From: a virus
IMG/VR virus record: IMGVR_UViG_3300042261_001312
Span: 186,001 to 250,000 of that record
DNA length: 64,000 bases
Reading direction: 5' to 3' (one strand)
Shown: positions 1 to 64,000 of the stretch, one piece after another
How positions within the stretch are numbered: the stretch's first letter is position 1
Layout: every line of letters begins with the position of its first letter
Notes under the pieces: model-generated
What the model saw: the letters and a program-made list of their open reading frames with translations, nothing else
The model's database searches: none
Told to the model about the DNA's origin: nothing
Made by a program: the position numbers and the translations under genes

Positions 1-345
1 TCACGTAAAGATGGCATTATTGAAATAACACTTGCATCCAAACAATTAATTAAAGATATTCAATTTATTGTACAGTCTTTAGGTGGAATTGGAAGATTAA
101 AAGAAAAATGGGTATTATATAATGGAAGTAAACGTTTATATTGGAGACTAACAATTAAATTGCCTCCAGAATTTATACCATTTAAATTAAAAAGAAAAAT
201 TGAAACGTTTGTTGCACCAACAAAATATCTACCAAATCGTGCAATCATTGATGTTAAATATTTTGGAACGGAATTAGCGCAATGTATTTTAATCGAATCT
301 GATGACCATTTATATGTAACAGATAATTGTATATTAACACATAAT
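1..345 (+). mobile_element. Intein, C-terminal part with DOD-type homing endonuclease remnant
   Basis: The translated segment ends in a classic intein C-terminal splicing junction: a block-F-like stretch (CILIESDDHLYV) followed by ILTHN, then Thr as the +1 extein residue (HN at 340-345, T at 346). The upstream residues (SRKDGIIEITLASKQLIKDIQFIVQSLGG, read in pieces from base 1) have the look of the second half of a LAGLIDADG (DOD) endonuclease domain inside an intein. The insertion site is the Walker A GK|T of the helicase, a favoured intein site because it is so conserved. The N-terminal splicing block and the N-extein lie before the window. Confidence 0.87.
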
Positions 346-1641
346 ACTCTTTCGAGTATTCTTTACGTTGAAATGAATGGTTTTGAAAAAGTCGTTGTTG
401 TCACGCCAAATTCCCTTAAATTCAATTACTATAATGAGGTTGAAAAGTTTACCAAAAGCAATTCACATATAGTAAAATGGAAAAAGAATAAATGTAGTAT
501 TGAAGATGCTAAATACATAATTCTTAATTACGATTTTTTTAATCCAAGCAATAAGGATAAATTTAAGGAAAAGTGGAAAAAATTAAATATTGGTAAAATT
601 GATGCAGTTATTTGTGATGAAAGTCAAAAACTGAAAAACAACAAAGCCAATACCTATAAAAATTTCAATAAAACATTTAAAAAGGAAATATTCAGAGGAG
701 AGAAAATAAGTAAAATATTTCTTTCTGGAACACCTGCGCCAAATCGTGCATATGAATTATTTACAGTTTTAAATCAAATATCGCCATTGGACTTTGGAAC
801 AAAAAAATATTTTTACGAATATTATTGCGGTATGACCTATGATTTTGCAGGTGGATGGGGATATGTTACAGATACTGCAGAACAAAAACTTGAAGAATTG
901 TATCACAAAATTGCACCATTCACTCATAGGAAAAGGAAATTTGAAGTATTGAACGATCTTCCTGATAAAATATATCAGAAGGTTATGTTGGAAATGGAAG
1001 ATAATGAATTTTCAATTTATGATGAAATTGAAACTGGCGTTGCAAATGAATTTGTAGAGCATCCGACATCCAACCCATTAACAGTTATGATTCGTTTGAG
1101 GCAATATACATCTCATTTGAAAATTAAGCCAGTTGTTGAATTGATTGAAAATATTTTGGAGACTGGTGAAAAGGTAGTTATTGTTGATACTTTCAAAGAA
1201 CCACTTTATGAACTCAAAAGACTTTTGGGTGATGTTGCAGGACTTCATACTGGTGATCAATCAGTTGAAGAACGTGCTGAAATTGTTAAGCAATTTCAAG
1301 ACCCAAATAGCAATATGAAAGTTTTCATTGGTTCAATACAGACTTGTAACTATGGGTTGACATTAACCGCAGCGAGTAAGTTATTTATTATGACTTTACC
1401 ATATTCTGTCGGTGAATACGATCAAGTTAGTGACCGTTTACATAGAATTGGTCAGAAAAGTGTGGTGAATATATATCCGTTAATGTTTAGAGATACAATT
1501 GATGATTATATATTTTCAGCAATTGAAAGCAAGAGAAAAGAAATTGTTAAGGTGATGGATAATGAAGATTATACATCAAATGTTGCTGAATCTGTTCTTG
1601 GTGAAGTAATTAAAAAAATTAAAGATAAGCATGGCAAGTAG
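1..1641 (+). CDS. SNF2-type SF2 helicase/translocase, intein-interrupted, 5' end outside window
   Basis: This is a partial reading frame, open from base 1. Bases 1-345 encode the C-terminal part of an intein, and the host protein resumes at Thr346-348. The C-extein shows SNF2/SF2 helicase motifs: motif Ia (VVVVTP), motif II as DESQ (from 616) instead of DEAH, motif III SGTP (724), motif V GLTLTAAS (from 1357) and motif VI DRLHRIGQ (1432-1455). Splicing would rebuild a Walker A ending in GK-T, with the intein sitting between K and T. The family couples ATP hydrolysis to translocation on DNA, in phages for fork remodelling or recombination. It overlaps the next gene by 11 nt. An internal ATG at 160 lies inside the intein and is not a real start. 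The exact SNF2 subgroup is uncertain. Confidence 0.88.
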   Translation, partial: SRKDGIIEITLASKQLIKDIQFIVQSLGGIGRLKEKWVLYNGSKRLYWRLTIKLPPEFIPFKLKRKIETFVAPTKYLPNRAIIDVKYFGTELAQCILIESDDHLYVTDNCILTHNTLSSILYVEMNGFEKVVVVTPNSLKFNYYNEVEKFTKSNSHIVKWKKNKCSIEDAKYIILNYDFFNPSNKDKFKEKWKKLNIGKIDAVICDESQKLKNNKANTYKNFNKTFKKEIFRGEKISKIFLSGTPAPNRAYELFTVLNQISPLDFGTKKYFYEYYCGMTYDFAGGWGYVTDTAEQKLEELYHKIAPFTHRKRKFEVLNDLPDKIYQKVMLEMEDNEFSIYDEIETGVANEFVEHPTSNPLTVMIRLRQYTSHLKIKPVVELIENILETGEKVVIVDTFKEPLYELKRLLGDVAGLHTGDQSVEERAEIVKQFQDPNSNMKVFIGSIQTCNYGLTLTAASKLFIMTLPYSVGEYDQVSDRLHRIGQKSVVNIYPLMFRDTIDDYIFSAIESKRKEIVKVMDNEDYTSNVAESVLGEVIKKIKDKHGK

Positions 1642-1990
1642 ATATAAATTAGGATTGAATCCTATTCAGGATTTTTTGTTTACAACGATTAATTATGGTG
1701 TCGATATTTCAAGTAAAAAACACAGAAGAGATGTCGTAGAAGCAGTCAAACTTATTTTGGAAAACATTTTGGAAGATGAAAATGTTTCTCTATATTTGGA
1801 CTTTGAAATTAAGAAGAAAGACAATTATTTCAAGGTGATTGCAAATAATGCGATAACAGCATTGTGGTTCAGTGGTGTTATGGTTGAAAATGTAGAAGAT
1901 ACTTTTAAAAGTGATTATTTTATTATTGGCGATAAAAGATACCACTATGACAGAAAAACGAAAAAATTAACATATAAAACAAAATCATGA
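1631..1990 (+). CDS. Hypothetical protein, 119 aa
   Basis: Small mixed alpha/beta-looking protein that I do not recognise. It starts 11 nt inside the helicase gene and its stop overlaps the start of the QueC-like gene by 4 nt (ATGA), so it is translationally coupled in one operon with both. No cysteine clusters, signal peptide or membrane segment are visible. The C-terminus is basic and Lys/Tyr-rich (HYDRKTKKLTYKTKS), which could suit nucleic-acid binding, but that is only inference. The tight packing and normal codon use argue that it is a real gene. Confidence 0.7.
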   Translation: MASRYKLGLNPIQDFLFTTINYGVDISSKKHRRDVVEAVKLILENILEDENVSLYLDFEIKKKDNYFKVIANNAITALWFSGVMVENVEDTFKSDYFIIGDKRYHYDRKTKKLTYKTKS

Positions 1991-2853
1991 GTAAAAATGT
2001 TGCAGTATTATTTTCAGGTGGACTTGATTCGACATACTTAGTATGGAAAAATCTTTCAGAAGGTAATCATGTAATTCCGATTTATATTGAAATTGAAAAC
2101 AATGAAATGAAATCAATTTTGGAGAAAAATCGAATTGAATTATTGCGGGAAGAATTTTTGAAAGAATTTAGCAGTAGAATGTCTTACATCCGCTATGTTT
2201 TTAAAGCAAGTATCAGTGCCAATGAGAGTGGTTTGTATTTTAAACAAATACCAATATGGATACTTGGTATTATATATTCACAAAGTCTACCTGTCGATGA
2301 AATACAAATTGGATATGTCATGAATGATGATGCGATTTCATATTTGGATGATATTCAAAATATTTATAAATCATATCAACCAATTTGCGACACATTAACG
2401 CCATTAGTTTTTCCATTGACAAAAAAAAGTAAATGGCAGATGGCTGATGAATTACCCAAGCAATACTTAAATTTAATTGTTAGTTGTGAAAATCCAAGGA
2501 TAATCGGGTCTAAAGATGCTAGAATTGTCCAATATGAGCCATGTTGTGAATGTGTTCCATGTTCACATATTATTGAAAGTCAATATTATCATACATATAG
2601 ATTTCCTGATAATTACAAGGATAATTTGCTTCGGAAACACGTAAAAGCGTTAAGAAATAATGGATATGAAGTAGTTGACGAAGATGGCAATAAATATCGT
2701 CATAAATATGATTTATTATATCAAAATGAACCGTTTCAACTATACATTAATTTCGATTTTACTCTTGATAATGAATATCAGGTGGATAAAGCAAGAAATC
2801 AAATGAAAGAAGCGTCAGGGACGAAAGACTTTAAAAATAACTCAAAAGATTAG
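1987..2853 (+). CDS. QueC/ExsB-like PP-loop ATPase (7-cyano-7-deazaguanine synthase-like)
   Basis: A PP-loop SGGLDS sits at residues 10-15, the ATP-binding signature of the QueC family, which makes preQ0 from 7-carboxy-7-deazaguanine. A downstream Cys followed by CxxCxxC (in EPCCECVPC, about residues 184-190) matches the zinc site of QueC. At 288 aa it is longer than usual QueC (about 220-230), with a C-terminal extension of about 80 aa. Phage QueC homologues commonly feed 7-deazaguanine DNA modification that blocks host restriction. No QueD, QueE, FolE or DpdA partner is visible in this window, so the pathway must be completed elsewhere or by the host. The start overlaps the previous gene by 4 nt. 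Confidence 0.8.
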   Translation: MSKNVAVLFSGGLDSTYLVWKNLSEGNHVIPIYIEIENNEMKSILEKNRIELLREEFLKEFSSRMSYIRYVFKASISANESGLYFKQIPIWILGIIYSQSLPVDEIQIGYVMNDDAISYLDDIQNIYKSYQPICDTLTPLVFPLTKKSKWQMADELPKQYLNLIVSCENPRIIGSKDARIVQYEPCCECVPCSHIIESQYYHTYRFPDNYKDNLLRKHVKALRNNGYEVVDEDGNKYRHKYDLLYQNEPFQLYINFDFTLDNEYQVDKARNQMKEASGTKDFKNNSKD

Positions 2854-2858
2854 TATCG

Positions 2859-5800
2859 ATGGATAAATTACAAGTATTGGGAGAAATCAAAGGATTTCTT
2901 GAAGGCTATAATAATGATTTAAAATATTTGGTGAATGTCGAGACTGACCCAAGTAACTGTATCGCAGAATGTGTGATACATGAGCCAAATAAACAGTCCA
3001 GAATCGAAAAGATTTATTATGAACCGTTCATGTACATGAAGGATTTGTCTAAATTGGGCATTAAATTATATGCTGGTGAAACAGATGAATTCATTGTAAA
3101 GAAAAGGATTAAACACGGCATTAAAATTACCAAATTAAAAACTGGAAATCAAAAAAGGTTGGTCAATGGTTATTGTTATAAATTGACAAGCAATAGATCA
3201 TATAATGAAATTGTTACATATTTGAGGGATGGTGGTATAAATCCATATGAAAAGGCTGTCGATGGCGATGGCAATTTTATCAGAGATGCCAAAGGCGATA
3301 TCATTTATCCAAACCGTGATTTATTTTATGCTCCGAGAACTACGGAGCAATTTTTTATATCCACGCAGACAAGACTTTTCAAAGGTTTTGAAGAATATAA
3401 AAATGTTCATAAACTCACATTTGACATTGAAACCACTGGTTTGAGACATCAAATATCAAGGGTATTTGCAATTGGTGTCAGAGATAATCGTGGATATGAA
3501 ACAATTCTTGAAGCAGAAAAATTGGATGACGATGTTGCTGAAGCAACTCTTATTCAAGACTTTTTTAATTTAATTGATATTTTAAAACCTGCCGTAATTT
3601 CGGGGTATAACTCTGAAATGTTCGACTTTGAATTCCTTTTGGGTAGAGCAAAAATACTTAAAATGGATTTGAAGAAACTTCCACAAGGACTTAAATCAGG
3701 TATTGATTTAAGGCGAAGGGCAAATACTTCCGTTAAATATGGCAATACTGCTGATAAGTATACCGCTACTGAAATGTGGGGTTATTCTATCATTGATATT
3801 ATGCATGCGGTAAAGAAAACAATTGCGGTGAATAGTGACTTGAAAGAAAGTAAATTAAAATACATCGCAAAGTACGAAAAAATTGCCAAGCCAAATAGAA
3901 CATATATTAAGGGTGAAGATAATTCCATCGGTAGATTCTATGCCCAAAATAAAATGTTTTTGGCTAATGAAAATAATGACTATATTGAAATTCCTACAGA
4001 ATATCAAGATACTGCAAAGAAATTATATGTTCTTCAAGGAAATAAAGGAAGAATTTCTGACGAAGAATATAAAGTAATGAGAAAGAAATATCTTGATGCC
4101 GATAGTGGTTTCGTTTCATGGCTCAAAAGTGCGGCATTGCCCAAAGGAACTGTTTTATTTACCAGTGGCAGAAAACTTGTAAAACAATACCTTTTGGATG
4201 ACTTATGGGAAACTGAACAGGTTGATGAATTATACAATCAATCTTCATTCATGTTGGCAAAAATTGTTCCAACCACATATCATCGTGTTTGTACTATGGG
4301 TACTGCATCGATTTGGAACTTATTGATGACCGCATGGAGTTATGAAAACGATCTAGCAATTCCAATTCCTGATAAAATCGAAAGATTTTCAGGGGGTTTG
4401 GCAAGATGTTATAAAGTAGGATTCTCAAAGAGAATTAAAAAGATTGACTATGCATCACTTTATCCAATGATTCAATTAACGGATAATGTATTTCCAATGT
4501 TTGATGTTACGAATGTGTTGAAGAAGATGTTATTGTATTTGACAACTACTCGTAACATCTATAAAAAAATGGCAAATGGGGATAACTTGAATAATGAAGA
4601 GGTTACTTTGTTGAAGCAAATTGACCACGAAATGCACGTTAAATATATTAACAATAAATTGAGTCCTGCTGATTTGTTAATGTGTAAGGTAAAACAATTG
4701 CCTATCAAAATTTTGAACAACTCTTTGTTCGGTGCTTTGGGTTCGGCAATATCATTCAACTGGTCTGATAACGTATGTGCGGCAAGGATTACCTGTACTG
4801 GTAGGTTACATTTGCGTCATGCTATCAGTTACTTCACCAAATATGGTTGTACCGCATTACTTGCAGTAACTGACGGTATTAACTTTAGTTATCCAGAAAC
4901 AACAACAATTAAAGTAACTGATACAGAAGTTATTGAAGGTGTTCAAGAAGGCAAGATTGAAGATTTATGGCAATATGGTGGCAAAGTTGGATTGAATGCA
5001 TTGATTGAGAAATACAATAAAGAAGAAATGAAGCCACCGTTTATGTCTGTTGATGATGATGGTGATTCGTTGTCTTGTTTGAATCTTTCACGTATTAATT
5101 ATGCTTCACTTTCTTTGGCTAAAGATAAGAAGACTGGTGAAATGAAAGAAAGGGTCAAATTGACTGGTAATACAATCAAGTCTAAAATAATGCCTGAATA
5201 CATTGAAGAATTTATTGATAAGGGTTTGAATATGGTATTGCATGGTCAAGGTAGTGAATTTGTTAAGTATTATTACGATTATTGTGATGATATTCGTTAT
5301 ATGCAAATTCCGTTGAAAAAGATTGCAAGCAAAAGTAAGATAAAAACCACATTGACTGCATATAAGAAAAGAGGTACTGACAAAAATGGTAGGGAAAAGG
5401 GTGTTCAGGCACATATGGAACTCTTAATTGAAAAGAGGAATAAAATTGCCGAAGAACTTTTTGAAAAACATAGGGAATCATTGGATTTGAGTAAAGTTAA
5501 AAAGGAATTGACCATTGACGATAAATTAAAATATATTGCAAATTATATGCCACCAGAACCTGAGTTGGATAGTGTTGTATATTATGTAAATTCGGGATAT
5601 AAGAAATCGCATGGTGACTCTAGAATTATTGTTGATAAAGTTACTGGCAAGGAAAGATATTGTGCTACTCTTATTAGCAATGAAGACTTGCTTGAGAATC
5701 CAAATATGAAAGGCGAGTATAATTATGAAAAATATCTTGATGCGTTTAATAAACGTGTTGAATCATTGTTGGTTGGATTTGACCCTGAAATACAAAAGAA

Positions 5801-6509
5801 AATTTTGGTTAAAATTGGTAAAGAGGGTGATTTGAAAAAAGAAGACTTTACAAGCGATGAGTTGGTATTGAAAAATTTCGATGATGACGATTACGATGAT
5901 TCAATGTTTTTGGAAGAACTTGAAGTTGATTTTTGGAATAAAACTGGTTATGATCCACGAAAAGTGTGGAATGGATTTAAAATGTACGATGATAGCAAAG
6001 TATATTATGAAATATACGACAATGCATTAAATCATTTGAATAAATTAATGACCGAAAGTAATAAGCCAAGAATCAGATCAATCAATGATGATTACAAAGA
6101 TGGTGATTTAGTGCTAATTAAAGATGGAAGTGAATATCATGTGGCTGCATATAATGGCGAATACATGCAAATTGTCAGAGAAAATGTTCAAGTTCCAAAA
6201 AGTGAGATAGAATTGGAACTTGATAGGATTAGGGAAGAAAAGGAAAGGAAAATTGAAGAACTACGTGCAATTGATTTAACTTCAAAAACTGATACCGAAA
6301 TTCAATTGGAATCGGAAATGGCTAAACGTGAAAAATATTTTCCACTCTTTTTGAAACAATATGGTCTTTCTCCTGAACAATATACAATAGATAAATTTTT
6401 CATTGAGGTAGCGGAAGCAATTGAACCATTTAATTATTTCATTTCACAAATGGAAAACGAAAATGAACCAGAACCTGAATATGATGATGGTGGTGATGGT
6501 GCTTATTAA
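2859..6509 (+). CDS. Family B DNA polymerase with 3'-5' exonuclease
   Basis: A 1216-aa replicative polymerase. The exonuclease motif FDIETTG is at residues 188-194. Polymerase motif A is DYASLYP (Asp530), motif B KILNNSLFGALGS (from Lys617) and motif C AVTDGINF (Asp672). Motif C lacks the first Asp of the usual DTDS, but the second, metal-binding Asp aligns with the D of TDG, so catalysis should be intact. The protein is longer than T4 gp43 (about 900 aa). The extra length is an insert after motif C and an acidic, charged C-terminal tail (about 1050-1216) ending in Glu/Asp/Gly. It lies 5 nt after the QueC-like gene in the same operon. Confidence 0.93.
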   Translation: MDKLQVLGEIKGFLEGYNNDLKYLVNVETDPSNCIAECVIHEPNKQSRIEKIYYEPFMYMKDLSKLGIKLYAGETDEFIVKKRIKHGIKITKLKTGNQKRLVNGYCYKLTSNRSYNEIVTYLRDGGINPYEKAVDGDGNFIRDAKGDIIYPNRDLFYAPRTTEQFFISTQTRLFKGFEEYKNVHKLTFDIETTGLRHQISRVFAIGVRDNRGYETILEAEKLDDDVAEATLIQDFFNLIDILKPAVISGYNSEMFDFEFLLGRAKILKMDLKKLPQGLKSGIDLRRRANTSVKYGNTADKYTATEMWGYSIIDIMHAVKKTIAVNSDLKESKLKYIAKYEKIAKPNRTYIKGEDNSIGRFYAQNKMFLANENNDYIEIPTEYQDTAKKLYVLQGNKGRISDEEYKVMRKKYLDADSGFVSWLKSAALPKGTVLFTSGRKLVKQYLLDDLWETEQVDELYNQSSFMLAKIVPTTYHRVCTMGTASIWNLLMTAWSYENDLAIPIPDKIERFSGGLARCYKVGFSKRIKKIDYASLYPMIQLTDNVFPMFDVTNVLKKMLLYLTTTRNIYKKMANGDNLNNEEVTLLKQIDHEMHVKYINNKLSPADLLMCKVKQLPIKILNNSLFGALGSAISFNWSDNVCAARITCTGRLHLRHAISYFTKYGCTALLAVTDGINFSYPETTTIKVTDTEVIEGVQEGKIEDLWQYGGKVGLNALIEKYNKEEMKPPFMSVDDDGDSLSCLNLSRINYASLSLAKDKKTGEMKERVKLTGNTIKSKIMPEYIEEFIDKGLNMVLHGQGSEFVKYYYDYCDDIRYMQIPLKKIASKSKIKTTLTAYKKRGTDKNGREKGVQAHMELLIEKRNKIAEELFEKHRESLDLSKVKKELTIDDKLKYIANYMPPEPELDSVVYYVNSGYKKSHGDSRIIVDKVTGKERYCATLISNEDLLENPNMKGEYNYEKYLDAFNKRVESLLVGFDPEIQKKILVKIGKEGDLKKEDFTSDELVLKNFDDDDYDDSMFLEELEVDFWNKTGYDPRKVWNGFKMYDDSKVYYEIYDNALNHLNKLMTESNKPRIRSINDDYKDGDLVLIKDGSEYHVAAYNGEYMQIVRENVQVPKSEIELELDRIREEKERKIEELRAIDLTSKTDTEIQLESEMAKREKYFPLFLKQYGLSPEQYTIDKFFIEVAEAIEPFNYFISQMENENEPEPEYDDGGDGAY

Positions 6510-6518
6510 CAATTAATA

Positions 6519-6527
6519 GTATTTATA
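6519..6527 (+). promoter_or_regulatory. Putative late promoter motif GTATTTATA
   Basis: Exact GTATTTATA in the gap after the polymerase gene; 15 nt separate it from the ATG at 6543. One of 22 sites that share this motif. Confidence 0.65.
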
Positions 6528-6542
6528 TAGAAATATGCTGTT

Positions 6543-7160
6543 ATGAGAATAAATAAGAAAGAATTGTTTGAAATAATTAATGCCAATGGGGAATTGATTG
6601 GTAATGATGGTATTCCAACAAATGGTGCAGATTTGGAATCACAAGCCAATAACACAACGGATTATAATGCAAAAATTGGTAATCAACCATTCAGATACGA
6701 TATGTTGGGTAGATTTGGATTCACACTTTTACCTTTCTTTGAAGGAGAAGAAAATCAAGATCAACTTGAACTTTTCAGTGATTTACAAGAATTGATGTTT
6801 GAGAGATATGTAGAAATTTTGAAGTTCTATTATAAAAATCCAAATAAACTTAAATCTGATTATAGGAAAATCGTTGATGGTGACAGCAATGTGAATAAAG
6901 AAGTAAATGCAGAATATGCAAAGAAAATAATCAAAATTGTTGAGAAACACTTTGAAAACGCATTTAAAGAACCTGAACAAATCGATGAATCTAAAGTTGC
7001 TGAAGATAAAGTAGTTGAAAAGAAAAATGAAGATGAAATCAGTAAAAAGGGTGAGGGAAATGAAGTCAGAGAAAAAAAACTTGAAAAGATTGCAGATTTG
7101 ATTCTTAAATTGGATAAGAAGGATGTAAATAAATTGAAAAATTTATTAGAGAGAAAGTAA
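6543..7160 (+). CDS. Hypothetical protein, 205 aa, charged C-terminal half
   Basis: I do not recognise a family. The N-terminal 120 residues look globular, with aromatic and acidic patches (around FEGEENQDQLELF). Residues 150-205 are a highly charged Lys/Glu stretch predicted to be helical or coiled-coil. Its stop overlaps the start of the Nudix gene at 7160 by one base (TAATG). A GTATTTATA motif precedes it, so it probably begins a late transcription unit. It could be a structural or scaffold-type head protein, but nothing in the sequence proves this. Confidence 0.75.
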   Translation: MRINKKELFEIINANGELIGNDGIPTNGADLESQANNTTDYNAKIGNQPFRYDMLGRFGFTLLPFFEGEENQDQLELFSDLQELMFERYVEILKFYYKNPNKLKSDYRKIVDGDSNVNKEVNAEYAKKIIKIVEKHFENAFKEPEQIDESKVAEDKVVEKKNEDEISKKGEGNEVREKKLEKIADLILKLDKKDVNKLKNLLERK

Positions 7161-7996
7161 TGGCTAATCAAGAATTGTACAATAAGACCTATTCTGTGCC
7201 CTCTAGTGTATTAAAATATATACATGCAACCCTAGTATCCAATCCAAGTGGTACTGGCGTTAAACGAGCCAAATTCGTGCTTAAAAACGGTGTATTAACT
7301 TATCAGGCATTGAAGAGATTGAAAAATTTCTTCGATACTTTTAATCCAGAAACTGGTGATAAAGTTCAATATGCACTTGCTGGTGGAACTTTGATGAAAG
7401 ATTTTATTGAAAAAACGTTAAGTACTGACAGAGATGCAATTAGAAGGTCTAAAGAAGTAAGACGTGATATGACGACAAATCCAAATTCTGAATTAAAGCC
7501 ATATCAGAATCCAAGACTAAATGAAGAAAGCGGTGTTGATTATTTGGTGAGAACAATTGATAGGGAAATACTTCAATCGATACTTAATGAAAATAAAGAT
7601 GAATTGAAGAAAAATGCAATTGCTGTTATTGTCAATAATGAGAATAAAATATTGTTATTAAAAAGAGCAGACGAGGAAGATACTTGGATGCCTAATAAGT
7701 GGGCATTAGTTGGTGGTGGAGTTGAAAAGGGCGAAACTCCTGAAAAGGCAGTTAAAAGAGAAATTCAGGAAGAAACTGGTTTGGATGTTAAGAAATTCGT
7801 AAATTCATTCACAATACAAAGGCACAAGAGCAGTATTGAACATGTGTTTGCATGTAGATATGATGGTGAACCAACTGATGTGGTTCTTGATCATGAAAAC
7901 ACAAATTATGGTTGGTTCGATGTTCAGGAAATGAAATTTTTAGATATTGTACCACATTTGATAGAATACATTACTTTGGCTTTCAAATCCTATTAA
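7160..7996 (+). CDS. Two-domain protein with C-terminal Nudix hydrolase
   Basis: Residues about 150-278 form a Nudix domain with a complete Nudix box: a GG, then GVEKGE, seven residues, REIQEETGL (around 190-212). This family hydrolyses nucleoside diphosphates linked to another moiety (dNTP cleanup, NAD or ADP-ribose, RNA caps). The N-terminal ~120 residues are a separate domain I do not recognise; it contains SNPSGTGVKRAKF and a Gly-rich AGGTLMKDF. The two parts are joined by a linker with two L-N-E tripeptides (120-122 and 142-144), which resemble prohead-protease cut sites. A homing-type endonuclease gene follows after 1 nt. Confidence 0.85.
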   Translation: MANQELYNKTYSVPSSVLKYIHATLVSNPSGTGVKRAKFVLKNGVLTYQALKRLKNFFDTFNPETGDKVQYALAGGTLMKDFIEKTLSTDRDAIRRSKEVRRDMTTNPNSELKPYQNPRLNEESGVDYLVRTIDREILQSILNENKDELKKNAIAVIVNNENKILLLKRADEEDTWMPNKWALVGGGVEKGETPEKAVKREIQEETGLDVKKFVNSFTIQRHKSSIEHVFACRYDGEPTDVVLDHENTNYGWFDVQEMKFLDIVPHLIEYITLAFKSY

Positions 7997-7997
7997 A

Positions 7998-8921
7998 ATG
8001 AAAACAAGTAATAGAGAAGAATTTATTTATAAAGCCGTTCAATTACATAGTAATAGTTATGATTATTCTGAAGTTATTTATTTAAATAATAAGACTAGTG
8101 TAAGAATAAAATGTAATAAATGTGGTAAAATTTTTAATCAAACTCCTAATAATCATTTACGCAATCACGGATGTCCATATTGTTTTTCATTAAATATAGG
8201 TAATTTGAAAAGACATTCAAATAATATTTTTATTGAAAGAGCGAATGCCATACATGGTTATAAATATAATTATGATGATATATGTTATGTAAATGCTAAT
8301 ACAAAAATTAATATTATTTGTGAAAAACATGGAACGTTTAAGCAAACTCCTTCAATGCACTTAAAAGGTAGAGGTTGTCATATTTGTGGATTAGAGAAGA
8401 GATGTGATAGTAAGAAAAAAACATTAAACAGTTTTATTGAAGATGCTAAGATTATGCATGATGAAAAATATGATTATTCTTTGGTGCAATATGAAAAGTC
8501 AAACAAAAAAATATTAATTATTTGTAAATTACATGGTGTTTTTACACAAACCCCTAATAATCATTTGAATGGTGCTGGATGTCCCAAGTGTTGTGAATCA
8601 AAAGGTGAAATGAAAATTAGAAATTATTTTGAAAAAAATAATATAAGATATTTGAGACAAATGACATTTAATAATTGTAAAAATAAAAAGTCGTTATTTT
8701 TTGATTTTTATTTGCCTGATTATGATGTGTTGATAGAATATGATGGAGAATTACATTATAAAAGTGTTGAATATTTTGGTGGTGATGTGGGATTGCAATA
8801 TAGAAAATATAATGATAACATAAAAAATATGTATGTTATAGAAAATAATTTAAACTTAGTGAGAATTAGTTATATTGATTATGAAAATATTGATAACATA
8901 TTAAATCAATTATTACAATAA
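7998..8921 (+). CDS. Free-standing homing-type endonuclease: treble-clef repeats plus Vsr-like nuclease
   Basis: The 307-aa protein has three N-terminal repeats of about 60 aa with the pattern F-I-x-x-A-x-x-x-H-x-x-x-Y-x-Y, then C-x2-H/C-G and H-L-x-x-x-G-C-x-x-C (DUF723-like treble clefs that should bind zinc and DNA). The C-terminus carries a Vsr/EDxHD-like nuclease core, FDFYLPDYDVLIEYDGELHY, where the catalytic Asp, Glu and His cluster. It is a paralogue of the genes at 23650 and 26402. It starts 1 nt after the Nudix stop, as expected for an endonuclease gene that invaded a gene junction without breaking its neighbours. No introns are seen around it. Confidence 0.85.
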   Translation: MKTSNREEFIYKAVQLHSNSYDYSEVIYLNNKTSVRIKCNKCGKIFNQTPNNHLRNHGCPYCFSLNIGNLKRHSNNIFIERANAIHGYKYNYDDICYVNANTKINIICEKHGTFKQTPSMHLKGRGCHICGLEKRCDSKKKTLNSFIEDAKIMHDEKYDYSLVQYEKSNKKILIICKLHGVFTQTPNNHLNGAGCPKCCESKGEMKIRNYFEKNNIRYLRQMTFNNCKNKKSLFFDFYLPDYDVLIEYDGELHYKSVEYFGGDVGLQYRKYNDNIKNMYVIENNLNLVRISYIDYENIDNILNQLLQ

Positions 8922-8924
8922 TTT

Positions 8925-8933
8925 GTATTTATA
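8925..8933 (+). promoter_or_regulatory. Putative late promoter motif GTATTTATA
   Basis: Exact motif 4 nt past the endonuclease stop and 32 nt upstream of the ATG at 8966. Confidence 0.6.
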
Positions 8934-8965
8934 GTAAATAACATAAAACAATTAAAATATAAAAA

Positions 8966-9205
8966 ATGAGCAGACTAGAAGGTTACAGTGAAGGGTTCAG
9001 AAAAACCAATGTCGCTAGAAATAGTTACAACAACAATAACGAGTACACTGCTGGACATCCCGATGCATTATCAACTGGTGATGAATTAGGAAAGGGTGAA
9101 GTGAATGGTGAAGTTGGTGGTGCTACTGACATCAAAGAAAGAAAAAGAGAAATTGTGAAAAATAAATTCAATAAGAATAAAGAATATAACGCAGGAACTG
9201 CATAA
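8966..9205 (+). CDS. Small Asn/Gly-rich protein, 79 aa
   Basis: Unrecognised hydrophilic protein with no hydrophobic core segment, so probably disordered or part of an assembly. It contains an internal repeat: RNSYNNNNEYTAG near the middle of the N-terminal half and KNKFNKNKEYNAG at the C-terminus, separated by about 40 residues. It is preceded by the late motif and followed after 1 nt by the WYL-like gene. A small virion or packaged protein is plausible from the context only. Confidence 0.65.
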   Translation: MSRLEGYSEGFRKTNVARNSYNNNNEYTAGHPDALSTGDELGKGEVNGEVGGATDIKERKREIVKNKFNKNKEYNAGTA

Positions 9206-9206
9206 T

Positions 9207-10079
9207 ATGTTTAAAGAAGTTAAAATATTAATTGAGAACATTAAAAAATTTCGCAATCTTTTAACTGAAGGCGTTGATCAGAATGATATCGTGGATTATA
9301 TTAATAATCACGAATACATTTATATTTATTATGCTGGTGATGAAACAAACAAAAGAGGGTATCGAACAATAAGACCGTATGTTCTTGGCACGTCGAAAGT
9401 AAATGGTAATTTATTGTTAAGGGCATGGCAAGACAGAGGTAAAAGCGAAACCTTTGGAAATAGACCAACACGTCCTGACAGTGAAGAACACGATTATTGG
9501 ATGACCGAGAATGGTCAAGTACCCGGGTGGCGAATGTTCCGTGTGGATAAAATTGAAAAAGTATATCCCACAGGGAAAAGATTTGTCAAAACTGATGGTA
9601 CTGTAATGATACCACCGAAATATAAAGAAGGTTCTGATAAAAATATGGCTTCAATAATCGCTTATGTTTCAAGTAAAAAAGAACCTGTCGAACCAGAAGG
9701 AGTACCAACTACAACTGGTGTGACCAAAGTTAGTAAATGGGCGAATTTTACACATGGTAATAAAAACAATCGTACAATAACTGCAAGAGATGTTACTAAT
9801 TTGAGCAATATTGCAAGCAGGGTTTATAAAAAATCTAAAGGTAGTTTTTTGGTTGCCATTAACAATAATAATGATTTTGAGATTATTGATGTTAGAGACA
9901 AAGATAAAGTTCCAAAAGAAGCAATTGTTGGCAGTTTACCACATCTATTAGATACTTTGGTTAAAAAAGAAGCACCTGATAAGTTCTTCAATGACACAAA
10001 AAATAAATTACAAGGCGAATTAAAAGAATCAAAAATTCCTACAATTCCATTCGAAAGAAAGACTTTTTTCAAACAATAA
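9207..10079 (+). CDS. WYL-domain-like protein with possible N-terminal capsid-targeting peptide
   Basis: Residues about 30-115 resemble a WYL-type SH3-like domain: YIYYAGDE, RTIRPYVLG, a Gly-Asn-Leu-Leu-Leu-Arg-Ala strand, and VPGWRMFRVDKIEKV before a Pro-rich linker. WYL domains bind ligands or nucleic acids in regulators of phage and defence systems. The N-terminus is a short amphipathic helix followed by NLLTEG, with L-T-E at 19-21. This resembles the removable capsid-targeting peptides of T4 internal proteins. The C-terminal ~120 residues (from about 175) form a second domain I do not recognise. No HTH is present, unlike bacterial WYL repressors. Confidence 0.65.
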   Translation: MFKEVKILIENIKKFRNLLTEGVDQNDIVDYINNHEYIYIYYAGDETNKRGYRTIRPYVLGTSKVNGNLLLRAWQDRGKSETFGNRPTRPDSEEHDYWMTENGQVPGWRMFRVDKIEKVYPTGKRFVKTDGTVMIPPKYKEGSDKNMASIIAYVSSKKEPVEPEGVPTTTGVTKVSKWANFTHGNKNNRTITARDVTNLSNIASRVYKKSKGSFLVAINNNNDFEIIDVRDKDKVPKEAIVGSLPHLLDTLVKKEAPDKFFNDTKNKLQGELKESKIPTIPFERKTFFKQ

Positions 10080-10080
10080 T

Positions 10081-10089
10081 GTATTTATA
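10081..10089 (+). promoter_or_regulatory. Putative late promoter motif GTATTTATA
   Basis: Exact motif directly after the WYL-like gene; 22 nt separate it from the ATG at 10112. Confidence 0.62.
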
Positions 10090-10111
10090 AAAAATAATAA
10101 TATTTTATAAA

Positions 10112-10774
10112 ATGGCTAAAAATATAAATTTAAATAAACTCAGGGATGAAATTGAAACCCGCAAGGGAGAAAGAAACATGGTTTCATCCAAATTAGGTGA
10201 AACTGTTGGTGCTGGTCTTGCACCCAAAGATGTATTTTTAAATGGTTTGTTGGAATCGTTACATACTGGTAGAGAAACTGCATCAAGCAGTTTAATAAAA
10301 ACTGTTGACAATCAAGTTTCAATTAAAAAGGGTGAATCTGCTAAATTACAAATTAGCGAATCAGTACCTACTCAACAAAGAACTCCGATTCCAGTACCAA
10401 GAGAAAATTACGATATGTCTCCTGAGAGAGATGAGCAATTATATCGTGACTTGGAAGTCAGGAGAAAACAAACATTGGCTGAATCCATTGAAGGATATTC
10501 AAAAATTCCGCAAGTAGGTGCACCAATGAGCAATGGAGTACCACAACAAATTAATGAAGCATATTTAACCGAAAATGTAAAGAAAATTGTAAATAATTAC
10601 TTGATCGAAAATTTCGGTCCTGTCGTTGAGGAAGCAATAAAAAGTACAATTCTTGAAATGTACGCAGTGGAAAGAATTAAAGAAGTTCTGCATGAAAACA
10701 AAGATTTAGTGAAAACAATTGTCTATGAGACGATTCGAGAACTTCAATCAAAAAACAAGAATAAAGCGCAATAA
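10112..10774 (+). CDS. Hypothetical protein, 220 aa
   Basis: No family recognised. The first ~130 residues are hydrophilic and Pro/Ser/Gln-rich, probably extended. The last ~85 residues (from INEAYLTENVKK) are predicted to be helical and end in a Lys/Asn-rich tail. The junction between the two parts carries I-N-E and L-T-E tripeptides. It has its own late motif upstream, and its stop codon lies inside the 5' arm of a strong terminator, so it is a one-gene transcription unit. The disordered-plus-helical layout would suit a head-core or packaged protein; this is inference. Confidence 0.75.
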   Translation: MAKNINLNKLRDEIETRKGERNMVSSKLGETVGAGLAPKDVFLNGLLESLHTGRETASSSLIKTVDNQVSIKKGESAKLQISESVPTQQRTPIPVPRENYDMSPERDEQLYRDLEVRRKQTLAESIEGYSKIPQVGAPMSNGVPQQINEAYLTENVKKIVNNYLIENFGPVVEEAIKSTILEMYAVERIKEVLHENKDLVKTIVYETIRELQSKNKNKAQ

Positions 10775-10792
10775 GAATTGCGCTTTTTTTTT
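10763..10792 (+). terminator. Rho-independent terminator
   Basis: Perfect 10-bp stem (AAAGCGCAAT at 10763-10772, ATTGCGCTTT at 10777-10786) with a 4-nt loop and a run of T to 10792. The stop codon of the preceding gene overlaps the stem. Confidence 0.92.
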
Positions 10793-10804
10793 ATAGTTAA
10801 TTCT

Positions 10805-10813
10805 GTATTTATG
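10805..10813 (+). promoter_or_regulatory. Putative late promoter motif GTATTTATG
   Basis: One mismatch at the last base. It lies between the terminator and the kinase-fold gene, 23 nt before the ATG at 10837. Confidence 0.62.
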
Positions 10814-10836
10814 GATATACTATAATTATTTAAAAC

Positions 10837-13800
10837 ATGACATACAACGAATTCTTACAGAATTTCTTACCTGAATTTTCTAAAATCAAATCATATAAAG
10901 GCAGAATTGAATATGCTAATCAGTATCTAACCAAACTAGGTAGTGGTAGTGGTAGAGTTGTTTATGATATTGACGGAACAAAAGTTTTTAAAGTCGCAAA
11001 AAATACTAAAGGAGTTGCACAAAATGAGGTTGAATCAAGTATTGGTAGAGATTATTATACTCAAGATTTGGTCACTGAAGTATTTGAATCTGCAGATGAT
11101 GATAGTTGGATTATTGCAGAAAAAGCAAAAAAAGTTTCGGAAAAAAGAATCATTCAACTAACTGGTATTCCAAATTTAAGTGAATTATATTATTATCTCA
11201 GAAATAACGAACTTCGTAATAAAGGAAGTAGAGGTATACATCATCAAGATGATGATATTGTTGAGCAGTTAAATGAAAATGAATTTGCAGCAAATATTCT
11301 CGATTTTATTATAAATTATAATCAAAGTGCTGGTGATTTGGGTAGATATAGTAGTTATGGTGAAGTAGTGCGTAATGGGCAATCTCAAATAGTAATAACT
11401 GATTATGGATTAAATGATGAAGTATATCAGACACACTACACACGAAAAGATAAGCAACCATATCGCATGTATGAATTATTCAATCATGCTGACGGAAATG
11501 ATGATGATCTCTCATACGTTGATGATGGTGATATTATAAGACATGGCATGTGGGCATTAATTCCTTATGGTGTTGGGGATGGTACTGATACAATTAATGA
11601 AGATTTTATTAACTTTGTTTCGAATAGAGATAATTATCCATCAAGACCATTGACGGTAATGCCATATTTAATGGAAGTTTTCCATGAATGTGTAAATAAT
11701 CTCGAAGAAGTATTAAATAAGGTTGAGGATAAGAAGAAGTTTTATATTAATTTATTAAAACTTCAAGAATATTTGATTGAACAGAAATTTTATGATAGAG
11801 AACCATTAAAATTATATGAAGGTGAAATGATGGACGAAAAATACGATGTTAATACTGCTGAAGCAATAGCAAAAAAAATTGCTGAAAAGTACGGATTTAA
11901 GAAATTAGAATATATTGGTGGTGGTAATTTTGGAGTTGCTTATGATGTTGGTGAAAATAAAGTATTGAAAATAACCAGCGATAGAACAGAAGCAAATGAA
12001 AATCTTAAATTAAAAGGCAAACCATTGCAATATATTGCAGAGCCATATGAAGTGATAAGAATTTCTCCAAAGACAACTCAAATACCTGAAACATATGCAA
12101 TTATATTGGAGAAATTACAAACAGATGTGAATGAATTTAGAAGGCTTATCGATAGAATGGAATTTGCCTTCAAGAGAATTATGGGTGTTGACTACTATGA
12201 TGTAATTTTACATTACACCGACCAAGAAGATTTTAGTGTGGATGAGGATAAGGTGAATGCATATATGAAAAGAAATCCACAAGATGCTGAATTCTTTTAT
12301 GGAATTATAAGGATTGCAGAAGAGTTGAAGAAATATGGTATTGAAAGCGTTGATTATATCAATCCCAGCAATCTTGGATATAAACAAAATGGTGCATTGG
12401 CGTTTTTTGATGTTGGGTTTGGTAGCGAATCACCTTCAAGTGAGAAACCAAGAAATTTTGAAATTGATGAAGATGGAAGTGCTAAATTTTCACAAGTTGA
12501 TTCAATTGGTCGTGATGATTTTCCAACATATGACCAAAATGATACGTCACCATTAACTGATAATAATATTCCAACAACTACTGATGAAGATTTGGAATAT
12601 CGACATGCAGATGATGCGACACAAGACGAATACATAATTGATGAAGATATGGAATTTGTCGGTGGTAGCGAAATGACCGATGACACACATGAATTGGATG
12701 AACGTATTCTATCAGCAATGAAAGGTAGTAGTACGGTTGATGTTAAGAAGAAATGTAGATTAGGCGGTTTGGGAAGTACAAGTGTTGCTTGTAATCAAGG
12801 TGACATTAAAAATTTGAAGATCAGATCATTAAAGGAAGATACAATAAGGCATAATGAAGATGTTTGGGCATGGGTATCTCCTGATAATAGATTAATTCGT
12901 GTTCCTAAACTAAATCATAAAGGATATATAATGAATGTCTATAGGAATTTTAGTTGGGATTACGATCAAGTGTTTGATAAAGCAATTGAAGATGGATGGG
13001 TCAGAGTTATTTACGAATATTTTCCAAAACAATATAAGTCTTCGTTGTCATTAAATGGCTATGATAAAGAACGTGTTATTTCTGTTTTTAAAGAAATGTT
13101 TTATAATTTGGTTAAATATGGAAATAATAATGTATATTTGGAGTATGAAAATCCAAAGGGGTATGATTCATTTAACATGGGTACTGCTGATGGAAAAGAA
13201 AAGATGAGTTCGATAATTGGCGAAGAATATCTAAATGAAGACGTTGTTCCAAATAGACGAAAATTTTGGGCATGGGTATCTCCTAACAATGAATTTATTG
13301 AAATACCTAAAATGGGGCATGTCGAATATATTGAAGATAAATATCCAAATTCTGATGATGTATATGCAGATGCAATTAGAGATGGTTGGGTTAGTGCGAT
13401 GTATTCTCATTATAATGATGGAGAAGGTAGTGAATTGTCATTGAATGGAATTGATAAAAATAGAGTGAAAGATGTTCTTAAAAATGTTTTTGGAAATTTG
13501 GTAAAAGGTGGAAATCTTTCAATATATATGGACTATGAAGATGGTACAATGAGTGATATTATTCATACACAAAATATGGATGGAAAAATGAAATTATTTG
13601 ACTTTCTTCGTGAAAATCTTGATGAAACAATTGAAGCATCAGATGCGTATAGTGACGGAGATGCGTTGCAGTCAATGATTGATGGCAAGAAAGATGTTGG
13701 ATTTATTCATTTTAAAGGTCACAGGAATGCAGAGGTGGGTAATAATTTAAAAAAACTTGCAATTGAAAATGGTTTTAAATTTATTCCTGTGGAGCAAGCA

Positions 13801-14130
13801 CATCATAATATTGACATGAATGTTGTTTATCGAGATACTCCAAGAGGTGAAAGAAATGCTAAGAGATTATACGATATTGCAATGAGTCATAATGGATATC
13901 TTGCTGATAAATCACCAGAAGAAGCGTGGGAAATTGGTAAGTTGTTAGATTATAGCGAACAATCGATAAAAGAATATATTAAAAGGAGATATGTTGATAA
14001 AACAGATGCTTATGGTAGAAAATATCCCGAAGATATGTTTCCTTCAGATATGGTTGTTGACCCAAAATATTATATGAATGAAGCAGAAATAATTATAAAT
14101 AATATTAAAGTGGCTAGATTATTAATGTAA
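10837..14130 (+). CDS. Giant protein with two tandem protein-kinase-fold domains and a duplicated domain
   Basis: The 1097-aa protein is modular. Kinase-like domain 1 (about 30-320) has a glycine loop LGSGSGR (34-40), a VFKVA lysine (Lys52), a catalytic-loop-like AGDLGRYSS (Asp167) and a DFG-like DYG (Asp189). Kinase-like domain 2 (about 340-550) has GGGNFG (361-366), VLKIT (Lys378), VDYINPSNLG (Asp506, close to the HRDLKPSN pattern) and FFDVG (Asp525). Then comes an acidic linker and two copies of an unknown ~134-aa domain starting at WAWVSP (677 and 811). A C-terminal domain contains two His-rich spots (HFKGH, QAHHN). The N-terminus MTYNEFLQNFLPE resembles a T4 capsid-targeting peptide. L-x-E tripeptides lie at 326-328, 665-667, 799-801 and 924-926, near domain borders. 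Confidence 0.72.
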   Translation: MTYNEFLQNFLPEFSKIKSYKGRIEYANQYLTKLGSGSGRVVYDIDGTKVFKVAKNTKGVAQNEVESSIGRDYYTQDLVTEVFESADDDSWIIAEKAKKVSEKRIIQLTGIPNLSELYYYLRNNELRNKGSRGIHHQDDDIVEQLNENEFAANILDFIINYNQSAGDLGRYSSYGEVVRNGQSQIVITDYGLNDEVYQTHYTRKDKQPYRMYELFNHADGNDDDLSYVDDGDIIRHGMWALIPYGVGDGTDTINEDFINFVSNRDNYPSRPLTVMPYLMEVFHECVNNLEEVLNKVEDKKKFYINLLKLQEYLIEQKFYDREPLKLYEGEMMDEKYDVNTAEAIAKKIAEKYGFKKLEYIGGGNFGVAYDVGENKVLKITSDRTEANENLKLKGKPLQYIAEPYEVIRISPKTTQIPETYAIILEKLQTDVNEFRRLIDRMEFAFKRIMGVDYYDVILHYTDQEDFSVDEDKVNAYMKRNPQDAEFFYGIIRIAEELKKYGIESVDYINPSNLGYKQNGALAFFDVGFGSESPSSEKPRNFEIDEDGSAKFSQVDSIGRDDFPTYDQNDTSPLTDNNIPTTTDEDLEYRHADDATQDEYIIDEDMEFVGGSEMTDDTHELDERILSAMKGSSTVDVKKKCRLGGLGSTSVACNQGDIKNLKIRSLKEDTIRHNEDVWAWVSPDNRLIRVPKLNHKGYIMNVYRNFSWDYDQVFDKAIEDGWVRVIYEYFPKQYKSSLSLNGYDKERVISVFKEMFYNLVKYGNNNVYLEYENPKGYDSFNMGTADGKEKMSSIIGEEYLNEDVVPNRRKFWAWVSPNNEFIEIPKMGHVEYIEDKYPNSDDVYADAIRDGWVSAMYSHYNDGEGSELSLNGIDKNRVKDVLKNVFGNLVKGGNLSIYMDYEDGTMSDIIHTQNMDGKMKLFDFLRENLDETIEASDAYSDGDALQSMIDGKKDVGFIHFKGHRNAEVGNNLKKLAIENGFKFIPVEQAHHNIDMNVVYRDTPRGERNAKRLYDIAMSHNGYLADKSPEEAWEIGKLLDYSEQSIKEYIKRRYVDKTDAYGRKYPEDMFPSDMVVDPKYYMNEAEIIINNIKVARLLM

Positions 14131-14157
14131 GTTTCGATTCTTTTCGTAGACGTGTTA

Positions 14158-14166
14158 GTATTTATA
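14158..14166 (+). promoter_or_regulatory. Putative late promoter motif GTATTTATA
   Basis: Exact motif 14 nt upstream of the LAGLIDADG endonuclease ATG at 14181. Confidence 0.62.
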
Positions 14167-14180
14167 TTAAAAACAATGCC

Positions 14181-15005
14181 ATGGGAAGACCAAGAATTTA
14201 TAGTTTAAATGAAAATTATTTTAATATTATTGATAGTAATGAAAAAGCATATATATTGGGATTTATTTATGCTGATGGTAGTGTATTTAGAAATTATTTG
14301 ACAATTGGATTATCAGATAAAGATGTTGAAATATTGGAACATATTAAAAAGTGTTTGGGATATGATGGAATTATTTATAAAAGATTTGATGCGAAAAAAA
14401 ATAAATCATATGTTATATTATCAGTAAGTTCGAAAAATATTGTAAAAACATTAATTGATTTGGGTGTTATTAATAATAAAACATATCTTTCAAAGGAATT
14501 CCCAACATACGAAAAAAAATACGAATGGGCGTTTTTGAGAGGATTTTTCGATGGAGACGGGTCAATATATTGCAATTTTCGTAATAATAATATTAAAACA
14601 ATTGAGTATACTGTATGTTTTTCTGGTAATTTATCTGTATTAAATCAGTTGAAAAAAATTTTATATGAATATAATATATCAAGTTCAAACATAAGACATA
14701 GACGTGAAAATGAAGAATCATGTATGTTGGAAATAAGGGGTAATAATAATATTGAAAAAATTTATGGTCTAATGTATGAAGATGATGGATTCTATTTAAA
14801 GAGAAAAAAAAATAAATTTAATGACTTTAATAATATGTTGACGACATTAACCAAAAGAAATTTATCTAATAAAATTATTGACGACATTCTTGAATATTAT
14901 AACATGAAAATAAAACAGTCTGAAATCGCAAACATTTTAAAAATACCCAAAAGTTCTGTGAGAACAGTAATTCAAAGATTAAGAAAAAATGGAAAAATTG
15001 TATGA
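14181..15005 (+). CDS. Free-standing LAGLIDADG homing endonuclease
   Basis: The 274-aa protein has two dodecapeptide motifs: AYILGFIYADGS (about residues 29-40) and AFLRGFFDGDGS (about 116-127). This is the single-chain, two-motif form that cuts DNA as a monomer, with the Asp residues at the motif ends as metal ligands. The C-terminal ~70 residues include a helix-turn-helix-like stretch (QSEIANILKIPKSSVRTVIQRL) that probably adds DNA contacts. The gene has its own late motif, and its 3' end overlaps the start of the tRNA nucleotidyltransferase gene by 17 nt, typical of an inserted mobile gene. Confidence 0.92.
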   Translation: MGRPRIYSLNENYFNIIDSNEKAYILGFIYADGSVFRNYLTIGLSDKDVEILEHIKKCLGYDGIIYKRFDAKKNKSYVILSVSSKNIVKTLIDLGVINNKTYLSKEFPTYEKKYEWAFLRGFFDGDGSIYCNFRNNNIKTIEYTVCFSGNLSVLNQLKKILYEYNISSSNIRHRRENEESCMLEIRGNNNIEKIYGLMYEDDGFYLKRKKNKFNDFNNMLTTLTKRNLSNKIIDDILEYYNMKIKQSEIANILKIPKSSVRTVIQRLRKNGKIV

Positions 15006-16578
15006 ATTTATTGAAAATTTAAGAAATAAACCTTTTATTAAAAATTTAATAGAAAGTGAATATAGTGTTTATGCCGTTGGCGGTGTTGTTAGGGATTTAA
15101 TATTAAATAAGCCGAATAAAGATATTGATTTGGTGGTTGGTAACATTGATATTGATGATTTGATTTTTGTTTTAAAAAAATTTGGAAAAGTTGATGTTGT
15201 TGGAAAATCGTTTGGGGTAATTAAATTCGTAGATTCTGATGGTACTGATTATGATATTGCACTTCCACGAAGAGATAAAAAAAATGACAATGGCGGTCAT
15301 CGTGGCTTTGATGTTCAATACGATAAAAATATCCCGATTGAGTCAGAATTAATTCGCAGGGACGCAAAGTTCAACGCAATGGCGATTAATATTAATACTG
15401 GTAAATTTATTGACCCTTTAGGCGGTTTAAATGACATCGAAAATAAAAGTATTTCTGCAGCAAATCCTGAAGCATTTAGTGATGACCCATTAAGAATGTT
15501 GCGCATGATTAGTTTCGCAAGTCGTTTTGGTTTCAATATTGAGCCAAAAACAATGCAAAAAATCATTCAAAATGCTGACAGAATAAAAGAAATTACACCT
15601 GAAAGAATCTTAACAGAATTCGATAAAATTGTTAAAAAAGGCAATATATTCTTGGGTGCAAAACTATTGGGTGCTACTGGTTTATATGAAGCAATATTTG
15701 GAGTACAGCCACAAATTGATATGTACAAATCCAAAAATCTATTCAATAATGCCAAGACAATGGGTGATTTTATTTATCTATTGACCAAAGATTCTCTTGA
15801 TAGTCCTGCTGAATTTTATAAAGATAAATTAAAAGGTGATAACGATACATATAAGGAATTGAAGGCATTGGAAACTGCATACAGCATGGATAGTACTAAT
15901 CCAATTGCAAGTAGATCAGTTGCCCATAATATGTATTTATATTCGCCGCAATCACTTAATAGTCAAATTGTTCCCGATAATGTAAAGAATGCAGCACAAG
16001 AATTACTAACAGGTAAATATCCTAAAACAACAACTGAATTGGCTGTTAATGGTACTGATTTGATGAATCTTGGATTAAAGGGTAAAGAGATTGGCGATAT
16101 GCAGAAATCATTATTGATTAAAGTTTATTCGGATAAAGTTAGAAATAATAAAGAAGAATTATTATCTTTGGCAGGTGGTAATAATACATTAACTGAAGAT
16201 ATGAATGTTCTTTACAGTGCAGTTGTTCTTGACGAACAATCACACGATAAATTGGTAAAAGTTTTTAGGATGATGATTCCTGAAGGCTGGGAAATAATTG
16301 CGCATCATATGACAATTAATATGGGTGCGATAAAACCTGAGTTTCAAGATGATTTGGGTGATAAAATAAATTTATCAGTAATTGATTATGCTATTGATGA
16401 TAAAGTTATGGCAGTTGGTGTTGAAGGATATCCAACAATGAATGCCAAACCACATATAACAATTGCTGTTAATAGAAGTGCTGGTGGTAAACCAGTAATG
16501 TCGAATAATTTAACTGATTGGAAAGAAATTAAATTTAAATTGGAATTAACTGGAATTGTAACTGAAATTAAAAGATAA
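14989..16578 (+). CDS. tRNA CCA-adding-type nucleotidyltransferase fused to a 2H phosphoesterase
   Basis: Residues about 20-235 match the class II polymerase beta/CCA-adding fold: AVGGVVRDLIL, then KDIDLVV with the catalytic Asp pair, RRDAKFNAMAI and the DDPLRMLRMISFASRFGF block. A helical middle follows. From about 405 the C-terminus is a 2H-type domain with two H-x-T signatures (His440/Thr442 in HHMTINMG, His489/Thr491 in PHITIAVN), which in that superfamily acts on 2',3'-cyclic phosphates and RNA ends. An L-T-E tripeptide (401-403) sits exactly between the two enzymes. The N-terminus MEKLYEFIENL is a short amphipathic segment. With the HAD_SAK-like gene nearby this suggests RNA or tRNA repair. 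The usual HD domain of bacterial CCA enzymes is not seen. Confidence 0.85.
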   Translation: MEKLYEFIENLRNKPFIKNLIESEYSVYAVGGVVRDLILNKPNKDIDLVVGNIDIDDLIFVLKKFGKVDVVGKSFGVIKFVDSDGTDYDIALPRRDKKNDNGGHRGFDVQYDKNIPIESELIRRDAKFNAMAININTGKFIDPLGGLNDIENKSISAANPEAFSDDPLRMLRMISFASRFGFNIEPKTMQKIIQNADRIKEITPERILTEFDKIVKKGNIFLGAKLLGATGLYEAIFGVQPQIDMYKSKNLFNNAKTMGDFIYLLTKDSLDSPAEFYKDKLKGDNDTYKELKALETAYSMDSTNPIASRSVAHNMYLYSPQSLNSQIVPDNVKNAAQELLTGKYPKTTTELAVNGTDLMNLGLKGKEIGDMQKSLLIKVYSDKVRNNKEELLSLAGGNNTLTEDMNVLYSAVVLDEQSHDKLVKVFRMMIPEGWEIIAHHMTINMGAIKPEFQDDLGDKINLSVIDYAIDDKVMAVGVEGYPTMNAKPHITIAVNRSAGGKPVMSNNLTDWKEIKFKLELTGIVTEIKR

Positions 16579-16583
16579 TTGAA

Positions 16584-17138
16584 GTGAGCGAATTTAAAGA
16601 AGCAAAAATTGCTGGTGATATTGGTGAAGAAGAAATATTGAAATTAATACAAAATCCTGATCACTATCTATATGATCCAGATGCTTATATTGATAATACA
16701 GGTAAAGCAAATAGTGATTGGGATATCGTAAGACCTCGTACAGGTAAAAATGTTGAAGTTAAAAATGATTTTAAATCAAAATTTACTGGAAATATACTTT
16801 TAGAGATTTTTATGAATGGTAAATTGTCTGCATTATCTGTAACGAAAGCCGAATATTGGGTGTTTATTACGGGGTATAGATATATCTGGATTAAACCTAT
16901 TGAAATATATCGTTTTCTTGAACAACATTTCGAATATGGTAGAACACCAATAACTGGTGATGGGGATACTAAAGAAAAATTAGCATATCTTGTTAGGCAT
17001 GACGTTTTGGTTATGCACATTTATAATAATTTAACCAAAGAACAGGGTTGGGTTGATATGATTGGTGAAAATGAGGTTATGTATTATGATAATTTTACTA
17101 AAACATTAAAAGATAAAGGAATAGAAACATATGATTAA
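16584..17138 (+). CDS. Putative PD-(D/E)XK-type nuclease, 184 aa
   Basis: The core reads SDWDIVRPRTGKNVEVKND, a D-(x)n-E-x-K signature of the PD-(D/E)XK nuclease fold (about residues 47-65), preceded by a helix with Glu residues (GDIGEEEIL) and followed by strands and the SVTKAEYWVFI segment typical of such folds. It probably cuts or processes DNA or RNA ends, but the substrate cannot be told. The start is a GTG, chosen because it lies 5 nt after the previous stop and no upstream ATG exists. It overlaps the HAD gene by 8 nt, so the two are co-translated. Confidence 0.68.
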   Translation: MSEFKEAKIAGDIGEEEILKLIQNPDHYLYDPDAYIDNTGKANSDWDIVRPRTGKNVEVKNDFKSKFTGNILLEIFMNGKLSALSVTKAEYWVFITGYRYIWIKPIEIYRFLEQHFEYGRTPITGDGDTKEKLAYLVRHDVLVMHIYNNLTKEQGWVDMIGENEVMYYDNFTKTLKDKGIETYD

Positions 17139-17697
17139 AAGATTAATAGCATTCGATTTTGATGGTACACTTTCCAATTCACCTGAACCACAGGAAGGTA
17201 TGCAAATTTGGAAAGAAAAAACTGGACAGGATTATCCACATAAAGGTTGGTGGGGTAGACCAGAAAGTCTTGACACAAACATATTTGATATACAATTGTT
17301 TGATGGTGTATTGAATTTATTGAAAATGGAAGACAAAGACCCTGAAGCGTATGTTATAATATTAACATCACGAAGGGAGAAATTACGTCCACAACTGGAA
17401 AAAATATTAGCAGATAATAAAGTGCATGTTGATAAAGTTGACATGAAAACTCTTGAAATATCAAAAGGTCAAAAAATTCTTGACTATATTAAAGAATTTC
17501 CTGATCTAAGAGAGATTGATGTATTTGACGATAGAGAATCGGATATTGAATCATATAAACAAATTCAGTCACAAATTCCTGAGAAAATAAATTTCAGAAT
17601 ATTTTGTGCGAATAATGGTCAACTACATTTAGTTGAAGGAAATAATAAACTAACCAACATAATAAACGAAGAACTCCTAAATCTATTCGTAACATGA
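17131..17697 (+). CDS. HAD-superfamily phosphatase (HAD_SAK-like, RNA-repair type)
   Basis: HAD motif I FDFDGTL is at residues 8-14, motif II ILTSR is mid-protein and motif IV VFDDRESD is near residue 131. The segment GWWGRPESLD between motifs I and II is a hallmark I associate with the HAD domain of so-called Swiss Army Knife RNA repair proteins. The role would be phosphate removal, possibly from RNA ends, which fits the neighbouring nucleotidyltransferase-2H fusion. It overlaps the genes on both sides (8 nt upstream, ATGA downstream), so it is in one operon with the nuclease-like gene and the CheY-like gene. Confidence 0.82.
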   Translation: MIKRLIAFDFDGTLSNSPEPQEGMQIWKEKTGQDYPHKGWWGRPESLDTNIFDIQLFDGVLNLLKMEDKDPEAYVIILTSRREKLRPQLEKILADNKVHVDKVDMKTLEISKGQKILDYIKEFPDLREIDVFDDRESDIESYKQIQSQIPEKINFRIFCANNGQLHLVEGNNKLTNIINEELLNLFVT

Positions 17698-18062
17698 AAA
17701 CAATATTAATTGCCGAAGATAATGCCTATAATTTTAGGATGTATCCAATAATTCTTAAAGATTTGGGTATTAATATATTACACGCTTTAAATGGAAAGGA
17801 AGCAATTGAGATTACTACATCAAATCCAGAGATATCCTTAATATTAATGGATATGAATATGCCAGAAATGAGTGGTGAAGAAGCGGCAGTTATAATTAAA
17901 GAAGCGTATTCAAATATTCCAATAATATCCATAACAGCATATACTGTTATGGGAAAAGTGAATGATGAAAATCGAAAATATTTTTGTGAATTCATTACAA
18001 AGCCTTTTAATGTAAATAATTTAAAGGAAATTGTAAGAAAATATTTATCCGATGAAAATTAA
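17694..18062 (+). CDS. Stand-alone CheY-like response-regulator receiver
   Basis: A complete REC domain of 122 aa and nothing else: acidic pair AEDN (Asp10), phospho-acceptor LMDMNMPEM (Asp53 region), ISITAY with the conserved Thr/Ser, and the ITKPF lysine. All catalytic positions for phosphotransfer are present. It has no output domain, so it would work like CheY or Spo0F by binding a partner or taking phosphate from a host histidine kinase. It starts by ATGA overlap with the HAD gene. Receiver proteins are rare in lytic phages; see findings. Confidence 0.92.
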   Translation: MKTILIAEDNAYNFRMYPIILKDLGINILHALNGKEAIEITTSNPEISLILMDMNMPEMSGEEAAVIIKEAYSNIPIISITAYTVMGKVNDENRKYFCEFITKPFNVNNLKEIVRKYLSDEN

Positions 18063-18069
18063 ATTATCC

Positions 18070-18078
18070 GTATTTATA
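18070..18078 (+). promoter_or_regulatory. Putative late promoter motif GTATTTATA
   Basis: Exact motif 14 nt upstream of the ATG at 18093. Confidence 0.62.
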
Positions 18079-18092
18079 TTAAAATATTTACA

Positions 18093-18908
18093 ATGATTGA
18101 TATGAGATATAAACCATATTTTCTTCCGCAAGTCAGTGCACCATATACGATTGTGTTACAAAGACTTGATGATGAAGATGTGGATTACGATGTGATTGAG
18201 ACAAATCCCGAAGAGTTGAATCCGTCTCAGGGGATTACGCTGTCAGATGAAGTAGGAAATGTGGAACTTGATGATTTAAACCCTATTTGGGTTGATAATG
18301 AAATGAATGTTCTTGATGGTCATCATAGATGGGTTAAAGCAATGGTTGATAATGTTCCGTTGAAAGCAGTTAAAATCAATTTAAATAATAAAGATGCTTG
18401 TAGAATTTTAAATAAGATTCAAGACATTTATGAATATGAACATCAACAGGGGTTAGAAGAAGTTGAAATGCAAAGTGCTATTAATTATTATGGTGATGAT
18501 GAAAATCAATTTCTAACAGAATTGGAAGGGTATAATACCGAAATTCAGAAAGAATTTCCCCATGCTAATGAACAAACAATCACAGCGTATAGAAAAAATC
18601 CAATTAAAGAAAATTCTGCAGTTGGTAATTTTTTCACATTAAGTCCAATTGAGGGATATAGTAAATATCAGATTGATTTTGATAATCTCTTAGATACTAA
18701 TGCATTGGGTGTCACTTATAAAGATGGTCAAGAACCAGTTGATATTATTGCAAGAATATGGTTTCCACATATAAATTTTGAAAAATTGGGTGAACAATAT
18801 AACATGCCAGCCATTAACCTAAAAAATAAGGCAGTTGCAGAAAAAGCAATGAAACTTGGGTATGATGGAATAAAATACGGCGATAAATTAATTCAAGGAC
18901 TAAAATAA
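18093..18908 (+). CDS. ParB/Srx-fold N-terminal domain protein
   Basis: Residues about 20-110 carry a ParB-nuclease/sulfiredoxin-like core with VDNEMNVLDGHHRWVKAM, the GHHR motif of ParB family nucleotide-binding domains, preceded by an acidic DDLNPIWV strand. In ParB this fold binds CTP; related phage proteins act as nucleases or kinase-like enzymes. The C-terminal ~110 residues (after the linker NPIKENSAVGNFF) form a separate domain that I do not recognise. No HTH is visible, so plasmid-type partitioning is unlikely. A second ATG lies three codons downstream; I keep the first because it fits the motif-to-start spacing. Confidence 0.72.
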   Translation: MIDMRYKPYFLPQVSAPYTIVLQRLDDEDVDYDVIETNPEELNPSQGITLSDEVGNVELDDLNPIWVDNEMNVLDGHHRWVKAMVDNVPLKAVKINLNNKDACRILNKIQDIYEYEHQQGLEEVEMQSAINYYGDDENQFLTELEGYNTEIQKEFPHANEQTITAYRKNPIKENSAVGNFFTLSPIEGYSKYQIDFDNLLDTNALGVTYKDGQEPVDIIARIWFPHINFEKLGEQYNMPAINLKNKAVAEKAMKLGYDGIKYGDKLIQGLK

Positions 18909-18916
18909 TTAAAATC

Positions 18917-19258
18917 ATGAGCACATACAAAATTACAAACATTACACATCTTCTTGGCAAACGTGAACATAAATATAATTCGAATTTAGATATCGAATAT
19001 GTAGATAGTATGAATAAAAAAACAATAGTGTTGAAGCCGAATGAAAGTGTGTTTTTATCCATTGTATCATTGCCATTATCAGTACACAGGTTAAGAGTAA
19101 AAAATTTAATTATTGTTACAGAAACGGGGCAAAGTACACCAAATGATGCAGTTAAAAAAGTGGAAAAACCTGTAGTTAATAAAACAGAAACAAAAAAAGA
19201 AGAAGTTGAGAAAAAGTTTGAAAAGAAAAAACTCGATAAAAAAGAACACACTGAATAA
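18917..19258 (+). CDS. Hypothetical protein, 113 aa, Lys/Glu-rich tail
   Basis: The first ~75 residues look like a small beta-rich domain (repeated short hydrophobic strands, VFLSIVSLPLSVHRLRVKNLIIV). Residues 80-113 are a highly charged Lys/Glu helix. I do not recognise it. It follows the ParB-like gene after 8 nt and is closed by a strong terminator. The charged tail resembles those of small head or tail accessory proteins, but no function can be assigned. Confidence 0.7.
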   Translation: MSTYKITNITHLLGKREHKYNSNLDIEYVDSMNKKTIVLKPNESVFLSIVSLPLSVHRLRVKNLIIVTETGQSTPNDAVKKVEKPVVNKTETKKEEVEKKFEKKKLDKKEHTE

Positions 19259-19283
19259 GTATTAATTAATTAATTTACAACAG

Positions 19284-19310
19284 AAGTCAACAGAAATGTT
19301 GACTTTTTTT
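19284..19310 (+). terminator. Rho-independent terminator with GAAA tetraloop
   Basis: Stem AAGTCAACA (19284-19292) with TGTTGACTT (19297-19305), loop GAAA, T-run to 19310. It ends the ParB-like operon. Confidence 0.92.
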
Positions 19311-19351
19311 GCAATTATTTTTAAAAAATTCAAGATTTCCGTTTAAATTAC

Positions 19352-19360
19352 GTATTTAAT
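19352..19360 (+). promoter_or_regulatory. Putative late promoter motif, variant GTATTTAAT
   Basis: Degenerate form of the motif, 39 nt upstream of the glycosyltransferase ATG at 19400, just after a terminator. Confidence 0.4.
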
Positions 19361-19399
19361 AATAAATTACATTATTTTATAATATTTTATAAGTAAGAC

Positions 19400-20782
19400 A
19401 TGGACGGAAAAATTAGAATACTTTTTCATAATCTCGACGGTGCGGGTGTAAATTATTTTAGAACATTAACTCCTGCGATGGAACTAGAAAGAAATCATTC
19501 GGATGATTTTCATGTTGAAATCAATCCACAAATAGATTTCAATGACCCAAACATTATTGATTATTTAAAAACATTTCATATTATACATTATCATCGTCAA
19601 TTTTTAAATGACACAAGGCAGATGTATAATTTAGCAATGGAATTAAGAAAGTCTGGTACTATCTTAATGGTTGATATTGACGACTATTGGTATTTGCATC
19701 AAGATCATCCATATTATATGGTTGGAAAAGAAAGAAAATTACACATTCCAATTCTTGAGAATTTGAAAATTGCTGATTATGTTACAACAACTACTGATTT
19801 GTTTGCACAAGAGATTCGTGCAGTAACGGGAAGAGATAATGTTGGTGTTTTCTATAACTCAATTGACTCCGTCTGGATGAAGCAATTCCAAAATAATTGG
19901 AAACCTGATCCTGATGGTCGTGTTAGAATCACATACATGGCAGGTTCTTCTCACAGGGGTGATATTAGACAACTTGAAACAGTAATGAATGTTATTTCAA
20001 GTGATGTTGATTTAAAAGATAAATTTAAGATAATTATTGCTGGTTGGGATACTGAAGGAAGTACTACGGATGTTACATTCAATCAAGAATTTGGTGAAGA
20101 ACTCAAGAAAAGAGGTTTATGGACGACTGAAGTAGTTAAATCAATTAATAATTCAAGGGGTAATGTGGATTTAATTCATAAAATACCTGATGCGTTAAGG
20201 GAAAAATATAGAAATAATGTTTTTAGTGAAAAACAAAGAGATATTAATTCTGAAGAAAGTGTATATTATTACTATGAACAAATCCTAACAAATAATCATA
20301 GAATGATTAACAATCCAGATTATCTTCAATGGCTTATGAATTTTGAGAGAAATGTTACATATGATAATGAAGGTAATTTTGCAAGACGTTGGACACAAAA
20401 AGCAAATTTATATGCACAAGTATTGGATGAAACCGATATTGTTATCGCACCGCTTGCAGACAATCCGTTCAACAGAATGAAATCAAATCTAAAACAAGTT
20501 GAATGTTGGACAAGGAAACTTCCTATTGTATGTTCAGATATTCCACCATATAATGTTCATGGCAGGCATATGGAAAATTGTATATTGATTCCTGCAGAAA
20601 AAAATGCACATAAATATTGGAAGAAATATCTAAAAAGGCTTATCTTAAATGCCGATTTAAGAAAACAACTTGGTGAGCAGTTATATGAAGACTTTAAAGA
20701 AGAATATAATCTTGCCAACGTAACTAAGAAACGTGCTGAATTTTATAAAGCAGCAGTTGTAAAAACATTAGAATCAGTTTAA
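19400..20782 (+). CDS. Glycosyltransferase, GT4-like (GT-B fold)
   Basis: The 460-aa protein shows a Rossmann-type N-terminus (IRILFHNLDGAGVNYFR), a VDIDDYWYL segment, a TTTTDLFAQEI block and a second Rossmann domain beginning RVRITYMAGSSHRGD. Near the C-terminus PLADNPFNRMKSNLKQVE followed by PIVCSDIPPY resembles the donor-binding E-x7-E region of GT4 enzymes. It would transfer a sugar from a nucleotide-sugar donor to an unknown acceptor: phage DNA bases, a virion protein or a host surface component. It is far from the other glycosyltransferase cluster at 42-45 kb and has a different fold. It follows a terminator and a weak late-like motif. Confidence 0.85.
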   Translation: MDGKIRILFHNLDGAGVNYFRTLTPAMELERNHSDDFHVEINPQIDFNDPNIIDYLKTFHIIHYHRQFLNDTRQMYNLAMELRKSGTILMVDIDDYWYLHQDHPYYMVGKERKLHIPILENLKIADYVTTTTDLFAQEIRAVTGRDNVGVFYNSIDSVWMKQFQNNWKPDPDGRVRITYMAGSSHRGDIRQLETVMNVISSDVDLKDKFKIIIAGWDTEGSTTDVTFNQEFGEELKKRGLWTTEVVKSINNSRGNVDLIHKIPDALREKYRNNVFSEKQRDINSEESVYYYYEQILTNNHRMINNPDYLQWLMNFERNVTYDNEGNFARRWTQKANLYAQVLDETDIVIAPLADNPFNRMKSNLKQVECWTRKLPIVCSDIPPYNVHGRHMENCILIPAEKNAHKYWKKYLKRLILNADLRKQLGEQLYEDFKEEYNLANVTKKRAEFYKAAVVKTLESV

Positions 20783-20792
20783 TTTTAATATT

Positions 20793-21293
20793 ATGTGGAA
20801 AATATTTAAGATTTTTAAAAAGAAAAAAGTTCTTTCAATGAAAGAATATGACGAATTGGTTGATAAAAAGGCAAATGATATTCGTGCTTTTATTTTATCT
20901 AATTTAACCATTAGGGATGATGATAATCCTGAAAAATTGGGAAATTTCATGAAAGAATTTGACAAAGCATTTACAAAATATCAAGCACATATTTTAATTA
21001 AACTTCTCAGAGAAAGCGAACGTAAGGGCAAACAAAATGTTAAAAGTCCATACTTCAAGTTTGAAGAGTTCTATAAAAAATATGGGAAGAAAAGGAAAAG
21101 TAAGTGGAGTTTTTTGCTTAACTTCATTTACAAAGCAAAAGTTAGGGTGCGATTGTTCTTTTATCAGGTTTGGATGTATTTTCAAATTAGGAAAATAAAA
21201 AAATTGTTTCCTGATATGAAAATATCTAGCAAAACAGCACTTAATTTAATTAATTCTGCAAAAATAAATAAGAGATTAATGGCAGTTAAATGA
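20793..21293 (+). CDS. Hypothetical basic protein, 166 aa
   Basis: A highly basic, Lys/Phe-rich protein; the N-terminus is MWKIFKIFKKKK and residues 95-140 are a cluster of aromatic and basic residues. It has no recognisable catalytic motif. The amphipathic N-terminal helix could touch a membrane or nucleic acid. It follows the glycosyltransferase after 10 nt and overlaps the next gene by 4 nt (ATGA), so it belongs to the 19.4-23.2 kb operon. Confidence 0.7.
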   Translation: MWKIFKIFKKKKVLSMKEYDELVDKKANDIRAFILSNLTIRDDDNPEKLGNFMKEFDKAFTKYQAHILIKLLRESERKGKQNVKSPYFKFEEFYKKYGKKRKSKWSFLLNFIYKAKVRVRLFFYQVWMYFQIRKIKKLFPDMKISSKTALNLINSAKINKRLMAVK

Positions 21294-22219
21294 AGAGATT
21301 TTTTCAAAAATTTATACTCAGAATATACTTATCAATTCATAGTTTTCTAATTAAAGTTGGTATTGCAATGGTCAATACTGATTATGAAATATTGAAAGCA
21401 AATCCTGATGATCTGGCTGAAAAAGATAAAAGAACAACAAGAAAACTGCATAGAAGCAATTTACTTGAAAAGTTTTATGCGGGTCAGCGTGATGAAAAAT
21501 ATGTTCAGGACTATTATGAAATTCTAAAGAAAGCAGATAAATTTATCAGGACTGCAACCCCACACAAGGTTGCAGTCACTGCTGATAAACATCGTTTGAA
21601 TTATGGCATGAAAGATCAGTATGGCAGAAGATATGAACATTATGGTTTTTTTGACGATAAACACAAGCATGCTGGTAAAACAATTGGCGAAGTAATTGAA
21701 CTCGAATTCGAAGAAAGACGAACCAAAGATGATTCATATGAATTGTTGTACATATTTGACAACACTCCAATAGAAGTCGGTTTTTCAAAAGCATTTGATG
21801 TGTTGAAAAAAATCGATGAAAAAAAAGATGAGAAAACTGATGATGTTCATGAAGTTTTTGAAGTATTGGATATTGCAACAAAGTCAAAAACATTTGAATT
21901 TCCAATTAAAGTGAGTAGAAATGAAGAAGTTGCAAATAAAATCGAACAACTTGCAGAATATGTTCACGTTAAGAAAATTGGTTTTGAATATAGGCAATTG
22001 GAATTTTTCATTCCATTAAAATTTAAAACCGATGAAATCGAAGAAAATTCTCAAATTTTTCTTGAACTTACGAATTTTAATAGTATCTTTGCAAAGAATG
22101 AATATGGAGAATTAATGGGATTTGGAATCATTGGATTCAAAAAAAGAATAAAACATAACAATACATTTGAAGTTTGGAAATTCGAAGGAATTGAAATGGA
22201 GAATGTAAGAATAATTTAA
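21290..22219 (+). CDS. Hypothetical protein, 309 aa
   Basis: No family recognised. The N-terminal ~25 residues are hydrophobic and basic (FFQKFILRIYLSIHSFLIKVGIAM), perhaps a membrane-proximal helix. The rest is charged and mixed alpha/beta with a His-rich patch (KHRLNYGMKDQYGRRYEHYGFFDDKHKH, read in parts near residues 95-125) that could bind metal. It is translationally coupled to the previous gene by ATGA. The context, just upstream of the baseplate genes, would allow a virion assembly role, but there is no direct evidence. Confidence 0.72.
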   Translation: MKRFFQKFILRIYLSIHSFLIKVGIAMVNTDYEILKANPDDLAEKDKRTTRKLHRSNLLEKFYAGQRDEKYVQDYYEILKKADKFIRTATPHKVAVTADKHRLNYGMKDQYGRRYEHYGFFDDKHKHAGKTIGEVIELEFEERRTKDDSYELLYIFDNTPIEVGFSKAFDVLKKIDEKKDEKTDDVHEVFEVLDIATKSKTFEFPIKVSRNEEVANKIEQLAEYVHVKKIGFEYRQLEFFIPLKFKTDEIEENSQIFLELTNFNSIFAKNEYGELMGFGIIGFKKRIKHNNTFEVWKFEGIEMENVRII

Positions 22220-22229
22220 AAAAGTAATT

Positions 22230-22685
22230 ATGGCATCAGATTTTTTAAATAAATTGAAAAATGCAGTTGAGAATGGGGAATTTAATTCAGAGGCTGCGAA
22301 AAAAATCGTCGAAATTGATAAATTAGCAGATAATGTAAAAATACCATCAAGTAATAGAGAAATTGCTGAAAGATTAGATGAATTGAAGAATGAACTTGGT
22401 GGCGAAGCGAAACAAGTTACCGAAGAAGAAGCAGCAGCAATAAATGCTGAATATGAAAAGCAAATGGAAATAATCAAAAAACAAGACGCAATAAACACTC
22501 AATTGGCAACATTAATTGAGATTGAAGATATGGTAACTCTTTCAATTCAAGATATGTTGACATTTGTAAACGAACTTGAAGAAAAATTCAAAGTTGAATT
22601 AAGTGAGGGTAATCCCGCATTTAATGATTTGACAACAAAACTTGTAGAGGTTAAAAGGAAATATAATACATTTATTAACAATTAA
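22230..22685 (+). CDS. Hypothetical coiled-coil protein, 151 aa
   Basis: Largely helical and acidic with heptad-like spacing of hydrophobic residues (around KKIVEIDKLADNVKI and EEAAAINAEYEKQMEIIKK). It has no Cys and no catalytic motif. It sits 10 nt after the previous gene and 13 nt before the next in the same operon. A structural or chaperone-like role in tail assembly is possible from position only. Confidence 0.7.
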   Translation: MASDFLNKLKNAVENGEFNSEAAKKIVEIDKLADNVKIPSSNREIAERLDELKNELGGEAKQVTEEEAAAINAEYEKQMEIIKKQDAINTQLATLIEIEDMVTLSIQDMLTFVNELEEKFKVELSEGNPAFNDLTTKLVEVKRKYNTFINN

Positions 22686-22698
22686 AATTAATTATTTT

Positions 22699-23163
22699 AT
22701 GGCAAAGTTGATTGAAGCATCTGATGAAGTAGTAGAACTATTTGACAAGGTTAGGGACAATACCACCATCAGAAGTTGGGTTGAATTTAAGGTTTTTTGC
22801 AACAACAAACAAAAAAAAGATGTTTGTAAAGCAATCAAATCAAATGAGTTGGTTGAAAAACTCAGTGATGGCGTTAATTTCGCAATCGTTATTAACGAAT
22901 CAATTTTCAATGAATTACCTGCTGATTTGCAGTGGATCGCAATTGAAGATTGTCTTGCAGGTGTCGCTGTTTCAGAATCTGATACAGTATCTTATGAACA
23001 GCCAGATTTGGCAATACATTCTGGAATATACCACAAGTATAAAGACAAAGCAATTGTATTGAAAGAATCCATCAAAAGTCTCTACGATAAGCAGAAACAG
23101 CAAGAGGATGAAGCAAAGGCAATGGCTGGTGGAAAGCGAGGTCGAAGACCCAAAGGACAATAA
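22699..23163 (+). CDS. Phage metallopeptidase-like fold protein, probably without the active site
   Basis: A central segment, VNFAIVINESIFNELPADLQWIAIEDCLAGVAV, has the same layout as the phage metallopeptidase-like family, where a strand with a conserved Asn is followed by a helix carrying HExxH. Here the helix reads EDCLAG, with no HExxH, so catalysis is not expected. The tail ends in a basic GGKRGRRPKG, which may bind nucleic acid. It is the last gene of the operon, followed by a terminator. The family link is tentative. Confidence 0.55.
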   Translation: MAKLIEASDEVVELFDKVRDNTTIRSWVEFKVFCNNKQKKDVCKAIKSNELVEKLSDGVNFAIVINESIFNELPADLQWIAIEDCLAGVAVSESDTVSYEQPDLAIHSGIYHKYKDKAIVLKESIKSLYDKQKQQEDEAKAMAGGKRGRRPKGQ

Positions 23164-23178
23164 AAAACAATTCAAAGT

Positions 23179-23208
23179 AAAATCCCGATTAATAGTCGGG
23201 ATTTTTTT
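23179..23208 (+). terminator. Rho-independent terminator
   Basis: Stem AAAATCCCGA (23179-23188) with TCGGGATTTT (23196-23205), 7-nt loop and T-run to 23208. Confidence 0.92.
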
Positions 23209-23216
23209 GTTTATAA

Positions 23217-23225
23217 GTATTTATA
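23217..23225 (+). promoter_or_regulatory. Putative late promoter motif GTATTTATA
   Basis: Exact motif between a terminator and the gp25-like baseplate gene, 15 nt before the ATG at 23241. It is the best-placed example of the motif driving a clear structural gene. Confidence 0.75.
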
Positions 23226-23240
23226 TGAAAATCTTTTATA

Positions 23241-23639
23241 ATGGTATCATATAATATTAATTTTCCACTTAGGGATGATGTTTCGACAAATACCTATTTT
23301 TTAATGACAAAAGTAACCAAAACTGCATTCAGTTCTGATTTACTTTTATTATTGCTAACACAAAGGGGCGAAAGATATTATGAACCAGATTATGGTACGA
23401 ATCTATTGAAATTTATTTTCGAGCCAAATGACTCCCTCACTGCGAATGATATTGAACAGGAAATAAAAAGAACTGTTTCTATGTACATTCCAGCACTCAC
23501 CATCAATAGTATCAATTTTAATTGGAATTATGATGATAATGGTCAACAAATTCCTGATACTCAATTAAACGTTAACATTAAATTTACATATGCAGAAGAT
23601 GCATTTAGTGAACAAGGAAGTCTTGATTTACAATTTTAA
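23241..23639 (+). CDS. gp25-like baseplate wedge protein
   Basis: The 132-aa sequence has the hallmark of the GPW/gp25 family: a segment LLLLLTQRGERYYEPDYGTNLLKFIFEP followed by an amphipathic helix (DIEQEIKRTV) and the strand pair of ALTINSINF. The family forms part of the baseplate wedge of contractile tails and resembles a lysozyme-like fold without necessarily having activity. The length is as expected. It heads the baseplate operon and is separated from the gp6-like gene only by an inserted endonuclease gene. Confidence 0.92.
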   Translation: MVSYNINFPLRDDVSTNTYFLMTKVTKTAFSSDLLLLLLTQRGERYYEPDYGTNLLKFIFEPNDSLTANDIEQEIKRTVSMYIPALTINSINFNWNYDDNGQQIPDTQLNVNIKFTYAEDAFSEQGSLDLQF

Positions 23640-23649
23640 TACAAATACA

Positions 23650-24552
23650 ATGCGAAAAAAAATAACAACAGAAGAATTTATAAAAAAAGCACAATTGGTA
23701 CACGGTGATAAATATAAATATCATCATGTTGAATATACTGGATGTAAGAATAAAATAAATATTATTTGTGATAAGCATGGAGTTTTTAAACAAACGCCAG
23801 ATAAACATTTGTCGGGTCATGGCTGTGATAAATGTGTTGGATATGGTAAAACAACCAAAGATTTTATTATATCATCGAAATTAATTCATGGTGATAAGTA
23901 TGATTATTCTAATGTAAAATATTGTGGCATGAAAACCAATGTTAATATAATTTGTAATATACATGGAGTATTTACACAAACACCTGATGACCATTTACAT
24001 GGTCGTGGCTGTTATAAATGCGGATATGACAAAAATAGTAAATATTTTTCAAGCACAACAAACGAATTTATTGAAAAATCTAAATTAATTCATGGTGATA
24101 AATATGATTACTCTAAGACAAACTACGTTAATGCAAAAAATAAAATAACTATTGTTTGTAGAATACATGGTGAATTTACTCAAACACCAACAAATCATTT
24201 AAGTGGTAAAGGCTGTAAATTATGTTCAGAATCCAAGGGTGAATTAATAATTAAAAAATATTTGGATGTGAATAATGTTAAATACATTAGAGAAAAAACA
24301 TTTGACGAATGTAAAAATAAATTTAAATTATTTTTTGATTTTTACTTACCAGAAAAAAACATACTTGTTGAATATGATGGTGAACAACATTATAAATCAA
24401 TTGATTTTTTTGGAGGTAGAAGTGCATTTGAAAAATTAAAAACGAATGATAATATTAAAAATAATTTTGCACGTGCAAATGGCATTCAACTATTGCGAAT
24501 TAAATTTAATGAAATTAATAATATTGATAAAATTTTAAAAAATATCATATAA
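23650..24552 (+). CDS. Free-standing homing-type endonuclease (treble-clef repeats plus Vsr-like), paralogue 2
   Basis: Three copies of the FI-x-K-A/S-x-L-I/V-HGDKY-x-Y repeat with paired Cys/His, then a Vsr-like nuclease core (LFFDFYLPEKNILVEYDGEQHY). I chose the ATG at 23650 rather than a longer frame beginning inside gp25, because the first repeat begins right after it and the longer form would overlap gp25 by 50 nt. The stop overlaps the gp6-like ATG (TAATG). It sits between two genes that are normally adjacent in baseplate operons, which marks it as an insertion. Confidence 0.87.
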   Translation: MRKKITTEEFIKKAQLVHGDKYKYHHVEYTGCKNKINIICDKHGVFKQTPDKHLSGHGCDKCVGYGKTTKDFIISSKLIHGDKYDYSNVKYCGMKTNVNIICNIHGVFTQTPDDHLHGRGCYKCGYDKNSKYFSSTTNEFIEKSKLIHGDKYDYSKTNYVNAKNKITIVCRIHGEFTQTPTNHLSGKGCKLCSESKGELIIKKYLDVNNVKYIREKTFDECKNKFKLFFDFYLPEKNILVEYDGEQHYKSIDFFGGRSAFEKLKTNDNIKNNFARANGIQLLRIKFNEINNIDKILKNII

Positions 24553-26402
24553 TGACAACAGATACAACAACAAATGTAATACGCTATGGTTCAAGAACAT
24601 TTGGCGAAATAAGAACCGACTTAATTTCATTAATTAAGCAAACATATCCTGAAGTACTTAGTGATTTTACGGATAGTTCTGTGGGTGCAATGCTTATTGA
24701 CCTTAATGCAGGTGTCGCTAATAATTTGAGCATAAATACCGATAGGGTATTTCAAGAAACTCAACTTGAATATGCTCAACAAAGAACATCGATATTGAAT
24801 ATTGCAAAAAATATGGGATTCAATATTCCTGCAAAAAGACCGTCAGTTACTGTGGTGGATTTTACAGTATTCATTCCAGTACTTGGTGATAAACCAGATG
24901 CATCATATTATCCAACTTTGGCTGCTGGTGCGCAAGTAGTTGGCGGTGGAAAAATATTTGAAACACAAAATGTCATTGATTGGAATTCCCCCGTTAGCAA
25001 TTTAGGTGATCCTAATCGTTCAATTATTCCTAATTTAGATTCAAATGGTGTTGTTGTAAGTTATAGTGTTACTAAAAGAGAAGTAGTTATTAACGGTTCT
25101 TCAAATATTTTCAAAAGAGTAATTACTGTTAATGATGTTGTACCATTTTTTAGTATTGTATTACCTGATCCAGACGTAATTGAAGTGGAGAGCATAATTT
25201 TATTAGAAGGCACGAATTATATAACAAATCCAACCGCAGCAGAATTTAATGATTCTGCAAATAGATATTATGAGGTGGATTATCTAGCACAACAAAGAAT
25301 TTTTGTGGAAAATTATTTAAGTTCATCAGCAAATACAAATACCAATGGATTAAAGGCGGCACATTGGATTGATGTTACCAAAAAATTCATTAAAGAATTC
25401 ACAACCAATGGCTATTGCAAAATAACATTTGGTTCTGGTGATCCAGATGCTGACGCATTTAAAAATGGTTTTCTTAAAGAAGGCGTTAGTAATAAATATT
25501 TTCTTGAAAATTTCTTAAATAATACCGCATTAGGTGAAAAATTGAAAGCAAATTATACATTATTTGTTAAATATCGTACTGGTGGCGGTGTAAATTCAAA
25601 TGTCGGTGCAAGAGTATTGACACAAATCGGTAATTATACATTAACATCAAATGGTTCTCGTCTAGACTTTAAACAATCAGTTGAGAGAAGTTTAAAAGTA
25701 AGTAATCCAATTCCTGCAATTGGTGGTAATGACGGATTAAGTACTGAGCAAATCAGGCAGTTAATTAAATATAATTTCTCATCACAAATGAGAGATGTGA
25801 CATTAACAGATTATTTGTTACAGATTTATAAGATGCCCGGGCAGTTCGGCTCACCATTTCGTGCAAACGCATTCAAAATCAACAATAAGGTTGTGATTTC
25901 AATGCTTGATATTGGTTCGGATGGTAAATTATCGAATACCAGTAATACGTTATTGAAAACGAATATTACTGAATATCTCAGCCAATATAGAATGGTAAAT
26001 GACTATGTTGAAGTAAAAGACGGTAAGATATTCAATTTGGCATTTGATATTGACGTATATGTTGAAAATATTGCGGATAATCAAATTGCTAATAGTATTA
26101 TAACAATTGTTAGAAATTATTTTGATATTAATAATTATGAAATGAATCAAGACGTTTTCTTAGGTAGACTTCAAAGACAAATTCTTGATGCAAATGGTGT
26201 TATAAATATTGTTAGTATTAAAGTATATAATAAAGTGGGTGGTCAATATTCAAATAATACAATTTCACAGGCAATTACAGATACGTCCACTGGAGAAATA
26301 ACAATTATTAATAATACGATATACTCAACAGAAGATTCTATGTTTGAAATACGTTTTCCCGAAAAAGATATACGAGTATTTTTACGTAAAAAGACAATAT
26401 AA
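24552..26402 (+). CDS. gp6/baseplate-J-like baseplate wedge protein
   Basis: The 616-aa protein has the N-terminal signature of T4 gp6-like and baseplate J proteins: RTFGEIRTDLISLIKQTYPEVLSDFTDSSVGAMLIDLNAGV (in parts, residues 15-55) followed by an Asp/Arg/Gln-rich helix. The middle contains YRTGGGVNSNVGA and the C-terminus carries the IR-x-L-I-K-YNFSSQMRDVTLTDYLLQI block common to this family. It dimerises with gp7-type proteins to form the wedge. The length is close to T4 gp6 (660 aa). It overlaps the next endonuclease gene by one base. Confidence 0.9.
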   Translation: MTTDTTTNVIRYGSRTFGEIRTDLISLIKQTYPEVLSDFTDSSVGAMLIDLNAGVANNLSINTDRVFQETQLEYAQQRTSILNIAKNMGFNIPAKRPSVTVVDFTVFIPVLGDKPDASYYPTLAAGAQVVGGGKIFETQNVIDWNSPVSNLGDPNRSIIPNLDSNGVVVSYSVTKREVVINGSSNIFKRVITVNDVVPFFSIVLPDPDVIEVESIILLEGTNYITNPTAAEFNDSANRYYEVDYLAQQRIFVENYLSSSANTNTNGLKAAHWIDVTKKFIKEFTTNGYCKITFGSGDPDADAFKNGFLKEGVSNKYFLENFLNNTALGEKLKANYTLFVKYRTGGGVNSNVGARVLTQIGNYTLTSNGSRLDFKQSVERSLKVSNPIPAIGGNDGLSTEQIRQLIKYNFSSQMRDVTLTDYLLQIYKMPGQFGSPFRANAFKINNKVVISMLDIGSDGKLSNTSNTLLKTNITEYLSQYRMVNDYVEVKDGKIFNLAFDIDVYVENIADNQIANSIITIVRNYFDINNYEMNQDVFLGRLQRQILDANGVINIVSIKVYNKVGGQYSNNTISQAITDTSTGEITIINNTIYSTEDSMFEIRFPEKDIRVFLRKKTI

Positions 26403-27112
26403 TGAGAGATAGTTTAACAAATATCAAATTTATTGAACGTGCAAAATTAGTGCATGGTAATAAATACATATATAGTGCCTCGACATATACGGATGCTAGG
26501 CATAGTGTTGTGATATTGTGTCCCAAACATGGTCTTTTTACACAAAGACCTTTTGACCATTTAAATGGTTGTGGATGTAAAAAATGTGTTGGATTAAATC
26601 GCAAGACAAATGATGAATTTATTATTGAATCAAAAAAAATATTTGGTGATTTATTTTCTTATGATGATACAAATTATATAAATTCACAAACAAAGGTAAT
26701 TGTTAAATGTGTGCAACACGGAAATTTTCAAGTAACACCAAATAATCATTTATCTAAAAAACAGGGATGTCCCATATGTAAAGAATCAAAAGGTGAAAAG
26801 AAAATTGCTCAATTATTATATGACATGAAAGTTCAATTTATTAGAGAAAAAACTTTTGAGAATTGTGTTAGGAAAAAAAGAAAATTACCATTTGATTTTT
26901 ATTTACCCAATCATAATTTAGTTATTGAATATGATGGTAGACATCATTTCGAAATAATTGATGCTTTTGGTGGAAAAAATGGTTTTTCTGAAACACAAGA
27001 GAATGATAAGTTTAAAAATAATTTTTTACATGATAATAATATTAAATTATTGAGAATTCCATATAATCAATATGATAATATTGAAAAATTATTACAAAAT
27101 AATATATTTTAA
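26402..27112 (+). CDS. Free-standing homing-type endonuclease (treble-clef repeats plus Vsr-like), paralogue 3
   Basis: A shorter paralogue (236 aa) with only two treble-clef repeats (FIERAKLVHGNKYIY and the next with FGDLFSYDDTNY) and the nuclease core LPFDFYLPNHNLVIEYDGRHHF. TAATG junctions on both sides show that it is wedged exactly between the gp6-like gene and the first Thr/Ser-stalk protein. Loss of one repeat compared with the other two copies may alter target specificity. Confidence 0.87.
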   Translation: MRDSLTNIKFIERAKLVHGNKYIYSASTYTDARHSVVILCPKHGLFTQRPFDHLNGCGCKKCVGLNRKTNDEFIIESKKIFGDLFSYDDTNYINSQTKVIVKCVQHGNFQVTPNNHLSKKQGCPICKESKGEKKIAQLLYDMKVQFIREKTFENCVRKKRKLPFDFYLPNHNLVIEYDGRHHFEIIDAFGGKNGFSETQENDKFKNNFLHDNNIKLLRIPYNQYDNIEKLLQNNIF

Positions 27113-29694
27113 TGGAAGTAATCAAAAAAACTATATTACAAATAGTAACGACTGGAACTACAGGTGGCGATACTATTATTATTCCAGATTTGACCAAAGT
27201 CTATCATATGAAGATTGGGTTAATTGCTGAAGTAACTGATATTGGTTTTTTTGATGCATTTGGTGAATTTGTTCCAGTACCAACATCTACTACAACCACT
27301 ACAACAAGCACATCTACAACAACGACGTCTACAAGTACTTCCACTACAAGCACAACTAGTACGTCTACTAGTACATCCAGTACATCTACTACTTCAACAA
27401 GTACGTCTACAAGTACAACCAGTACTTCAACAACTAGTACAACAACTACGTTACCATATACTGGCTCATCAACAACGACAACAACTAGTACTTCAACCAC
27501 ATCAACATCAACAACTAGTACTTCAACCACATCAACATCAACAACAAGTACAAGTACGTCAACAACAAGTACCAGCACTTCAACGACTAGTACAACAACA
27601 TCATCACCCGATTGTTTATTTGGAAGTGGAACTGCTGAAGAATTAACAGCAGTGGTAATAAATGACCAAAGTTTTGATGTTTATGAAAATTCTCCAAATA
27701 GTACATTCATTGGTGATGTTATTTCGCCAGATGATCCTAATGTTACATATTCAATAATTGGTGGAAATACTGGCAATACGATGTCAATTGCTTCAAATAA
27801 TGGTGATTTAACTGTTGGCGATAATACGTTACTTGTATATGACACACACCCATTATTCTCATTGGATGTGAAAGTAACAAGCATTGCAGAACCATTATTA
27901 ACAGATACTGCAATAATAAGTGTTAACGTATTAAAAGTATGTACGGCAGCAACAACTTATGATTTAAGGTTTGTATCATCTTCAGGTGGTATTGGTGCAT
28001 TCAGTGTAGGAAAACTCACTGGAAATACATTAACAATTACTGATTATGTAATTGAATGGAGAAATGGTTCAAGAACAGGCGATGTAGTCTTTATTTCTGG
28101 TATGGGAACTGATGTCGCAATACAAGCACAACATCCATTTGTAAATGAACCAGTTGAGGGTGGTACATTATATCCAGTAATTAAATATGTAATAATTGGT
28201 GGTGTAACATATACTTCGATTAAAAATGTGCCAAATACATGCTATTCACCTGATCTTATAACATATATTAGTCCAATAGTGGTTCAAGCATATAATTGTA
28301 GCAACGGAACAACTGGCACATATTCACATATACTTACATATATTAATACATCAATGCCTGCAGACCAAGCCACACGTTCATTTAGATTTATTATTGGTAA
28401 TGATACGACAGAATTTGCGTTTATGTTTTATGGTTATAGTGTCGCTGACCGTATCACAATTAAACTTGTATCGAATGATGTAGAAACAACAATGGAAGAT
28501 TGGGTTGTTGGTGACGATAATATTGCCGATAATTTAACATCAATGCCTAGAATATATAAAAATCAATGGTATAGAGGTGTTATCGATTTAAAACAGCGCA
28601 CGTATGTTAGTGGTGATTATTTAAAAATTACGGTAGCACCAAGTTATAATGTACCATCACAAACAGATACTAACTGGCAATTGCAAATGAAATGTTTCAC
28701 AACTGCACTTCCTTTCAACTACGCACCCGCAAGTAATAGCGTTAATTATATTGATCCAAATTCATTTGTTGTAACTTGGAATAATGCAAATTGTGCATAC
28801 GATTTTGACTTTGTAACTGGTGCAGGACCTGCAAGCATATCAAGTACAAATGTTGGTACATATATGAGAGCATATTTTTATTGGTCAGTTAATTGGCAAT
28901 CAGCACAAAGAATATCAATACCGAGAAGCACATATGGCGGTTGGGGGTGGATTAAAGGCGGTTATACGTACACTACATTAAATGGGGTAATGACGATCAA
29001 GAAAGTCGGTTCAACATTAACATATAGTTTTACTAATGCAACTGACTACAATAATTATAAATCGGGATACAATACCACGATAGCAAATGCAAATTGGACG
29101 AATTATAGTACTGATACACAATCAGCCAATCATTATAAATTGTTTGAATTTGATCATAGGATTTCGATGACTGGTGGTGATACATATACTACAAAATACA
29201 TGTATTTTGGTCATGATTCAATATTTACTTTTGATGATATTAATTATAAAATAACGATTAATATGGCACAAATGCCTAATGAATATATTGACCAGACTTG
29301 TAGTAATGTATATGAAATAATAACGTCAGGACAAGGCACGGGAAGTCAATATGTATCAAATTTTATTGCAAGTGCTGATTTTGAAGTATCCACTATATTA
29401 GGAGAAGTTTCAAAATTTGATGCGAGATATTTATATACTGGTGTTTTGAATGCAACAACATACGATGTTGATTTACATCTAGAACTCCCATTCCCAGCAT
29501 TCTATGGAAACAATGCACCAAATTTATTACCGAATTGGTATCTTTATGGTAATGCATGGAAATTCCATAAATACTATTTAAGAATTGAAATAACAAATAA
29601 TTCAGACCCGATAAATAATTACAAAATTTACTCAAGACTAAATGCAAGTGGATATGACACTGGTGTATGGACGTTAATTAAATCAGTACCGTAA
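27112..29694 (+). CDS. Tail/fibre protein with Thr/Ser stalk, 860 aa
   Basis: An N-terminal ~55-residue beta-rich domain (attachment part) leads into a stalk made almost only of Thr and Ser (residues about 58-165), broken once by LPYTGS. A large beta-rich C-terminal region follows with several Ig-like or lectin-like stretches, many aromatic residues and scattered Cys. There is no catalytic motif. The stalk would act as a flexible or glycosylated spacer holding receptor-binding domains away from the baseplate. It lies directly after the baseplate genes and an endonuclease gene. Exact domain families are not recognisable by eye. Confidence 0.78.
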   Translation: MEVIKKTILQIVTTGTTGGDTIIIPDLTKVYHMKIGLIAEVTDIGFFDAFGEFVPVPTSTTTTTTSTSTTTTSTSTSTTSTTSTSTSTSSTSTTSTSTSTSTTSTSTTSTTTTLPYTGSSTTTTTSTSTTSTSTTSTSTTSTSTTSTSTSTTSTSTSTTSTTTSSPDCLFGSGTAEELTAVVINDQSFDVYENSPNSTFIGDVISPDDPNVTYSIIGGNTGNTMSIASNNGDLTVGDNTLLVYDTHPLFSLDVKVTSIAEPLLTDTAIISVNVLKVCTAATTYDLRFVSSSGGIGAFSVGKLTGNTLTITDYVIEWRNGSRTGDVVFISGMGTDVAIQAQHPFVNEPVEGGTLYPVIKYVIIGGVTYTSIKNVPNTCYSPDLITYISPIVVQAYNCSNGTTGTYSHILTYINTSMPADQATRSFRFIIGNDTTEFAFMFYGYSVADRITIKLVSNDVETTMEDWVVGDDNIADNLTSMPRIYKNQWYRGVIDLKQRTYVSGDYLKITVAPSYNVPSQTDTNWQLQMKCFTTALPFNYAPASNSVNYIDPNSFVVTWNNANCAYDFDFVTGAGPASISSTNVGTYMRAYFYWSVNWQSAQRISIPRSTYGGWGWIKGGYTYTTLNGVMTIKKVGSTLTYSFTNATDYNNYKSGYNTTIANANWTNYSTDTQSANHYKLFEFDHRISMTGGDTYTTKYMYFGHDSIFTFDDINYKITINMAQMPNEYIDQTCSNVYEIITSGQGTGSQYVSNFIASADFEVSTILGEVSKFDARYLYTGVLNATTYDVDLHLELPFPAFYGNNAPNLLPNWYLYGNAWKFHKYYLRIEITNNSDPINNYKIYSRLNASGYDTGVWTLIKSVP
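27283..27606 (+). repeat. Thr/Ser-coding simple repeat (stalk of the 860-aa tail protein)
   Basis: Imperfect ACA/AGT/ACT/TCA codon repeats encode only Thr and Ser over about 105 codons, apart from one short LPYTG interruption. The codons vary (ACA, ACT, ACG, ACC; AGT, AGC, TCA, TCT), so the protein composition is conserved more than the DNA. Confidence 0.9.
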
Positions 29695-31163
29695 TGTTAA
29701 TAAAATTAAAATATAGTGGTCTAGGTGGCGATACAGGTCCTAATTTTTCGGTAACTCCCGATGTGGGTGTATCTGTTCCCGCAACTGTAACTAAAACAGA
29801 GTTACTTAATGGGGTTCTTGTGACTGTGGATGACTTAACTAATTCTATTACAATCACTTCCGAGGGTACATGTACTAATTCAAATGTTTTGAGTGTTATT
29901 CGTATAACAACCACAACCACGACAACAACTAGTACATCAACTACTTCAACGTCAACAACCAGTACATCTACGACAAGTACGTCAACCAGTACGTCTACAT
30001 CGACTAGTACCAGTACTTCAACAACTAGCACAAGTACATCTACATCGACTAGTACTTCAACAACTAGCACAAGTACTTCAACAACTAGCACAAGTACATC
30101 TACATCAACAAGTACCAGTACATCAACAACAAGTACTTCAACAACTAGCACAAGTACTTCTACAAGTACCAGTACGTCAACAAGTACTACTTCTACAACA
30201 AGTACTACAACAGCAGCACCACAAGATTATTATAGGTTGTATATGTGTCCGTCAAGTTCATATTATCAATCAGGACCGTACTCTCAAGGGACATATTCAA
30301 TAAATGATAGTTTTTATCTTGCGATAGGTGTTGATTTGTTTGCAACTTTTGTTATTGATGGTATTTCAAACTCAAGTTATGGATATACTAATATTCCAAG
30401 TTTAGGTACTCCAACTGGAACAGGATGCCCGGGTACAAGCACATCTACAACTACGTCAACCAGCACAAGTACTTCAACATCATCAACGAGCACAAGTACA
30501 TCTACATCGACTAGTACTTCAACAACTAGCACAAGTACTTCAACAAGTACAAGTACTTCAACAACTAGCACAAGTACTTCAACAAGTACAAGTACTTCAA
30601 CAACTAGCACAAGTACTTCAACAAGTACAAGTACTTCAACAACTAGCACAAGTACTTCAACTACTACTGCAAGTCCATCGCAAGTATATTTTTCATCAAA
30701 TGCATTAGCAATTAATAACAGTCAAGGTCAAACTTTCTCAATAACATTTGGTTATGATATTACTGCTTATTGTGATAATAATGGAACTAGTGGAGAAGAC
30801 CCAGTTCAAGCCACTACAACAATATCAGTTTCAACTAATGGTGGTGGTAGTTGGACTCAGATTGATAGTGTAACTGCTTCAGTATCTGGTGGTAATTATC
30901 CAGTCGAACAAAATGATACACAAAACGTAACTAATACTTATACAATTTATGGTATTACTGATGTTACACAAATACTCGTGACAGGTAGTTTCGATTGTTC
31001 TATTGGACTTAATACTCAGAATGGCTATATGACGGTTACAATAGATTCGGTAATGCCAGACTTTGGTATGACATCGATAATTTGTAATAATCAATATCTT
31101 GATGGATGTGGTGGTAGTAGTAATAATTGTACAATAGTTTCAACAACCACATCTTTTATGTAA
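29694..31163 (+). CDS. Tail/fibre protein with two Thr/Ser stalks, 489 aa
   Basis: Order: a ~70-aa N-terminal beta domain (MLIKLKYSGLGGDTGPNF start), a Thr/Ser stalk of ~100 residues, a small ~70-aa domain with YYRLYMCPSSSYY, a second stalk of ~80 residues, then a ~150-aa C-terminal beta domain ending with several Cys (SIICNNQYLDGCGG). The N-terminal part has a GGDT motif similar to the 860-aa protein upstream. TAATG overlap couples it to that gene. Probably a multi-knob fibre; receptor specificity is unknown. Confidence 0.78.
   Translation: MLIKLKYSGLGGDTGPNFSVTPDVGVSVPATVTKTELLNGVLVTVDDLTNSITITSEGTCTNSNVLSVIRITTTTTTTTSTSTTSTSTTSTSTTSTSTSTSTSTSTSTSTTSTSTSTSTSTSTTSTSTSTTSTSTSTSTSTSTSTTSTSTTSTSTSTSTSTSTSTTSTTSTTTAAPQDYYRLYMCPSSSYYQSGPYSQGTYSINDSFYLAIGVDLFATFVIDGISNSSYGYTNIPSLGTPTGTGCPGTSTSTTTSTSTSTSTSSTSTSTSTSTSTSTTSTSTSTSTSTSTTSTSTSTSTSTSTTSTSTSTSTSTSTTSTSTSTTTASPSQVYFSSNALAINNSQGQTFSITFGYDITAYCDNNGTSGEDPVQATTTISVSTNGGGSWTQIDSVTASVSGGNYPVEQNDTQNVTNTYTIYGITDVTQILVTGSFDCSIGLNTQNGYMTVTIDSVMPDFGMTSIICNNQYLDGCGGSSNNCTIVSTTTSFM
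29907..30211 (+). repeat. Thr/Ser-coding simple repeat, first stalk of the 489-aa protein
   Basis: About 100 consecutive Thr/Ser codons built from short ACA-AGT-ACT-TCA units. The reverse strand reads as a Val/Leu-rich open frame, which is only a shadow. Confidence 0.9.
30433..30669 (+). repeat. Thr/Ser-coding repeat, second stalk, containing a 39-bp tandem unit
   Basis: Within the stalk, positions 30516-30653 hold about 3.5 perfect copies of a 39-bp unit (starts at 30516, 30555, 30594, 30633), each made of a 21-bp and an 18-bp half. Perfect copies indicate recent slippage or recombination. Confidence 0.92.
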
Positions 31164-31184
31164 TATTTAATTTAAATTTGAAAA

Positions 31185-31631
31185 ATGGTAATAACGGGGA
31201 CATCAAGTAGCAGATTAAGTGAATTGCGTAAATACACTGTAACAAATGTATTTACGAAACAATATATCACTGGTGGCACTGTCAATATTGACGGTGTAGA
31301 CCTTTCTGTTTCTAATCCAGCAGATAAAATAGTTTATTATCTTGGTGGTATTAAATATATTGATATTATGTCGGGGGAAACTTCTGGGACAACATTGAAT
31401 ATTTATACACCACAAGGAACTGCTAGTGCAAATTTTATTAATGTACCATATTATAAAAATCCAAACAAAGAAAACATTATCAGCAACCCAAAAATTAATG
31501 ATGATGTATTTATATCAAGACAGGAATTATCCGCATTTGATAAAAATTACAGATTAGAATATATAAAAAATTTAAGTGATTTGGAAACATATGCAGGTGG
31601 TAATTATTTTAAAATAGTAAATAACTCATAA
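31185..31631 (+). CDS. Hypothetical tail-associated protein, 148 aa
   Basis: A beta-rich small protein with many Gly, Thr and Asn residues, ending in a helical segment (DKNYRLEYIKNLSDLETYAGG). It lies between fibre genes in the same direction, 21 nt after the previous stop and 1 nt before the next start. I do not recognise a family; the ISRQELSAFDKNYRLEY stretch might be a contact helix. A small baseplate or fibre-connector role fits the location only. Confidence 0.72.
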   Translation: MVITGTSSSRLSELRKYTVTNVFTKQYITGGTVNIDGVDLSVSNPADKIVYYLGGIKYIDIMSGETSGTTLNIYTPQGTASANFINVPYYKNPNKENIISNPKINDDVFISRQELSAFDKNYRLEYIKNLSDLETYAGGNYFKIVNNS

Positions 31632-31632
31632 C

Positions 31633-32532
31633 ATGGCAATTGGAACAATAGGAATAACCAGACCTTCAGATGTTAATATCAGTGATATTGACATGTATTA
31701 CGATTATACCCCAAATAGACAAACACCTGCTGGTACAATTACCAAGGTCGATAATACCGCAGATTTTTTAGCACCCGTGCAATATGATGAAGGAATTGTA
31801 GGTTATACTGAAAATCTTTTGGAAGGTTTATATGATTTGAAATTACCTGCATCAATATTTAGTCAATTGGGAATATATACAATTTACTTAAAGCCTAAAT
31901 TAGTTCCCACAGTAATTGCTGATTGCAGTGTATTATCAGCATTGCCAACAATTAAAGGAATTGTTATCGACATGAATTCAATTCCAGAAGATTTAAGAGC
32001 CAATAACGCATTGCAGGGATATAGAATTGAATATGTTAATTCTGACGGGACTAAATTAAGAAATGTTGTTAGATACGTTGTTACATCAAATAAAGTATCT
32101 GCGATTAATGAAAATATTGGAAATACAACGCAAAAAGCAATTAGATATCGTTTTGATGATGCAGGTACATTAATTTTCTTACAAGTAACACCAAGTAGTT
32201 CTTCTGATGTAAAGGCAAATGCATTGCCATTTATTGGTAATATTGGACAAACAATATTAATGTCAAACACGTATTTTTCACCCGTAGTTGTTGAGGTTGA
32301 AATGGTTGAAAATACCATTGATACATTAACCAATTATGTTGCAGGTGAACAGATTAAGGATGTTCAAAATGGTATTTTAACATATTATGATGAAAATAGA
32401 GTAATTACAAGACAATTTAATTTATTTGAAATTAAAGATGATATAAGTAATGTTCCATTGTATGAAGTTAAGGAAAGAAGAACAAATATTGACGTTACAG
32501 AAAACTTTGATGATGTTACTGCTGGAATTTAA
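31633..32532 (+). CDS. Hypothetical tail/baseplate protein, 299 aa
   Basis: The 299-aa protein begins TIGITRPSDVNISDIDMYYDYTPNRQT, then beta-rich segments with a regular strand pattern and no catalytic motif. The C-terminus (FNLFEIKDDISNVPLYEVKER) is more charged. It is the last gene before a strong terminator, so it closes the first tail operon (23.2-32.5 kb). Probably a virion component from position and composition. Confidence 0.75.
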   Translation: MAIGTIGITRPSDVNISDIDMYYDYTPNRQTPAGTITKVDNTADFLAPVQYDEGIVGYTENLLEGLYDLKLPASIFSQLGIYTIYLKPKLVPTVIADCSVLSALPTIKGIVIDMNSIPEDLRANNALQGYRIEYVNSDGTKLRNVVRYVVTSNKVSAINENIGNTTQKAIRYRFDDAGTLIFLQVTPSSSSDVKANALPFIGNIGQTILMSNTYFSPVVVEVEMVENTIDTLTNYVAGEQIKDVQNGILTYYDENRVITRQFNLFEIKDDISNVPLYEVKERRTNIDVTENFDDVTAGI

Positions 32533-32554
32533 TTATTAATAACTCAAAATTAGG

Positions 32555-32590
32555 AAAAATCCCAATGCAACCCATTGGGATTTTTCTTTT
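32555..32590 (+). terminator. Rho-independent terminator
   Basis: A 13-bp perfect stem (32555-32567 with 32573-32585, core ATCCCAATG/CATTGGGAT), 5-nt loop and T-rich tail. It closes the first tail operon. Confidence 0.92.
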
Positions 32591-32594
32591 TATC

Positions 32595-32603
32595 GTATTT
32601 ATA
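32595..32603 (+). promoter_or_regulatory. Putative late promoter motif GTATTTATA
   Basis: Exact motif immediately after a terminator, 16 nt before the GTG start at 32620. Confidence 0.72.
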
Positions 32604-32619
32604 GTAAAATGTAAAGTTT

Positions 32620-35600
32620 GTGGCAAAAGTAAAAGTAGTAAATAATAATCTTGACCAGAATTTAAATGGTAATTATTTTAACAATACTGCATCCGAAACA
32701 ATATTTTCGTTTGGCAGTTTCAGAGTAACATCAAATTTTGATGGTAGAAAGTATATTGATTATACTAATACTTTGAGTTCATTTGTGCGTCCAGTAACAT
32801 TAGAAACAATAGGCATTTCAGATACTCAATCAAGCATTATTTATCAGTATGCAACAAATGCTGTTTTAAATTTAGATAAAACTGATTTAAACACATTTAT
32901 TAGATTTGGTTCGGCGTATGAATTTTTGAGAGTATCTGTTCAAAATATTATTACTTCGTACCCGGGTAGTTTGTTCGTAAACTCCCAAATATCCAGAGGT
33001 GGGAATATCACATACACTAATTATTCATATGATTGGTCAACCAATACTTCAACATTTAGAGTACCTGTAAACTGTATTGTAAATACATTTAGTTTGGTTT
33101 ATAATTATGGCAATACCAGTTTGCCAAATGACGAAGAATTAAAAAATCTTAATCTATCATACAGCAAATATGTTGTTTGGTCTTCATTATATCCCGACAA
33201 CAATACATTTAATATTGTAGGATTTACTGGAAATACAACAGGACGTAATTATTTAATGCTTAAAGTAAATGGAAATCCATTTGCCAAGGTTGCCGAAGTT
33301 AGTGGAAGTACCGCTTCTGTTCTTGATTTTCATATTAAACCAAATAGTTTTGTTTTTGAAGAATTTAGGTCATTATTGAATGAATATGAGAAATACATAA
33401 TTTCTAATAGAGAAAGTACCAATGGATTTAAATTCACACTTAAAGACCCGACATTATTAGATGACGGTAGTATAATTTATGTAGATACCACATTATTATG
33501 GACAACTAGCGATTATTATAACATTGATATTAATACACCAAGTTATCAAAGATTTTTAGAGTCTTTATTAACCATTGGTGCTAAATATGATAAAATAAAA
33601 ACCGATTTAATTGCAAGATTTTTAACACCTGCTTCAATGAAGGCATATGACCTCACAGAAGAAGGAAAAATGACTAAATTGTTGAGAATTTACGGTAGAG
33701 AATTCGATCAAATACGAGAATTTATTGATTCTCTGGTGTATATTAATACAGTAACGTATAACAAGATCAATAATATTCCAGACCAGTTAATTAAAAATAT
33801 GTCAAACACGTTTGGGTGGGACTATTTCTCATTAGTTAACGAAATGGAATTGGTTAATAGTTTCTTAACTGTTGACGAAAACGAGAGAAATCTAACAACA
33901 GATTTACTTCCTGCGGAAATTAATATTGAACTTTGGCGAAGAATATTAATGAATACTGGTTACTTTTGGAAATCAAAAGGAACTAGGGACGCAATTAAAT
34001 CAATGTTTCTTTTAATTGGCATACCCGAACCATTTATTAATATCACAGAATACGTATATACCGTTGATGGTAAAATTAATCCAAATACTGTTGAATTATC
34101 AATCAATGACTTCCCAACAAATTCATTTTCATACGACGGTGACGGATATCCCAAAGCACCATTAGAAACAAGTGAATTCTTTTTTCAAATATCTGGCGAC
34201 ACTGATAGTGGTCAAGCATATTTGGATGTATTCCGCATGGCAGGATTTAATTTAACAAGAACTGTTGATAACAAAAAATCATGGAATCTTAGCGGTGCAA
34301 CGTATAGAATTGACGATACAACCCCAATTTATTATCAAGATGATAGTAGATTGGTAATCAATACAAAAGAAGTTGATGTTTCACTCGATACTTCAAGAGG
34401 AATTGAATATGATGTATATGATTACATTAAGAAAGATTTTGCAATTAATTCAAGTGGATATACATTACCATATTCATATGTGAATATATCTTTAGGTGTA
34501 ACTGGTTCACAAAACACATTCCCACTTCCAGCAACATACACGTCAAATAAAGTTTTGGGTGATTTGGAAGTTCGTTTTAACGGAATATTATTAAATGCAC
34601 CAAAAACTGGAACAACTACTGGTATTACATATCAGGCAGACTATAGTATTAACGAAGTTACAAAAACATTTACAATATTAAATGGAAATTTCGCAGAAAA
34701 TTCAACCAGAAGAAGAGACGTAATTCAAGCAACATTCATTTATAGTGGTGGAACACATTCAATTAGTGGGGTTACGGTTGATTATGTTGTGACAAGAGTA
34801 AAAGCAAACCCAACTGGAACTGCAATTCCATTACCATCATATCCACGTGGGGATGTTCAGGTGACAATTAACGGTATTGCACTTACTAAAGGCACGCCTC
34901 AATTCATTGGTGATTATATTATCGACCCAAATAATACATCAAGTTCTAGTCAAATTATTATTCAAAATCCTGAAGTCATATCGTATTTGCAGGCAAATCC
35001 TGATATACAAGTAGCATATGTTGAAGTAGATGGTAGTGATGATATTTCTGCCAGAAGCGAAATTCATAGAATTGATAGTTTTAATAGCAGTAAATTATAT
35101 TACAATAGTCTAGCAAGTAAATATGTTTATAAACTTAATTATAAGGCAAATAACACCACTGATATTAAAATTTTAGTTGACGGTATTGCATTAGAACCTA
35201 ATAAGGATTATACAATAAATGCATTGAATCCATATGAAATATTTTTGCCAAATGGTCTTAGATATGGTATGGTTATAAGCGTATACTATCTTGTTGGTGG
35301 AAATGCGCTTTTTAATCCAGTAATTTCTGATGTGTTTGGTGTGGGTGATATCAGTCAACTATCTTTCCTTGAATTCATTGATTTGATTCAAAAACGAATG
35401 GTAAATGCTAGAAATAGAAAGACTATCAGTGATTTTAAAGGTGGCTGGTATCCTGCATTGTTAAAGATTTATGTTGAATATTTAAAAAGAGCGAATCTTC
35501 CAGATGATAATCCATTAAAATCTAATGGTTATACGTTTCATAACTTATATTCGTTTTTAAGTAAATATAATGCATTTTTCCAAAGATTTGTGGATCAATT

Positions 35601-36996
35601 ATTACCAGCAACAATTATTTTAAGAAGAGGTGGATTATTGGTTAGAAATAGTGTGTTTACTAAACAAAAATTCATGTATAGAAGAGGGGTTAACATATAT
35701 TCTGGTTCATCAACAACCACAGATATGAGAGGTAACCCAATTCTTCAATATTATGGTAGTGATGGTGCAAAATTTATGATTGCCCAAACAATACCTGCTC
35801 CACCACCACCTCCGCCAATATTATTTGTAGAAACAATGTCAGGTGTAACAATAAGTGGTTTGCCAGTTACTGGATTCTATAGTGGTGGCAAAAATATTCA
35901 GGGATATGATGTTCTTACTGAATATGGTATACTATATAGAGAATTAAATGGTGTTTGGAAAAAAGTGTCACAATATGGTTCATTGGCTGTCGATAATTAT
36001 TCTTTAGTTATTACAGGCTTAACAGTTGGTACTCAATATGAATATAGAGCATATATTAAATCAGGTATTTATGAATATTTTGGTAATAGTATGACTATAA
36101 CAATACCAGTACCATTGGCAACGCCATACATTGAAACAAAAATAGGGACAACAGGTGTGAATACGATTAATAATACTGGTGGTATGAATATAATTCGTTA
36201 TGGAGATGCAGAATATTATGGTATGCAATATAGAGAATTGGGCGCAAGTACGGCAGATATTTGCATTAGTCCAACACTATTGAATTTAAGTAATTCAAGT
36301 AGTGTTAACAATATCAGTGTCACTGGTGATACATGGAATACATATACAACATGCATAAATCCATTATATAGTTGGATAACTGCTGCTTCACCAATACCAC
36401 CGTCACCAACTGGAACAATTAATCAACTTACCGTTGCAGCAAATTCTGGTGATGCAAGAATTGGTGTTGTATGTTATGTGCCGCTTTATGGTACAACTAA
36501 ACAAGTTGTTATTAATCAAGCAACTGGATTATCACCACAAAACATTGTAGAAATGAAATGTTGTACTGGAGGATTCGCATATCAATTAAGTGGATTGAGT
36601 TGTGGTAGGGTAGATTCATTTACACCTGTGGCTTATAATGAATGTTATTCAACGACACTTTATTGGTATGCAAGTCACCCTGCAGCGGGAATCGCATTAA
36701 TGAGTTGTTTGGATGTTTATTGCAATGGCAATTCAATATACTCATGTATGTTTAGTTCTAAATTGGCTAAGACCTGCAGTGGCACATGGGGTCCAATCCT
36801 TGTTAAATACGGTGATGATATAGGTGTTAGGGTATATACTGATGCACAATCTATTACAGGAGCACCAAGTATTGCAGCGATAACAATTCAAAGCGTTACA
36901 AACGGTGTGGGTAATTTTGTTAAAGGTACTACACCAACATATATGTTGACACTAAAAGCACAAACTGATAGTACAGTAGTGCCACCAGAATTATAA
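32620..36996 (+). CDS. Large baseplate/tail protein with C-terminal Fn3-like modules, 1458 aa
   Basis: GTG start, chosen because it lies 16 nt after the promoter motif and the reading frame has no earlier ATG. Residues about 300-480 hold a helical block (ESLLTIGAKYDKIKTDLIA ... WRRILMNTGYFWKSKGTRDAI) resembling the tail protein I/wedge region in which a Gly-Thr-Arg-x-Ala-Ile segment recurs. The middle is a series of beta domains. A Pro-run (PAPPPPPP, near 1065) leads to Fn3-like modules containing YSLVITGLTVGTQYEYRAYI. The C-terminus has several Cys. It may replace T4 gp7-type wedge function, but that is inference. Confidence 0.78.
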   Translation: MAKVKVVNNNLDQNLNGNYFNNTASETIFSFGSFRVTSNFDGRKYIDYTNTLSSFVRPVTLETIGISDTQSSIIYQYATNAVLNLDKTDLNTFIRFGSAYEFLRVSVQNIITSYPGSLFVNSQISRGGNITYTNYSYDWSTNTSTFRVPVNCIVNTFSLVYNYGNTSLPNDEELKNLNLSYSKYVVWSSLYPDNNTFNIVGFTGNTTGRNYLMLKVNGNPFAKVAEVSGSTASVLDFHIKPNSFVFEEFRSLLNEYEKYIISNRESTNGFKFTLKDPTLLDDGSIIYVDTTLLWTTSDYYNIDINTPSYQRFLESLLTIGAKYDKIKTDLIARFLTPASMKAYDLTEEGKMTKLLRIYGREFDQIREFIDSLVYINTVTYNKINNIPDQLIKNMSNTFGWDYFSLVNEMELVNSFLTVDENERNLTTDLLPAEINIELWRRILMNTGYFWKSKGTRDAIKSMFLLIGIPEPFINITEYVYTVDGKINPNTVELSINDFPTNSFSYDGDGYPKAPLETSEFFFQISGDTDSGQAYLDVFRMAGFNLTRTVDNKKSWNLSGATYRIDDTTPIYYQDDSRLVINTKEVDVSLDTSRGIEYDVYDYIKKDFAINSSGYTLPYSYVNISLGVTGSQNTFPLPATYTSNKVLGDLEVRFNGILLNAPKTGTTTGITYQADYSINEVTKTFTILNGNFAENSTRRRDVIQATFIYSGGTHSISGVTVDYVVTRVKANPTGTAIPLPSYPRGDVQVTINGIALTKGTPQFIGDYIIDPNNTSSSSQIIIQNPEVISYLQANPDIQVAYVEVDGSDDISARSEIHRIDSFNSSKLYYNSLASKYVYKLNYKANNTTDIKILVDGIALEPNKDYTINALNPYEIFLPNGLRYGMVISVYYLVGGNALFNPVISDVFGVGDISQLSFLEFIDLIQKRMVNARNRKTISDFKGGWYPALLKIYVEYLKRANLPDDNPLKSNGYTFHNLYSFLSKYNAFFQRFVDQLLPATIILRRGGLLVRNSVFTKQKFMYRRGVNIYSGSSTTTDMRGNPILQYYGSDGAKFMIAQTIPAPPPPPPILFVETMSGVTISGLPVTGFYSGGKNIQGYDVLTEYGILYRELNGVWKKVSQYGSLAVDNYSLVITGLTVGTQYEYRAYIKSGIYEYFGNSMTITIPVPLATPYIETKIGTTGVNTINNTGGMNIIRYGDAEYYGMQYRELGASTADICISPTLLNLSNSSSVNNISVTGDTWNTYTTCINPLYSWITAASPIPPSPTGTINQLTVAANSGDARIGVVCYVPLYGTTKQVVINQATGLSPQNIVEMKCCTGGFAYQLSGLSCGRVDSFTPVAYNECYSTTLYWYASHPAAGIALMSCLDVYCNGNSIYSCMFSSKLAKTCSGTWGPILVKYGDDIGVRVYTDAQSITGAPSIAAITIQSVTNGVGNFVKGTTPTYMLTLKAQTDSTVVPPEL

Positions 36997-37021
36997 TAAT
37001 AAAATTTTAAAATGATTTAAT

Positions 37022-37552
37022 ATGCCAACTTGGACAGAAGCAAAACCTATAAACGTTGGAGCAATTCCTGCCGATAATTATAATTATACAATTACTGGAA
37101 TGTCTGCTTCCACCATATATGAATATCGTGCATATATGGTGGTCGATGGTGTGCCTTATTATGGCAATACACGATCAACAATAACATTACCAATTCCAAC
37201 AGCACCACCAGCATTAGTAACTGGAGTTGCATATGATATAAACTATAATTCTATGGGTATTTGTAATAATTATTTAACGGATAAAGGTAATTTATGTGTT
37301 TGTGAATATGGTGTACTGTACACACAGTCAAATAGTTATGTCACAGAAGCCAACATGATTTATGAAAACGCAAATATTTGTAAACAATCTATCTGCTCTG
37401 ATATTGCAATTAGCGTTAATTATTTTACTGGTGCTGGAAATTTATTAACTGGTTTGTCACCCAATACTCAAACATTTTACAGGGCATTTGCAAAGAATAG
37501 TGCTGGTACTGGATATGGGACAATTCTTTCTCAATTAACACCTTTACCATAA
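37022..37552 (+). CDS. Fn3-like tail accessory protein, 176 aa
   Basis: Contains Fn3-type strand motifs (YNYTITGMSASTIYEYRAYM and NLLTGLSPNTQTFYRAFAKN) like those at the C-terminus of the 1458-aa protein 25 nt upstream. It looks like a detached continuation of that protein: the same module type, and it starts in the middle of the Fn3 pattern. Several Cys residues (CNNYLTDKGNLCVCEYG) could pair. It may be an independent adhesion subunit or the result of an old split of a longer fibre gene. Confidence 0.72.
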   Translation: MPTWTEAKPINVGAIPADNYNYTITGMSASTIYEYRAYMVVDGVPYYGNTRSTITLPIPTAPPALVTGVAYDINYNSMGICNNYLTDKGNLCVCEYGVLYTQSNSYVTEANMIYENANICKQSICSDIAISVNYFTGAGNLLTGLSPNTQTFYRAFAKNSAGTGYGTILSQLTPLP

Positions 37553-37568
37553 AAAAAGAATAAGTTGA

Positions 37569-37577
37569 GTATTTATG
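37569..37577 (+). promoter_or_regulatory. Putative late promoter motif GTATTTATG
   Basis: One mismatch at the last base, 16 nt before the GTG start at 37594. Confidence 0.62.
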
Positions 37578-37593
37578 TTTAAATTGTTGAAAA

Positions 37594-40167
37594 GTGGCAT
37601 TTATCGATAAAAGAGACCCAGTTGTTTTAAATGTGATGTTAACATCAAAGGGTAGAGAATTACTATCCACTGGTGATTTAACATTTAAGTATTTTGCTAT
37701 TGGTGATAGCGAAATTGATTATGGATTAACAAATGAAATCAATGCTGTTGAAAGTCATTTAAATTATAAACCATATCCATTTGATTTTAGTATAGCAAGA
37801 CCTGTTGATAAAAATCCCAAAATAATTTCATTCATACCCAGAAGTGTGTCTGCTACTACAACTGGTACATTATCTGGTGATCCATATAATTTAATAACTG
37901 CTGTACCAACAGTTCCATTTGAAATCGTTAATAAATCATCATCAATTGGTTTTTTCACGAATACTGGCACAACATTTATTACTGACACCAATCATGTTAA
38001 ACAACCTGATGTGATGATCGATGCATCTACAATAGTGGGTGGTAGAGACTTAGCATTAAGAAAATCACCAACATATGGAACAAATTTTAATGAACCATCA
38101 GTGGGTGATTTATTGTTGATAAAATGGAATATCTATACAAACACAACTGGAAATACAATAAATAAATATTCTCCATCACCATACTTATTTTATCAGATTG
38201 TGGCTAAAACAGGTATGTTAAGTAGCGATAATTTAACTATTACGGTTGATAGAAATTTACCGAATTTCTACGGATTTAATCCAACTGCAAATATAGGTGC
38301 AATTGTTTATTATAATTACATTAATTATAGCGGCGCAACAGTATTTTTAGACACACCTGCAGATTATATATCTAAAAGTGAATTATCTTTTATAAACAAT
38401 TCCGAATGTCCAACTATCATTTTCCCGTATTGGAATATGACAATCATTTATACTGAGGAAATTAGTGGTGTTCAGACTGGAGATAGAAAATACACGCAAT
38501 TTAACAACAAGTCTTTCGGTGGTTTTGTTTCGTACATTCAAAATCAAGCACCAATCAATAAAAAATTGGGTATAATTCATTATACGAATAATTCACCAGC
38601 AAATGTTTATGGCGAAGAATTCTATTTGAAAACTCCCAAGTTGGAAATTCCAACAATAATGTGGCACAAATCTACTGGTGCAACAATGGGTTTAACTTTA
38701 GTTCCGACAGGTGATAGTAAATTATTAACTGGTGAGACCAAATCGTTAAATACCACATATTATGATCTTGCAGATTTGAGTGGAAATATTGTTGGAAAAG
38801 TATTAACTGATTTAAAGATGTTTTTGATTGAAGATCAAGAATTATTGTTTGCTATGTCCTATAAATCAAATAGGTCATGGACTCTTCCTGATTTTCTTGT
38901 TGATAATGTTGGTGCTCCAGTAATTGCACCGCCAACTCCTGAACCACCAATACCAAATACGTCAACAACAACAAGTACGACAAGTACTACATCGACTAGT
39001 ACGACTACAACAAGTACGACAAGTACGTCTACATCAACAACCACAGTGCAACCAAATGCGAAAATATTCATTAATAATGATACCACTTCTGGTGTAATTG
39101 TAACTGGAGTAACGGTTAATAATATTGCAACAACTAACGTATATCCTGTATATCCTGCACATACTGCATTGGCTATATCATATAAATTGGGTACTTGTAT
39201 TATTAAAGTAGGAATTGTTGTTGTAGTAAGCGGTGGAACTATTGATTTCACTGACTCAAACAACATATTGACATCTAAATTAATTACGACTAGTGGTGTT
39301 TACCAGTTTACGGGAATGACATTAACTAATGGTACTACTTTGAATATGTCGTTATACACTGGTGTTGTACCTACTACCACATCAACAACTACGACTACAA
39401 GTACATCTACTACAACTACTAGTACATCTACAACTACGTCAACAAGTACTTCGACTACGTCAACAAGTACAACTAGTACAACTACTTTACCGCCTGCTCC
39501 TACGGTAGATACTCTCACATCAACAGGTTCAACATATACAACTGCAAATGTTAGAGGTGATGTTTTAAGTGCAGGAAGTTTAACTGTTATTGCAAGAGGT
39601 GTTGTTTACATTACTGCTACAGAATATGATAATGGCAACGGTATACCACCAGAAGCAGGAACAAGAGTATATGATGTTACAGGTGGAACTGGTACATTTA
39701 GTTTCTACGTATCAGGCTTAATGAGTGGTACTGAATATGTGTATAAGTCATTTGCAATCAATGAATTAAATAATATTGGATATTCAGATAATACTGAAAC
39801 ATTTACCACATTAGCAGCAACAACAACGACTACATTGCCAGTTGGAACTACAAATTTTAATGCGGGTGTTAGTAACGAAGTGACAGCACCATATACGATT
39901 ACGAGTGTTAAAGCAAATTCAGTAGAATTACTTACACATCCAGTGACGGCAGGTAATGGTGACGTTCATCCAATAATGCCTCAGACAAATGCAACAGTAG
40001 TTGTGAGTTTTACTGGCACATTAACTAGTCCATATACCCAGATAGTTTTGTGGAGAGATAGTGGCACTATAATAAGAAGTATAAATCCAACTGTATTGGC
40101 TGCTGGCTCATATACTTTCTATAATATAACGTATAATAATTTCTTGTGGATTACCTTAGTTCCTTAA
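37594..40167 (+). CDS. Tail fibre protein A of a tandem paralogous pair, 857 aa, two Thr/Ser stalks
   Basis: A GTG start gives MAFIDKRDPVVLNVMLTSKGR, which matches the ATG-initiated start of its paralogue at 40198. The first ~430 residues are the shared attachment domain, ending in the block NIVGKVLTDLKMFLIEDQELL and NRSWTLPD. Next come a short Thr/Ser stalk, a ~100-aa beta domain, a second Thr/Ser stalk, an Fn3-like domain (LMSGTEYVYKSFAINE) and a final ~100-aa domain. The N-terminal GDSEIDYG is typical of phage fibre attachment domains. Its tip is quite different from that of its paralogue. Confidence 0.82.
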   Translation: MAFIDKRDPVVLNVMLTSKGRELLSTGDLTFKYFAIGDSEIDYGLTNEINAVESHLNYKPYPFDFSIARPVDKNPKIISFIPRSVSATTTGTLSGDPYNLITAVPTVPFEIVNKSSSIGFFTNTGTTFITDTNHVKQPDVMIDASTIVGGRDLALRKSPTYGTNFNEPSVGDLLLIKWNIYTNTTGNTINKYSPSPYLFYQIVAKTGMLSSDNLTITVDRNLPNFYGFNPTANIGAIVYYNYINYSGATVFLDTPADYISKSELSFINNSECPTIIFPYWNMTIIYTEEISGVQTGDRKYTQFNNKSFGGFVSYIQNQAPINKKLGIIHYTNNSPANVYGEEFYLKTPKLEIPTIMWHKSTGATMGLTLVPTGDSKLLTGETKSLNTTYYDLADLSGNIVGKVLTDLKMFLIEDQELLFAMSYKSNRSWTLPDFLVDNVGAPVIAPPTPEPPIPNTSTTTSTTSTTSTSTTTTSTTSTSTSTTTVQPNAKIFINNDTTSGVIVTGVTVNNIATTNVYPVYPAHTALAISYKLGTCIIKVGIVVVVSGGTIDFTDSNNILTSKLITTSGVYQFTGMTLTNGTTLNMSLYTGVVPTTTSTTTTTSTSTTTTSTSTTTSTSTSTTSTSTTSTTTLPPAPTVDTLTSTGSTYTTANVRGDVLSAGSLTVIARGVVYITATEYDNGNGIPPEAGTRVYDVTGGTGTFSFYVSGLMSGTEYVYKSFAINELNNIGYSDNTETFTTLAATTTTTLPVGTTNFNAGVSNEVTAPYTITSVKANSVELLTHPVTAGNGDVHPIMPQTNATVVVSFTGTLTSPYTQIVLWRDSGTIIRSINPTVLAAGSYTFYNITYNNFLWITLVP
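38958..39048 (+). repeat. Thr/Ser-coding simple repeat, first stalk of fibre A
   Basis: About 30 Thr/Ser codons with ACA/ACG/ACT and AGT/TCT/TCG variants, joining the shared attachment domain to a beta domain. Confidence 0.88.
39370..39486 (+). repeat. Thr/Ser-coding simple repeat, second stalk of fibre A
   Basis: About 38 Thr/Ser codons between two beta-rich tip domains; ends at the Leu-Pro-Pro of the Fn3-like domain. Confidence 0.88.
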
Positions 40168-40171
40168 ATTA

Positions 40172-40180
40172 GTATTTATT
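40172..40180 (+). promoter_or_regulatory. Putative late promoter motif GTATTTATT
   Basis: One mismatch at the last base, 17 nt before the ATG at 40198. The spacing is nearly the same as for fibre A. Confidence 0.62.
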
Positions 40181-40197
40181 TATAAATTTTCAAAAAA

Positions 40198-42027
40198 ATG
40201 GCATTTATTGATATAAAAGACCCGCTAGTTTTAAATGTAATGTTAACATCGAAAGGTAGAGAATTATTATCTACTGGAAATTTAACATTCAAATATTTCG
40301 CTGTGGGTGATAGTGAAATTGATTATGGTTTTATTAAGGAAGTAAATATCGATGATGCCGAATATTCTGCATATGATTCAACAATTTTACAACCAACGGA
40401 TAAAAATCCAAGGATAATTTCTTTTATACCAAGTTTGCCGTCTGGTGATACATATAACACAATATCAGGACTTACAGCCACATCATATAATGTTACACAT
40501 CAAGTAGAACCAATTGGATTTTTTTCAAGCGGAGCAACTCAATTTATTGTGGATGCAGACCATGTTAAACAACCTGATGCAATGGTTTATGTAAATGGTG
40601 TAACTGGCGGTACTACATTGAGATTGAGAAAAGCACCAACATATGGAACAAGCGGTCAAGAACCAGCAATTGGTGATTTAGTTTTGGTTAAATGGGTGCA
40701 TTATGGACATACAACAGGGTATACTGTAAATAAAAATGTGCCAAGTCCATATTTAACCTATCAAATTATAGGCAAAAGCGGTATGTTGGCAAATGATGAC
40801 CTTACAGTCATTGTGGATAGAAGTCTACCAAATTTTAAAGGATTTAATTATTATAATGGTATTGCTGGTGCAATGATTTATTACAACTTCTCTAACTATA
40901 CTGGAAGCACAATATATAATGATTTAGAAACTGATTATATTAGTGAAAGCGTGTTGTCATTCACTCAAAATAATCAATGCCCAATTCCAGCATTTCCTTT
41001 TTGGAATATGTCAATTGTATATACCAGTGAAATTGCTGGTGTTATGTCTTTTCATAGAAAATATACTCAGTTTGATAGTAGAACGTATGGTGGTTTTGTT
41101 ACATATATACAAAATCAAATGCCAGTGTATGATAAATTAGGTATTATACACTATAGTAATGAATCACCAGCAAACACATATGGTGATGCGTTTAATTTAA
41201 AAACAGCCAGATTGGAAATTCCAACAATAATGTGGCATAAATCTATCACAAGAACATTGGGTGTTACATTAGTACCAACTGGTAGTACTAAGACCTTGGC
41301 AGGACTTGAAACTCAATATTATGATCTTGCAGATTTAAATGGAAATATTGTTGGAAAAGTGTTTATTGATTTGAAAATGTTTTTGATTGAAGATCAGGAA
41401 TTATTGTCAGCAATGTCATATAAATCAAATAGATCATGGACACTTCCAGATTATTATGTTGATGAAAAAATACCTACAACAACCACAACTAGTACAAGTA
41501 CTTCTACAACAACCACAACTAGTACAAGTACTACAAGTACAACCACAACTAGTACAAGTACAACTAGTACGAGCACAACTAGTACGAGCACAACAAGTAC
41601 CTCAACATCAACAACTAGTACAAGTACAACTAGTACAAGTACAACTAGTACGAGCACAACAAGTACTTCAACTACTAGTACGAGCACAACAAGTACTTCA
41701 ACTACTACAACTACATGTGCATTAACATTTAATGCTCCTTCATCTGAAGATGGTAACTTGATAGTTACAAATTCTTCTTCAAGTTTATATCATAACATAT
41801 TTGATTACATCAATATTATATTCACACCAGAGAATGCAATGCAATCATCAGGATATGATGTTTGGTATCAAGTATTCAGAATTAGAAGTGGAATAGGTTC
41901 AATCGTTTTGCAAGATAAGATTACAAATTGTGAAAATGGTGTACAAGCAAATGTATCTCCACAAATTCCTAATACGATTTGCGATGATGAATATTTTGTT
42001 TATTTATACTTAATTGAGCCAGTTTAA
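40198..42027 (+). CDS. Tail fibre protein B of a tandem paralogous pair, 609 aa, Thr/Ser stalk
   Basis: The first ~425 residues are the same attachment domain as fibre A (MAFIDIKDPLVLNVMLTSKGR start, and the IPTIMWHKS, NIVGKVFIDLKMFLIEDQELL and NRSWTLPD blocks). A single Thr/Ser stalk of ~80 residues then leads to a different, short (~105-aa) tip that starts CALTFNAPSSEDGNLIV. The pair therefore arose by duplication of the attachment part, with unrelated tips. Each copy has its own late motif. Expression of two tips would broaden receptor range; that is inference. Confidence 0.82.
   Translation: MAFIDIKDPLVLNVMLTSKGRELLSTGNLTFKYFAVGDSEIDYGFIKEVNIDDAEYSAYDSTILQPTDKNPRIISFIPSLPSGDTYNTISGLTATSYNVTHQVEPIGFFSSGATQFIVDADHVKQPDAMVYVNGVTGGTTLRLRKAPTYGTSGQEPAIGDLVLVKWVHYGHTTGYTVNKNVPSPYLTYQIIGKSGMLANDDLTVIVDRSLPNFKGFNYYNGIAGAMIYYNFSNYTGSTIYNDLETDYISESVLSFTQNNQCPIPAFPFWNMSIVYTSEIAGVMSFHRKYTQFDSRTYGGFVTYIQNQMPVYDKLGIIHYSNESPANTYGDAFNLKTARLEIPTIMWHKSITRTLGVTLVPTGSTKTLAGLETQYYDLADLNGNIVGKVFIDLKMFLIEDQELLSAMSYKSNRSWTLPDYYVDEKIPTTTTTSTSTSTTTTTSTSTTSTTTTSTSTTSTSTTSTSTTSTSTSTTSTSTTSTSTTSTSTTSTSTTSTSTTSTSTTTTTCALTFNAPSSEDGNLIVTNSSSSLYHNIFDYINIIFTPENAMQSSGYDVWYQVFRIRSGIGSIVLQDKITNCENGVQANVSPQIPNTICDDEYFVYLYLIEPV
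41475..41714 (+). repeat. Thr/Ser-coding simple repeat, stalk of fibre B
   Basis: About 80 Thr/Ser codons rich in the hexamer ACTAGT and in ACAAGTAC units, with several near-identical 15- and 24-nt blocks. Confidence 0.9.
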
Positions 42028-42111
42028 AATGGGGATATTTGTAGATATATCTTGAATACACAAAATTTTTACAAAAAATCAATAAAACATGAATCAATTT
42101 TGAAATTATAA

Positions 42112-42120
42112 GTATTTATA
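42112..42120 (+). promoter_or_regulatory. Putative late promoter motif GTATTTATA
   Basis: Exact motif 28 nt before the ATG of the first glycosyltransferase of the 42-45 kb cluster. Confidence 0.62.
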
Positions 42121-42148
42121 ATAAATAATAAAAAATTATAAATAACTT

Positions 42149-43171
42149 ATGAAGCAATTAAGATTTGTTAGCGCACAACCTGCAACGAAATATTATGCAT
42201 GGCAGGTAGAAGTGATGATAAATAATTTTATCGAGATGGGTATTAATGCAAATCACATTGATGTAATTGCATGGAAAGAAAATGGCATAATACCTGAAGA
42301 ATGGAGTAAACTTGCCAATAGATACGCAGCAAGATTCTTTTTTTATGATGACACGAGAGATACCAAATATTATGTGTCATCAATCCGACCAAACATATTA
42401 AAACAACATTTTAAAGCACATTCATATTTAAAATATGATGTGATATTTTATCATGATTGCGACATTATATTCACAAAAAATCCAAGAGAATGGATTACCG
42501 ATGAAATGCTAAGTGACGACATTTGGTATGGTTCTGACACTCGCTGGTACATTTCACACTCATACATTAAAAGCAAAGGCGATGATGTGATGAAAAAAAT
42601 GTGTGACATCATGCAGATTGATGAACAAATTGTTGAAGAAAATGAATTAAACTGTATTGGTGCTCAATATCTTATGAAAAATATCGATTATTCGTTTTGG
42701 GATATGGTTGAGAAAGACAGCGAGAAACTGTTTAAGGATGTCACGAATTTAAACACACAAAAGATCATGCTGGATAAAATGAGATTCGAAGAAGAAAAAA
42801 AAGAATGGGAAAAAAATAATCCAGAAGCACTTGCCAAAGGTGAAAAATATTCAAGACCTCTTTATCACGAACTCCAAATTTGGTGTGCAGATATGTGGGC
42901 AGTTCTTTGGGGTGCATGGAGATTAGGATATAAAACAAATTGCCATCCAAATTACGAATTTAGTTGGGCGACATCAAATGAAGAAGAATATCAAAGAATG
43001 AATATCATGCATAATGCTGGGGTTGCATCAGCAAATGAGGGATTGTTTTATAAGGCATCGTATATGAATGAATATCCCTACAATAAAAATTTAACAATAA
43101 GAGAAGGCACTTCCAGTAAAAAATACTACGAGTGGGTTCAAAAAACAGAAAAAATAACAGCATTACAATAA
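42149..43171 (+). CDS. Glycosyltransferase-like protein with DxD motif, 340 aa
   Basis: The GT-A-like layout has an N-terminal Rossmann region, then YDVIFYHDCDIIFTKNP, where HDCDIIF is a DxD-type metal/donor-nucleotide site (about residues 109-115). Later blocks include LYHELQIWCADMWAVLWGAWRLGY and a His/Asn-rich C-terminus (NIMHNAGVA). The family is not certain, but the DxD in a strand-loop setting is characteristic of GT-A enzymes. The stop overlaps the start of the next gene (TAATG), so the cluster is one operon under a late motif. Confidence 0.7.
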   Translation: MKQLRFVSAQPATKYYAWQVEVMINNFIEMGINANHIDVIAWKENGIIPEEWSKLANRYAARFFFYDDTRDTKYYVSSIRPNILKQHFKAHSYLKYDVIFYHDCDIIFTKNPREWITDEMLSDDIWYGSDTRWYISHSYIKSKGDDVMKKMCDIMQIDEQIVEENELNCIGAQYLMKNIDYSFWDMVEKDSEKLFKDVTNLNTQKIMLDKMRFEEEKKEWEKNNPEALAKGEKYSRPLYHELQIWCADMWAVLWGAWRLGYKTNCHPNYEFSWATSNEEEYQRMNIMHNAGVASANEGLFYKASYMNEYPYNKNLTIREGTSSKKYYEWVQKTEKITALQ

Positions 43172-43824
43172 TGGAAAAAATAATACATCAAATATGGGTC
43201 GGTCCTTATGAAATTCCAGAAAGGGAACAATATTTTATCGAAACAGTAAAAAAATATAATCCGACATTTCAACATATGCTATGGAAAGATGATAATTTGC
43301 CAGAATTACCTGAAAAAATTCAAATATTATGTGATGCATTTAAAAAACAAAAAGATTATGCACATATTGCAGATGTCTTGAGAATTTTTTTGGTTAAACA
43401 ATATGGTGGTTTGTATATTGATGTTGATTTTAAGCCGATCAAACCTTTTGATTTGTTTGACAATAATAATAATTCATTATTTGTCTGTTATCATGGTGGT
43501 AATGACTATACAATGCCAAACGGAGTTTTTGGTGGTAAAAAAGATTCGGAACAAGTTAATTTCATTTATGACTTGGTTGATATTAAACTTGGTGGATGGT
43601 ACGGACCGAGTTGGCTCGGTGGCGCAGTCAAAAAATATTTAAATTTAGACTACGAAACTGATCATGAAGTGGTGAAAGAAAAATGTGTTGAGAATAATAT
43701 CGAATATTGCTTATTTCCATTATTTGAACAATATTTTCAACATTTAGCATTATATTCATGGTCGCCAGAAAATAAGAGAAATTTTGAAACAGGTAATATT
43801 AATTATTTAGAATGGACGAAATAG
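43171..43824 (+). CDS. Glycosyltransferase of the DXD sugar-binding (OCH1-like) type, 217 aa
   Basis: The ATG at 43171 gives MEKIIHQIWVGPYEIPE, where IIHQIWVG is the classic start of this family; a longer frame beginning earlier is not needed. FKKQKDYAHIADVLRIFLVKQYGGLYIDVDF contains the AD-x-x-R-x-x-x-L-x-x-x-GG-x-Y-x-D-x-D signature, with the DVD metal site near residue 88. Enzymes of this type move mannose or galactose onto proteins or polysaccharides. The stop overlaps the methyltransferase gene by 13 nt. Confidence 0.9.
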   Translation: MEKIIHQIWVGPYEIPEREQYFIETVKKYNPTFQHMLWKDDNLPELPEKIQILCDAFKKQKDYAHIADVLRIFLVKQYGGLYIDVDFKPIKPFDLFDNNNNSLFVCYHGGNDYTMPNGVFGGKKDSEQVNFIYDLVDIKLGGWYGPSWLGGAVKKYLNLDYETDHEVVKEKCVENNIEYCLFPLFEQYFQHLALYSWSPENKRNFETGNINYLEWTK

Positions 43825-44438
43825 AAAAAATATTTTCAGGAGATAATCATCTATATGGTAGAACAGATATAGATACTTTTAGTGTAAGTGGCTGTGGGTC
43901 ACAAATGGATAACTCAACATTAAATGTCAGGGAAAATTTATATAATTTCTTAATTAAATATAATATTAAAAGCATTTTCGATGCACCATGTGGCGATTAT
44001 TGGTGGATGAGACATGTTGATTTAAAGGAAATTGAATATATTGGCGGTGATATAATTACCGAACAAATGAAGAAATTGAATAAGAATTTCCCTGATAAAA
44101 AATTCATAAGATTTGATGTTATTAAAGACAAATTCCCAGATGTTGATTTATTGTTTTGTCGTGATTGTCTATTTCATTTTAGCAAAAAGGATAAAATAAT
44201 GACATTTGAAAATTTTATTAATTCAAACATAAAATATTTGTTAATGAGTAATCATCCATTGAGTACAAATAATTTAGACATTTCCACTGGTGATTTTACA
44301 CACATTAACTGGCAATTATCTCCGTGGAATTTCGGTGAACCAGTTGACATCTTATATGATAGTAATAGTGGATATGATACCAAAGAATTACAATTATATA
44401 CTAAAGAACAAATTTTAAAATATTTAAAAAATGGGTAA
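43812..44438 (+). CDS. Class I SAM-dependent methyltransferase, 208 aa
   Basis: SAM-binding motif I IFDAPCGDYWWM (about residues 55-66), motif II YIGGDI and a downstream DLLFCRDCLFHFS block (motif IV region) are visible, typical of small-molecule or sugar methyltransferases. It overlaps the glycosyltransferase genes on both sides (13 nt and 8 nt). It may methylate the sugar added by its neighbours. The target and regiochemistry cannot be read from the sequence. Confidence 0.85.
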   Translation: MDEIEKIFSGDNHLYGRTDIDTFSVSGCGSQMDNSTLNVRENLYNFLIKYNIKSIFDAPCGDYWWMRHVDLKEIEYIGGDIITEQMKKLNKNFPDKKFIRFDVIKDKFPDVDLLFCRDCLFHFSKKDKIMTFENFINSNIKYLLMSNHPLSTNNLDISTGDFTHINWQLSPWNFGEPVDILYDSNSGYDTKELQLYTKEQILKYLKNG

Positions 44439-45225
44439 GAAAGTAAGTTTTGTCTGTACGACATATGGAAGATTTTATTGTGTTAGGCGCATTGTTGCAC
44501 AATATCATGCACAAACATATCAAAATAAAGAATTAATTATTTTCAATCAAGATATGGAACATCCTTTTGAATTAGGTTTTGAAGATGATTCAATCATTGT
44601 CATCAATAATGATACAAATTACATAACAGGAATGTTATATACAAATAGAGGTGATATTTGTAGAGATGCTGTAACACATGCAACTGGTGATTATTTCATG
44701 TTGGCTGATGATGATGATATTTATTTACCTTGGCATTTACAACAGGCTGTTGAAGGTATTGAGGAAATGGGTACAGATGCATGGAAACCTGAAAAAAGTT
44801 TATTCGCTGTTGCTGATAGAGTTGAACTTTGCCAAAATACTATGGAAGCAAGTGTCATTATTAAAATGGATAGAATCAGAGAAATTGGATTTAGAAATGA
44901 TTTAACTGGTTACGAGGGATTGAGTTGGTATACCAAATTAAGAGACGAAAAACAGTTATTGGAAAATAATAAAAATTATATTCCGTCATATTGTTTTAAT
45001 TGGAGTGATCCTTCTGAAATTGCTGGGCATAAACAAAGTGGTGACATTGACAACCCAAATAATTTTGAAAATCATAGAAGAGCCAGTTGTGATTATGCAA
45101 CAGAACCATTAACGCCAATTACCGCAGATGAATTGGTAAGCGTATATGAAAAGTATTTTAATTGGTTGAGAAATAACCAAGATAAAATTAATAAAGATTA
45201 CTATGTGAGGTATTTTGATAATTAA
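44431..45225 (+). CDS. Family 2 (GT-A) glycosyltransferase, 264 aa
   Basis: The start KKVSFVCTTYGRFYCVRRIVAQYHAQTY is the GT2 N-terminal pattern, followed by the donor site GDYFMLADDDDIYLPWHL with a run of four Asp. The fold is complete to the acceptor side. It could polymerise or cap a glycan started by the two upstream enzymes. It is the last gene of the cluster, overlapping the methyltransferase gene by 8 nt. A new late motif follows at 45239. Confidence 0.9.
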   Translation: MGKKVSFVCTTYGRFYCVRRIVAQYHAQTYQNKELIIFNQDMEHPFELGFEDDSIIVINNDTNYITGMLYTNRGDICRDAVTHATGDYFMLADDDDIYLPWHLQQAVEGIEEMGTDAWKPEKSLFAVADRVELCQNTMEASVIIKMDRIREIGFRNDLTGYEGLSWYTKLRDEKQLLENNKNYIPSYCFNWSDPSEIAGHKQSGDIDNPNNFENHRRASCDYATEPLTPITADELVSVYEKYFNWLRNNQDKINKDYYVRYFDN

Positions 45226-45238
45226 ATTTAGATTATCA

Positions 45239-45247
45239 GTATTTATA
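45239..45247 (+). promoter_or_regulatory. Putative late promoter motif GTATTTATA
   Basis: Exact motif 13 nt before the ATG at 45261, near the minimal spacing seen in the window. Confidence 0.65.
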
Positions 45248-45260
45248 GAAAAAAATAAAT

Positions 45261-46013
45261 ATGGCAGACGGATATTCAATATTTACGACATACATTTTAG
45301 TACCAACAGGAACGACATCAGGTTTAGGTTATAATTATAGTGAAGCAATTCATTGCAACTATATTAAAAAAACGCAATCAACAATTGCCAATCAAAGTAT
45401 GGGTCAAATTACTATTAATTTCCCCAATATCAGTGATTTTAAATTTCTGAGTGATGACCCTGTTAATAATACTGGATATACGGCAAATAAAATATATGCA
45501 TTGGTACAAATTATAAGTAATAGTGGCTATACAAGCATTGATGAAGTAAAAGCAATTTCTACTGAATGGAGAATGGTTGATATTACAAATCAAATTCCCA
45601 CACATACCGATGGAAATGCATTAACCGCAGCAGAATTGACAAGTGTGGTATTTAAAGTTCCATTCAATAATTATTATAGTTATCCAATATATAATTTAAA
45701 TTATCTCAATTATCCAACAAAAGAAGTTGGAGATGATGATAAATTGTCTTTTGGTGACGAAATTTATTTTTTTGGTAATGTTTCCACTGAAATAAAAGCA
45801 ATTGCATATACAACAGACCTTTCAATTAATTTACCTTTAAATCAATTCAATTCATCTACGAATAGCACTTGGACACAAGATGATAGCGTAGCAATTAGTG
45901 AAATTGGAATTTATGATGCCAATAAGAATTTGGTTGCTATTGGTAAATTAAATAACCCAATTTTAAAAGACGAAACAATCGCCAGAACTATAGTTTTCAA
46001 CATTGATTTCTAA
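45261..46013 (+). CDS. Tail fibre/collar-like protein, 250 aa
   Basis: The C-terminal segment AISEIGIYDANKNLVAIGKLNNPI matches the pattern of many phage tail-collar and fibre attachment domains (the DUF3751-like I-x-E-I-G-I-Y-D-x-x-x-x-L-x-A-x-G). The N-terminus is beta-rich. It is a single-domain protein with its own late motif upstream, and is followed by a gap that contains another motif. Probably an auxiliary fibre or baseplate attachment subunit. Confidence 0.75.
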   Translation: MADGYSIFTTYILVPTGTTSGLGYNYSEAIHCNYIKKTQSTIANQSMGQITINFPNISDFKFLSDDPVNNTGYTANKIYALVQIISNSGYTSIDEVKAISTEWRMVDITNQIPTHTDGNALTAAELTSVVFKVPFNNYYSYPIYNLNYLNYPTKEVGDDDKLSFGDEIYFFGNVSTEIKAIAYTTDLSINLPLNQFNSSTNSTWTQDDSVAISEIGIYDANKNLVAIGKLNNPILKDETIARTIVFNIDF

Positions 46014-46060
46014 TTATAGAAAAAAAATCATAAAATTTTACTATTTTTTATAAATTCTTA

Positions 46061-46069
46061 GTATTTATT
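46061..46069 (+). promoter_or_regulatory. Putative late promoter motif GTATTTATT
   Basis: One mismatch at the last base, 32 nt before the ATG at 46102. Confidence 0.55.
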
Positions 46070-46101
46070 ATAAATTATTAGAATATTAGTTTATAATAAA
46101 C

Positions 46102-46299
46102 ATGAAAGAATTATTAACACTTGACGAAACAAAGCCAAAGTCTATTATTATAGATGGAAATCTACATAATAGATTTAAAATGCTATGTAAGGGAAAAAGC
46201 ATGAAGATTGGCGGGGTTATTGAAGATTTAATTAAATTATACTTAAATAATTCAAAAGTAGTACAAAAAATGATAGATGAGCACAAAGAAAGTCTATAA
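46102..46299 (+). CDS. Small ribbon-helix-helix-like protein, 65 aa
   Basis: A short strand SIIIDGNLHNRF is followed by two helices (KMLCKGKSMKIGGVIEDLIKLYLNN), the arrangement of an RHH DNA-binding protein. One base separates its stop from the ATG of the RuvC-like gene, suggesting co-translation. A similar RHH-type mini-gene stands before the GIY-YIG gene at 51460, so this pairing recurs. It could autoregulate the cassette by binding near 46061; that is inference. Confidence 0.65.
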   Translation: MKELLTLDETKPKSIIIDGNLHNRFKMLCKGKSMKIGGVIEDLIKLYLNNSKVVQKMIDEHKESL

Positions 46300-46300
46300 T

Positions 46301-46912
46301 ATGGAAAAATACATATGGTCTTTGGATATAAGCACCACAAATATTGGTAGTGCATTGTGGGATTCTAAAGGAAAATTGATTGAATTAAAACACCTTGAAT
46401 TGAAAACTGATAAGAATGTGCCAGTTGAGGATAGAGATATTCATAAGGCAGAAATCTTCAGAAAATATGTTCATGAATATAAGGAACGAATCTTGAATGA
46501 ACTAAATGGTGAAATTATTCATATTGTTGTTGAAGAACCTCTTGGTGGAAGCAACAATGCGAATACTGTTTCACTATTGTATGGATTTAATGGCATTTGT
46601 AGATATATTTTGTATATGGCATTCGACAAATACCCAATGAAAATTTCCGTACATGATTCACGAAAGTTATTCTGTCATGAATTGGTAAAAGTGAGTTTTA
46701 ATAAGAAAGGTGAAAAATCTGAAGTATTATCGTTCCCAAAAGAATATATTAAGGATAAAAAGTTGTATATCTGGAAAAAAGTTTGTAAATTAGAACCCCA
46801 AATTGAGTGGTTTTACAAGAAAGACGGTCAACCAAAAGATATGAATTACGATATGAGCGATTCATATTGTGTCGGCTATGCTGGACTGAAGACACTGGGG
46901 ATAATAAAATGA
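46301..46912 (+). CDS. RuvC-like RNase H-fold nuclease, 203 aa
   Basis: I chose the ATG at 46301, directly after the RHH gene, over an ATG 24 nt upstream that lies inside it. The first strand YIWSLDISTTNIGSALWD carries the catalytic Asp (residue 9), and IIHIVVEEPLGGSNNANTVSLLYGFNG carries the second acidic site and the helix common to RuvC-type enzymes. An acidic C-terminal end (MSDSYCVGYAGLK) fits the last active-site Asp. It likely resolves branched DNA before packaging, a role played in T4 by the unrelated endonuclease VII. It overlaps the GIY-YIG gene by 4 nt. Confidence 0.85.
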   Translation: MEKYIWSLDISTTNIGSALWDSKGKLIELKHLELKTDKNVPVEDRDIHKAEIFRKYVHEYKERILNELNGEIIHIVVEEPLGGSNNANTVSLLYGFNGICRYILYMAFDKYPMKISVHDSRKLFCHELVKVSFNKKGEKSEVLSFPKEYIKDKKLYIWKKVCKLEPQIEWFYKKDGQPKDMNYDMSDSYCVGYAGLKTLGIIK

Positions 46913-47217
46913 AATACATATACTTAATTAAGTCAGTAGAGGACAGTTATTACAAAATTGGAATATCTAAACATCCAAACAAACGTTTATCACAATTACA
47001 AACGGGAAATTCAGCACATTTAAAATTAATTGGTACGTATCAATCTGAATATGCCAATCAGATTGAAGGAACATTGCAAAGACGATATTCACATTTACAT
47101 AAAGAGGGTGAATGGTTTGACATGCCTATTGACATCGAACTTTCATTTCTGAATGAATGTAAGAAAATAGAAGAAACATTAAGTTCATTAAAAAGAAGCG
47201 GTAATATTTTCATTTGA
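46909..47217 (+). CDS. Small GIY-YIG-like nuclease domain (T5orf172/MUG113-like), 102 aa
   Basis: The ATG at 46909 is used; a longer frame from 46807 lies inside the RuvC-like gene and adds no domain. MKYIYLIKSVEDSYYKIGISKHPNKRLSQLQTG has the KIGIS and R-x-x-x-L-x-T-G signature of T5orf172/GIY-YIG-type domains. Tyr and Arg of the fold are visible. It is a bare nuclease domain without added DNA-binding repeats, translationally coupled (ATGA) to the RuvC-like gene. It may act as a repair or homing enzyme; I prefer homing or a partner nuclease, without proof. Confidence 0.82.
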   Translation: MKYIYLIKSVEDSYYKIGISKHPNKRLSQLQTGNSAHLKLIGTYQSEYANQIEGTLQRRYSHLHKEGEWFDMPIDIELSFLNECKKIEETLSSLKRSGNIFI

Positions 47218-47240
47218 ACTTGGTTTAATTGTTTTTTTTT

Positions 47241-47249
47241 GTATTTATT
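47241..47249 (+). promoter_or_regulatory. Putative late promoter motif GTATTTATT
   Basis: Follows a T-run without a hairpin (47231-47240) and lies 34 nt before the ATG at 47284. Confidence 0.5.
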
Positions 47250-47283
47250 TTAAAAATAATATACAAATTAAAACATTAAAACT

Positions 47284-49041
47284 ATGTTTGAATATAAGGG
47301 AATTTATAATAGTAGTAATACTGAATCACGTAATTATGCACGTACTGGCATGAAAATTCCAGATTCACCGACCGTGAACGAAAAATTTACCGAAATCGCA
47401 ACATCAATCAATCAATTATCCTCCTTGACTGGCTCTAGTGGTGGTGCAATTAATGTAACCTATGCTGAATTGGTAAGTTTAATCAATATTTCTGGACTAA
47501 CCATTAATCAAACTTATAAACTAACAGATTATCGAACAGTTCATTATATGTTTGATTATAATGTAAGGTTAAATGAAATTAATACTGGCGAATTAGAACC
47601 ATTGTTGTTAACAGCAATATCTACAAATAGTTTATCCCAAATTGCTAAATCTACTTTATATCCACAAGATATAATTAATTATGATTGGAAATCGGATTAT
47701 TGGATTCAAGATATAGCATTTGCTACTGCTGAAAATATCAGTGGAACTACTATGAGTCCAGATTTAACTAATGTTACGTTAATACCTAATTATAAGGGTG
47801 TTATATATCGCAGAGAAGATACTAAAAATAATGTAATATTGGGTTATGATTTCAGACATGTTAAGTTTAGAAGATGGAAATTTAACTATCCAATATGGGA
47901 TTCTGGAACTACATATAATTTAGACGAAAGGGTTCAAGTGCCATCTGATGGAGTGTATTTTTCTTCAGTAAGTGGAAATACTGATAATTTGGTTACTGAT
48001 ACCACAAAATGGTCGAAAATTATTGATTATAATTTAACAGAATATTGGTGTTGTAATTCGTCAGATGCTTTAGATGTTAATGATTTTATTGATGCATATA
48101 CTTTTCACGGATTTGATCAGTGGAATACCTATGATATTAGTGTAAAAGATGTTATAATTAATTCACTTAATGATACATATACGCAATTTTGGGGATATAT
48201 TGGATCAAGTTTAAGTAATTCAGTTTTTTATTTGGGAACTAATAATGATACATATCAAAGTTATACAACATTTGATATAAATATTGCCCCTTTTTTTGAA
48301 TTAAATACTATTGGAGATGATTTTAATAGCAATAACATTGGAATTTTATCCAATACCAACATCATAGGAAATGCTTTCATTCTAAACAAAATAGGAAATT
48401 ATTTTCAAAGCAATATCATAGGAAATACTTTTGGAATGAACATCGCAGGAAATGATTTTCAAGGCAATATCATAGAATATCAATCTGTTTACAATATTAT
48501 TGGAAATTCTTTTCAATCCAACACAATAGGAATTGGTTTTCAAAAAAACAACATAGGAGATGATTTTAAAAACAATAATTTGGAATATAATTTTTTTCAA
48601 AATACCATAGGAAATAGTTTTACTCAAAATAAAATAAAAAATAATTTCTATAACAACACCATAGAAACTTATTTCTTTAGTAATACCATAGGATATAGAT
48701 TTAATAAAAATAGCATAGGAAATAGTTTCAATCAAAACACAGTTGGAAATGATTTTAAAAATAATACTATAGGGCATGGCTTACAATTCAATACTATTGG
48801 AAATGATTTTAAAATCAATACAGTTTTTAGTAAAATATACAACTTAACAATACCAACTGGCGTAACATTTCAATACAATACAATAAGAGATGGTATAGAT
48901 TTCACTGGTATTGATTTCAGTTCCTCAACACATGTTTACTCTACATATAACTGTGATTTATTTACAACGCCAAATGGAACAATAAAATTAAGTTATTGTG
49001 ATAATTCTGGAGTAATTCAGGTAGTAAATGCTAATGCTTAA
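47284..49041 (+). CDS. Tail fibre/spike protein with NxIGNxF beta-helix repeats, 585 aa
   Basis: Residues about 330-535 consist of repeated short units of the type N-x-I-G-N-x-F-x-x-N (for example NIIGNSFQSN, NTIGIGFQKN, NTIGNSFTQN), a regular right-handed beta-helix pattern with Asn ladders. The N-terminal 330 residues are mixed beta and include the SGTTYNLDERVQVPSDGVYFSSVSGNT block, which resembles chitin- or carbohydrate-binding modules. The C-terminal cap ends in YCDNSGVIQVVNANA. Such helices usually form phage tailspikes or receptor-binding tips. It is a single-gene unit between a late motif and a terminator-like hairpin. Confidence 0.83.
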   Translation: MFEYKGIYNSSNTESRNYARTGMKIPDSPTVNEKFTEIATSINQLSSLTGSSGGAINVTYAELVSLINISGLTINQTYKLTDYRTVHYMFDYNVRLNEINTGELEPLLLTAISTNSLSQIAKSTLYPQDIINYDWKSDYWIQDIAFATAENISGTTMSPDLTNVTLIPNYKGVIYRREDTKNNVILGYDFRHVKFRRWKFNYPIWDSGTTYNLDERVQVPSDGVYFSSVSGNTDNLVTDTTKWSKIIDYNLTEYWCCNSSDALDVNDFIDAYTFHGFDQWNTYDISVKDVIINSLNDTYTQFWGYIGSSLSNSVFYLGTNNDTYQSYTTFDINIAPFFELNTIGDDFNSNNIGILSNTNIIGNAFILNKIGNYFQSNIIGNTFGMNIAGNDFQGNIIEYQSVYNIIGNSFQSNTIGIGFQKNNIGDDFKNNNLEYNFFQNTIGNSFTQNKIKNNFYNNTIETYFFSNTIGYRFNKNSIGNSFNQNTVGNDFKNNTIGHGLQFNTIGNDFKINTVFSKIYNLTIPTGVTFQYNTIRDGIDFTGIDFSSSTHVYSTYNCDLFTTPNGTIKLSYCDNSGVIQVVNANA

Positions 49042-49055
49042 TAATAAAAGCATTA

Positions 49056-49095
49056 AATAATGCCCATCCTATATTATTAATGGATGGGCATTATT
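49056..49095 (+). terminator. Terminator-like hairpin
   Basis: A 14-bp perfect stem (AATAATGCCCATCC at 49056-49069 with its complement at 49082-49095) and a 12-nt loop, but the tail is AT-mixed rather than a clean T-run. Confidence 0.75.
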
Positions 49096-49109
49096 ATTTA
49101 ATAAATCAT

Positions 49110-49118
49110 GTATTTATT
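49110..49118 (+). promoter_or_regulatory. Putative late promoter motif GTATTTATT
   Basis: Lies 78 nt before the ATG at 49197, farther than any other example; a host-type promoter lies between it and the gene, so its use is doubtful. Confidence 0.4.
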
Positions 49119-49126
49119 TAAAATCC

Positions 49127-49157
49127 TTGCATTTTCAACTAATTTGTTGTATGTTTG
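49127..49157 (+). promoter_or_regulatory. Host-type Bacteroidota promoter (TTG-N20-TATGTTTG)
   Basis: TTG at 49127-49129 and TATGTTTG at 49150-49157 fit the -33/-7 pattern TTG-N19-TAnnTTTG with a 20-nt spacer, 39 nt before the ATG at 49197. Confidence 0.62.
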
Positions 49158-49196
49158 GAAAAATTTTTGTAAATAACTTTATCTAAATTATTCAAA

Positions 49197-50645
49197 ATGA
49201 ATAAAGAACGAATTTTAAAAGCCATTGAAATTATTAACTATGCCATAGTAAATCAAATTTCTGTCAAAGAAGCATCGGTTAAATGTGGATACGCCGATAC
49301 CTATGTAAAGAATATCAAAGCACTGGTTTATGAAAAATATGAAAATGGAACACTTGATGATGAACTTTTTGCTCTGTTTGATAATGCGTACAAACAATAC
49401 ACCGATTATAGAGGTTTTGGATTGAAAGGGAGCAATGAATCCGATACCGAAAAACCTCAAACCCCTGAAAATCTAACACTGAAAGTAGAAGGTGACAATG
49501 CTACAATTGAGTGGAAAAGTGCTTCAAATTATCCCCTAAACCACATAAAAACACTTGATGAGTTGTTGAAAGCAAGCGATGTTGATTTGACACTTTGGAA
49601 TGTAAAAGACTATGTGGTTAATAAATGGGATGTTACTAGTTGGAAAAATGAAAATGCTGAGACAATTCAAAATTTCCAAGTAAAAGCACGTCTGGAGAAA
49701 AATCTCACAAATACTAAAGAAAGAATGATGGGTGAGATGTTCAAAGAAATGATTAAAAATTATGAACCACCCATTTTTACTCCTCAAAAAGGCATTTATC
49801 TTCCAAATTTAAATGGTGAAAACAATTTATTTGAAATCACGATGTTTGACTTGCATATGGGCAAACTTGCATGGGGTGGTGAAACTGGCGAAAATTATGA
49901 CACCAAAATTGCACGTGACAGATTTCTCAAAACATTGGAAACACTCGTTGACAGAGCGTCTGGTTTCAACTTTAATAGAATTTTATTCCCTATCGGTAGT
50001 GATTTTTTCAACAGTGACACGATTTACAATACAACCACCAAAGGCACACCACAAGACGAAGATTTGCGTTGGCAAAAAACATTCCAAGTTGGTGTGAAAC
50101 TTTATGTTGATGCAATTAACTTTTTGAAACAAACAGGTGTTCCTGTTGATGTGATGGTCATACCGGGTAATCATGATTTCGAGCGCAGTTATTATATGGG
50201 TGCATATCTTGAAGCATGGTTTAATGACGATAATCTAGTAAATATCAACAATGGTGCATCACCAAGAAAATATTATCGATTCGGTAAGGTATTGCTTGGT
50301 CTTACACATGGTAGCGAAGAAAAAGAATCTTCATTACCATTATTAATGGCTAGTGACATAGAATCAAAACCATTGTGGAGTGAAACAACATTTCATGAGT
50401 GGCATTTGGGTCATATCCACCGCAAAAGGGATATGAAATATATAACATTGGATAAATCAAGAATGACCAACGAAGATTTAGGTGTTACTGTTAGATATCT
50501 CTCAAGTCTTACTGGTACAGAAGAATGGCATCATAAAAAAGGATTTGTTGGTGCAACTAAAGCAGGGGAAGCATTCATTTGGAATGATGAAACTGGAATG
50601 GTTGCTCACTTAAATGCCAATTTAATAATTGAACAATATGAGTAA
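49197..50645 (+). CDS. Calcineurin-like metallophosphoesterase with N-terminal HTH-like region, 482 aa
   Basis: The C-terminal half carries the full metallophosphoesterase set: MFDLHMGK (D-x-H, about residue 218), a GSDFFNSD block in place of GDxxD, IPGNHDFERS, LTHGSEE and LGHIHRK. The substrate could be nucleic acid or a nucleotide. The first ~60 residues (SVKEASVKCGYADTYVKNIKALVYEKY) look like a helix-turn-helix, which is unusual on a phosphoesterase and suggests DNA targeting. It has a host-type promoter, so it is likely expressed early or middle. It overlaps the following coiled-coil gene by 8 nt. Confidence 0.82.
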   Translation: MNKERILKAIEIINYAIVNQISVKEASVKCGYADTYVKNIKALVYEKYENGTLDDELFALFDNAYKQYTDYRGFGLKGSNESDTEKPQTPENLTLKVEGDNATIEWKSASNYPLNHIKTLDELLKASDVDLTLWNVKDYVVNKWDVTSWKNENAETIQNFQVKARLEKNLTNTKERMMGEMFKEMIKNYEPPIFTPQKGIYLPNLNGENNLFEITMFDLHMGKLAWGGETGENYDTKIARDRFLKTLETLVDRASGFNFNRILFPIGSDFFNSDTIYNTTTKGTPQDEDLRWQKTFQVGVKLYVDAINFLKQTGVPVDVMVIPGNHDFERSYYMGAYLEAWFNDDNLVNINNGASPRKYYRFGKVLLGLTHGSEEKESSLPLLMASDIESKPLWSETTFHEWHLGHIHRKRDMKYITLDKSRMTNEDLGVTVRYLSSLTGTEEWHHKKGFVGATKAGEAFIWNDETGMVAHLNANLIIEQYE

Positions 50646-51156
50646 TAAAACAAGTAATTTAGTAAAACTAGCGAAAGGCAGTAGCAAAAAACCTGCACCT
50701 GTTGCTAAAAAACCAGTGGTTAAAGAGGTTGAAAAACCAAAAACCCCTGAAGAAGAAAGAGACTTGAAAGCAAAGCAGAAAGTCGAAGAACTATTACAAG
50801 ACGTTGATCTATCCCTAAAAAAGGAAGATGAACTTCTTGAAATTGAAGAACCAAAGGCAGATGGAAGCATTCAATGGCTTGAAGAACAAGTTTCTTCGTT
50901 GTCTGCCGAAAATGAACTCCTTAGAAATGAATTGGCAGCAGCAAGAGGAGATTTAAATAAAGTTATGAGTGGTAATGTTCATGATGATGGTACAAGAGAT
51001 AAAGTTCGTCAATTGTTCCATGAATTGCAAAGTGCTCATCTTTCAATGGGATTTAATCCTGCAACAAATGCACCTAATCTAATAATTGCACCAATTGCAT
51101 TTATGAATAGGTTAATCTTGTTTTTTCCATTTCTTGAAAAAGAGAAAAGATACTGA
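50638..51156 (+). CDS. Hypothetical coiled-coil protein, 172 aa
   Basis: I take the ATG at 50638 (MSNKTSNLVKLAKG); a TTG three codons upstream is possible. The first ~40 residues are Lys/Pro-rich and disordered, followed by a long acidic coiled coil (PKTPEEERDLKAKQKVEELLQD and SIQWLEEQVSSLSAENELLRNELAAARGDL, in parts). The last ~60 residues have a hydrophobic segment (LIIAPIAFMNRLILFFPFL). It could be an adaptor between a membrane or enzyme and the upstream phosphoesterase. A strong terminator follows. Confidence 0.75.
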   Translation: MSNKTSNLVKLAKGSSKKPAPVAKKPVVKEVEKPKTPEEERDLKAKQKVEELLQDVDLSLKKEDELLEIEEPKADGSIQWLEEQVSSLSAENELLRNELAAARGDLNKVMSGNVHDDGTRDKVRQLFHELQSAHLSMGFNPATNAPNLIIAPIAFMNRLILFFPFLEKEKRY

Positions 51157-51174
51157 ACTCATAAGAATTAGTAT

Positions 51175-51213
51175 AAATTGCTTCAAAACTATTTGTTTTG
51201 AAGCAATTTTTTT
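51175..51213 (+). terminator. Rho-independent terminator
   Basis: A 15-bp perfect stem (51175-51189 with 51195-51209, core TTGCTTCAAAAC), 5-nt loop and T-run to 51213. Confidence 0.92.
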
Positions 51214-51222
51214 ATATATTTG
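51193..51222 (+). promoter_or_regulatory. Host-type Bacteroidota promoter candidate (TTG-N19-TATATTTG)
   Basis: TTG 51193-51195 and TATATTTG 51215-51222 are spaced by exactly 19 nt, but the TTG overlaps the terminator loop and arm, so the match may be incidental. Confidence 0.45.
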
Positions 51223-51252
51223 TTGCATGGTTAAATAGTTGAAATAAAAATA

Positions 51253-51261
51253 GTATTTATA
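51253..51261 (+). promoter_or_regulatory. Putative late promoter motif GTATTTATA (upstream copy)
   Basis: First of two exact copies 31 nt apart before the RHH/GIY-YIG cassette. Confidence 0.5.
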
Positions 51262-51283
51262 CTACTTTTATTCGGTCATTTAA

Positions 51284-51292
51284 GTATTTATA
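51284..51292 (+). promoter_or_regulatory. Putative late promoter motif GTATTTATA (proximal copy)
   Basis: Second exact copy, 16 nt before the ATG at 51309. Confidence 0.6.
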
Positions 51293-51308
51293 TTAAAAAT
51301 ATGTTGTA

Positions 51309-51458
51309 ATGGGTAGGAAAAAAATTGATAATGGTAAAATGAAATGTAAAATATCGATAACAATTTTACCTGAAGTAAATAATAAACTTGAAACATTGAA
51401 AATTAATAAATCAAAATTAATTAATTCACTGCTTCAAGAATATTTAAAAAATTTTTAA
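51309..51458 (+). CDS. Very small ribbon-helix-helix protein, 49 aa
   Basis: Reads MGRKKIDNGKMKCKISITI, then LPEVNNKLETLKINKSKLINSLLQEYLKNF: a basic N-terminal arm, a strand and two helices of RHH type (Arc/MetJ-like). One base separates its stop from the ATG of the GIY-YIG gene. The gene is too short for usual gene finders, but it is backed by the double late motif 16 nt upstream and by the same pairing at 46102 and 59855. It probably controls or aids the adjacent endonuclease. Confidence 0.72.
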   Translation: MGRKKIDNGKMKCKISITILPEVNNKLETLKINKSKLINSLLQEYLKNF

Positions 51459-51459
51459 T

Positions 51460-52239
51460 ATGAAAATTAAATGGACTAAAGAGAAATGCGAAGAAGAAGC
51501 ATTAAAATATTCAGGTAGAAATGAATTTAATCTTGGTTCACGTTCTGCATATAATTCAGCACGTAAAAATGGATGGCTTGATGATATTTGTTCTCATATG
51601 AAAAAGGGTGGAAATAAATTATATCGATGTATATATGTTTATGAATTTTCTGATAATTGTGCATATATTGGTTTGTCATATAATTTAAATAAAAGAAGTG
51701 AAATACGTAAAACCCAACAAAACGATGCGGTGACTAGACATATTAATAAAACCAATTTAGTTCCTAAAATTAAACAATTGAGCGAATATGTCTATGTTGA
51801 CATTGCCGCTGAATTAGAAAATGATTGCATTGAAACATATAAAATACTTGGGTGGAATGTTTTGAATAAACATCGTGGTGGAAATATCGGTGCAAGTGAA
51901 ATTATTTGGACTAAAGAATTATGTCATGTTGAAGCATTAAAATTTAAATCAAGAAGTGAGTTTTATTATCGAAGTAATAAAATATATACTGCAGCACAAA
52001 GACAAGGTTGGTTAAATGATATTTGTAAACACATGAATAATAAAATTCATCATTGGACTATTGATGAAGTTAAAGCAGAAGCATTTAAATATAAATCTAG
52101 ATATGAATTTCAACTAAATAATAAAGCAGCGTATACGTGGGCAATTAGAAATAATTGCTTGAATGAAATTTGTACACATATGCAATCAATGATAGGGAGT
52201 AATCAATATGGGAAATATTCAAGGACTGGAATTTCATAG
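51460..52239 (+). CDS. GIY-YIG homing-type endonuclease with WTKE-repeat DNA-binding modules, 259 aa
   Basis: Modules in order: a WTKEKC-x-x-EALKY-type repeat (about residues 5-45), a GIY-YIG domain (YVYEFSDNCAYIGLSYNLNKR, with the Arg after YIG), then two further WTKE/WTID repeats, each ending in NGWL/NxCL-x-x-IC-x-HM. The repeats bear conserved Cys/His and Trp and resemble DNA-recognition tails of other homing enzymes. It is a close paralogue of the gene at 60025. Its 3' end overlaps the primase start by 32 nt, as if inserted just upstream of the primase. Confidence 0.87.
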   Translation: MKIKWTKEKCEEEALKYSGRNEFNLGSRSAYNSARKNGWLDDICSHMKKGGNKLYRCIYVYEFSDNCAYIGLSYNLNKRSEIRKTQQNDAVTRHINKTNLVPKIKQLSEYVYVDIAAELENDCIETYKILGWNVLNKHRGGNIGASEIIWTKELCHVEALKFKSRSEFYYRSNKIYTAAQRQGWLNDICKHMNNKIHHWTIDEVKAEAFKYKSRYEFQLNNKAAYTWAIRNNCLNEICTHMQSMIGSNQYGKYSRTGIS

Positions 52240-53281
52240 TATTATTCAAAATATTTTTGGCGATGTTAATGGTCTTAATGTATCTGAGCAATTGCAAGTA
52301 AATTGCCCACGTTGTCAGGAAAGAGATGGATTGCGACATCCTGATGGTAAATATAACCTTGAGATTAACACACGTAGAAGACTTTATCGTTGTTGGCGTT
52401 GTGATGAACCAAAGTTTAGTGGTTCATTGGGTAGATTAATCAGAATGTTAGGTTCGAATGCTGATTATGAGATTTATAAATCATATGCAGGAATTCTTAC
52501 TGATTATGAATATAGTGAAGATGAAAAAGAATATGTTCAAGTAAAATTACCAGAAGAAATGATTTTATTTTCACAAATGGAAGCAGGAAATTTACAACAT
52601 TTCGAAGCATATAATTATTTAGTGAATGAAAGAAAAATATCAAGGGATATTATTTTAAAATATCGGCTTGGTTTTTGTACTACTGGAAGATATGCAAATA
52701 GAATAATTATACCATCCTACGATATGAATGGGGAAGTTAATTATTTTGTTGCCAGAACTTATGACCCCAAGGAAAAAAAGAGAAAATATGATAATCCTAA
52801 ATCAGATAAAGATGTAATCATATTTAACGAAGGATTTATTAATTGGGATTCTACTGTATATTTAGTTGAAGGTGTGACTGATATGTTTTCACTTCCAAAT
52901 GCTATTCCAATGCTTGGAAAAACCATATCTTCCACGTTGTATATGAAATTGAAGAAAATGATGCCAGATGTCGTCATTTTGTTAGACCCTGACGCTTATA
53001 AAAATAGTATTGAATTGTTTTACAAATTGCAAACTATTTATGTTGGCTGTGAGGAAAAAGTTAAAATTGTCAAACTACCAACAACTGAAGATATTGATGA
53101 ACTTCGTAGAAATCAAGGTATTGAGGAAGTTATTAAGTCATTATATACTGCAAGAGGTTTGACAATAGATGATTACTTTATTAATAAGTTACGAAAACCC
53201 TATGAATATAAACGAGGAGGATTTGATTCTAGTTCCAAAGATTATGAATGGAAATCGGGAAGCACAAGAAGTTTTTTATAA
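52208..53281 (+). CDS. Toprim DNA primase (DnaG/T7-type), 357 aa
   Basis: An N-terminal zinc site has CPRC (about residues 32-35) and CWRC (about 58-61). The toprim motifs are VYLVEGVTDMF (Glu) and VILLDPDAYKN (DPD). This is the layout of small phage primases that make RNA primers at the fork. No helicase domain is fused. It overlaps the upstream endonuclease gene and the downstream sigma gene (80 nt). The start at 52208 is supported because the zinc site follows within the normal distance. Confidence 0.9.
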   Translation: MGNIQGLEFHSIIQNIFGDVNGLNVSEQLQVNCPRCQERDGLRHPDGKYNLEINTRRRLYRCWRCDEPKFSGSLGRLIRMLGSNADYEIYKSYAGILTDYEYSEDEKEYVQVKLPEEMILFSQMEAGNLQHFEAYNYLVNERKISRDIILKYRLGFCTTGRYANRIIIPSYDMNGEVNYFVARTYDPKEKKRKYDNPKSDKDVIIFNEGFINWDSTVYLVEGVTDMFSLPNAIPMLGKTISSTLYMKLKKMMPDVVILLDPDAYKNSIELFYKLQTIYVGCEEKVKIVKLPTTEDIDELRRNQGIEEVIKSLYTARGLTIDDYFINKLRKPYEYKRGGFDSSSKDYEWKSGSTRSFL

Positions 53282-53831
53282 AAAATACCAAAAAACAGTA
53301 AAAGATTATTTAAAACATAGTTTTCCAAAATATAGTGTCGATGATATTGATGATTGTGTGTCATCAATTTTAATTAAAGTGTTTGATAGTTTGCATTTAT
53401 ATGATTCAGAAAAATCAAGTGTTAAAACTTGGATTCTATCTATAGCAAAACATTATATGATTGATTTGAATAGAAAAAATTCAACTAAATTAACATCATT
53501 CGCAAACACTATAACTACGACAGATACCGCATTCACTGATTATCAAACCACTACAAGTGTATGTAATACTGCTTTTTTATCAAATGCTATAAGTAGTTAT
53601 CAAACGTTTACCACTTGCAGCACAGATTTTGAAAACTGTAGTTCAATTAAATATATTACCTCACAATTAACCCCACAAGAATATACTTTATTGGATATGA
53701 AGTATGTTCAAGGCTATAACTATAATGAAATTGGAAAAGAATTTCAATTAACAAGTAGCACTGTGAGTAATAAGATTAACTATATAAAAACAAAATTGAA
53801 GAAGAATATACAAGAAGAAATATATGATTAA
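53202..53831 (+). CDS. ECF-type sigma factor, 209 aa
   Basis: The ATG at 53202 gives MNINEEDLILVPKIMNGNREAQEVFYKKY, the start of sigma region 2; an earlier start is unnecessary. Region 2 continues with DIDDCVSSILIKVFDSLHLYD and SSVKTWILSIAKHYMIDLNRK (residues about 45-95). Region 4 is LTPQEYTLLDMKYVQGYNYNEIGKEFQLTSSTVSNKINYIKTKLKKN (in parts), with a clear HTH. A Thr/Ser/Asn-rich linker joins the two. The gene begins 80 nt inside the primase gene. It is a good candidate for the phage late sigma that reads GTATTTATA, like T4 gp55 for TATAAATA. Confidence 0.9.
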   Translation: MNINEEDLILVPKIMNGNREAQEVFYKKYQKTVKDYLKHSFPKYSVDDIDDCVSSILIKVFDSLHLYDSEKSSVKTWILSIAKHYMIDLNRKNSTKLTSFANTITTTDTAFTDYQTTTSVCNTAFLSNAISSYQTFTTCSTDFENCSSIKYITSQLTPQEYTLLDMKYVQGYNYNEIGKEFQLTSSTVSNKINYIKTKLKKNIQEEIYD

Positions 53832-53843
53832 CAAGTTATTATC

Positions 53844-53883
53844 AAAAAAATGCACTATTATCTTTGGATTGATAATAGTGCAT
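53844..53883 (-). terminator. Terminator for Hsp20 (minus strand), possibly bidirectional
   Basis: A 13-bp perfect stem (ATGCACTATTATC at 53850-53862 with its complement at 53871-53883). The A-run at 53844-53850 gives a T-run for leftward transcription. It lies between the convergent sigma and Hsp20 genes; no T-run is present for the + strand. Confidence 0.85.
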
Positions 53884-53902
53884 GATAGGACTTTAACTTT
53901 TA

Positions 53903-54322
53903 TTACTTAATCTCAATCATCTTCTTTTCTAATTTTAATGGTTCTTTTTTTGGTATTGTTACGGTTAGTACTCCATCAGTGAATGATGCTATAATATTTT
54001 CTTTATCTACAGTTTCTGGAAGTTTGAATGATCTTTTGTATATGCCCGTAAAAGATTCTTTGCGATTATATTTCAAATCTTTTACTTCTTTTCGTTCTGC
54101 AGTTATTGTTAGTAAATCATCGTCTACTTCAATGGCTGTATCTTCTTTCTTAACGCCAGCCAACATCATATCAACAACGAATTCATTATCGTTTTCAATG
54201 ATATCATGTATTGGCACAAAAGTGTCTTTTGTTGATGGAATAATTGAATTAATTTCGAATAAATCATCAAAAAGGTCGGTAAATAATTTTACTTGCGGGT
54301 TTGTACGTCTAATTGCTAACAT
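53903..54322 (-). CDS. Small heat-shock protein (Hsp20, alpha-crystallin domain), 139 aa
   Basis: The alpha-crystallin domain runs about residues 45-135 with the hallmarks FVVDMMLAGVKKEDTAIEVDDDLLTITAER and DGVLTVTIPKKEP. The C-terminal LEKKMIEIK supplies an I-x-I-like anchor. The short N-terminal arm starts MLAIRRTNPQVKLF. ATP-independent holdase, likely protecting phage or host proteins during infection. It is the only minus-strand gene in the window and has its own host-type promoter and terminator, so it looks acquired as a unit. Confidence 0.93.
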   Translation of the reverse strand: MLAIRRTNPQVKLFTDLFDDLFEINSIIPSTKDTFVPIHDIIENDNEFVVDMMLAGVKKEDTAIEVDDDLLTITAERKEVKDLKYNRKESFTGIYKRSFKLPETVDKENIIASFTDGVLTVTIPKKEPLKLEKKMIEIK

Positions 54323-54397
54323 ATCTTTTAAGTTTTAAATATAATTGTTATTTTTACACCATATATTACGAAAATTATACCAATATGTTGATGATGA

Positions 54398-54426
54398 CAA
54401 AACTACGGTTTAAATTATTAAAACAA
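54398..54426 (-). promoter_or_regulatory. Host-type Bacteroidota promoter of Hsp20 (TTG-N18-TAGTTTTG)
   Basis: On the minus strand TTG (54426-54424) and TAGTTTTG (54405-54398) are 18 nt apart; the -7 box ends about 75 nt before the Hsp20 ATG. Confidence 0.6.
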
Positions 54427-54490
54427 TGAAAATATTTTAAATATTTATGACTTTTTGTCATAGTTTACATTTTTTTATGTAATTTTGAAT

Positions 54491-54499
54491 GTATTTATA
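54491..54499 (+). promoter_or_regulatory. Putative late promoter motif GTATTTATA
   Basis: Exact motif 22 nt before the ATG at 54522. Confidence 0.62.
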
Positions 54500-54521
54500 A
54501 TTGTAAGTGATTTATGTTAGT

Positions 54522-56213
54522 ATGGAAAATTTAAAATCTTATTTTCTTGATGATAAAAATGGTGCACATAAAAGAGAATCATTTTTAATCAAATATCATT
54601 CAGACCTATTGAATGATATTTTAAATTATAAAATTAACCTAAATAAAAATTATCCGTTAATTCAAAAAATATATAATTATATTTTCGCTTTGAATGAAGT
54701 TCCAAAATGTTATTGCGGTAATGAAGTCAAATTTAATGAAACTATAAATAAAGGATATAGAAAATATTGTTCAACTAAATGCGGTAGAAATGATCCTTTA
54801 GTTAAAGATAAAATAAGAAAAACGAATTTTGAAAAATATGGTGTAGATGCTCCATTACAATCAAAATTAATACAAGATAAACAAAAAGAGACGAACATAA
54901 AAAAATATGGTGTTGAAAATCCACAAAAAAATAGTATAATTAAAAATAAAACCAAACAGACAAACATAAAAAAATATGGTGTCGAGAATCCATTCCAATC
55001 AGAAATAATTAAAGATAAAATAAAACAAACAAATTTAAAAAAATATAATGTTGAAAACGTATCTAAACTGACGGCAATTAAAGAAAAAAAGAAAGAAACA
55101 TCAAGAATTAATTATGGTCAGGATTATTATACACAAACTAATGAATATAAAAAAAGACAAGCAAATACTTTTCTAAAAAAAATAAATAATTTAGATATTT
55201 CTGTTTTTGATTTAGATAATTTAATTTTTTTAGTGAAAAATCATTGTGAAAAGCATGAAGAATTTTTAATTAAAAAAGATACACTATATAATAGGTATTT
55301 TGTTTCTAAGCAAAATAATATTTGTACTGAATGTTTACCACCAGAAAGAACGCATGATTCAAATATTTTCAATGAAATAAAAAAATTTTTATTGAAATAT
55401 AATATAAATTTCATTGAAAATGATAGAAATGTTGTTAAGCCATATGAAATTGATTTATATTTGCCTGACCATAATTTTGGAATTGAAATAAATGGTTCTT
55501 ATTATCATTCCGATTTTTATAAAACCCCCAATTATCATCAAAATAAAACATTATTGGCTAGAAAACATAATATTTTTATATTTCATCTTTGGGATTTTGA
55601 TTATTATAATAACAAAAACTTGATTTTATCAATGCTGTTAAGTAAATTATCTTTAATTGAAAATAAAATATATGCAAGAAATACGAAAATTCGTGAAATT
55701 GAAGATAACGTCTGTAAAGAATTTTTAAATAAAAACCACATTCAAAAATGGTGCGTTTCACGATATCGTTATGGGTTGTATTGCGATAATAAACTAATTA
55801 GTGTCATGACATTTGGAAAATTGCGAAATAATTTAAATAGTGCTGGGAAAGAAGGTCAATTTGAATTATTACGTTTTTGTTCAGAACAAAATATGACCAT
55901 TGTTGGTGGTGCACAAAAATTATTAAACTTTTTTGAAAAAAACCATAATGTTACGAAAATTATATCATATTCAAATAATGACATCAGTAATGGTAATTTA
56001 TATAAAATTTTGGGATTTGATTTAATTAAAGAAACTAAACCAACATATTGGTGGATTAAACATATGGTAAAATACAATAGATATAACTTCAGGAAGGATA
56101 GATTAATTCAAGACGGTTTTGATGCCAATAAAACTGAAGATGAAATTATGAAAGAACGTGGATATTTAAAAGTATATAATTCAGGGAATCAACTTTACGA
56201 AAAACTCTTGTAA
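54522..56213 (+). CDS. Free-standing homing-type endonuclease with KYGVENP repeats and Vsr-like domain, 563 aa
   Basis: I use the ATG at 54522; a GTG five codons upstream is possible. A Cys-rich N-terminal segment (KCYCGNEVKF, YCSTKCGRND) is followed by four or five repeats of N-x-x-KYGVENP-x-x-S/N plus charged residues, each of ~25 aa, as in DUF7487-type phage endonucleases. A Vsr/EDxHD-like nuclease follows (YEIDLYLPDHNFGIEINGSYYH, then IFHLWDFD). The last ~150 residues look like another domain, with YRYGLYCDNKLISVMTFGKLR. Probably a homing enzyme acting near this locus; its target is not evident. Confidence 0.8.
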   Translation: MENLKSYFLDDKNGAHKRESFLIKYHSDLLNDILNYKINLNKNYPLIQKIYNYIFALNEVPKCYCGNEVKFNETINKGYRKYCSTKCGRNDPLVKDKIRKTNFEKYGVDAPLQSKLIQDKQKETNIKKYGVENPQKNSIIKNKTKQTNIKKYGVENPFQSEIIKDKIKQTNLKKYNVENVSKLTAIKEKKKETSRINYGQDYYTQTNEYKKRQANTFLKKINNLDISVFDLDNLIFLVKNHCEKHEEFLIKKDTLYNRYFVSKQNNICTECLPPERTHDSNIFNEIKKFLLKYNINFIENDRNVVKPYEIDLYLPDHNFGIEINGSYYHSDFYKTPNYHQNKTLLARKHNIFIFHLWDFDYYNNKNLILSMLLSKLSLIENKIYARNTKIREIEDNVCKEFLNKNHIQKWCVSRYRYGLYCDNKLISVMTFGKLRNNLNSAGKEGQFELLRFCSEQNMTIVGGAQKLLNFFEKNHNVTKIISYSNNDISNGNLYKILGFDLIKETKPTYWWIKHMVKYNRYNFRKDRLIQDGFDANKTEDEIMKERGYLKVYNSGNQLYEKLL

Positions 56214-56238
56214 TTTTAATTGGTTTTTCATATATTTG
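56208..56238 (+). promoter_or_regulatory. Host-type Bacteroidota promoter of the SbcCD fusion (TTG-N20-TATATTTG)
   Basis: TTG 56208-56210 and TATATTTG 56231-56238 are 20 nt apart, and the box ends 19 nt before the ATG at 56258. The TTG lies in the end of the upstream gene. Confidence 0.65.
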
Positions 56239-56257
56239 CATACCAAATAACATTAAA

Positions 56258-59200
56258 ATGAATATTAATAAGATATGCCATTTGGCAGACATCCACATCC
56301 GAAAAACACCTACTCGTAATGAAGAATACCAATTGGTATTCAATAATTTGTTAAAATCATTGAGTAAAAATAAACCAGATAGAATTGTAATTGTTGGCGA
56401 TTTGGTTCATGACTACCTTGATTTACAGGGGGAACAATTAATATTGGCTTCAGATTTTTTAAATGAATTGGCTGAGATTGCACCTGTTCGAATCACAAGA
56501 GGAAATCACGATTGTAGAAAAAAAACCCTGAATAGAGTTGATAGTGTTAAAGCAATTGTCGAAACACTACACAATCCAAAAGTTATTTATTATGATACAT
56601 CAGATGTTTATTATGATGATAATGTTGCTTGGATGGTTTGGCATCATGGAGACTCAAAAGGGAATCCTTGGAAGACGAAAGAAGGTAAAATTTATGAAAA
56701 ATTAAGAACAACTTCTCAACAGTATATTTCAATTGATTTATTTCATGATCCAATTAGTGGCTATTTGACTACTGGTGGTCTTGAAATGAAAAGCAAGTCA
56801 TATTACCAAGCATCTGATTTTAAGGGTGATTTGTCATTCTTTGGGGATATTCATAGAATGCAATACATGAATAAGGCAAAAACCAAAGCATATTGTGGGT
56901 CACTTATTGCACAAGACGTTAGTGAAGGTGATGATAACTTTCATGGATATTTATTGTGGGACATAACAACAAAAACGGCAGAAGAAATACCAATTGATAA
57001 TGATTGGTCTTATAAAAACGTGAGAATTACACCATACACTGACTTCGATGACTTGGATTTTGAAATTGGAAATCCGACAAAGCATATGAAGGTTAGGTTT
57101 CTCTGGGGTACATTACCTCAAACAAGAACAAAAGATAATGAAAGAAAATTAGCGATTTATCTCAAATCAAAATATGATAATGTAACAATTTCACATAAGA
57201 ATCAATTCATTGAAAGTGAGAAAATCGATGTTAATGAGAACATCACAATTCAAAACATTGAAGACAAAGCGGTTCAACATGAAATTTTCAAAGAATACCT
57301 AACCAAAATAGGTTCAAGTGAAGAAGTAATTAATGATGTTATTGCACTTGACGAAGAAATTTTAAATGAAATTGAATTTGATGATATTGCTAGTATTGAA
57401 TGGAATGTAGTTAAATTTGGAGGTAAGAATTTCATGTCATATGAAACACTTGATATTGATTGGCGTGATAATGACGGATTGTATCAAATAACTGGAATGA
57501 ATACTGCAGGAAAGACCACAATAATGAAGTTATTATCATATATTTTGTTCAGCAAGACATTGGAAACCGAAACAAGAGTTAAATATGGTGATATGCGTTT
57601 TGTTAACAACCGAAATGGTGCAGACTATTGTGAAGGTTATCTTGTATTAGAAGCAGGTGGTGAATATTACGGTATTAAGAAAAGAACTGAAATTGAAAAA
57701 AATAGGTCTGGTGAAATAAAAGGTGCGCCTACTACATTGAATTATTATCTACTTTCCAATCCAGACGAAGCAATGGATGAAAAAACATCGTTGGATGTAT
57801 TGGTTGAAGACCGTAAGTATAAAACGCAGAAGAAAATTGAATCTATTATTGGGTCATATGATAATTTCATGCGTATTGTAATGACGACATCTGATACGCT
57901 AAACAGAATATTATCAAACGATATGGCTGTTTTCATCGATTCAATTCTCTTTGATAGCGGATGTGATATATTCGATAAAAAACTCGAAGGATTGAAAGCA
58001 TATCAAAAACGAGTTAATGAGAAATCAAGGGTGAGTTGTAATGTTGAATTCACCACGACTGAAAATGCTACATTAAAACAAGAAATCCGTGTTCTCAAAG
58101 GTGAAATTACTGAAATTGAAACAACAAAGTTACCAGACATTCAAATAAGAATTTCCAAAGGCAGAAAATATGTTGAAGATTTAACGAAGAAACTCTTTAA
58201 AATTGATGCCGAAATTTATAATTTGGATATTGATGCCACAAAAGGATTGATTGAACGACATAATGGTATTATTGATGATTTTAAGGCACGTAAGAGCGTT
58301 TTAGAGACAAGCATTCTTGCTTTGAGGGAAACGTATGACGAAGAGAAATTAAATGCTCTAATCGCAAAAAAAGACACTCACAAGACAAATGAGTACTCAA
58401 TGAAGATGAAGATTAAAGAGCATGAACAAACCAAAAGAAATCATGAACATTCAATCGAAATATTAAATGGTGACATTTTTAGATTAAAAAAACAAGGCAC
58501 TGAATATAAGGAAGAAATTATCAAATTAAAAAACAGCAAGACTTGTCCTACTTGTGGTCAGTTATTAACTGCAGATCATAGAAAACATATTGACGATAAA
58601 ATAAAAGAAATCGAAGGTCAAATGTTTCCAATTGCAGACCAAATAAAGGACATTCAAAATGTAAAAATAAAAGAACAACAAGATATTATTGATAGTACTG
58701 TTAAGGAAATCGATAAAATTAAAAAGGATATTGATGATAAGTCATTGGAAATGGAAGGCGTTCTTACCGAAATAGGCGTTCTTACAAACGACAAGAATGA
58801 TGTGGATAGACGAAAGGAATTGATGATTGAGTATGACCAAATCCCAACAAAAATCCAAAACGAAGAATTGAAAATCAGTATACATCAACAAAAAATTGAT
58901 AATCACGACAATAGTCTGAAGCAAATCGAAGAGAATCAAAGGATTGAAAAAGGTATTACTGCCGCTAAATTAAAATTGAAAGAACTTGAAGATGAAGAGA
59001 GCGATGAAAAAGAAAATGTCTACATCAAGAAAACAGGTGTTGCTGAAAAAGAATTGAAAATTAAGAATAATGAAATTCTTATTGCCGAATTCAAAATACA
59101 GGAGCATCGTGATATGGTTATTAGTCTTTATAAGCAATGTGTACATAGGGATGGGATTCCAAGACAAATGTTGAGCAATTATATTTTACCGAATATCAAC

Positions 59201-59590
59201 ATAACTTTGGAAAATATCTTATCGGTTTCACCATTCAAGGTTTGGTTAGACCCTGTTGATTTAAGACCAAAATTGGTGTATAACGACAGACCTCAAGCAA
59301 TTGTTGATTGTATAAGTGCATCGGGAAAAGAAAGAACTTTTTCAAGTGTTGTGTTAAAATTCGCATTGAATCAGATTAACGTAAAGGCAAAACCTTCAAT
59401 CTTCCTGTTGGACGAAGTTATGGGTAAATTAAGTGAAGAAAGCATTGAAGAGTTCATTGAAATTCTTCAAATGATTAAAGCAAATATGAAAAAAGTACTG
59501 GTCATTGAGCATAATCACGAAATCAATCCAGACTATTTATTAAACGTACAATTGAATGATGATGGAATATCATCAGTAACAATGGAATAA
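56258..59590 (+). CDS. SbcD-SbcC (gp47-gp46, Mre11-Rad50) fusion protein, 1110 aa
   Basis: Residues ~1-385 are an SbcD/Mre11-type metallophosphoesterase: LADIHIRK, GDLVHD, TRGNHD (near 83) and GDIHRM. Residues ~385-1110 are an SbcC/Rad50-type ATPase: Walker A GMNTAGKTT (near 412), long coiled coils with a zinc hook CPTC (near 763), the signature SASGKERTFSS and Walker B IFLLDEV (near 1050). In T4 these are two separate genes, 47 and 46, acting in end resection and recombination-dependent replication. Here one chain carries both enzymes. It is led by a host-type promoter and followed by a 59-aa gene. Confidence 0.93.
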   Translation: MNINKICHLADIHIRKTPTRNEEYQLVFNNLLKSLSKNKPDRIVIVGDLVHDYLDLQGEQLILASDFLNELAEIAPVRITRGNHDCRKKTLNRVDSVKAIVETLHNPKVIYYDTSDVYYDDNVAWMVWHHGDSKGNPWKTKEGKIYEKLRTTSQQYISIDLFHDPISGYLTTGGLEMKSKSYYQASDFKGDLSFFGDIHRMQYMNKAKTKAYCGSLIAQDVSEGDDNFHGYLLWDITTKTAEEIPIDNDWSYKNVRITPYTDFDDLDFEIGNPTKHMKVRFLWGTLPQTRTKDNERKLAIYLKSKYDNVTISHKNQFIESEKIDVNENITIQNIEDKAVQHEIFKEYLTKIGSSEEVINDVIALDEEILNEIEFDDIASIEWNVVKFGGKNFMSYETLDIDWRDNDGLYQITGMNTAGKTTIMKLLSYILFSKTLETETRVKYGDMRFVNNRNGADYCEGYLVLEAGGEYYGIKKRTEIEKNRSGEIKGAPTTLNYYLLSNPDEAMDEKTSLDVLVEDRKYKTQKKIESIIGSYDNFMRIVMTTSDTLNRILSNDMAVFIDSILFDSGCDIFDKKLEGLKAYQKRVNEKSRVSCNVEFTTTENATLKQEIRVLKGEITEIETTKLPDIQIRISKGRKYVEDLTKKLFKIDAEIYNLDIDATKGLIERHNGIIDDFKARKSVLETSILALRETYDEEKLNALIAKKDTHKTNEYSMKMKIKEHEQTKRNHEHSIEILNGDIFRLKKQGTEYKEEIIKLKNSKTCPTCGQLLTADHRKHIDDKIKEIEGQMFPIADQIKDIQNVKIKEQQDIIDSTVKEIDKIKKDIDDKSLEMEGVLTEIGVLTNDKNDVDRRKELMIEYDQIPTKIQNEELKISIHQQKIDNHDNSLKQIEENQRIEKGITAAKLKLKELEDEESDEKENVYIKKTGVAEKELKIKNNEILIAEFKIQEHRDMVISLYKQCVHRDGIPRQMLSNYILPNINITLENILSVSPFKVWLDPVDLRPKLVYNDRPQAIVDCISASGKERTFSSVVLKFALNQINVKAKPSIFLLDEVMGKLSEESIEEFIEILQMIKANMKKVLVIEHNHEINPDYLLNVQLNDDGISSVTME

Positions 59591-59603
59591 TAATTTAAAA
59601 CAT

Positions 59604-59783
59604 ATGATAATGGAAGAAAATGTTGAAAAATCTAAATTAATCAAGGAAGCCTTGATAATAGTGGATGAATTAGGAAAATGCACATTTAATGATGAAGATG
59701 ATTTAATAAAAGTGCAAGATAGGTTGAAAACATTGGCAAGAAAAGCCAAACAACTTAAAAATAATAGATATTGGAAACTATAA
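59604..59783 (+). CDS. Small hypothetical protein, 59 aa
   Basis: Reads MIMEENVEKSKLIKEALIIVD, then ELGKCTFNDEDDLIKVQDRL and a basic C-terminus (RKAKQLKNNRYWKL). It is predicted to be fully helical, with an acidic middle. It lies 13 nt after the SbcCD fusion stop, so it is probably co-transcribed with it. Below the length usually reported by gene finders. No family recognised; a small partner of the nuclease is possible. Confidence 0.5.
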   Translation: MIMEENVEKSKLIKEALIIVDELGKCTFNDEDDLIKVQDRLKTLARKAKQLKNNRYWKL

Positions 59784-59832
59784 TTTATTTTACACATTTT
59801 TGAACAAATCTACACATTTTTATTTTTTTACA

Positions 59833-59841
59833 GTATTTATG
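59833..59841 (+). promoter_or_regulatory. Putative late promoter motif GTATTTATG
   Basis: One mismatch at the last base, 13 nt before the ATG at 59855. Confidence 0.6.
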
Positions 59842-59854
59842 GTAAAAGTTAATT

Positions 59855-60028
59855 ATGAAATTGATATCAATAAGTAAGGCTAGTGTTATTTTGGGTGTTA
59901 CTCCAAAGACTTTAAGAATTTGGGAAAAAGAAGGTAAAATAACTCCAACATATACTCCAAATGGACATAGAAGATATGATATTGACCAAATAAATAAATT
60001 TTATTCGTCAAATAATTTAAAAAAATGA
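59855..60028 (+). CDS. Very small MerR-type helix-turn-helix protein, 57 aa
   Basis: Reads MKLISISKASVILGVTPKTL, then RIWEKEGKITPTYTPNGHRRYD: a MerR/excisionase-like winged HTH identical in layout to the N-terminal domain of IS607-type resolvases, including the TPNGHRRY wing. No catalytic serine domain follows; instead an ATGA overlap leads into a GIY-YIG endonuclease gene. It may give DNA-binding specificity or autoregulate the cassette. The gene is backed by a late motif 13 nt upstream. Confidence 0.8.
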   Translation: MKLISISKASVILGVTPKTLRIWEKEGKITPTYTPNGHRRYDIDQINKFYSSNNLKK

Positions 60029-60801
60029 AAATATGGACTTTTGAAAAGTGCAGAGAAGAAGCATTAAAATACACAACCAAAATAGAATTCAAAAAAAATT
60101 CAATGTCTGCATATACGATTTCAAATAGAAATGGATGGATGCCCGAAATATCAACCCATATGGTTAAAATTGGCAGTAAATATAAAAGATGTATATATAC
60201 TTACGAATTTCCTGATAATCATGTTTATGTTGGCTTAACTTTTAATTTAAATGAAAGACAAGTTAATAGAGATTGTCATGACAATGATAAAGTCACAAAA
60301 TACATAAAAGAGACCAATTTAACCCCAATTAGAAAGCAATTAACAGATTATGTTGATGTAGAAACAGCAATTAAATTAGAGGGCGAATTTCTTAATGTAT
60401 ATAGTGATAATGGCTGGCAAATATTAAATGTTGCTAAAACTGGGGGTATTGGAGGAGATACTTTATTTTGGACGAAGGAAAAATGTATAGATGTTGCTAA
60501 AAAATCTAAGAATAGAACAGAATTCGGTATAAAATATAGGGGAGCATATTCATCATCAATGAAAAATGGATGGATTAGTGAAATATATGAAATTTTAGGA
60601 AAAACACAAAAAGGTGGTAAACGAATACATTCTTTCGAATCATGTAAAGAAAAAGCAACTTTGTGCAGAACAAGAGCAGAATTTAAAATAAAATTTCCTC
60701 ACGAATTTAATGCTGCATATAACAATAAATGGCTTAATGAAATATGCTCACATATGATAAATGGTAAATTGAAACAAAATAAAAAATTATATTATGAATA
60801 A
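60025..60801 (+). CDS. GIY-YIG homing-type endonuclease with WTKE-repeat modules, paralogue 2, 258 aa
   Basis: Same architecture as the gene at 51460: a WTFEKC-x-EEALKY-type repeat, a GIY-YIG domain (YTYEFPDNHVYVGLTFNLNER), then two further repeats with WTKEKC and HSFESC starts. The two proteins align over their whole length with many identities, so they are recent relatives. Its stop overlaps the dCMP deaminase start by 8 nt, and its start overlaps the MerR-type gene by 4 nt, which shows an inserted mobile gene pair. Confidence 0.87.
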   Translation: MKIWTFEKCREEALKYTTKIEFKKNSMSAYTISNRNGWMPEISTHMVKIGSKYKRCIYTYEFPDNHVYVGLTFNLNERQVNRDCHDNDKVTKYIKETNLTPIRKQLTDYVDVETAIKLEGEFLNVYSDNGWQILNVAKTGGIGGDTLFWTKEKCIDVAKKSKNRTEFGIKYRGAYSSSMKNGWISEIYEILGKTQKGGKRIHSFESCKEKATLCRTRAEFKIKFPHEFNAAYNNKWLNEICSHMINGKLKQNKKLYYE

Positions 60802-61252
60802 ATGGGATGTAAAATTTAATGAATTGGCTAAACATGTTTCGAGTTGGTCAAAAGATAAATCAGTTAAAGTAGGTGCGGTCATCGTTAATCCAGATGATAA
60901 AAATCCAATTTCAATGGGTTTTAATGGATTTCCGTCAAAAGTAAATGAAGATATTGCTGAAAGACATGAAAGACCGTTGAAGTATTTTTATACTGTTCAT
61001 GGAGAAATTAATGCAATTGCAAATGCTGCAAAAAATGGACAAAGAACTAAAGGATGTGATATGTATGTAACTTATTTCCCTTGTTGCAATTGTGCGGGGG
61101 CAATAGTGAATGCAGGAATTAAACGTGTTTTTTGTGATGAAGCACCTGATTTCAATCATGAAAGATGGGGCGAAAATTGGAAAATTTCATCAACAATATT
61201 AGAAGAAGGTGGTGTAGAAGTAATTTATATGAATTATGATGCAAATAGATGA
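60794..61252 (+). CDS. dCMP deaminase, 152 aa
   Basis: Zinc-dependent deaminase motifs: TVHGEINAI (His/Glu) and YFPCCNCAGAIVNAG (Cys pair). The N-terminal VGAVIVNPDDKNPISMGFNG is standard. The length agrees with dCMP deaminases such as T4 Cd (about 190 aa), slightly short. It makes dUMP, the substrate for thymidylate synthesis, which fits an A+T-rich phage. The start overlaps the endonuclease gene by 8 nt and the stop overlaps the lysin-like gene by 17 nt. Confidence 0.93.
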   Translation: MNKWDVKFNELAKHVSSWSKDKSVKVGAVIVNPDDKNPISMGFNGFPSKVNEDIAERHERPLKYFYTVHGEINAIANAAKNGQRTKGCDMYVTYFPCCNCAGAIVNAGIKRVFCDEAPDFNHERWGENWKISSTILEEGGVEVIYMNYDANR

Positions 61253-61850
61253 ATTAACATATAAGACAAAAGAAATTAATAGATATAAGACACAATCTCC
61301 AAAAACTCAGATTGTATTGGCTACAAGTCTTAGGAAAAATAGTTATCATATTACCAGACTATTACATAAAGAATTTGGAAAAACCAAGAAATGGAATACA
61401 TATACCATTTCCAGAAGTGGCTTGATTTACAAGCATTTTGATCCAAAGCATCATAGTGATTTTTTGGGTATTAAGGAGGCAGATAAGCAATCAATTTCAA
61501 TTGTTTTGGAAAATATGGGCAGTTTATTTGAAACTGCGGATGGAAAACATATTAACTGGATTAATGAAATATGTGAAGAAGATAGAATGGTCAAAAGAAA
61601 TTGGATGGGTTATAATTATTGGGAGAATTTCACAGAGGAACAAATTAAAAGCACTGTTGAGTTATGTAAACAACTGTGTGATGAATTCGGCATACCAAAA
61701 GTTTTGATTGATTTTCATCATTATCATAAAGATACATTAAAATTTAAAGGAATTGTGTTCAGAAGTAATTATATCGAAGACAGTTCCGATATGAATCCGT
61801 TGTTTGACATCAATAAATTCAATGAAATGATCAATAGTGAAATCATTTAA
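61236..61850 (+). CDS. N-acetylmuramoyl-L-alanine amidase-like lysin (Amidase_2 fold), 204 aa
   Basis: The fold pattern is that of Amidase_2/PGRP: YTISRSGLIYKHFDPKHHSDFLG, then ISIVLENMG, WMGYNYWENFTEEQI and an SSDMNP end that could supply the last zinc ligand. It would cut the stem peptide from murein at lysis. The first zinc His expected near residue 30 (usual VIHHT) reads VLATS here, so the zinc site seems incomplete. Either the ligands are rearranged or it is not a classical zinc amidase. It overlaps the dCMP deaminase by 17 nt and precedes a late motif. Confidence 0.7.
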   Translation: MMQIDELTYKTKEINRYKTQSPKTQIVLATSLRKNSYHITRLLHKEFGKTKKWNTYTISRSGLIYKHFDPKHHSDFLGIKEADKQSISIVLENMGSLFETADGKHINWINEICEEDRMVKRNWMGYNYWENFTEEQIKSTVELCKQLCDEFGIPKVLIDFHHYHKDTLKFKGIVFRSNYIEDSSDMNPLFDINKFNEMINSEII

Positions 61851-61857
61851 ATTAATA

Positions 61858-61866
61858 GTATTTATA
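61858..61866 (+). promoter_or_regulatory. Putative late promoter motif GTATTTATA
   Basis: Exact motif 14 nt before the ATG at 61881. Confidence 0.65.
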
Positions 61867-61880
61867 TAGAAACTACAAAT

Positions 61881-62399
61881 ATGAGTAATATCAATAAAAA
61901 AAGTACGCCAGACCAAATGAGAGTATTTCTACGTAGAATGCGTGGAAAAGATGTCATTGTCAATGAAGAAGTAATAACCAAAAAATATATGGAAGTGCGT
62001 GATATGCTTAAAATTACACGCAAATTAAATGAAGATGTCAGTGCGGAGGATGCTGAAGATAATGAATTAAAAAAATCACCAAATAAAGTAACTATTTTTG
62101 ATCAAAAAATTGAAGAAGATAAATTCTTGAATATTTTCAAAGATATGGAGAGTGATGTAAATGTTAAATTCCTTGAATTAGAAGTAACTGATAATCTCGT
62201 ATTTTGGGGAGGAACAATTGATGGTATTATTCAATTTACATATGCAGTAACACCGTATGAAGATAAGAATAATGTATTATTTAATTATTTAGAGGACTTT
62301 ACACCAGATAATCCACAAAATACGGAAATTGTGAAAAGAGTTGAAGATTATTATAATACATTCGCAAAATATTGGCAAAATAATATAATTCAAAAATAA
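61881..62399 (+). CDS. Hypothetical protein, 172 aa
   Basis: The first ~50 residues are basic and helical (MRVFLRRMRGKDVIVNEEVI), followed by KLNEDVSAEDAEDNE with an L-N-E at 49-51, an acidic linker and a C-terminal ~100-aa alpha/beta domain (NVKFLELEVTDNLVFWGGTIDGIIQF). No family recognised. Layout and late motif match the possible packaged-protein group at 7-19 kb. It is directly followed (1 nt) by the two-TM protein. Confidence 0.7.
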   Translation: MSNINKKSTPDQMRVFLRRMRGKDVIVNEEVITKKYMEVRDMLKITRKLNEDVSAEDAEDNELKKSPNKVTIFDQKIEEDKFLNIFKDMESDVNVKFLELEVTDNLVFWGGTIDGIIQFTYAVTPYEDKNNVLFNYLEDFTPDNPQNTEIVKRVEDYYNTFAKYWQNNIIQK

Positions 62400-62400
62400 T

Positions 62401-63195
62401 ATGGCAAACTTTAATGTGAATCTAAATTTAAGTACTATAATTCTTATAGGTGTTATAGCATTTTTATTATTTGGTGGTAGCATCAAATTATATCAAAATA
62501 AGGTTGATAACCTTAAAGATAAACTTGAGACCGAAATTAAACTAAAAGATGCACTGATGGATAGCATCAGGTATCATAAAAATAAGTATAATGAATTGGT
62601 AGCGGAAAAACTTACCATTCAGGAAACTATTAAAAATCTAGAAAAAATCAACGGTCAACTCACTGCTTCACAGAAAGAATTAATGAGAAGGGTTATTGAA
62701 CTAAATGATAAAAATGCAGTAATTGCTGCAGCGTTAGTTCAGAATCAAATAATTATAGATTCATTGATACATCAAGGTCAGACGACAATAGATACGACAA
62801 AAAAGACAATTAATTTCAATGATAACTATAAGGAAGGTAAAAAGGAATTTTCGTATAGTTTTACAATTGGTAAAGTATTGCCTGCATATATGAACGAAAA
62901 ACCAACATTGCGTATTGATTCACTATATTTTCCAAATAAACAATTTATTTCATTCCAGTGGAAAAAGGTGAAAGGAAAAAACTATCCAATATCTTTCAGT
63001 GTTTCAAATTCAAACGATTTTTTCAAAACTGTTAATCTTGATAGTTATGCAATTCCCGCATTGAAAAAAGACGAAATTGATCCAAATAAATGGCAAAAAA
63101 TTGGAAATTTTTTCAGAAAAAATGGTCAGACTTTAATGTATATTGGTATTGGTGGTGCAGTTGGTGTAGGTACTTATATAATAATGACGAAATAA
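62401..63195 (+). CDS. Membrane-anchored coiled-coil protein, spanin-like candidate, 264 aa
   Basis: An N-terminal transmembrane helix (TIILIGVIAFLLFGG, about residues 12-27), a long coiled coil (30-120), a beta-rich domain (140-225) and a short C-terminal hydrophobic segment (GQTLMYIGIGGAVGVGTYIIM). The inner-membrane anchor plus periplasmic coiled coil fits an i-spanin or unimolecular spanin, and the lysin-like gene lies just upstream. It resembles DUF6808-type proteins of Bacteroides phages. A terminator follows. The spanin role is inferred. Confidence 0.68.
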   Translation: MANFNVNLNLSTIILIGVIAFLLFGGSIKLYQNKVDNLKDKLETEIKLKDALMDSIRYHKNKYNELVAEKLTIQETIKNLEKINGQLTASQKELMRRVIELNDKNAVIAAALVQNQIIIDSLIHQGQTTIDTTKKTINFNDNYKEGKKEFSYSFTIGKVLPAYMNEKPTLRIDSLYFPNKQFISFQWKKVKGKNYPISFSVSNSNDFFKTVNLDSYAIPALKKDEIDPNKWQKIGNFFRKNGQTLMYIGIGGAVGVGTYIIMTK

Positions 63196-63229
63196 TATAC
63201 TCACTTAGATGGGGACACTTATATTCAAC

Positions 63230-63270
63230 AAAGAACGCATGTTATATTTAATATGCGTTCTTTTCTTTTT
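63230..63270 (+). terminator. Rho-independent terminator
   Basis: An 11-bp stem (AAAGAACGCAT at 63230-63240 with ATGCGTTCTTT at 63253-63263), 12-nt loop and T-rich tail, after the spanin-like gene. Confidence 0.85.
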
Positions 63271-63296
63271 ATGATCAATTTTTTATGCTATGTGAA

Positions 63297-63305
63297 GTAT
63301 TTATA
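63297..63305 (+). promoter_or_regulatory. Putative late promoter motif GTATTTATA
   Basis: Exact motif between a terminator and the ATG at 63325 (19 nt). Confidence 0.65.
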
Positions 63306-63324
63306 AGCAACAGATATACATGGC

Positions 63325-63531
63325 ATGGATTCAAATGAAGTAAAAAAGATTGTAAATGACGAGATTAAGAAATTTGTCAATGATGAATTAGACAAAGAAA
63401 TGAAAAGAATTTTACATACTTCTAATAGTAAAACTAGAGGAGAAATGGTAACGTCATTGAAGGATGCATTGGAAGCAGTTGTTAAAGTATTATGGCAGAA
63501 AAAAGATTTCTGGAAAGTTGACATTAAATAA
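63325..63531 (+). CDS. Small helical protein, 68 aa
   Basis: Fully helical and charged: DSNEVKKIVNDEIKKFVNDELD with a repeated I/F-V-N-D-E pattern, then a basic end (VLWQKKDFWKVDIK). No family recognised. It has a late motif upstream and the next gene begins 8 nt after its stop. The internal near-repeat (IVNDEIKKF/VNDELDKEM) suggests a coiled-coil oligomer. Confidence 0.65.
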   Translation: MDSNEVKKIVNDEIKKFVNDELDKEMKRILHTSNSKTRGEMVTSLKDALEAVVKVLWQKKDFWKVDIK

Positions 63532-63539
63532 TATGTGAC

Positions 63540-64000
63540 ATGGGAAGAAGTGTTGAATATAAAGGAGTTACAATTGAAATTAATTTCGACGATAAACGAA
63601 ATTCATATTCTTATATGATTTATAGAAATGGTAAACCTTTAAGGGGTAATATGGGAATTAAAAATGATGTAGAAGCACTAATGAGAGCAAAAGACTATGT
63701 TGATACTCGTCTTACAAATGAAGAAGTTAAACCAACACTTAAAAATCCAGTAAGTACACAATCAAAGAACTTTGAAAAAATTTTTAAAAACACTATGAAC
63801 AAAAATGATATCAAATTGAATGAGGTTGATGAATTATTGACCGAAAAAGAACAGTCGCTAAAAAAGAAAATTTTTAGTTTGGCTAAAATGGAATCATTGG
63901 TATTTTCTGATCCAAAATTATCGGCAGTATATGATGAAATGGCTGAAAATGGTGAAGAAAAATATGGTTATCACTACAATGAAACCATTCAGAATATGAT
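63540..64000 (+). CDS. Hypothetical protein, 3' end outside window
   Basis: Open from the ATG at 63540 to the window end (153 codons). Begins MGRSVEYKGVTIEINFDDKR, a small beta-type domain of ~50 aa, then a charged segment with L-N-E and L-T-E tripeptides (IKLNEVDELLTEKEQSLKKK) before the next domain. This matches the layout of the 7-19 kb multidomain proteins. Function unknown, and truncation prevents more. Confidence 0.65.
   Translation, partial: MGRSVEYKGVTIEINFDDKRNSYSYMIYRNGKPLRGNMGIKNDVEALMRAKDYVDTRLTNEEVKPTLKNPVSTQSKNFEKIFKNTMNKNDIKLNEVDELLTEKEQSLKKKIFSLAKMESLVFSDPKLSAVYDEMAENGEEKYGYHYNETIQNM

Follow-up and report, generated by a model that had tools for sequence, protein, structure and literature searches.

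What is the function of a short word, GTATTTATA, that recurs in front of genes on one strand of a giant phage genome, and which protein reads it? The window analysed here is a stretch of 64,000 nucleotides, bases 186001-250000 of a 327,676-bp virus contig (IMG/VR record IMGVR_UViG_3300042261_001312), and positions are those of the window unless the contig is named. The whole contig has 31% GC (69% AT) and approximately 411 ORFs, as given by simple, uncurated longest-ORF calls. Its gene content is T4-like both on the replication and repair side (family B DNA polymerase, SbcCD, Dda helicase, rIIA and a UvsX-like recombinase) and on the virion side (baseplate wedges, tail sheath, tube, portal and terminase), and a search of the contig for RNA polymerase beta' found none. 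SbcD and SbcC are fused in a single ORF of 1110 aa (56258-59590), which is of similar length in relatives. We infer that the host belongs to the Bacteroidota, because the host-type promoters described below match the consensus reported for that phylum (PMC7366714), Shine-Dalgarno sites are not enriched, the nearest DNA polymerases include those of Salinibacter phages, and a related contig has been binned in a Bacteroidota genome. The contig carries ~39 tRNA genes in all. One of these, outside the window on the - strand (contig 33976-34047; L010:13976-14047), has the anticodon CTA, was called tRNA-Pyl by ARAGORN and is a possible amber suppressor, although TAG remains in use as a stop codon.

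Exact copies of GTATTTATA number 16 on the + strand of the window and none on the - strand, against an expectation of 2.29 and a maximum of 6 in 100 shuffles. The form GTATTTAT occurs 24 times on the + strand, where 20 copies are intergenic, and three times on the - strand, always within coding DNA. The intergenic + strand DNA of the window holds 22 copies within one mismatch of the motif, the same number of sites as in the original prediction; exact copies at 15933 and 31506 and a GTATTTATG copy at 36065 lie within ORFs and are not to be counted as sites. In the whole contig, 48 of the 61 exact copies fall, in the right orientation, in intergenic DNA, which makes up 8.5% of the contig (binomial p ~1e-39), and 38 lie no more than 60 nt before a same-strand ORF start, compared with five in the reverse-complement orientation. 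The motif is therefore not equally dense in coding DNA or on the opposite strand, a result that favours a promoter. A logo of 85 intergenic sites reads GTATTTAT-a-N2-AAA, and 171 sites in four relatives yield the same logo; we refer to this class, GTATTTATA-N2-AAA, as c3. The logos contain no -35 box, as had been anticipated, but just a weak preference for A/T 14-15 nt upstream of the motif, where G and C are almost excluded. One-mismatch variants were hardly enriched unless the change was at the last base, and thus the core of the motif is strict. The spacing to the start codon, described beforehand as fixed, proved to be a preference: the mode is 13-16 nt, but only 62% of 506 sites in ten genomes lie within 10-20 nt, and the distance ranges between roughly 10 and 60 nt.

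In the window, + strand c3 sites stand 15 nt before ORF 6543 (6519-6527; motif carried by 9/9 orthologues) and before ORFs 8966 (8925-8933; 7/9), 10112 (10081-10089; 9/9), 18093 (18070-18078; 7/9), 45261 (45239-45247; 5/9) and 61881 (61858-61866; 8/9). The baseplate wedge operon that begins with ORF 23241 (23217-23225) and the 1458-aa ORF 32620 (32595-32603) are each preceded by a site found in 9/9 orthologues, and ORF 10837 by the variant GTATTTATG (10805-10813; 4/6). Further sites are an exact copy before ORF 42149 (42112-42120), GTATTTATG before ORF 37594 (37569-37577), GTATTTATT before ORFs 40198 (40172-40180) and 47284 (47241-47249), a copy before ORF 63325 (63297-63305), and two intergenic variants, GTATTTATT at 46061-46069 and GTATTTATG at 59833-59841. 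Homing or HNH endonuclease genes occupy 7998-8921, 14181-15005 and 54507-56213, the third encoding a homing endonuclease, and the last two each have a c3 promoter of their own (14158-14166 and 54491-54499). The expected placement of sites right after terminators held throughout: every + strand intrinsic terminator of the window with at least 10 pairs, five in all, is followed by a motif. At 10763-10786, 23179-23205, 32552-32588 and 63230-63263 this is c3, the second arrangement being retained in relatives, and the fifth terminator lies at 51175-51209.

In each of ten related genomes, the motif or its core ranks first or close to first among the words found upstream of genes, and does so in a single orientation. 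Orthologues of c3 genes carry the motif in 248 of 331 cases (75%), compared with 55 of 977 (6%) for the orthologues of other genes (p ~3e-136), at a protein identity among the compared orthologues of ~59%. Upstream alignments revealed that the motif is retained beside terminators despite changed stems, and c3 does not change among phages with a GC content of 25-35%. Genes behind c3 include those for terminase, portal, tail sheath, tube, and baseplate hub and wedge. The enrichment, the orientation and the late genes downstream support the proposal of a late-type, strand-specific promoter, and GTATTTATA is very probably the switch for late (virion) genes in these giant phages, a large and uncultured family that infects Bacteroidota.

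We identified three promoter classes in this phage, of which the first two, like the sigma gene within the window, were absent from the earlier reading. Class c1 is of the host type, TTG-N19/20-TATATTTG, i.e. TTG-N19/20-TAT(A/G)TTTG, and matches the Bacteroidota primary promoter, which consists of a -33 TTTG and a -7 TAnnTTTG (PMC7366714). Its sites precede the two sigma genes as well as SbcCD and the exonuclease gene. In the window, the primase-sigma operon has TTTG-N19-TATATTTG at 51192-51222, the SbcCD fusion gene at 56258 has the -7 box TATATTTG at 56231-56238, and exonuclease ORF 49197 has the -7 box TATGTTTG at 49150-49157, with a c3 variant shortly upstream of this promoter (49110-49118). 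The absence of c3 before SbcCD was thus borne out, a host-type promoter taking its place, and so was its absence from the start of the polymerase operon, for which a search for c1, c2 or c3 sites found none. Class c2, the trail of which began with a k-mer search upstream of motif-free genes, is of the ECF type, TGTAAC-N17-CGTATAA, and is found mostly towards the ends of the contig, before genes including rIIA and the Dda-helicase operon. Its spacer is 17 in 50/52 sites of the present phage (contig 266-327 kb and 1-60 kb) and mostly 16 in relatives. A c2 box stands directly before a tRNA-Arg gene and therefore c2 acts in transcription. Together, c1 and c2 genes include those for replication and repair as well as rIIA and the Dda-helicase operon. 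The gene sets of the three classes hardly overlap, and the orthologues of pure-c2 genes never carry c3. Outside the window, at contig 149811-149839, a c1 and a c3 site overlap in front of the gene for a 409-aa protein, which lies upstream of a UvsX-like gene; this overlap is retained in four relatives.

Two ECF-like sigma genes are present in the contig, one in the window (53202-53831, + strand, ATG at 53202) and one outside it (contig 10693-11481, - strand). The former shares its operon with the DNA primase gene (52208-53281). An insert (51223-52207) with a pair of c3 sites (51253-51261 and 51284-51292) and a 259-aa ORF lies between the primase gene and its conserved host-type promoter; relatives have the primase ATG ~4-5 nt after that promoter, and a nearly leaderless primase mRNA is therefore predicted. 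The window sigma scores above the cut-offs for PF04542 (40.4 bits; cut-off 24), PF04545 (27.7; 24.1) and TIGR02937 (73.9; 42.9), and consists of just sigma regions 2 and 4, in about 200 aa, as in the ECF family. Its structural model matched the folds of ECF sigmas, among them sigmaE region 2 in complex with its -10. These fold comparisons, for a full-length model of modest confidence (pTM 0.43), support a two-domain ECF sigma with a disordered linker. Of the 11 relatives searched first, seven have an orthologue and the remaining four are short contigs. Orthologues also occur in 50 related viral loci, all with intergenic c3 nearby; in most of these loci a c1 promoter is conserved about 1040 nt upstream of the sigma gene. 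Each of five near-complete relatives has two ECF-like sigmas above cut-off, equal to the number of non-host promoter classes. A viral-contig search for the second sigma with patterns from close relatives gave nothing.

The pairing of sigmas with motifs can be approached by exclusion and through a single evolutionary change. In the relative G021, the c2 -35 has changed from TGTAAC to GAAAC and the region-4 recognition helix of the second sigma has changed as well, whereas the helix of the window-type sigma and c3 are unchanged. Because the c2 -35 and this helix changed together, we assigned c2 to the second sigma, and because c2 is thereby taken, c3 to the window sigma, although the second sigma of G021 could instead be an unrelated replacement. 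The window sigma is thus the most likely candidate reader, and GTATTTATA is probably read by this small phage-encoded factor from the same window.

Our best explanation as a whole, to which we give a probability of roughly 0.7, is that c3 is a late promoter read by the window sigma, in a cascade leading from c1 through this sigma to the late genes, with the second sigma acting on c2. In these T4-like jumbo phages of Bacteroidota, c3 would be a -10-type element without a -35 box. The cascade is suggested by promoter anatomy: the RNA polymerase of the host, carrying its primary sigma, would read c1 and express the primase-sigma operon and other replication genes, after which the window sigma would bind the host core polymerase and its region 2 would read GTATTTATA, turning on the virion genes. 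The second phage sigma would read the ECF-type c2. Judging from the register, transcription would begin within the conserved A tract, some 3-5 nt beyond GTATTTATA, leaving leaders of roughly 10-13 nt at most c3 sites.

It is unlikely, but worth weighing, that c3 is a late promoter read by a factor that escaped detection, such as a very divergent gp55-like protein with a clamp, and that c2 or some other element is the target of the window sigma. Region 4 of the window sigma is strongly conserved, as would suit a -35 reader; this is unexpected for the -35-less c3, unless region 4 serves only to grip the flap of the polymerase or a partner that has escaped notice. In addition, c2 occurs in partial relatives where the window-type sigma alone was found. 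However, the contigs of those first relatives do not cover the region of the second sigma, and the near-complete relatives have both sigmas; following this coverage analysis, we dropped the missing second sigma as counter-evidence. The change in G021 also ties c2 to the other sigma. As for a gp55-like protein, an HMM built from 8 gp55 sequences matched a single ORF, of 105 aa, in the relative G012 (G012:149333-149650), which resembles the T4 gp55 core (E 9e-5) but is missing from the other genomes. Neither phrog_234 nor phrog_12791 (gp55) had a match in the contig at E<=10, nor did phrog_223 (gp45-type sliding clamp) at E<=1, although a divergent clamp is possible. A 93-aa phmmer match to gp55 was rejected, since it was not sigma-like on inspection.

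We consider it very unlikely that a host sigma factor, whether primary or ECF, reads c3. The word TATTTATA does share part of the host -7 box TAnnTTTG, and hosts of the Bacteroidota phylum have many ECF sigmas (PMC7366714). Nevertheless, c3 lacks the -33 TTTG, and it is the virion genes that use c3, while the orthologues of c1-only genes almost never do (1 of about 40). The invariance of c3 among phages that differ in GC is also what would be expected of a phage-encoded reader.

Still less credible is an RNA-level role for the motif, in which it would signal translation starts or processing. Such a role would fit the position near start codons and the lack of Shine-Dalgarno sites, which, together with short leaders, had been foreseen: 16/411 genes of the contig have one, compared with 18 in shuffled DNA. 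However, the motif comes after terminators and is rare before operon-internal genes (11/223, compared with 75/188 genes preceded by 30 nt or more of gap), and we rejected a translation signal on this basis. The wide range of spacing and the nearly separate gene sets of the promoter classes also argue against it. Chance copies, which the 69% AT of the genome might produce, are effectively excluded by the shuffles, the opposite strand, coding DNA and the conservation in orthologues.

The preferred reading, a late promoter read by the window sigma, can be compared with several known systems. Like ECF sigma factors, the window sigma has only regions 2 and 4 and exceeds the TIGR02937 cut-off, and the c3 box starts with GTA, as in the sigmaE region 2 complex. 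Unlike ECF promoters, c3 has no AAC-type -35 at a fixed spacing, a feature that c2 of the same phages does have. The Bacteroidota primary promoter is matched by c1, whereas c3 has neither its -33 nor its -7 box. According to the available sections of a review of Group 2 jumbo phages (PMC7824862), these have a family B DNA polymerase and phage sigma factors and no RNA polymerase of their own, as do the present phages, which by contrast are known from metagenomes alone; those sections name no late promoter motif for the group. The full text of the open-licence literature contained no relevant phage-promoter paper for GTATTTATA or TATTTATA.

The T4 late promoter is a short -10-only box served by gp55, gp33 and gp45, with sigma-like functions split between gp55 and gp33 (PMC2988020). 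The original prediction regarded the present motif as the T4 late -10 read backwards, and this part was not supported. In sense orientation, TATAAATA lies no more than 60 nt before a same-strand start in 8/113 copies in the contig, and nine relatives have 3-20 such copies per genome; it is not concentrated before genes. Moreover, no gp55 or gp45 was found in the contig, and our motif starts with GTA, as the -10 boxes of ECF sigma factors do. The likeness is most likely a coincidence, and the T4 late-box reading was rejected. The two systems nevertheless share a short -10-only box before late virion genes, an AT-rich start region without -35 conservation, and, as proposed here, a phage sigma that works with the RNA polymerase of the host, none of phage origin having been found. 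They differ in the box, GTATTTATA here and TATAAATA in T4, and in the apparent lack of gp55 and a T4-type gp45, the candidate sigma having regions 2 and 4 in one chain. That these phages combine T4-like late transcription from a -10-only box by a single two-domain sigma with a three-class cascade of one host and two phage sigmas is, in our estimation, evenly balanced. If the preferred reading is correct, c3 would serve as a late-gene marker for annotation, and the sequence would directly yield an expression map (early, replication and late) for the uncultured jumbo phages of this large family. The review of T4 asks why a fused late sigma does not exist or has not been found (PMC2988020); the window sigma would be a natural counterpart of such a protein, and a single small protein and a 9-bp box would suffice to put the question to the test.

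Follow-up and report, generated by a model that had tools for sequence, protein, structure and literature searches.

T4 and SPO1 are known examples of phages whose own sigma factors switch the host polymerase. The late sigma of T4, gp55, has no region 4, and gp55 and gp33 together constitute a split sigma (PMC2988020). A comparative study of jumbo phages also reported phage sigma factors and gp33, in one group related to T4 (PMC7824862). In Bacteroidota, promoters follow the -7 box rule TAnnTTTG (PMC9723704). Searching full texts for phage sigmas with late promoters in Bacteroidota or huge phages yielded no paper on the motif or the family analyzed here.

We analyzed a window of 64,000 nucleotides that is part of a viral record of 327,676 b (G000). 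The phage is contractile-tailed, as revealed by genes for tail sheath, portal and baseplate wedge proteins. Its sequence places it in a family of very large viruses with promoter-reading proteins of their own and a distinctive late promoter, AGTATTTATA. Relatives of its gp46/47-type gene occur in Tenacibaculum and Chryseobacterium phages, and its host-type promoters bear the -7 box TAnnTTTG, which makes a Bacteroidota host probable. The preliminary description had already assumed a Bacteroidota RNA polymerase, and the type of the host promoters agrees with that assumption.

The sigma1 protein and its operon

The open reading frame at 53202..53831 (+ strand) encodes a protein of 209 aa, sigma1, which is a member of the sigma-70 family; an alternative, longer start is possible at 53169. 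The protein was matched by the sigma70-ECF profile TIGR02937 (9e-21) and by phrog_1740, 'RNA polymerase sigma factor' (8e-20). Homology was found to both region 2 (residues 25-94, 53274..53483, + strand; Pfam Sigma70_r2, PF04542, 2e-10) and region 4 (residues 155-201, 53664..53804, + strand; Pfam Sigma70_r4, PF04545, 2e-6). These regions are joined by a variable linker (residues 95-143, 53484..53630, + strand), in which Thr, Ser and Asn make up 51% of the residues and which gave no match to region 3. With regions 2 and 4 only, and neither region 1.1 nor region 3, sigma1 has the layout of an ECF-type factor. The profile searches bear out the two sigma regions and the Thr/Ser/Asn-rich linker that had been described from the sequence at the outset.

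Relatives of sigma1 were found at 39 viral loci. Aligned members of the family are 36-61% identical to the sigma1 encoded here. Mean column conservation in the family rose from 0.28 in the linker to 0.66 in region 2 and 0.81 in region 4, which is the best-conserved part of the molecule. The region 4 helix is unusual, with TSSTxSNxxNYIKTKL at the place where PxGTVKxxxxRxR is usual. In the most divergent members (L003, L140) the D-x-W-R residues of region 2.4 are changed or lost, and the motif in these records is unchanged. The PHROG profile search gave no match between sigma1 and phrog_234, the T4 gp55 family, and a profile-profile comparison of sigma1 with gp55-like proteins reached only 62%. 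The C-terminal tail of sigma1 is hydrophobic and acidic (EEIYD in this genome, often EIIYE in relatives), as is the tail (IDYLDD) of a second candidate, sigma3, described below; in a comparison for a sliding-clamp epitope, the tail of the phage polymerase matched neither.

The start of sigma1 is overlapped by a gene for a DnaG-type primase (52208..53281, + strand; PF08275, 1.6e-5), and the order primase-sigma1 is kept in relatives. Annotation of the neighboring genes pointed to no anti-sigma factor. The operon is headed by a promoter of the host (Bacteroidota sigmaA) type, TTTG-N19-TATATTTG (51192..51222, + strand), recognized by the TAnnTTTG rule (PMC9723704), and most relatives have the same element immediately 5' of the primase gene. 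The position of sigma1 behind a host-type promoter, in this genome and in most relatives, implies that sigma1 can be made before the late genes. Between this promoter and the primase lies an inserted cassette (51253..52239, + strand) with two GTATTTATA promoters, an ORF of 49 aa and a repeat/GIY-YIG-like ORF of 259 aa. The cassette is missing from L001 and other relatives, and since it brings two late promoters, sigma1 could in this genome now also be transcribed late. Further downstream, a second host-type promoter, TTG-N20-TATATTTG (56208..56238, + strand), precedes a gp46/47-type (SbcCD-like) nuclease gene (56258..59590, + strand; Metallophos, AAA_23 and zinc hook), which is a neighbor of sigma1 in L001-L003, the relatives whose genes were listed one by one.

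Three classes of promoters

The window holds 16 exact GTATTTATA sites, all on the + strand, when shuffled sequences lead one to expect 2.3 and gave a maximum of 6. Over the whole record, 61 sites stand against 15 for the reversed-pattern control. The gene-by-gene upstream counts cover about 262 of 328 kb. Of the 309 genes in these 262 kb that encode 70 aa or more, 37 have GTATTTATA at 8-45 nt before the gene, compared with 2 for its reverse complement and 1 for the reversed pattern. The motif is the top upstream 9-mer, tied with its one-base-shifted form AGTATTTAT from the same sites, and stands before 61-71 of roughly 310-330 genes. A T4 promoter on the opposite strand (TATAAATAC, the reverse complement of the motif) was also considered and is ruled out by orientation (37 genes versus 2).

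Late promoter cores of the window lie, on the + strand, at 6519..6527 (before ORF 6543), 8925..8933 (ORF 8966), 10081..10089 (ORF 10112), 14158..14166 (ORF 14181, an endonuclease), 18070..18078 (ORF 18093), 42112..42120 (ORF 42149), 45239..45247 (ORF 45261), 54491..54499 (an ORF starting at 54507, with an alternative start at 54522) and 63297..63305 (ORF 63325). The core at 61858..61866 (+ strand, before ORF 61881) has an orthologous site and gene in L001 and L003. Several GTATTTATA sites are found immediately 3' of terminator-like hairpins, including those at 23217..23225 (+ strand, directly after a hairpin and T-run, before ORF 23241) and 32595..32603 (+ strand, before ORF 32620), and tandem copies are also present. 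The copy at 15933..15941 (+ strand) lies within a coding gene and is probably not a promoter; likewise, the copy at 31506 lies within a gene.

Alignment of 63 sites from this genome and 167 from relatives revealed a shared architecture, in which a T-rich block at 12-17 nt upstream is followed by (A)GTATTTAT(A) and then by AAA. The AAA is fixed at +11 to +13 from the core G, with A reaching 0.92-0.96 at the best positions, and the distance from motif to start codon is mostly 13-20 nt but ranges from 8 to 45. In the phage family the extended form of this promoter is AGTATTTATA, and the site alignment contained no conserved -35 hexamer. The genes directly behind the motif encode portal, tail sheath, tail spike and other virion proteins, endolysin and endonuclease VII. 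Those behind host-type or ECF-type promoters encode an exonuclease, an SbcC-like protein, a DNA-polymerase-family protein, RIIB, sigma2, Hsp20 and MutT. By gene content this is a late class, its structural and lysis genes being set apart from the host-type early promoters. Together with the fixed AAA and the spacing, this gene content makes GTATTTATA a well-supported core of a late promoter. The abundance of the motif and its late character had both been proposed in the preliminary description and hold up; the proposal of a '-10-only' promoter does not strictly hold, given the T-rich block 12-17 nt upstream of the core.

Many homing-type endonuclease genes also lie directly behind late promoters, which suggests that these genes travel with a late promoter of their own.

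The other phage-specific class has an ECF-type layout, GTAAC-N17-CGTATAAT, with the full form TGTAAC-A-TTTT ... CGTATAAT. The pair GTAAC and CGTA occurs at a spacing of exactly 17 nt in 32 sites and in at most 2 at any other spacing tested, and relatives have similar forms (GTAAC-N16 in G003, N16/17 in G032, GAAAC-N16 in G029). Most genes of this class lie toward the contig ends, at 266-314 kb and in the vicinity of 9-10 kb. A gene for a second ECF-type sigma, sigma2, lies at about 10.7-11.5 kb of the record (L004:1126-1914, - strand). It shares phrog_1740 as best PHROG with sigma1, but has the usual ECF region 4.2 helix, the common one among ECF sigmas, which sigma1 does not have. Since the sigma2 gene is next to the gene clusters of the class and encodes the usual helix, we assign GTAAC-N17-CGTATAAT to sigma2, which probably reads it. 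The bipartite promoter with a -35 GNAAC-like element and a -10 CGT box is thus present in the genome (32 sites) and fits sigma2 better than sigma1, the late class being without a -35 hexamer. The ECF and late promoters nevertheless share a geometry: both have a T block at 12-17 nt 5' of 'GTA' and initiate in A-rich sequence near +12.

Distant relatives of sigma2 are present in crAss-like phages, and no close relatives were found in viral contigs with the patterns used. Sigma2 also has an N-terminal extension of about 60 residues that partly matches phrog_8305 (unknown function) and that the sigma2 of G027 seems to share.

Candidate readers of the late promoter

The motif co-occurs with sigma1. 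All 33 related records bearing sigma1 hold GTATTTATA, mostly well above the reversed-pattern control (for example 80 versus 27, 82 versus 33, 78 versus 19 and 58 versus 12), and G034 and G035, each with a sigma1-like gene, hold the motif as well. There was no clear enrichment in four outgroup phages without sigma1: LR756501 (33 versus 34) and the phrog_234-bearing PTm1 (13 versus 8), pT24 (21 versus 11) and MA9V-1 (4 versus 4). This association of motif and sigma (33 records with, 4 outgroups without) is confounded by shared ancestry and by sigma3. Upstream regions in two of the outgroups have preferences of their own: those of PTm1 are rich in the host motif TATATTTG (22 versus 2.4) and in TAATACATA, and those of pT24 in T4-like TATAAATA (10 versus 1.5) and in TTGTTATATTA.

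At least three proteins of this genome could read the late promoter. In addition to sigma1 and sigma2, the phage encodes sigma3, a gp55-like protein of 289 aa with region 2 only (G000:C1:118405-119274, L014:1405-2274, - strand). Its profile matched gp55-like proteins (E 1.7e-5, prob 79). Pfam Sigma70_r2 matched one member of its family at 6.7e-4 and 4 of 15 members weakly. PDB fold searches gave weak matches, among them sigma domain 2 (WhiG, SigA, sigmaS); in the second search sigma domains ranked 1, 2 and 7, none of them significant, the confidence of the structure models being 64-69. Relatives of sigma3 were found in 21 contigs by a first search and in 172 stretches by a wider one. With 64-85% identity to the protein of this genome, sigma3 is better conserved than sigma1 (36-61%). 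An insertion of about 40 residues in the region-2-like part distinguishes its orthologues from one another, and four loci (L129, L130, L133, L136) have a diverged, tandem second ORF of sigma3 type in another frame just downstream. The 'late sigma' family phrog_234 is represented in the close relatives G006, G007, G024 and G015, and weakly in G027. This genome gave no phrog_234 hit and lacks the gene at the syntenic place; a phrog_234-type gp55 was rejected as reader here, the two flanking orthologues being 12 bp apart with no convincing match.

We consider sigma1 the leading candidate, and not the proven reader, of GTATTTATA; this sequence-based assignment is a nearly even call. Setting aside the host, ECF and late promoters leaves no further class that could be assigned to sigma1. 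Loss of region 2.4 residues in some members speaks against the assignment, though, the motif being almost invariant across the family. This is where sigma3, better conserved itself and likewise co-occurring with the motif, has its strength. It could read AGTATTTATA as a nearly -10-only late promoter in the manner of T4 gp55, as the gp55-like profile match, the weak sigma-domain matches and the lack of a conserved -35 hexamer would allow, and sigma1 would then serve another regulon or help sigma2. A case in point is LR756508 (LR756508.1, 484 kb), which has no clear sigma1 but a sigma3 relative (matching the sigma3 profile at 1.7e-9, gp55-like proteins at 3.8e-5 and sigma1 at 5.5e-3), together with an upstream motif, CTATTTAA. 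That motif is weak, however (the top upstream 7-mer is CTATTTA, 14 versus 1.9 expected, often as TCTATTTAA). The sigma identity of sigma3 comes from weak profile and fold matches and models of modest confidence, its operon has no host-type promoter within 4.5 kb upstream, and sigma1 would be left without a promoter class. We regard sigma3 as the main rival, a less likely reader than sigma1. The two proteins might also act jointly, the gp55-like protein reading the -10 element and sigma1 contributing a flap-bound region 4, as in the split sigma of T4 gp55 and gp33 (PMC2988020). Wherever both genes were looked for in large records with the motif, both are present (e.g., G006, G024, G027), and region 4 is the part of sigma1 that is best conserved (0.81). 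The division of labor is improbable given that region 2 of sigma1 is intact, so that sigma1 needs no partner for reading a -10 element.

Readings without a phage sigma fare worse. It is quite improbable that the motif is read by a sigma of the host, be it sigmaA or an ECF factor, aided by a phage activator bound nearby. The T-rich block could be an activator site, but the motif differs from both TAnnTTTG and the flavobacterial ECF CGT box (PMC9723704). Other Bacteroidota phages show no clear enrichment of it; PTm1, for example, is enriched in the host motif TATATTTG instead. That GTATTTATA is a ribosome-binding or mRNA-processing signal would explain its location about 15 nt before many start codons. 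The distance between motif and AAA is fixed, however, and that to the start codon varies, which points to a transcription start and not to a ribosome signal. Sites directly after terminator-like hairpins, tandem copies and the restriction of the motif to 61-71 genes also disagree with such a signal, which we hold to be highly improbable.

With sigma1 as reader, the phage would run a three-step transcription program on the host core RNA polymerase. Early genes would be expressed from host sigmaA promoters (TTTG-N19-TAnnTTTG), a second gene set by the phage ECF sigma, sigma2, from GTAAC-N17-CGTATAAT, and late genes from AGTATTTATA. Sigma1 would be made early from its host-type promoter and then most likely bind the host core polymerase. 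Region 2 would contact the AGTATTTAT core, region 4 would contact the weak T-rich block that lies 12-17 nt upstream of it, and transcription would begin at the fixed AAA, about 12 nt downstream of the core G. The preliminary description had named sigma1 as the reader without sight of the other sigma-like genes. Co-occurrence in 33 of 33 records and the host-type promoter speak for that link, and the second ECF-type sigma and the gp55-like protein encoded by the same genome speak against its exclusivity, so that it is plausible and better supported than before, yet undecided.

Comparison with known systems

Phage sigma switching takes a new form here, in which a promoter program of three steps can be read from sequence. 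In an uncultured phage family with records of up to 365 kb, the sequence reveals promoters of three classes and sigma-like proteins numbering at least three. They chart early, second-step and late transcription in Bacteroidota phages in a form that can be tested, and provide a promoter rule for annotating late operons in the family. We find it possible, if somewhat doubtful, that the late factor is an ECF-derived sigma that gave up the -35 hexamer for an extended A/T-rich -10 element while a gp55-like protein was kept beside it, completing a cascade on the host core in which sigmaA and an ECF sigma are followed by a late factor acting on AGTATTTATA. If true, the T4-type and the ECF-type solutions to late transcription coexist in a single phage. 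The family offers a clean case for asking which type of factor, ECF or gp55, takes control of late transcription.

By analogy with gp55, gp33 and gp45 of T4, a phage sigma-like factor would redirect the host core RNA polymerase to a short, A/T-rich late promoter of -10 type. As in T4, late genes are structural and the sigma1 gene lies beside genes of gp46/47 type. Unlike T4, the late motif is AGTATTTATA with a T-rich upstream block and not the TATAAATA octamer, and the phage encodes a separate gp55-like protein as well. Moreover, gp55 is without region 4 and sigma1 has an intact region 4 that is the best-conserved part of the protein; of the gp55 logic initially invoked, the phage-directed late promoter stands, and the comparison with gp55 itself fits sigma3 better than sigma1. 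The gp55 family phrog_234 is found in T4-like phages of Bacteroidota, namely the Tenacibaculum phages pT24 and PTm1 and the Chryseobacterium phage MA9V-1, but not at the syntenic place here.

Sigma1 resembles ECF sigmas (TIGR02937; flavobacterial ECF sigmas, PMC9723704) in consisting of regions 2 and 4 only. The family phrog_1740, which includes sigmas of crAss-like phages, covers both sigma1 and sigma2, yet no INPHARED phage gave a tblastn match to sigma1. Unlike ECF systems, the late promoters have no -35 hexamer, the sigma1 linker is long, variable and rich in T, S and N, and the region 4 helix is unusual. Nevertheless, the geometry of the late promoter resembles that of the phage's own GTAAC-N17-CGTATAAT class, and the late 'GT' core resembles the '-10 CGT box' of flavobacterial ECF sigmas (PMC9723704).
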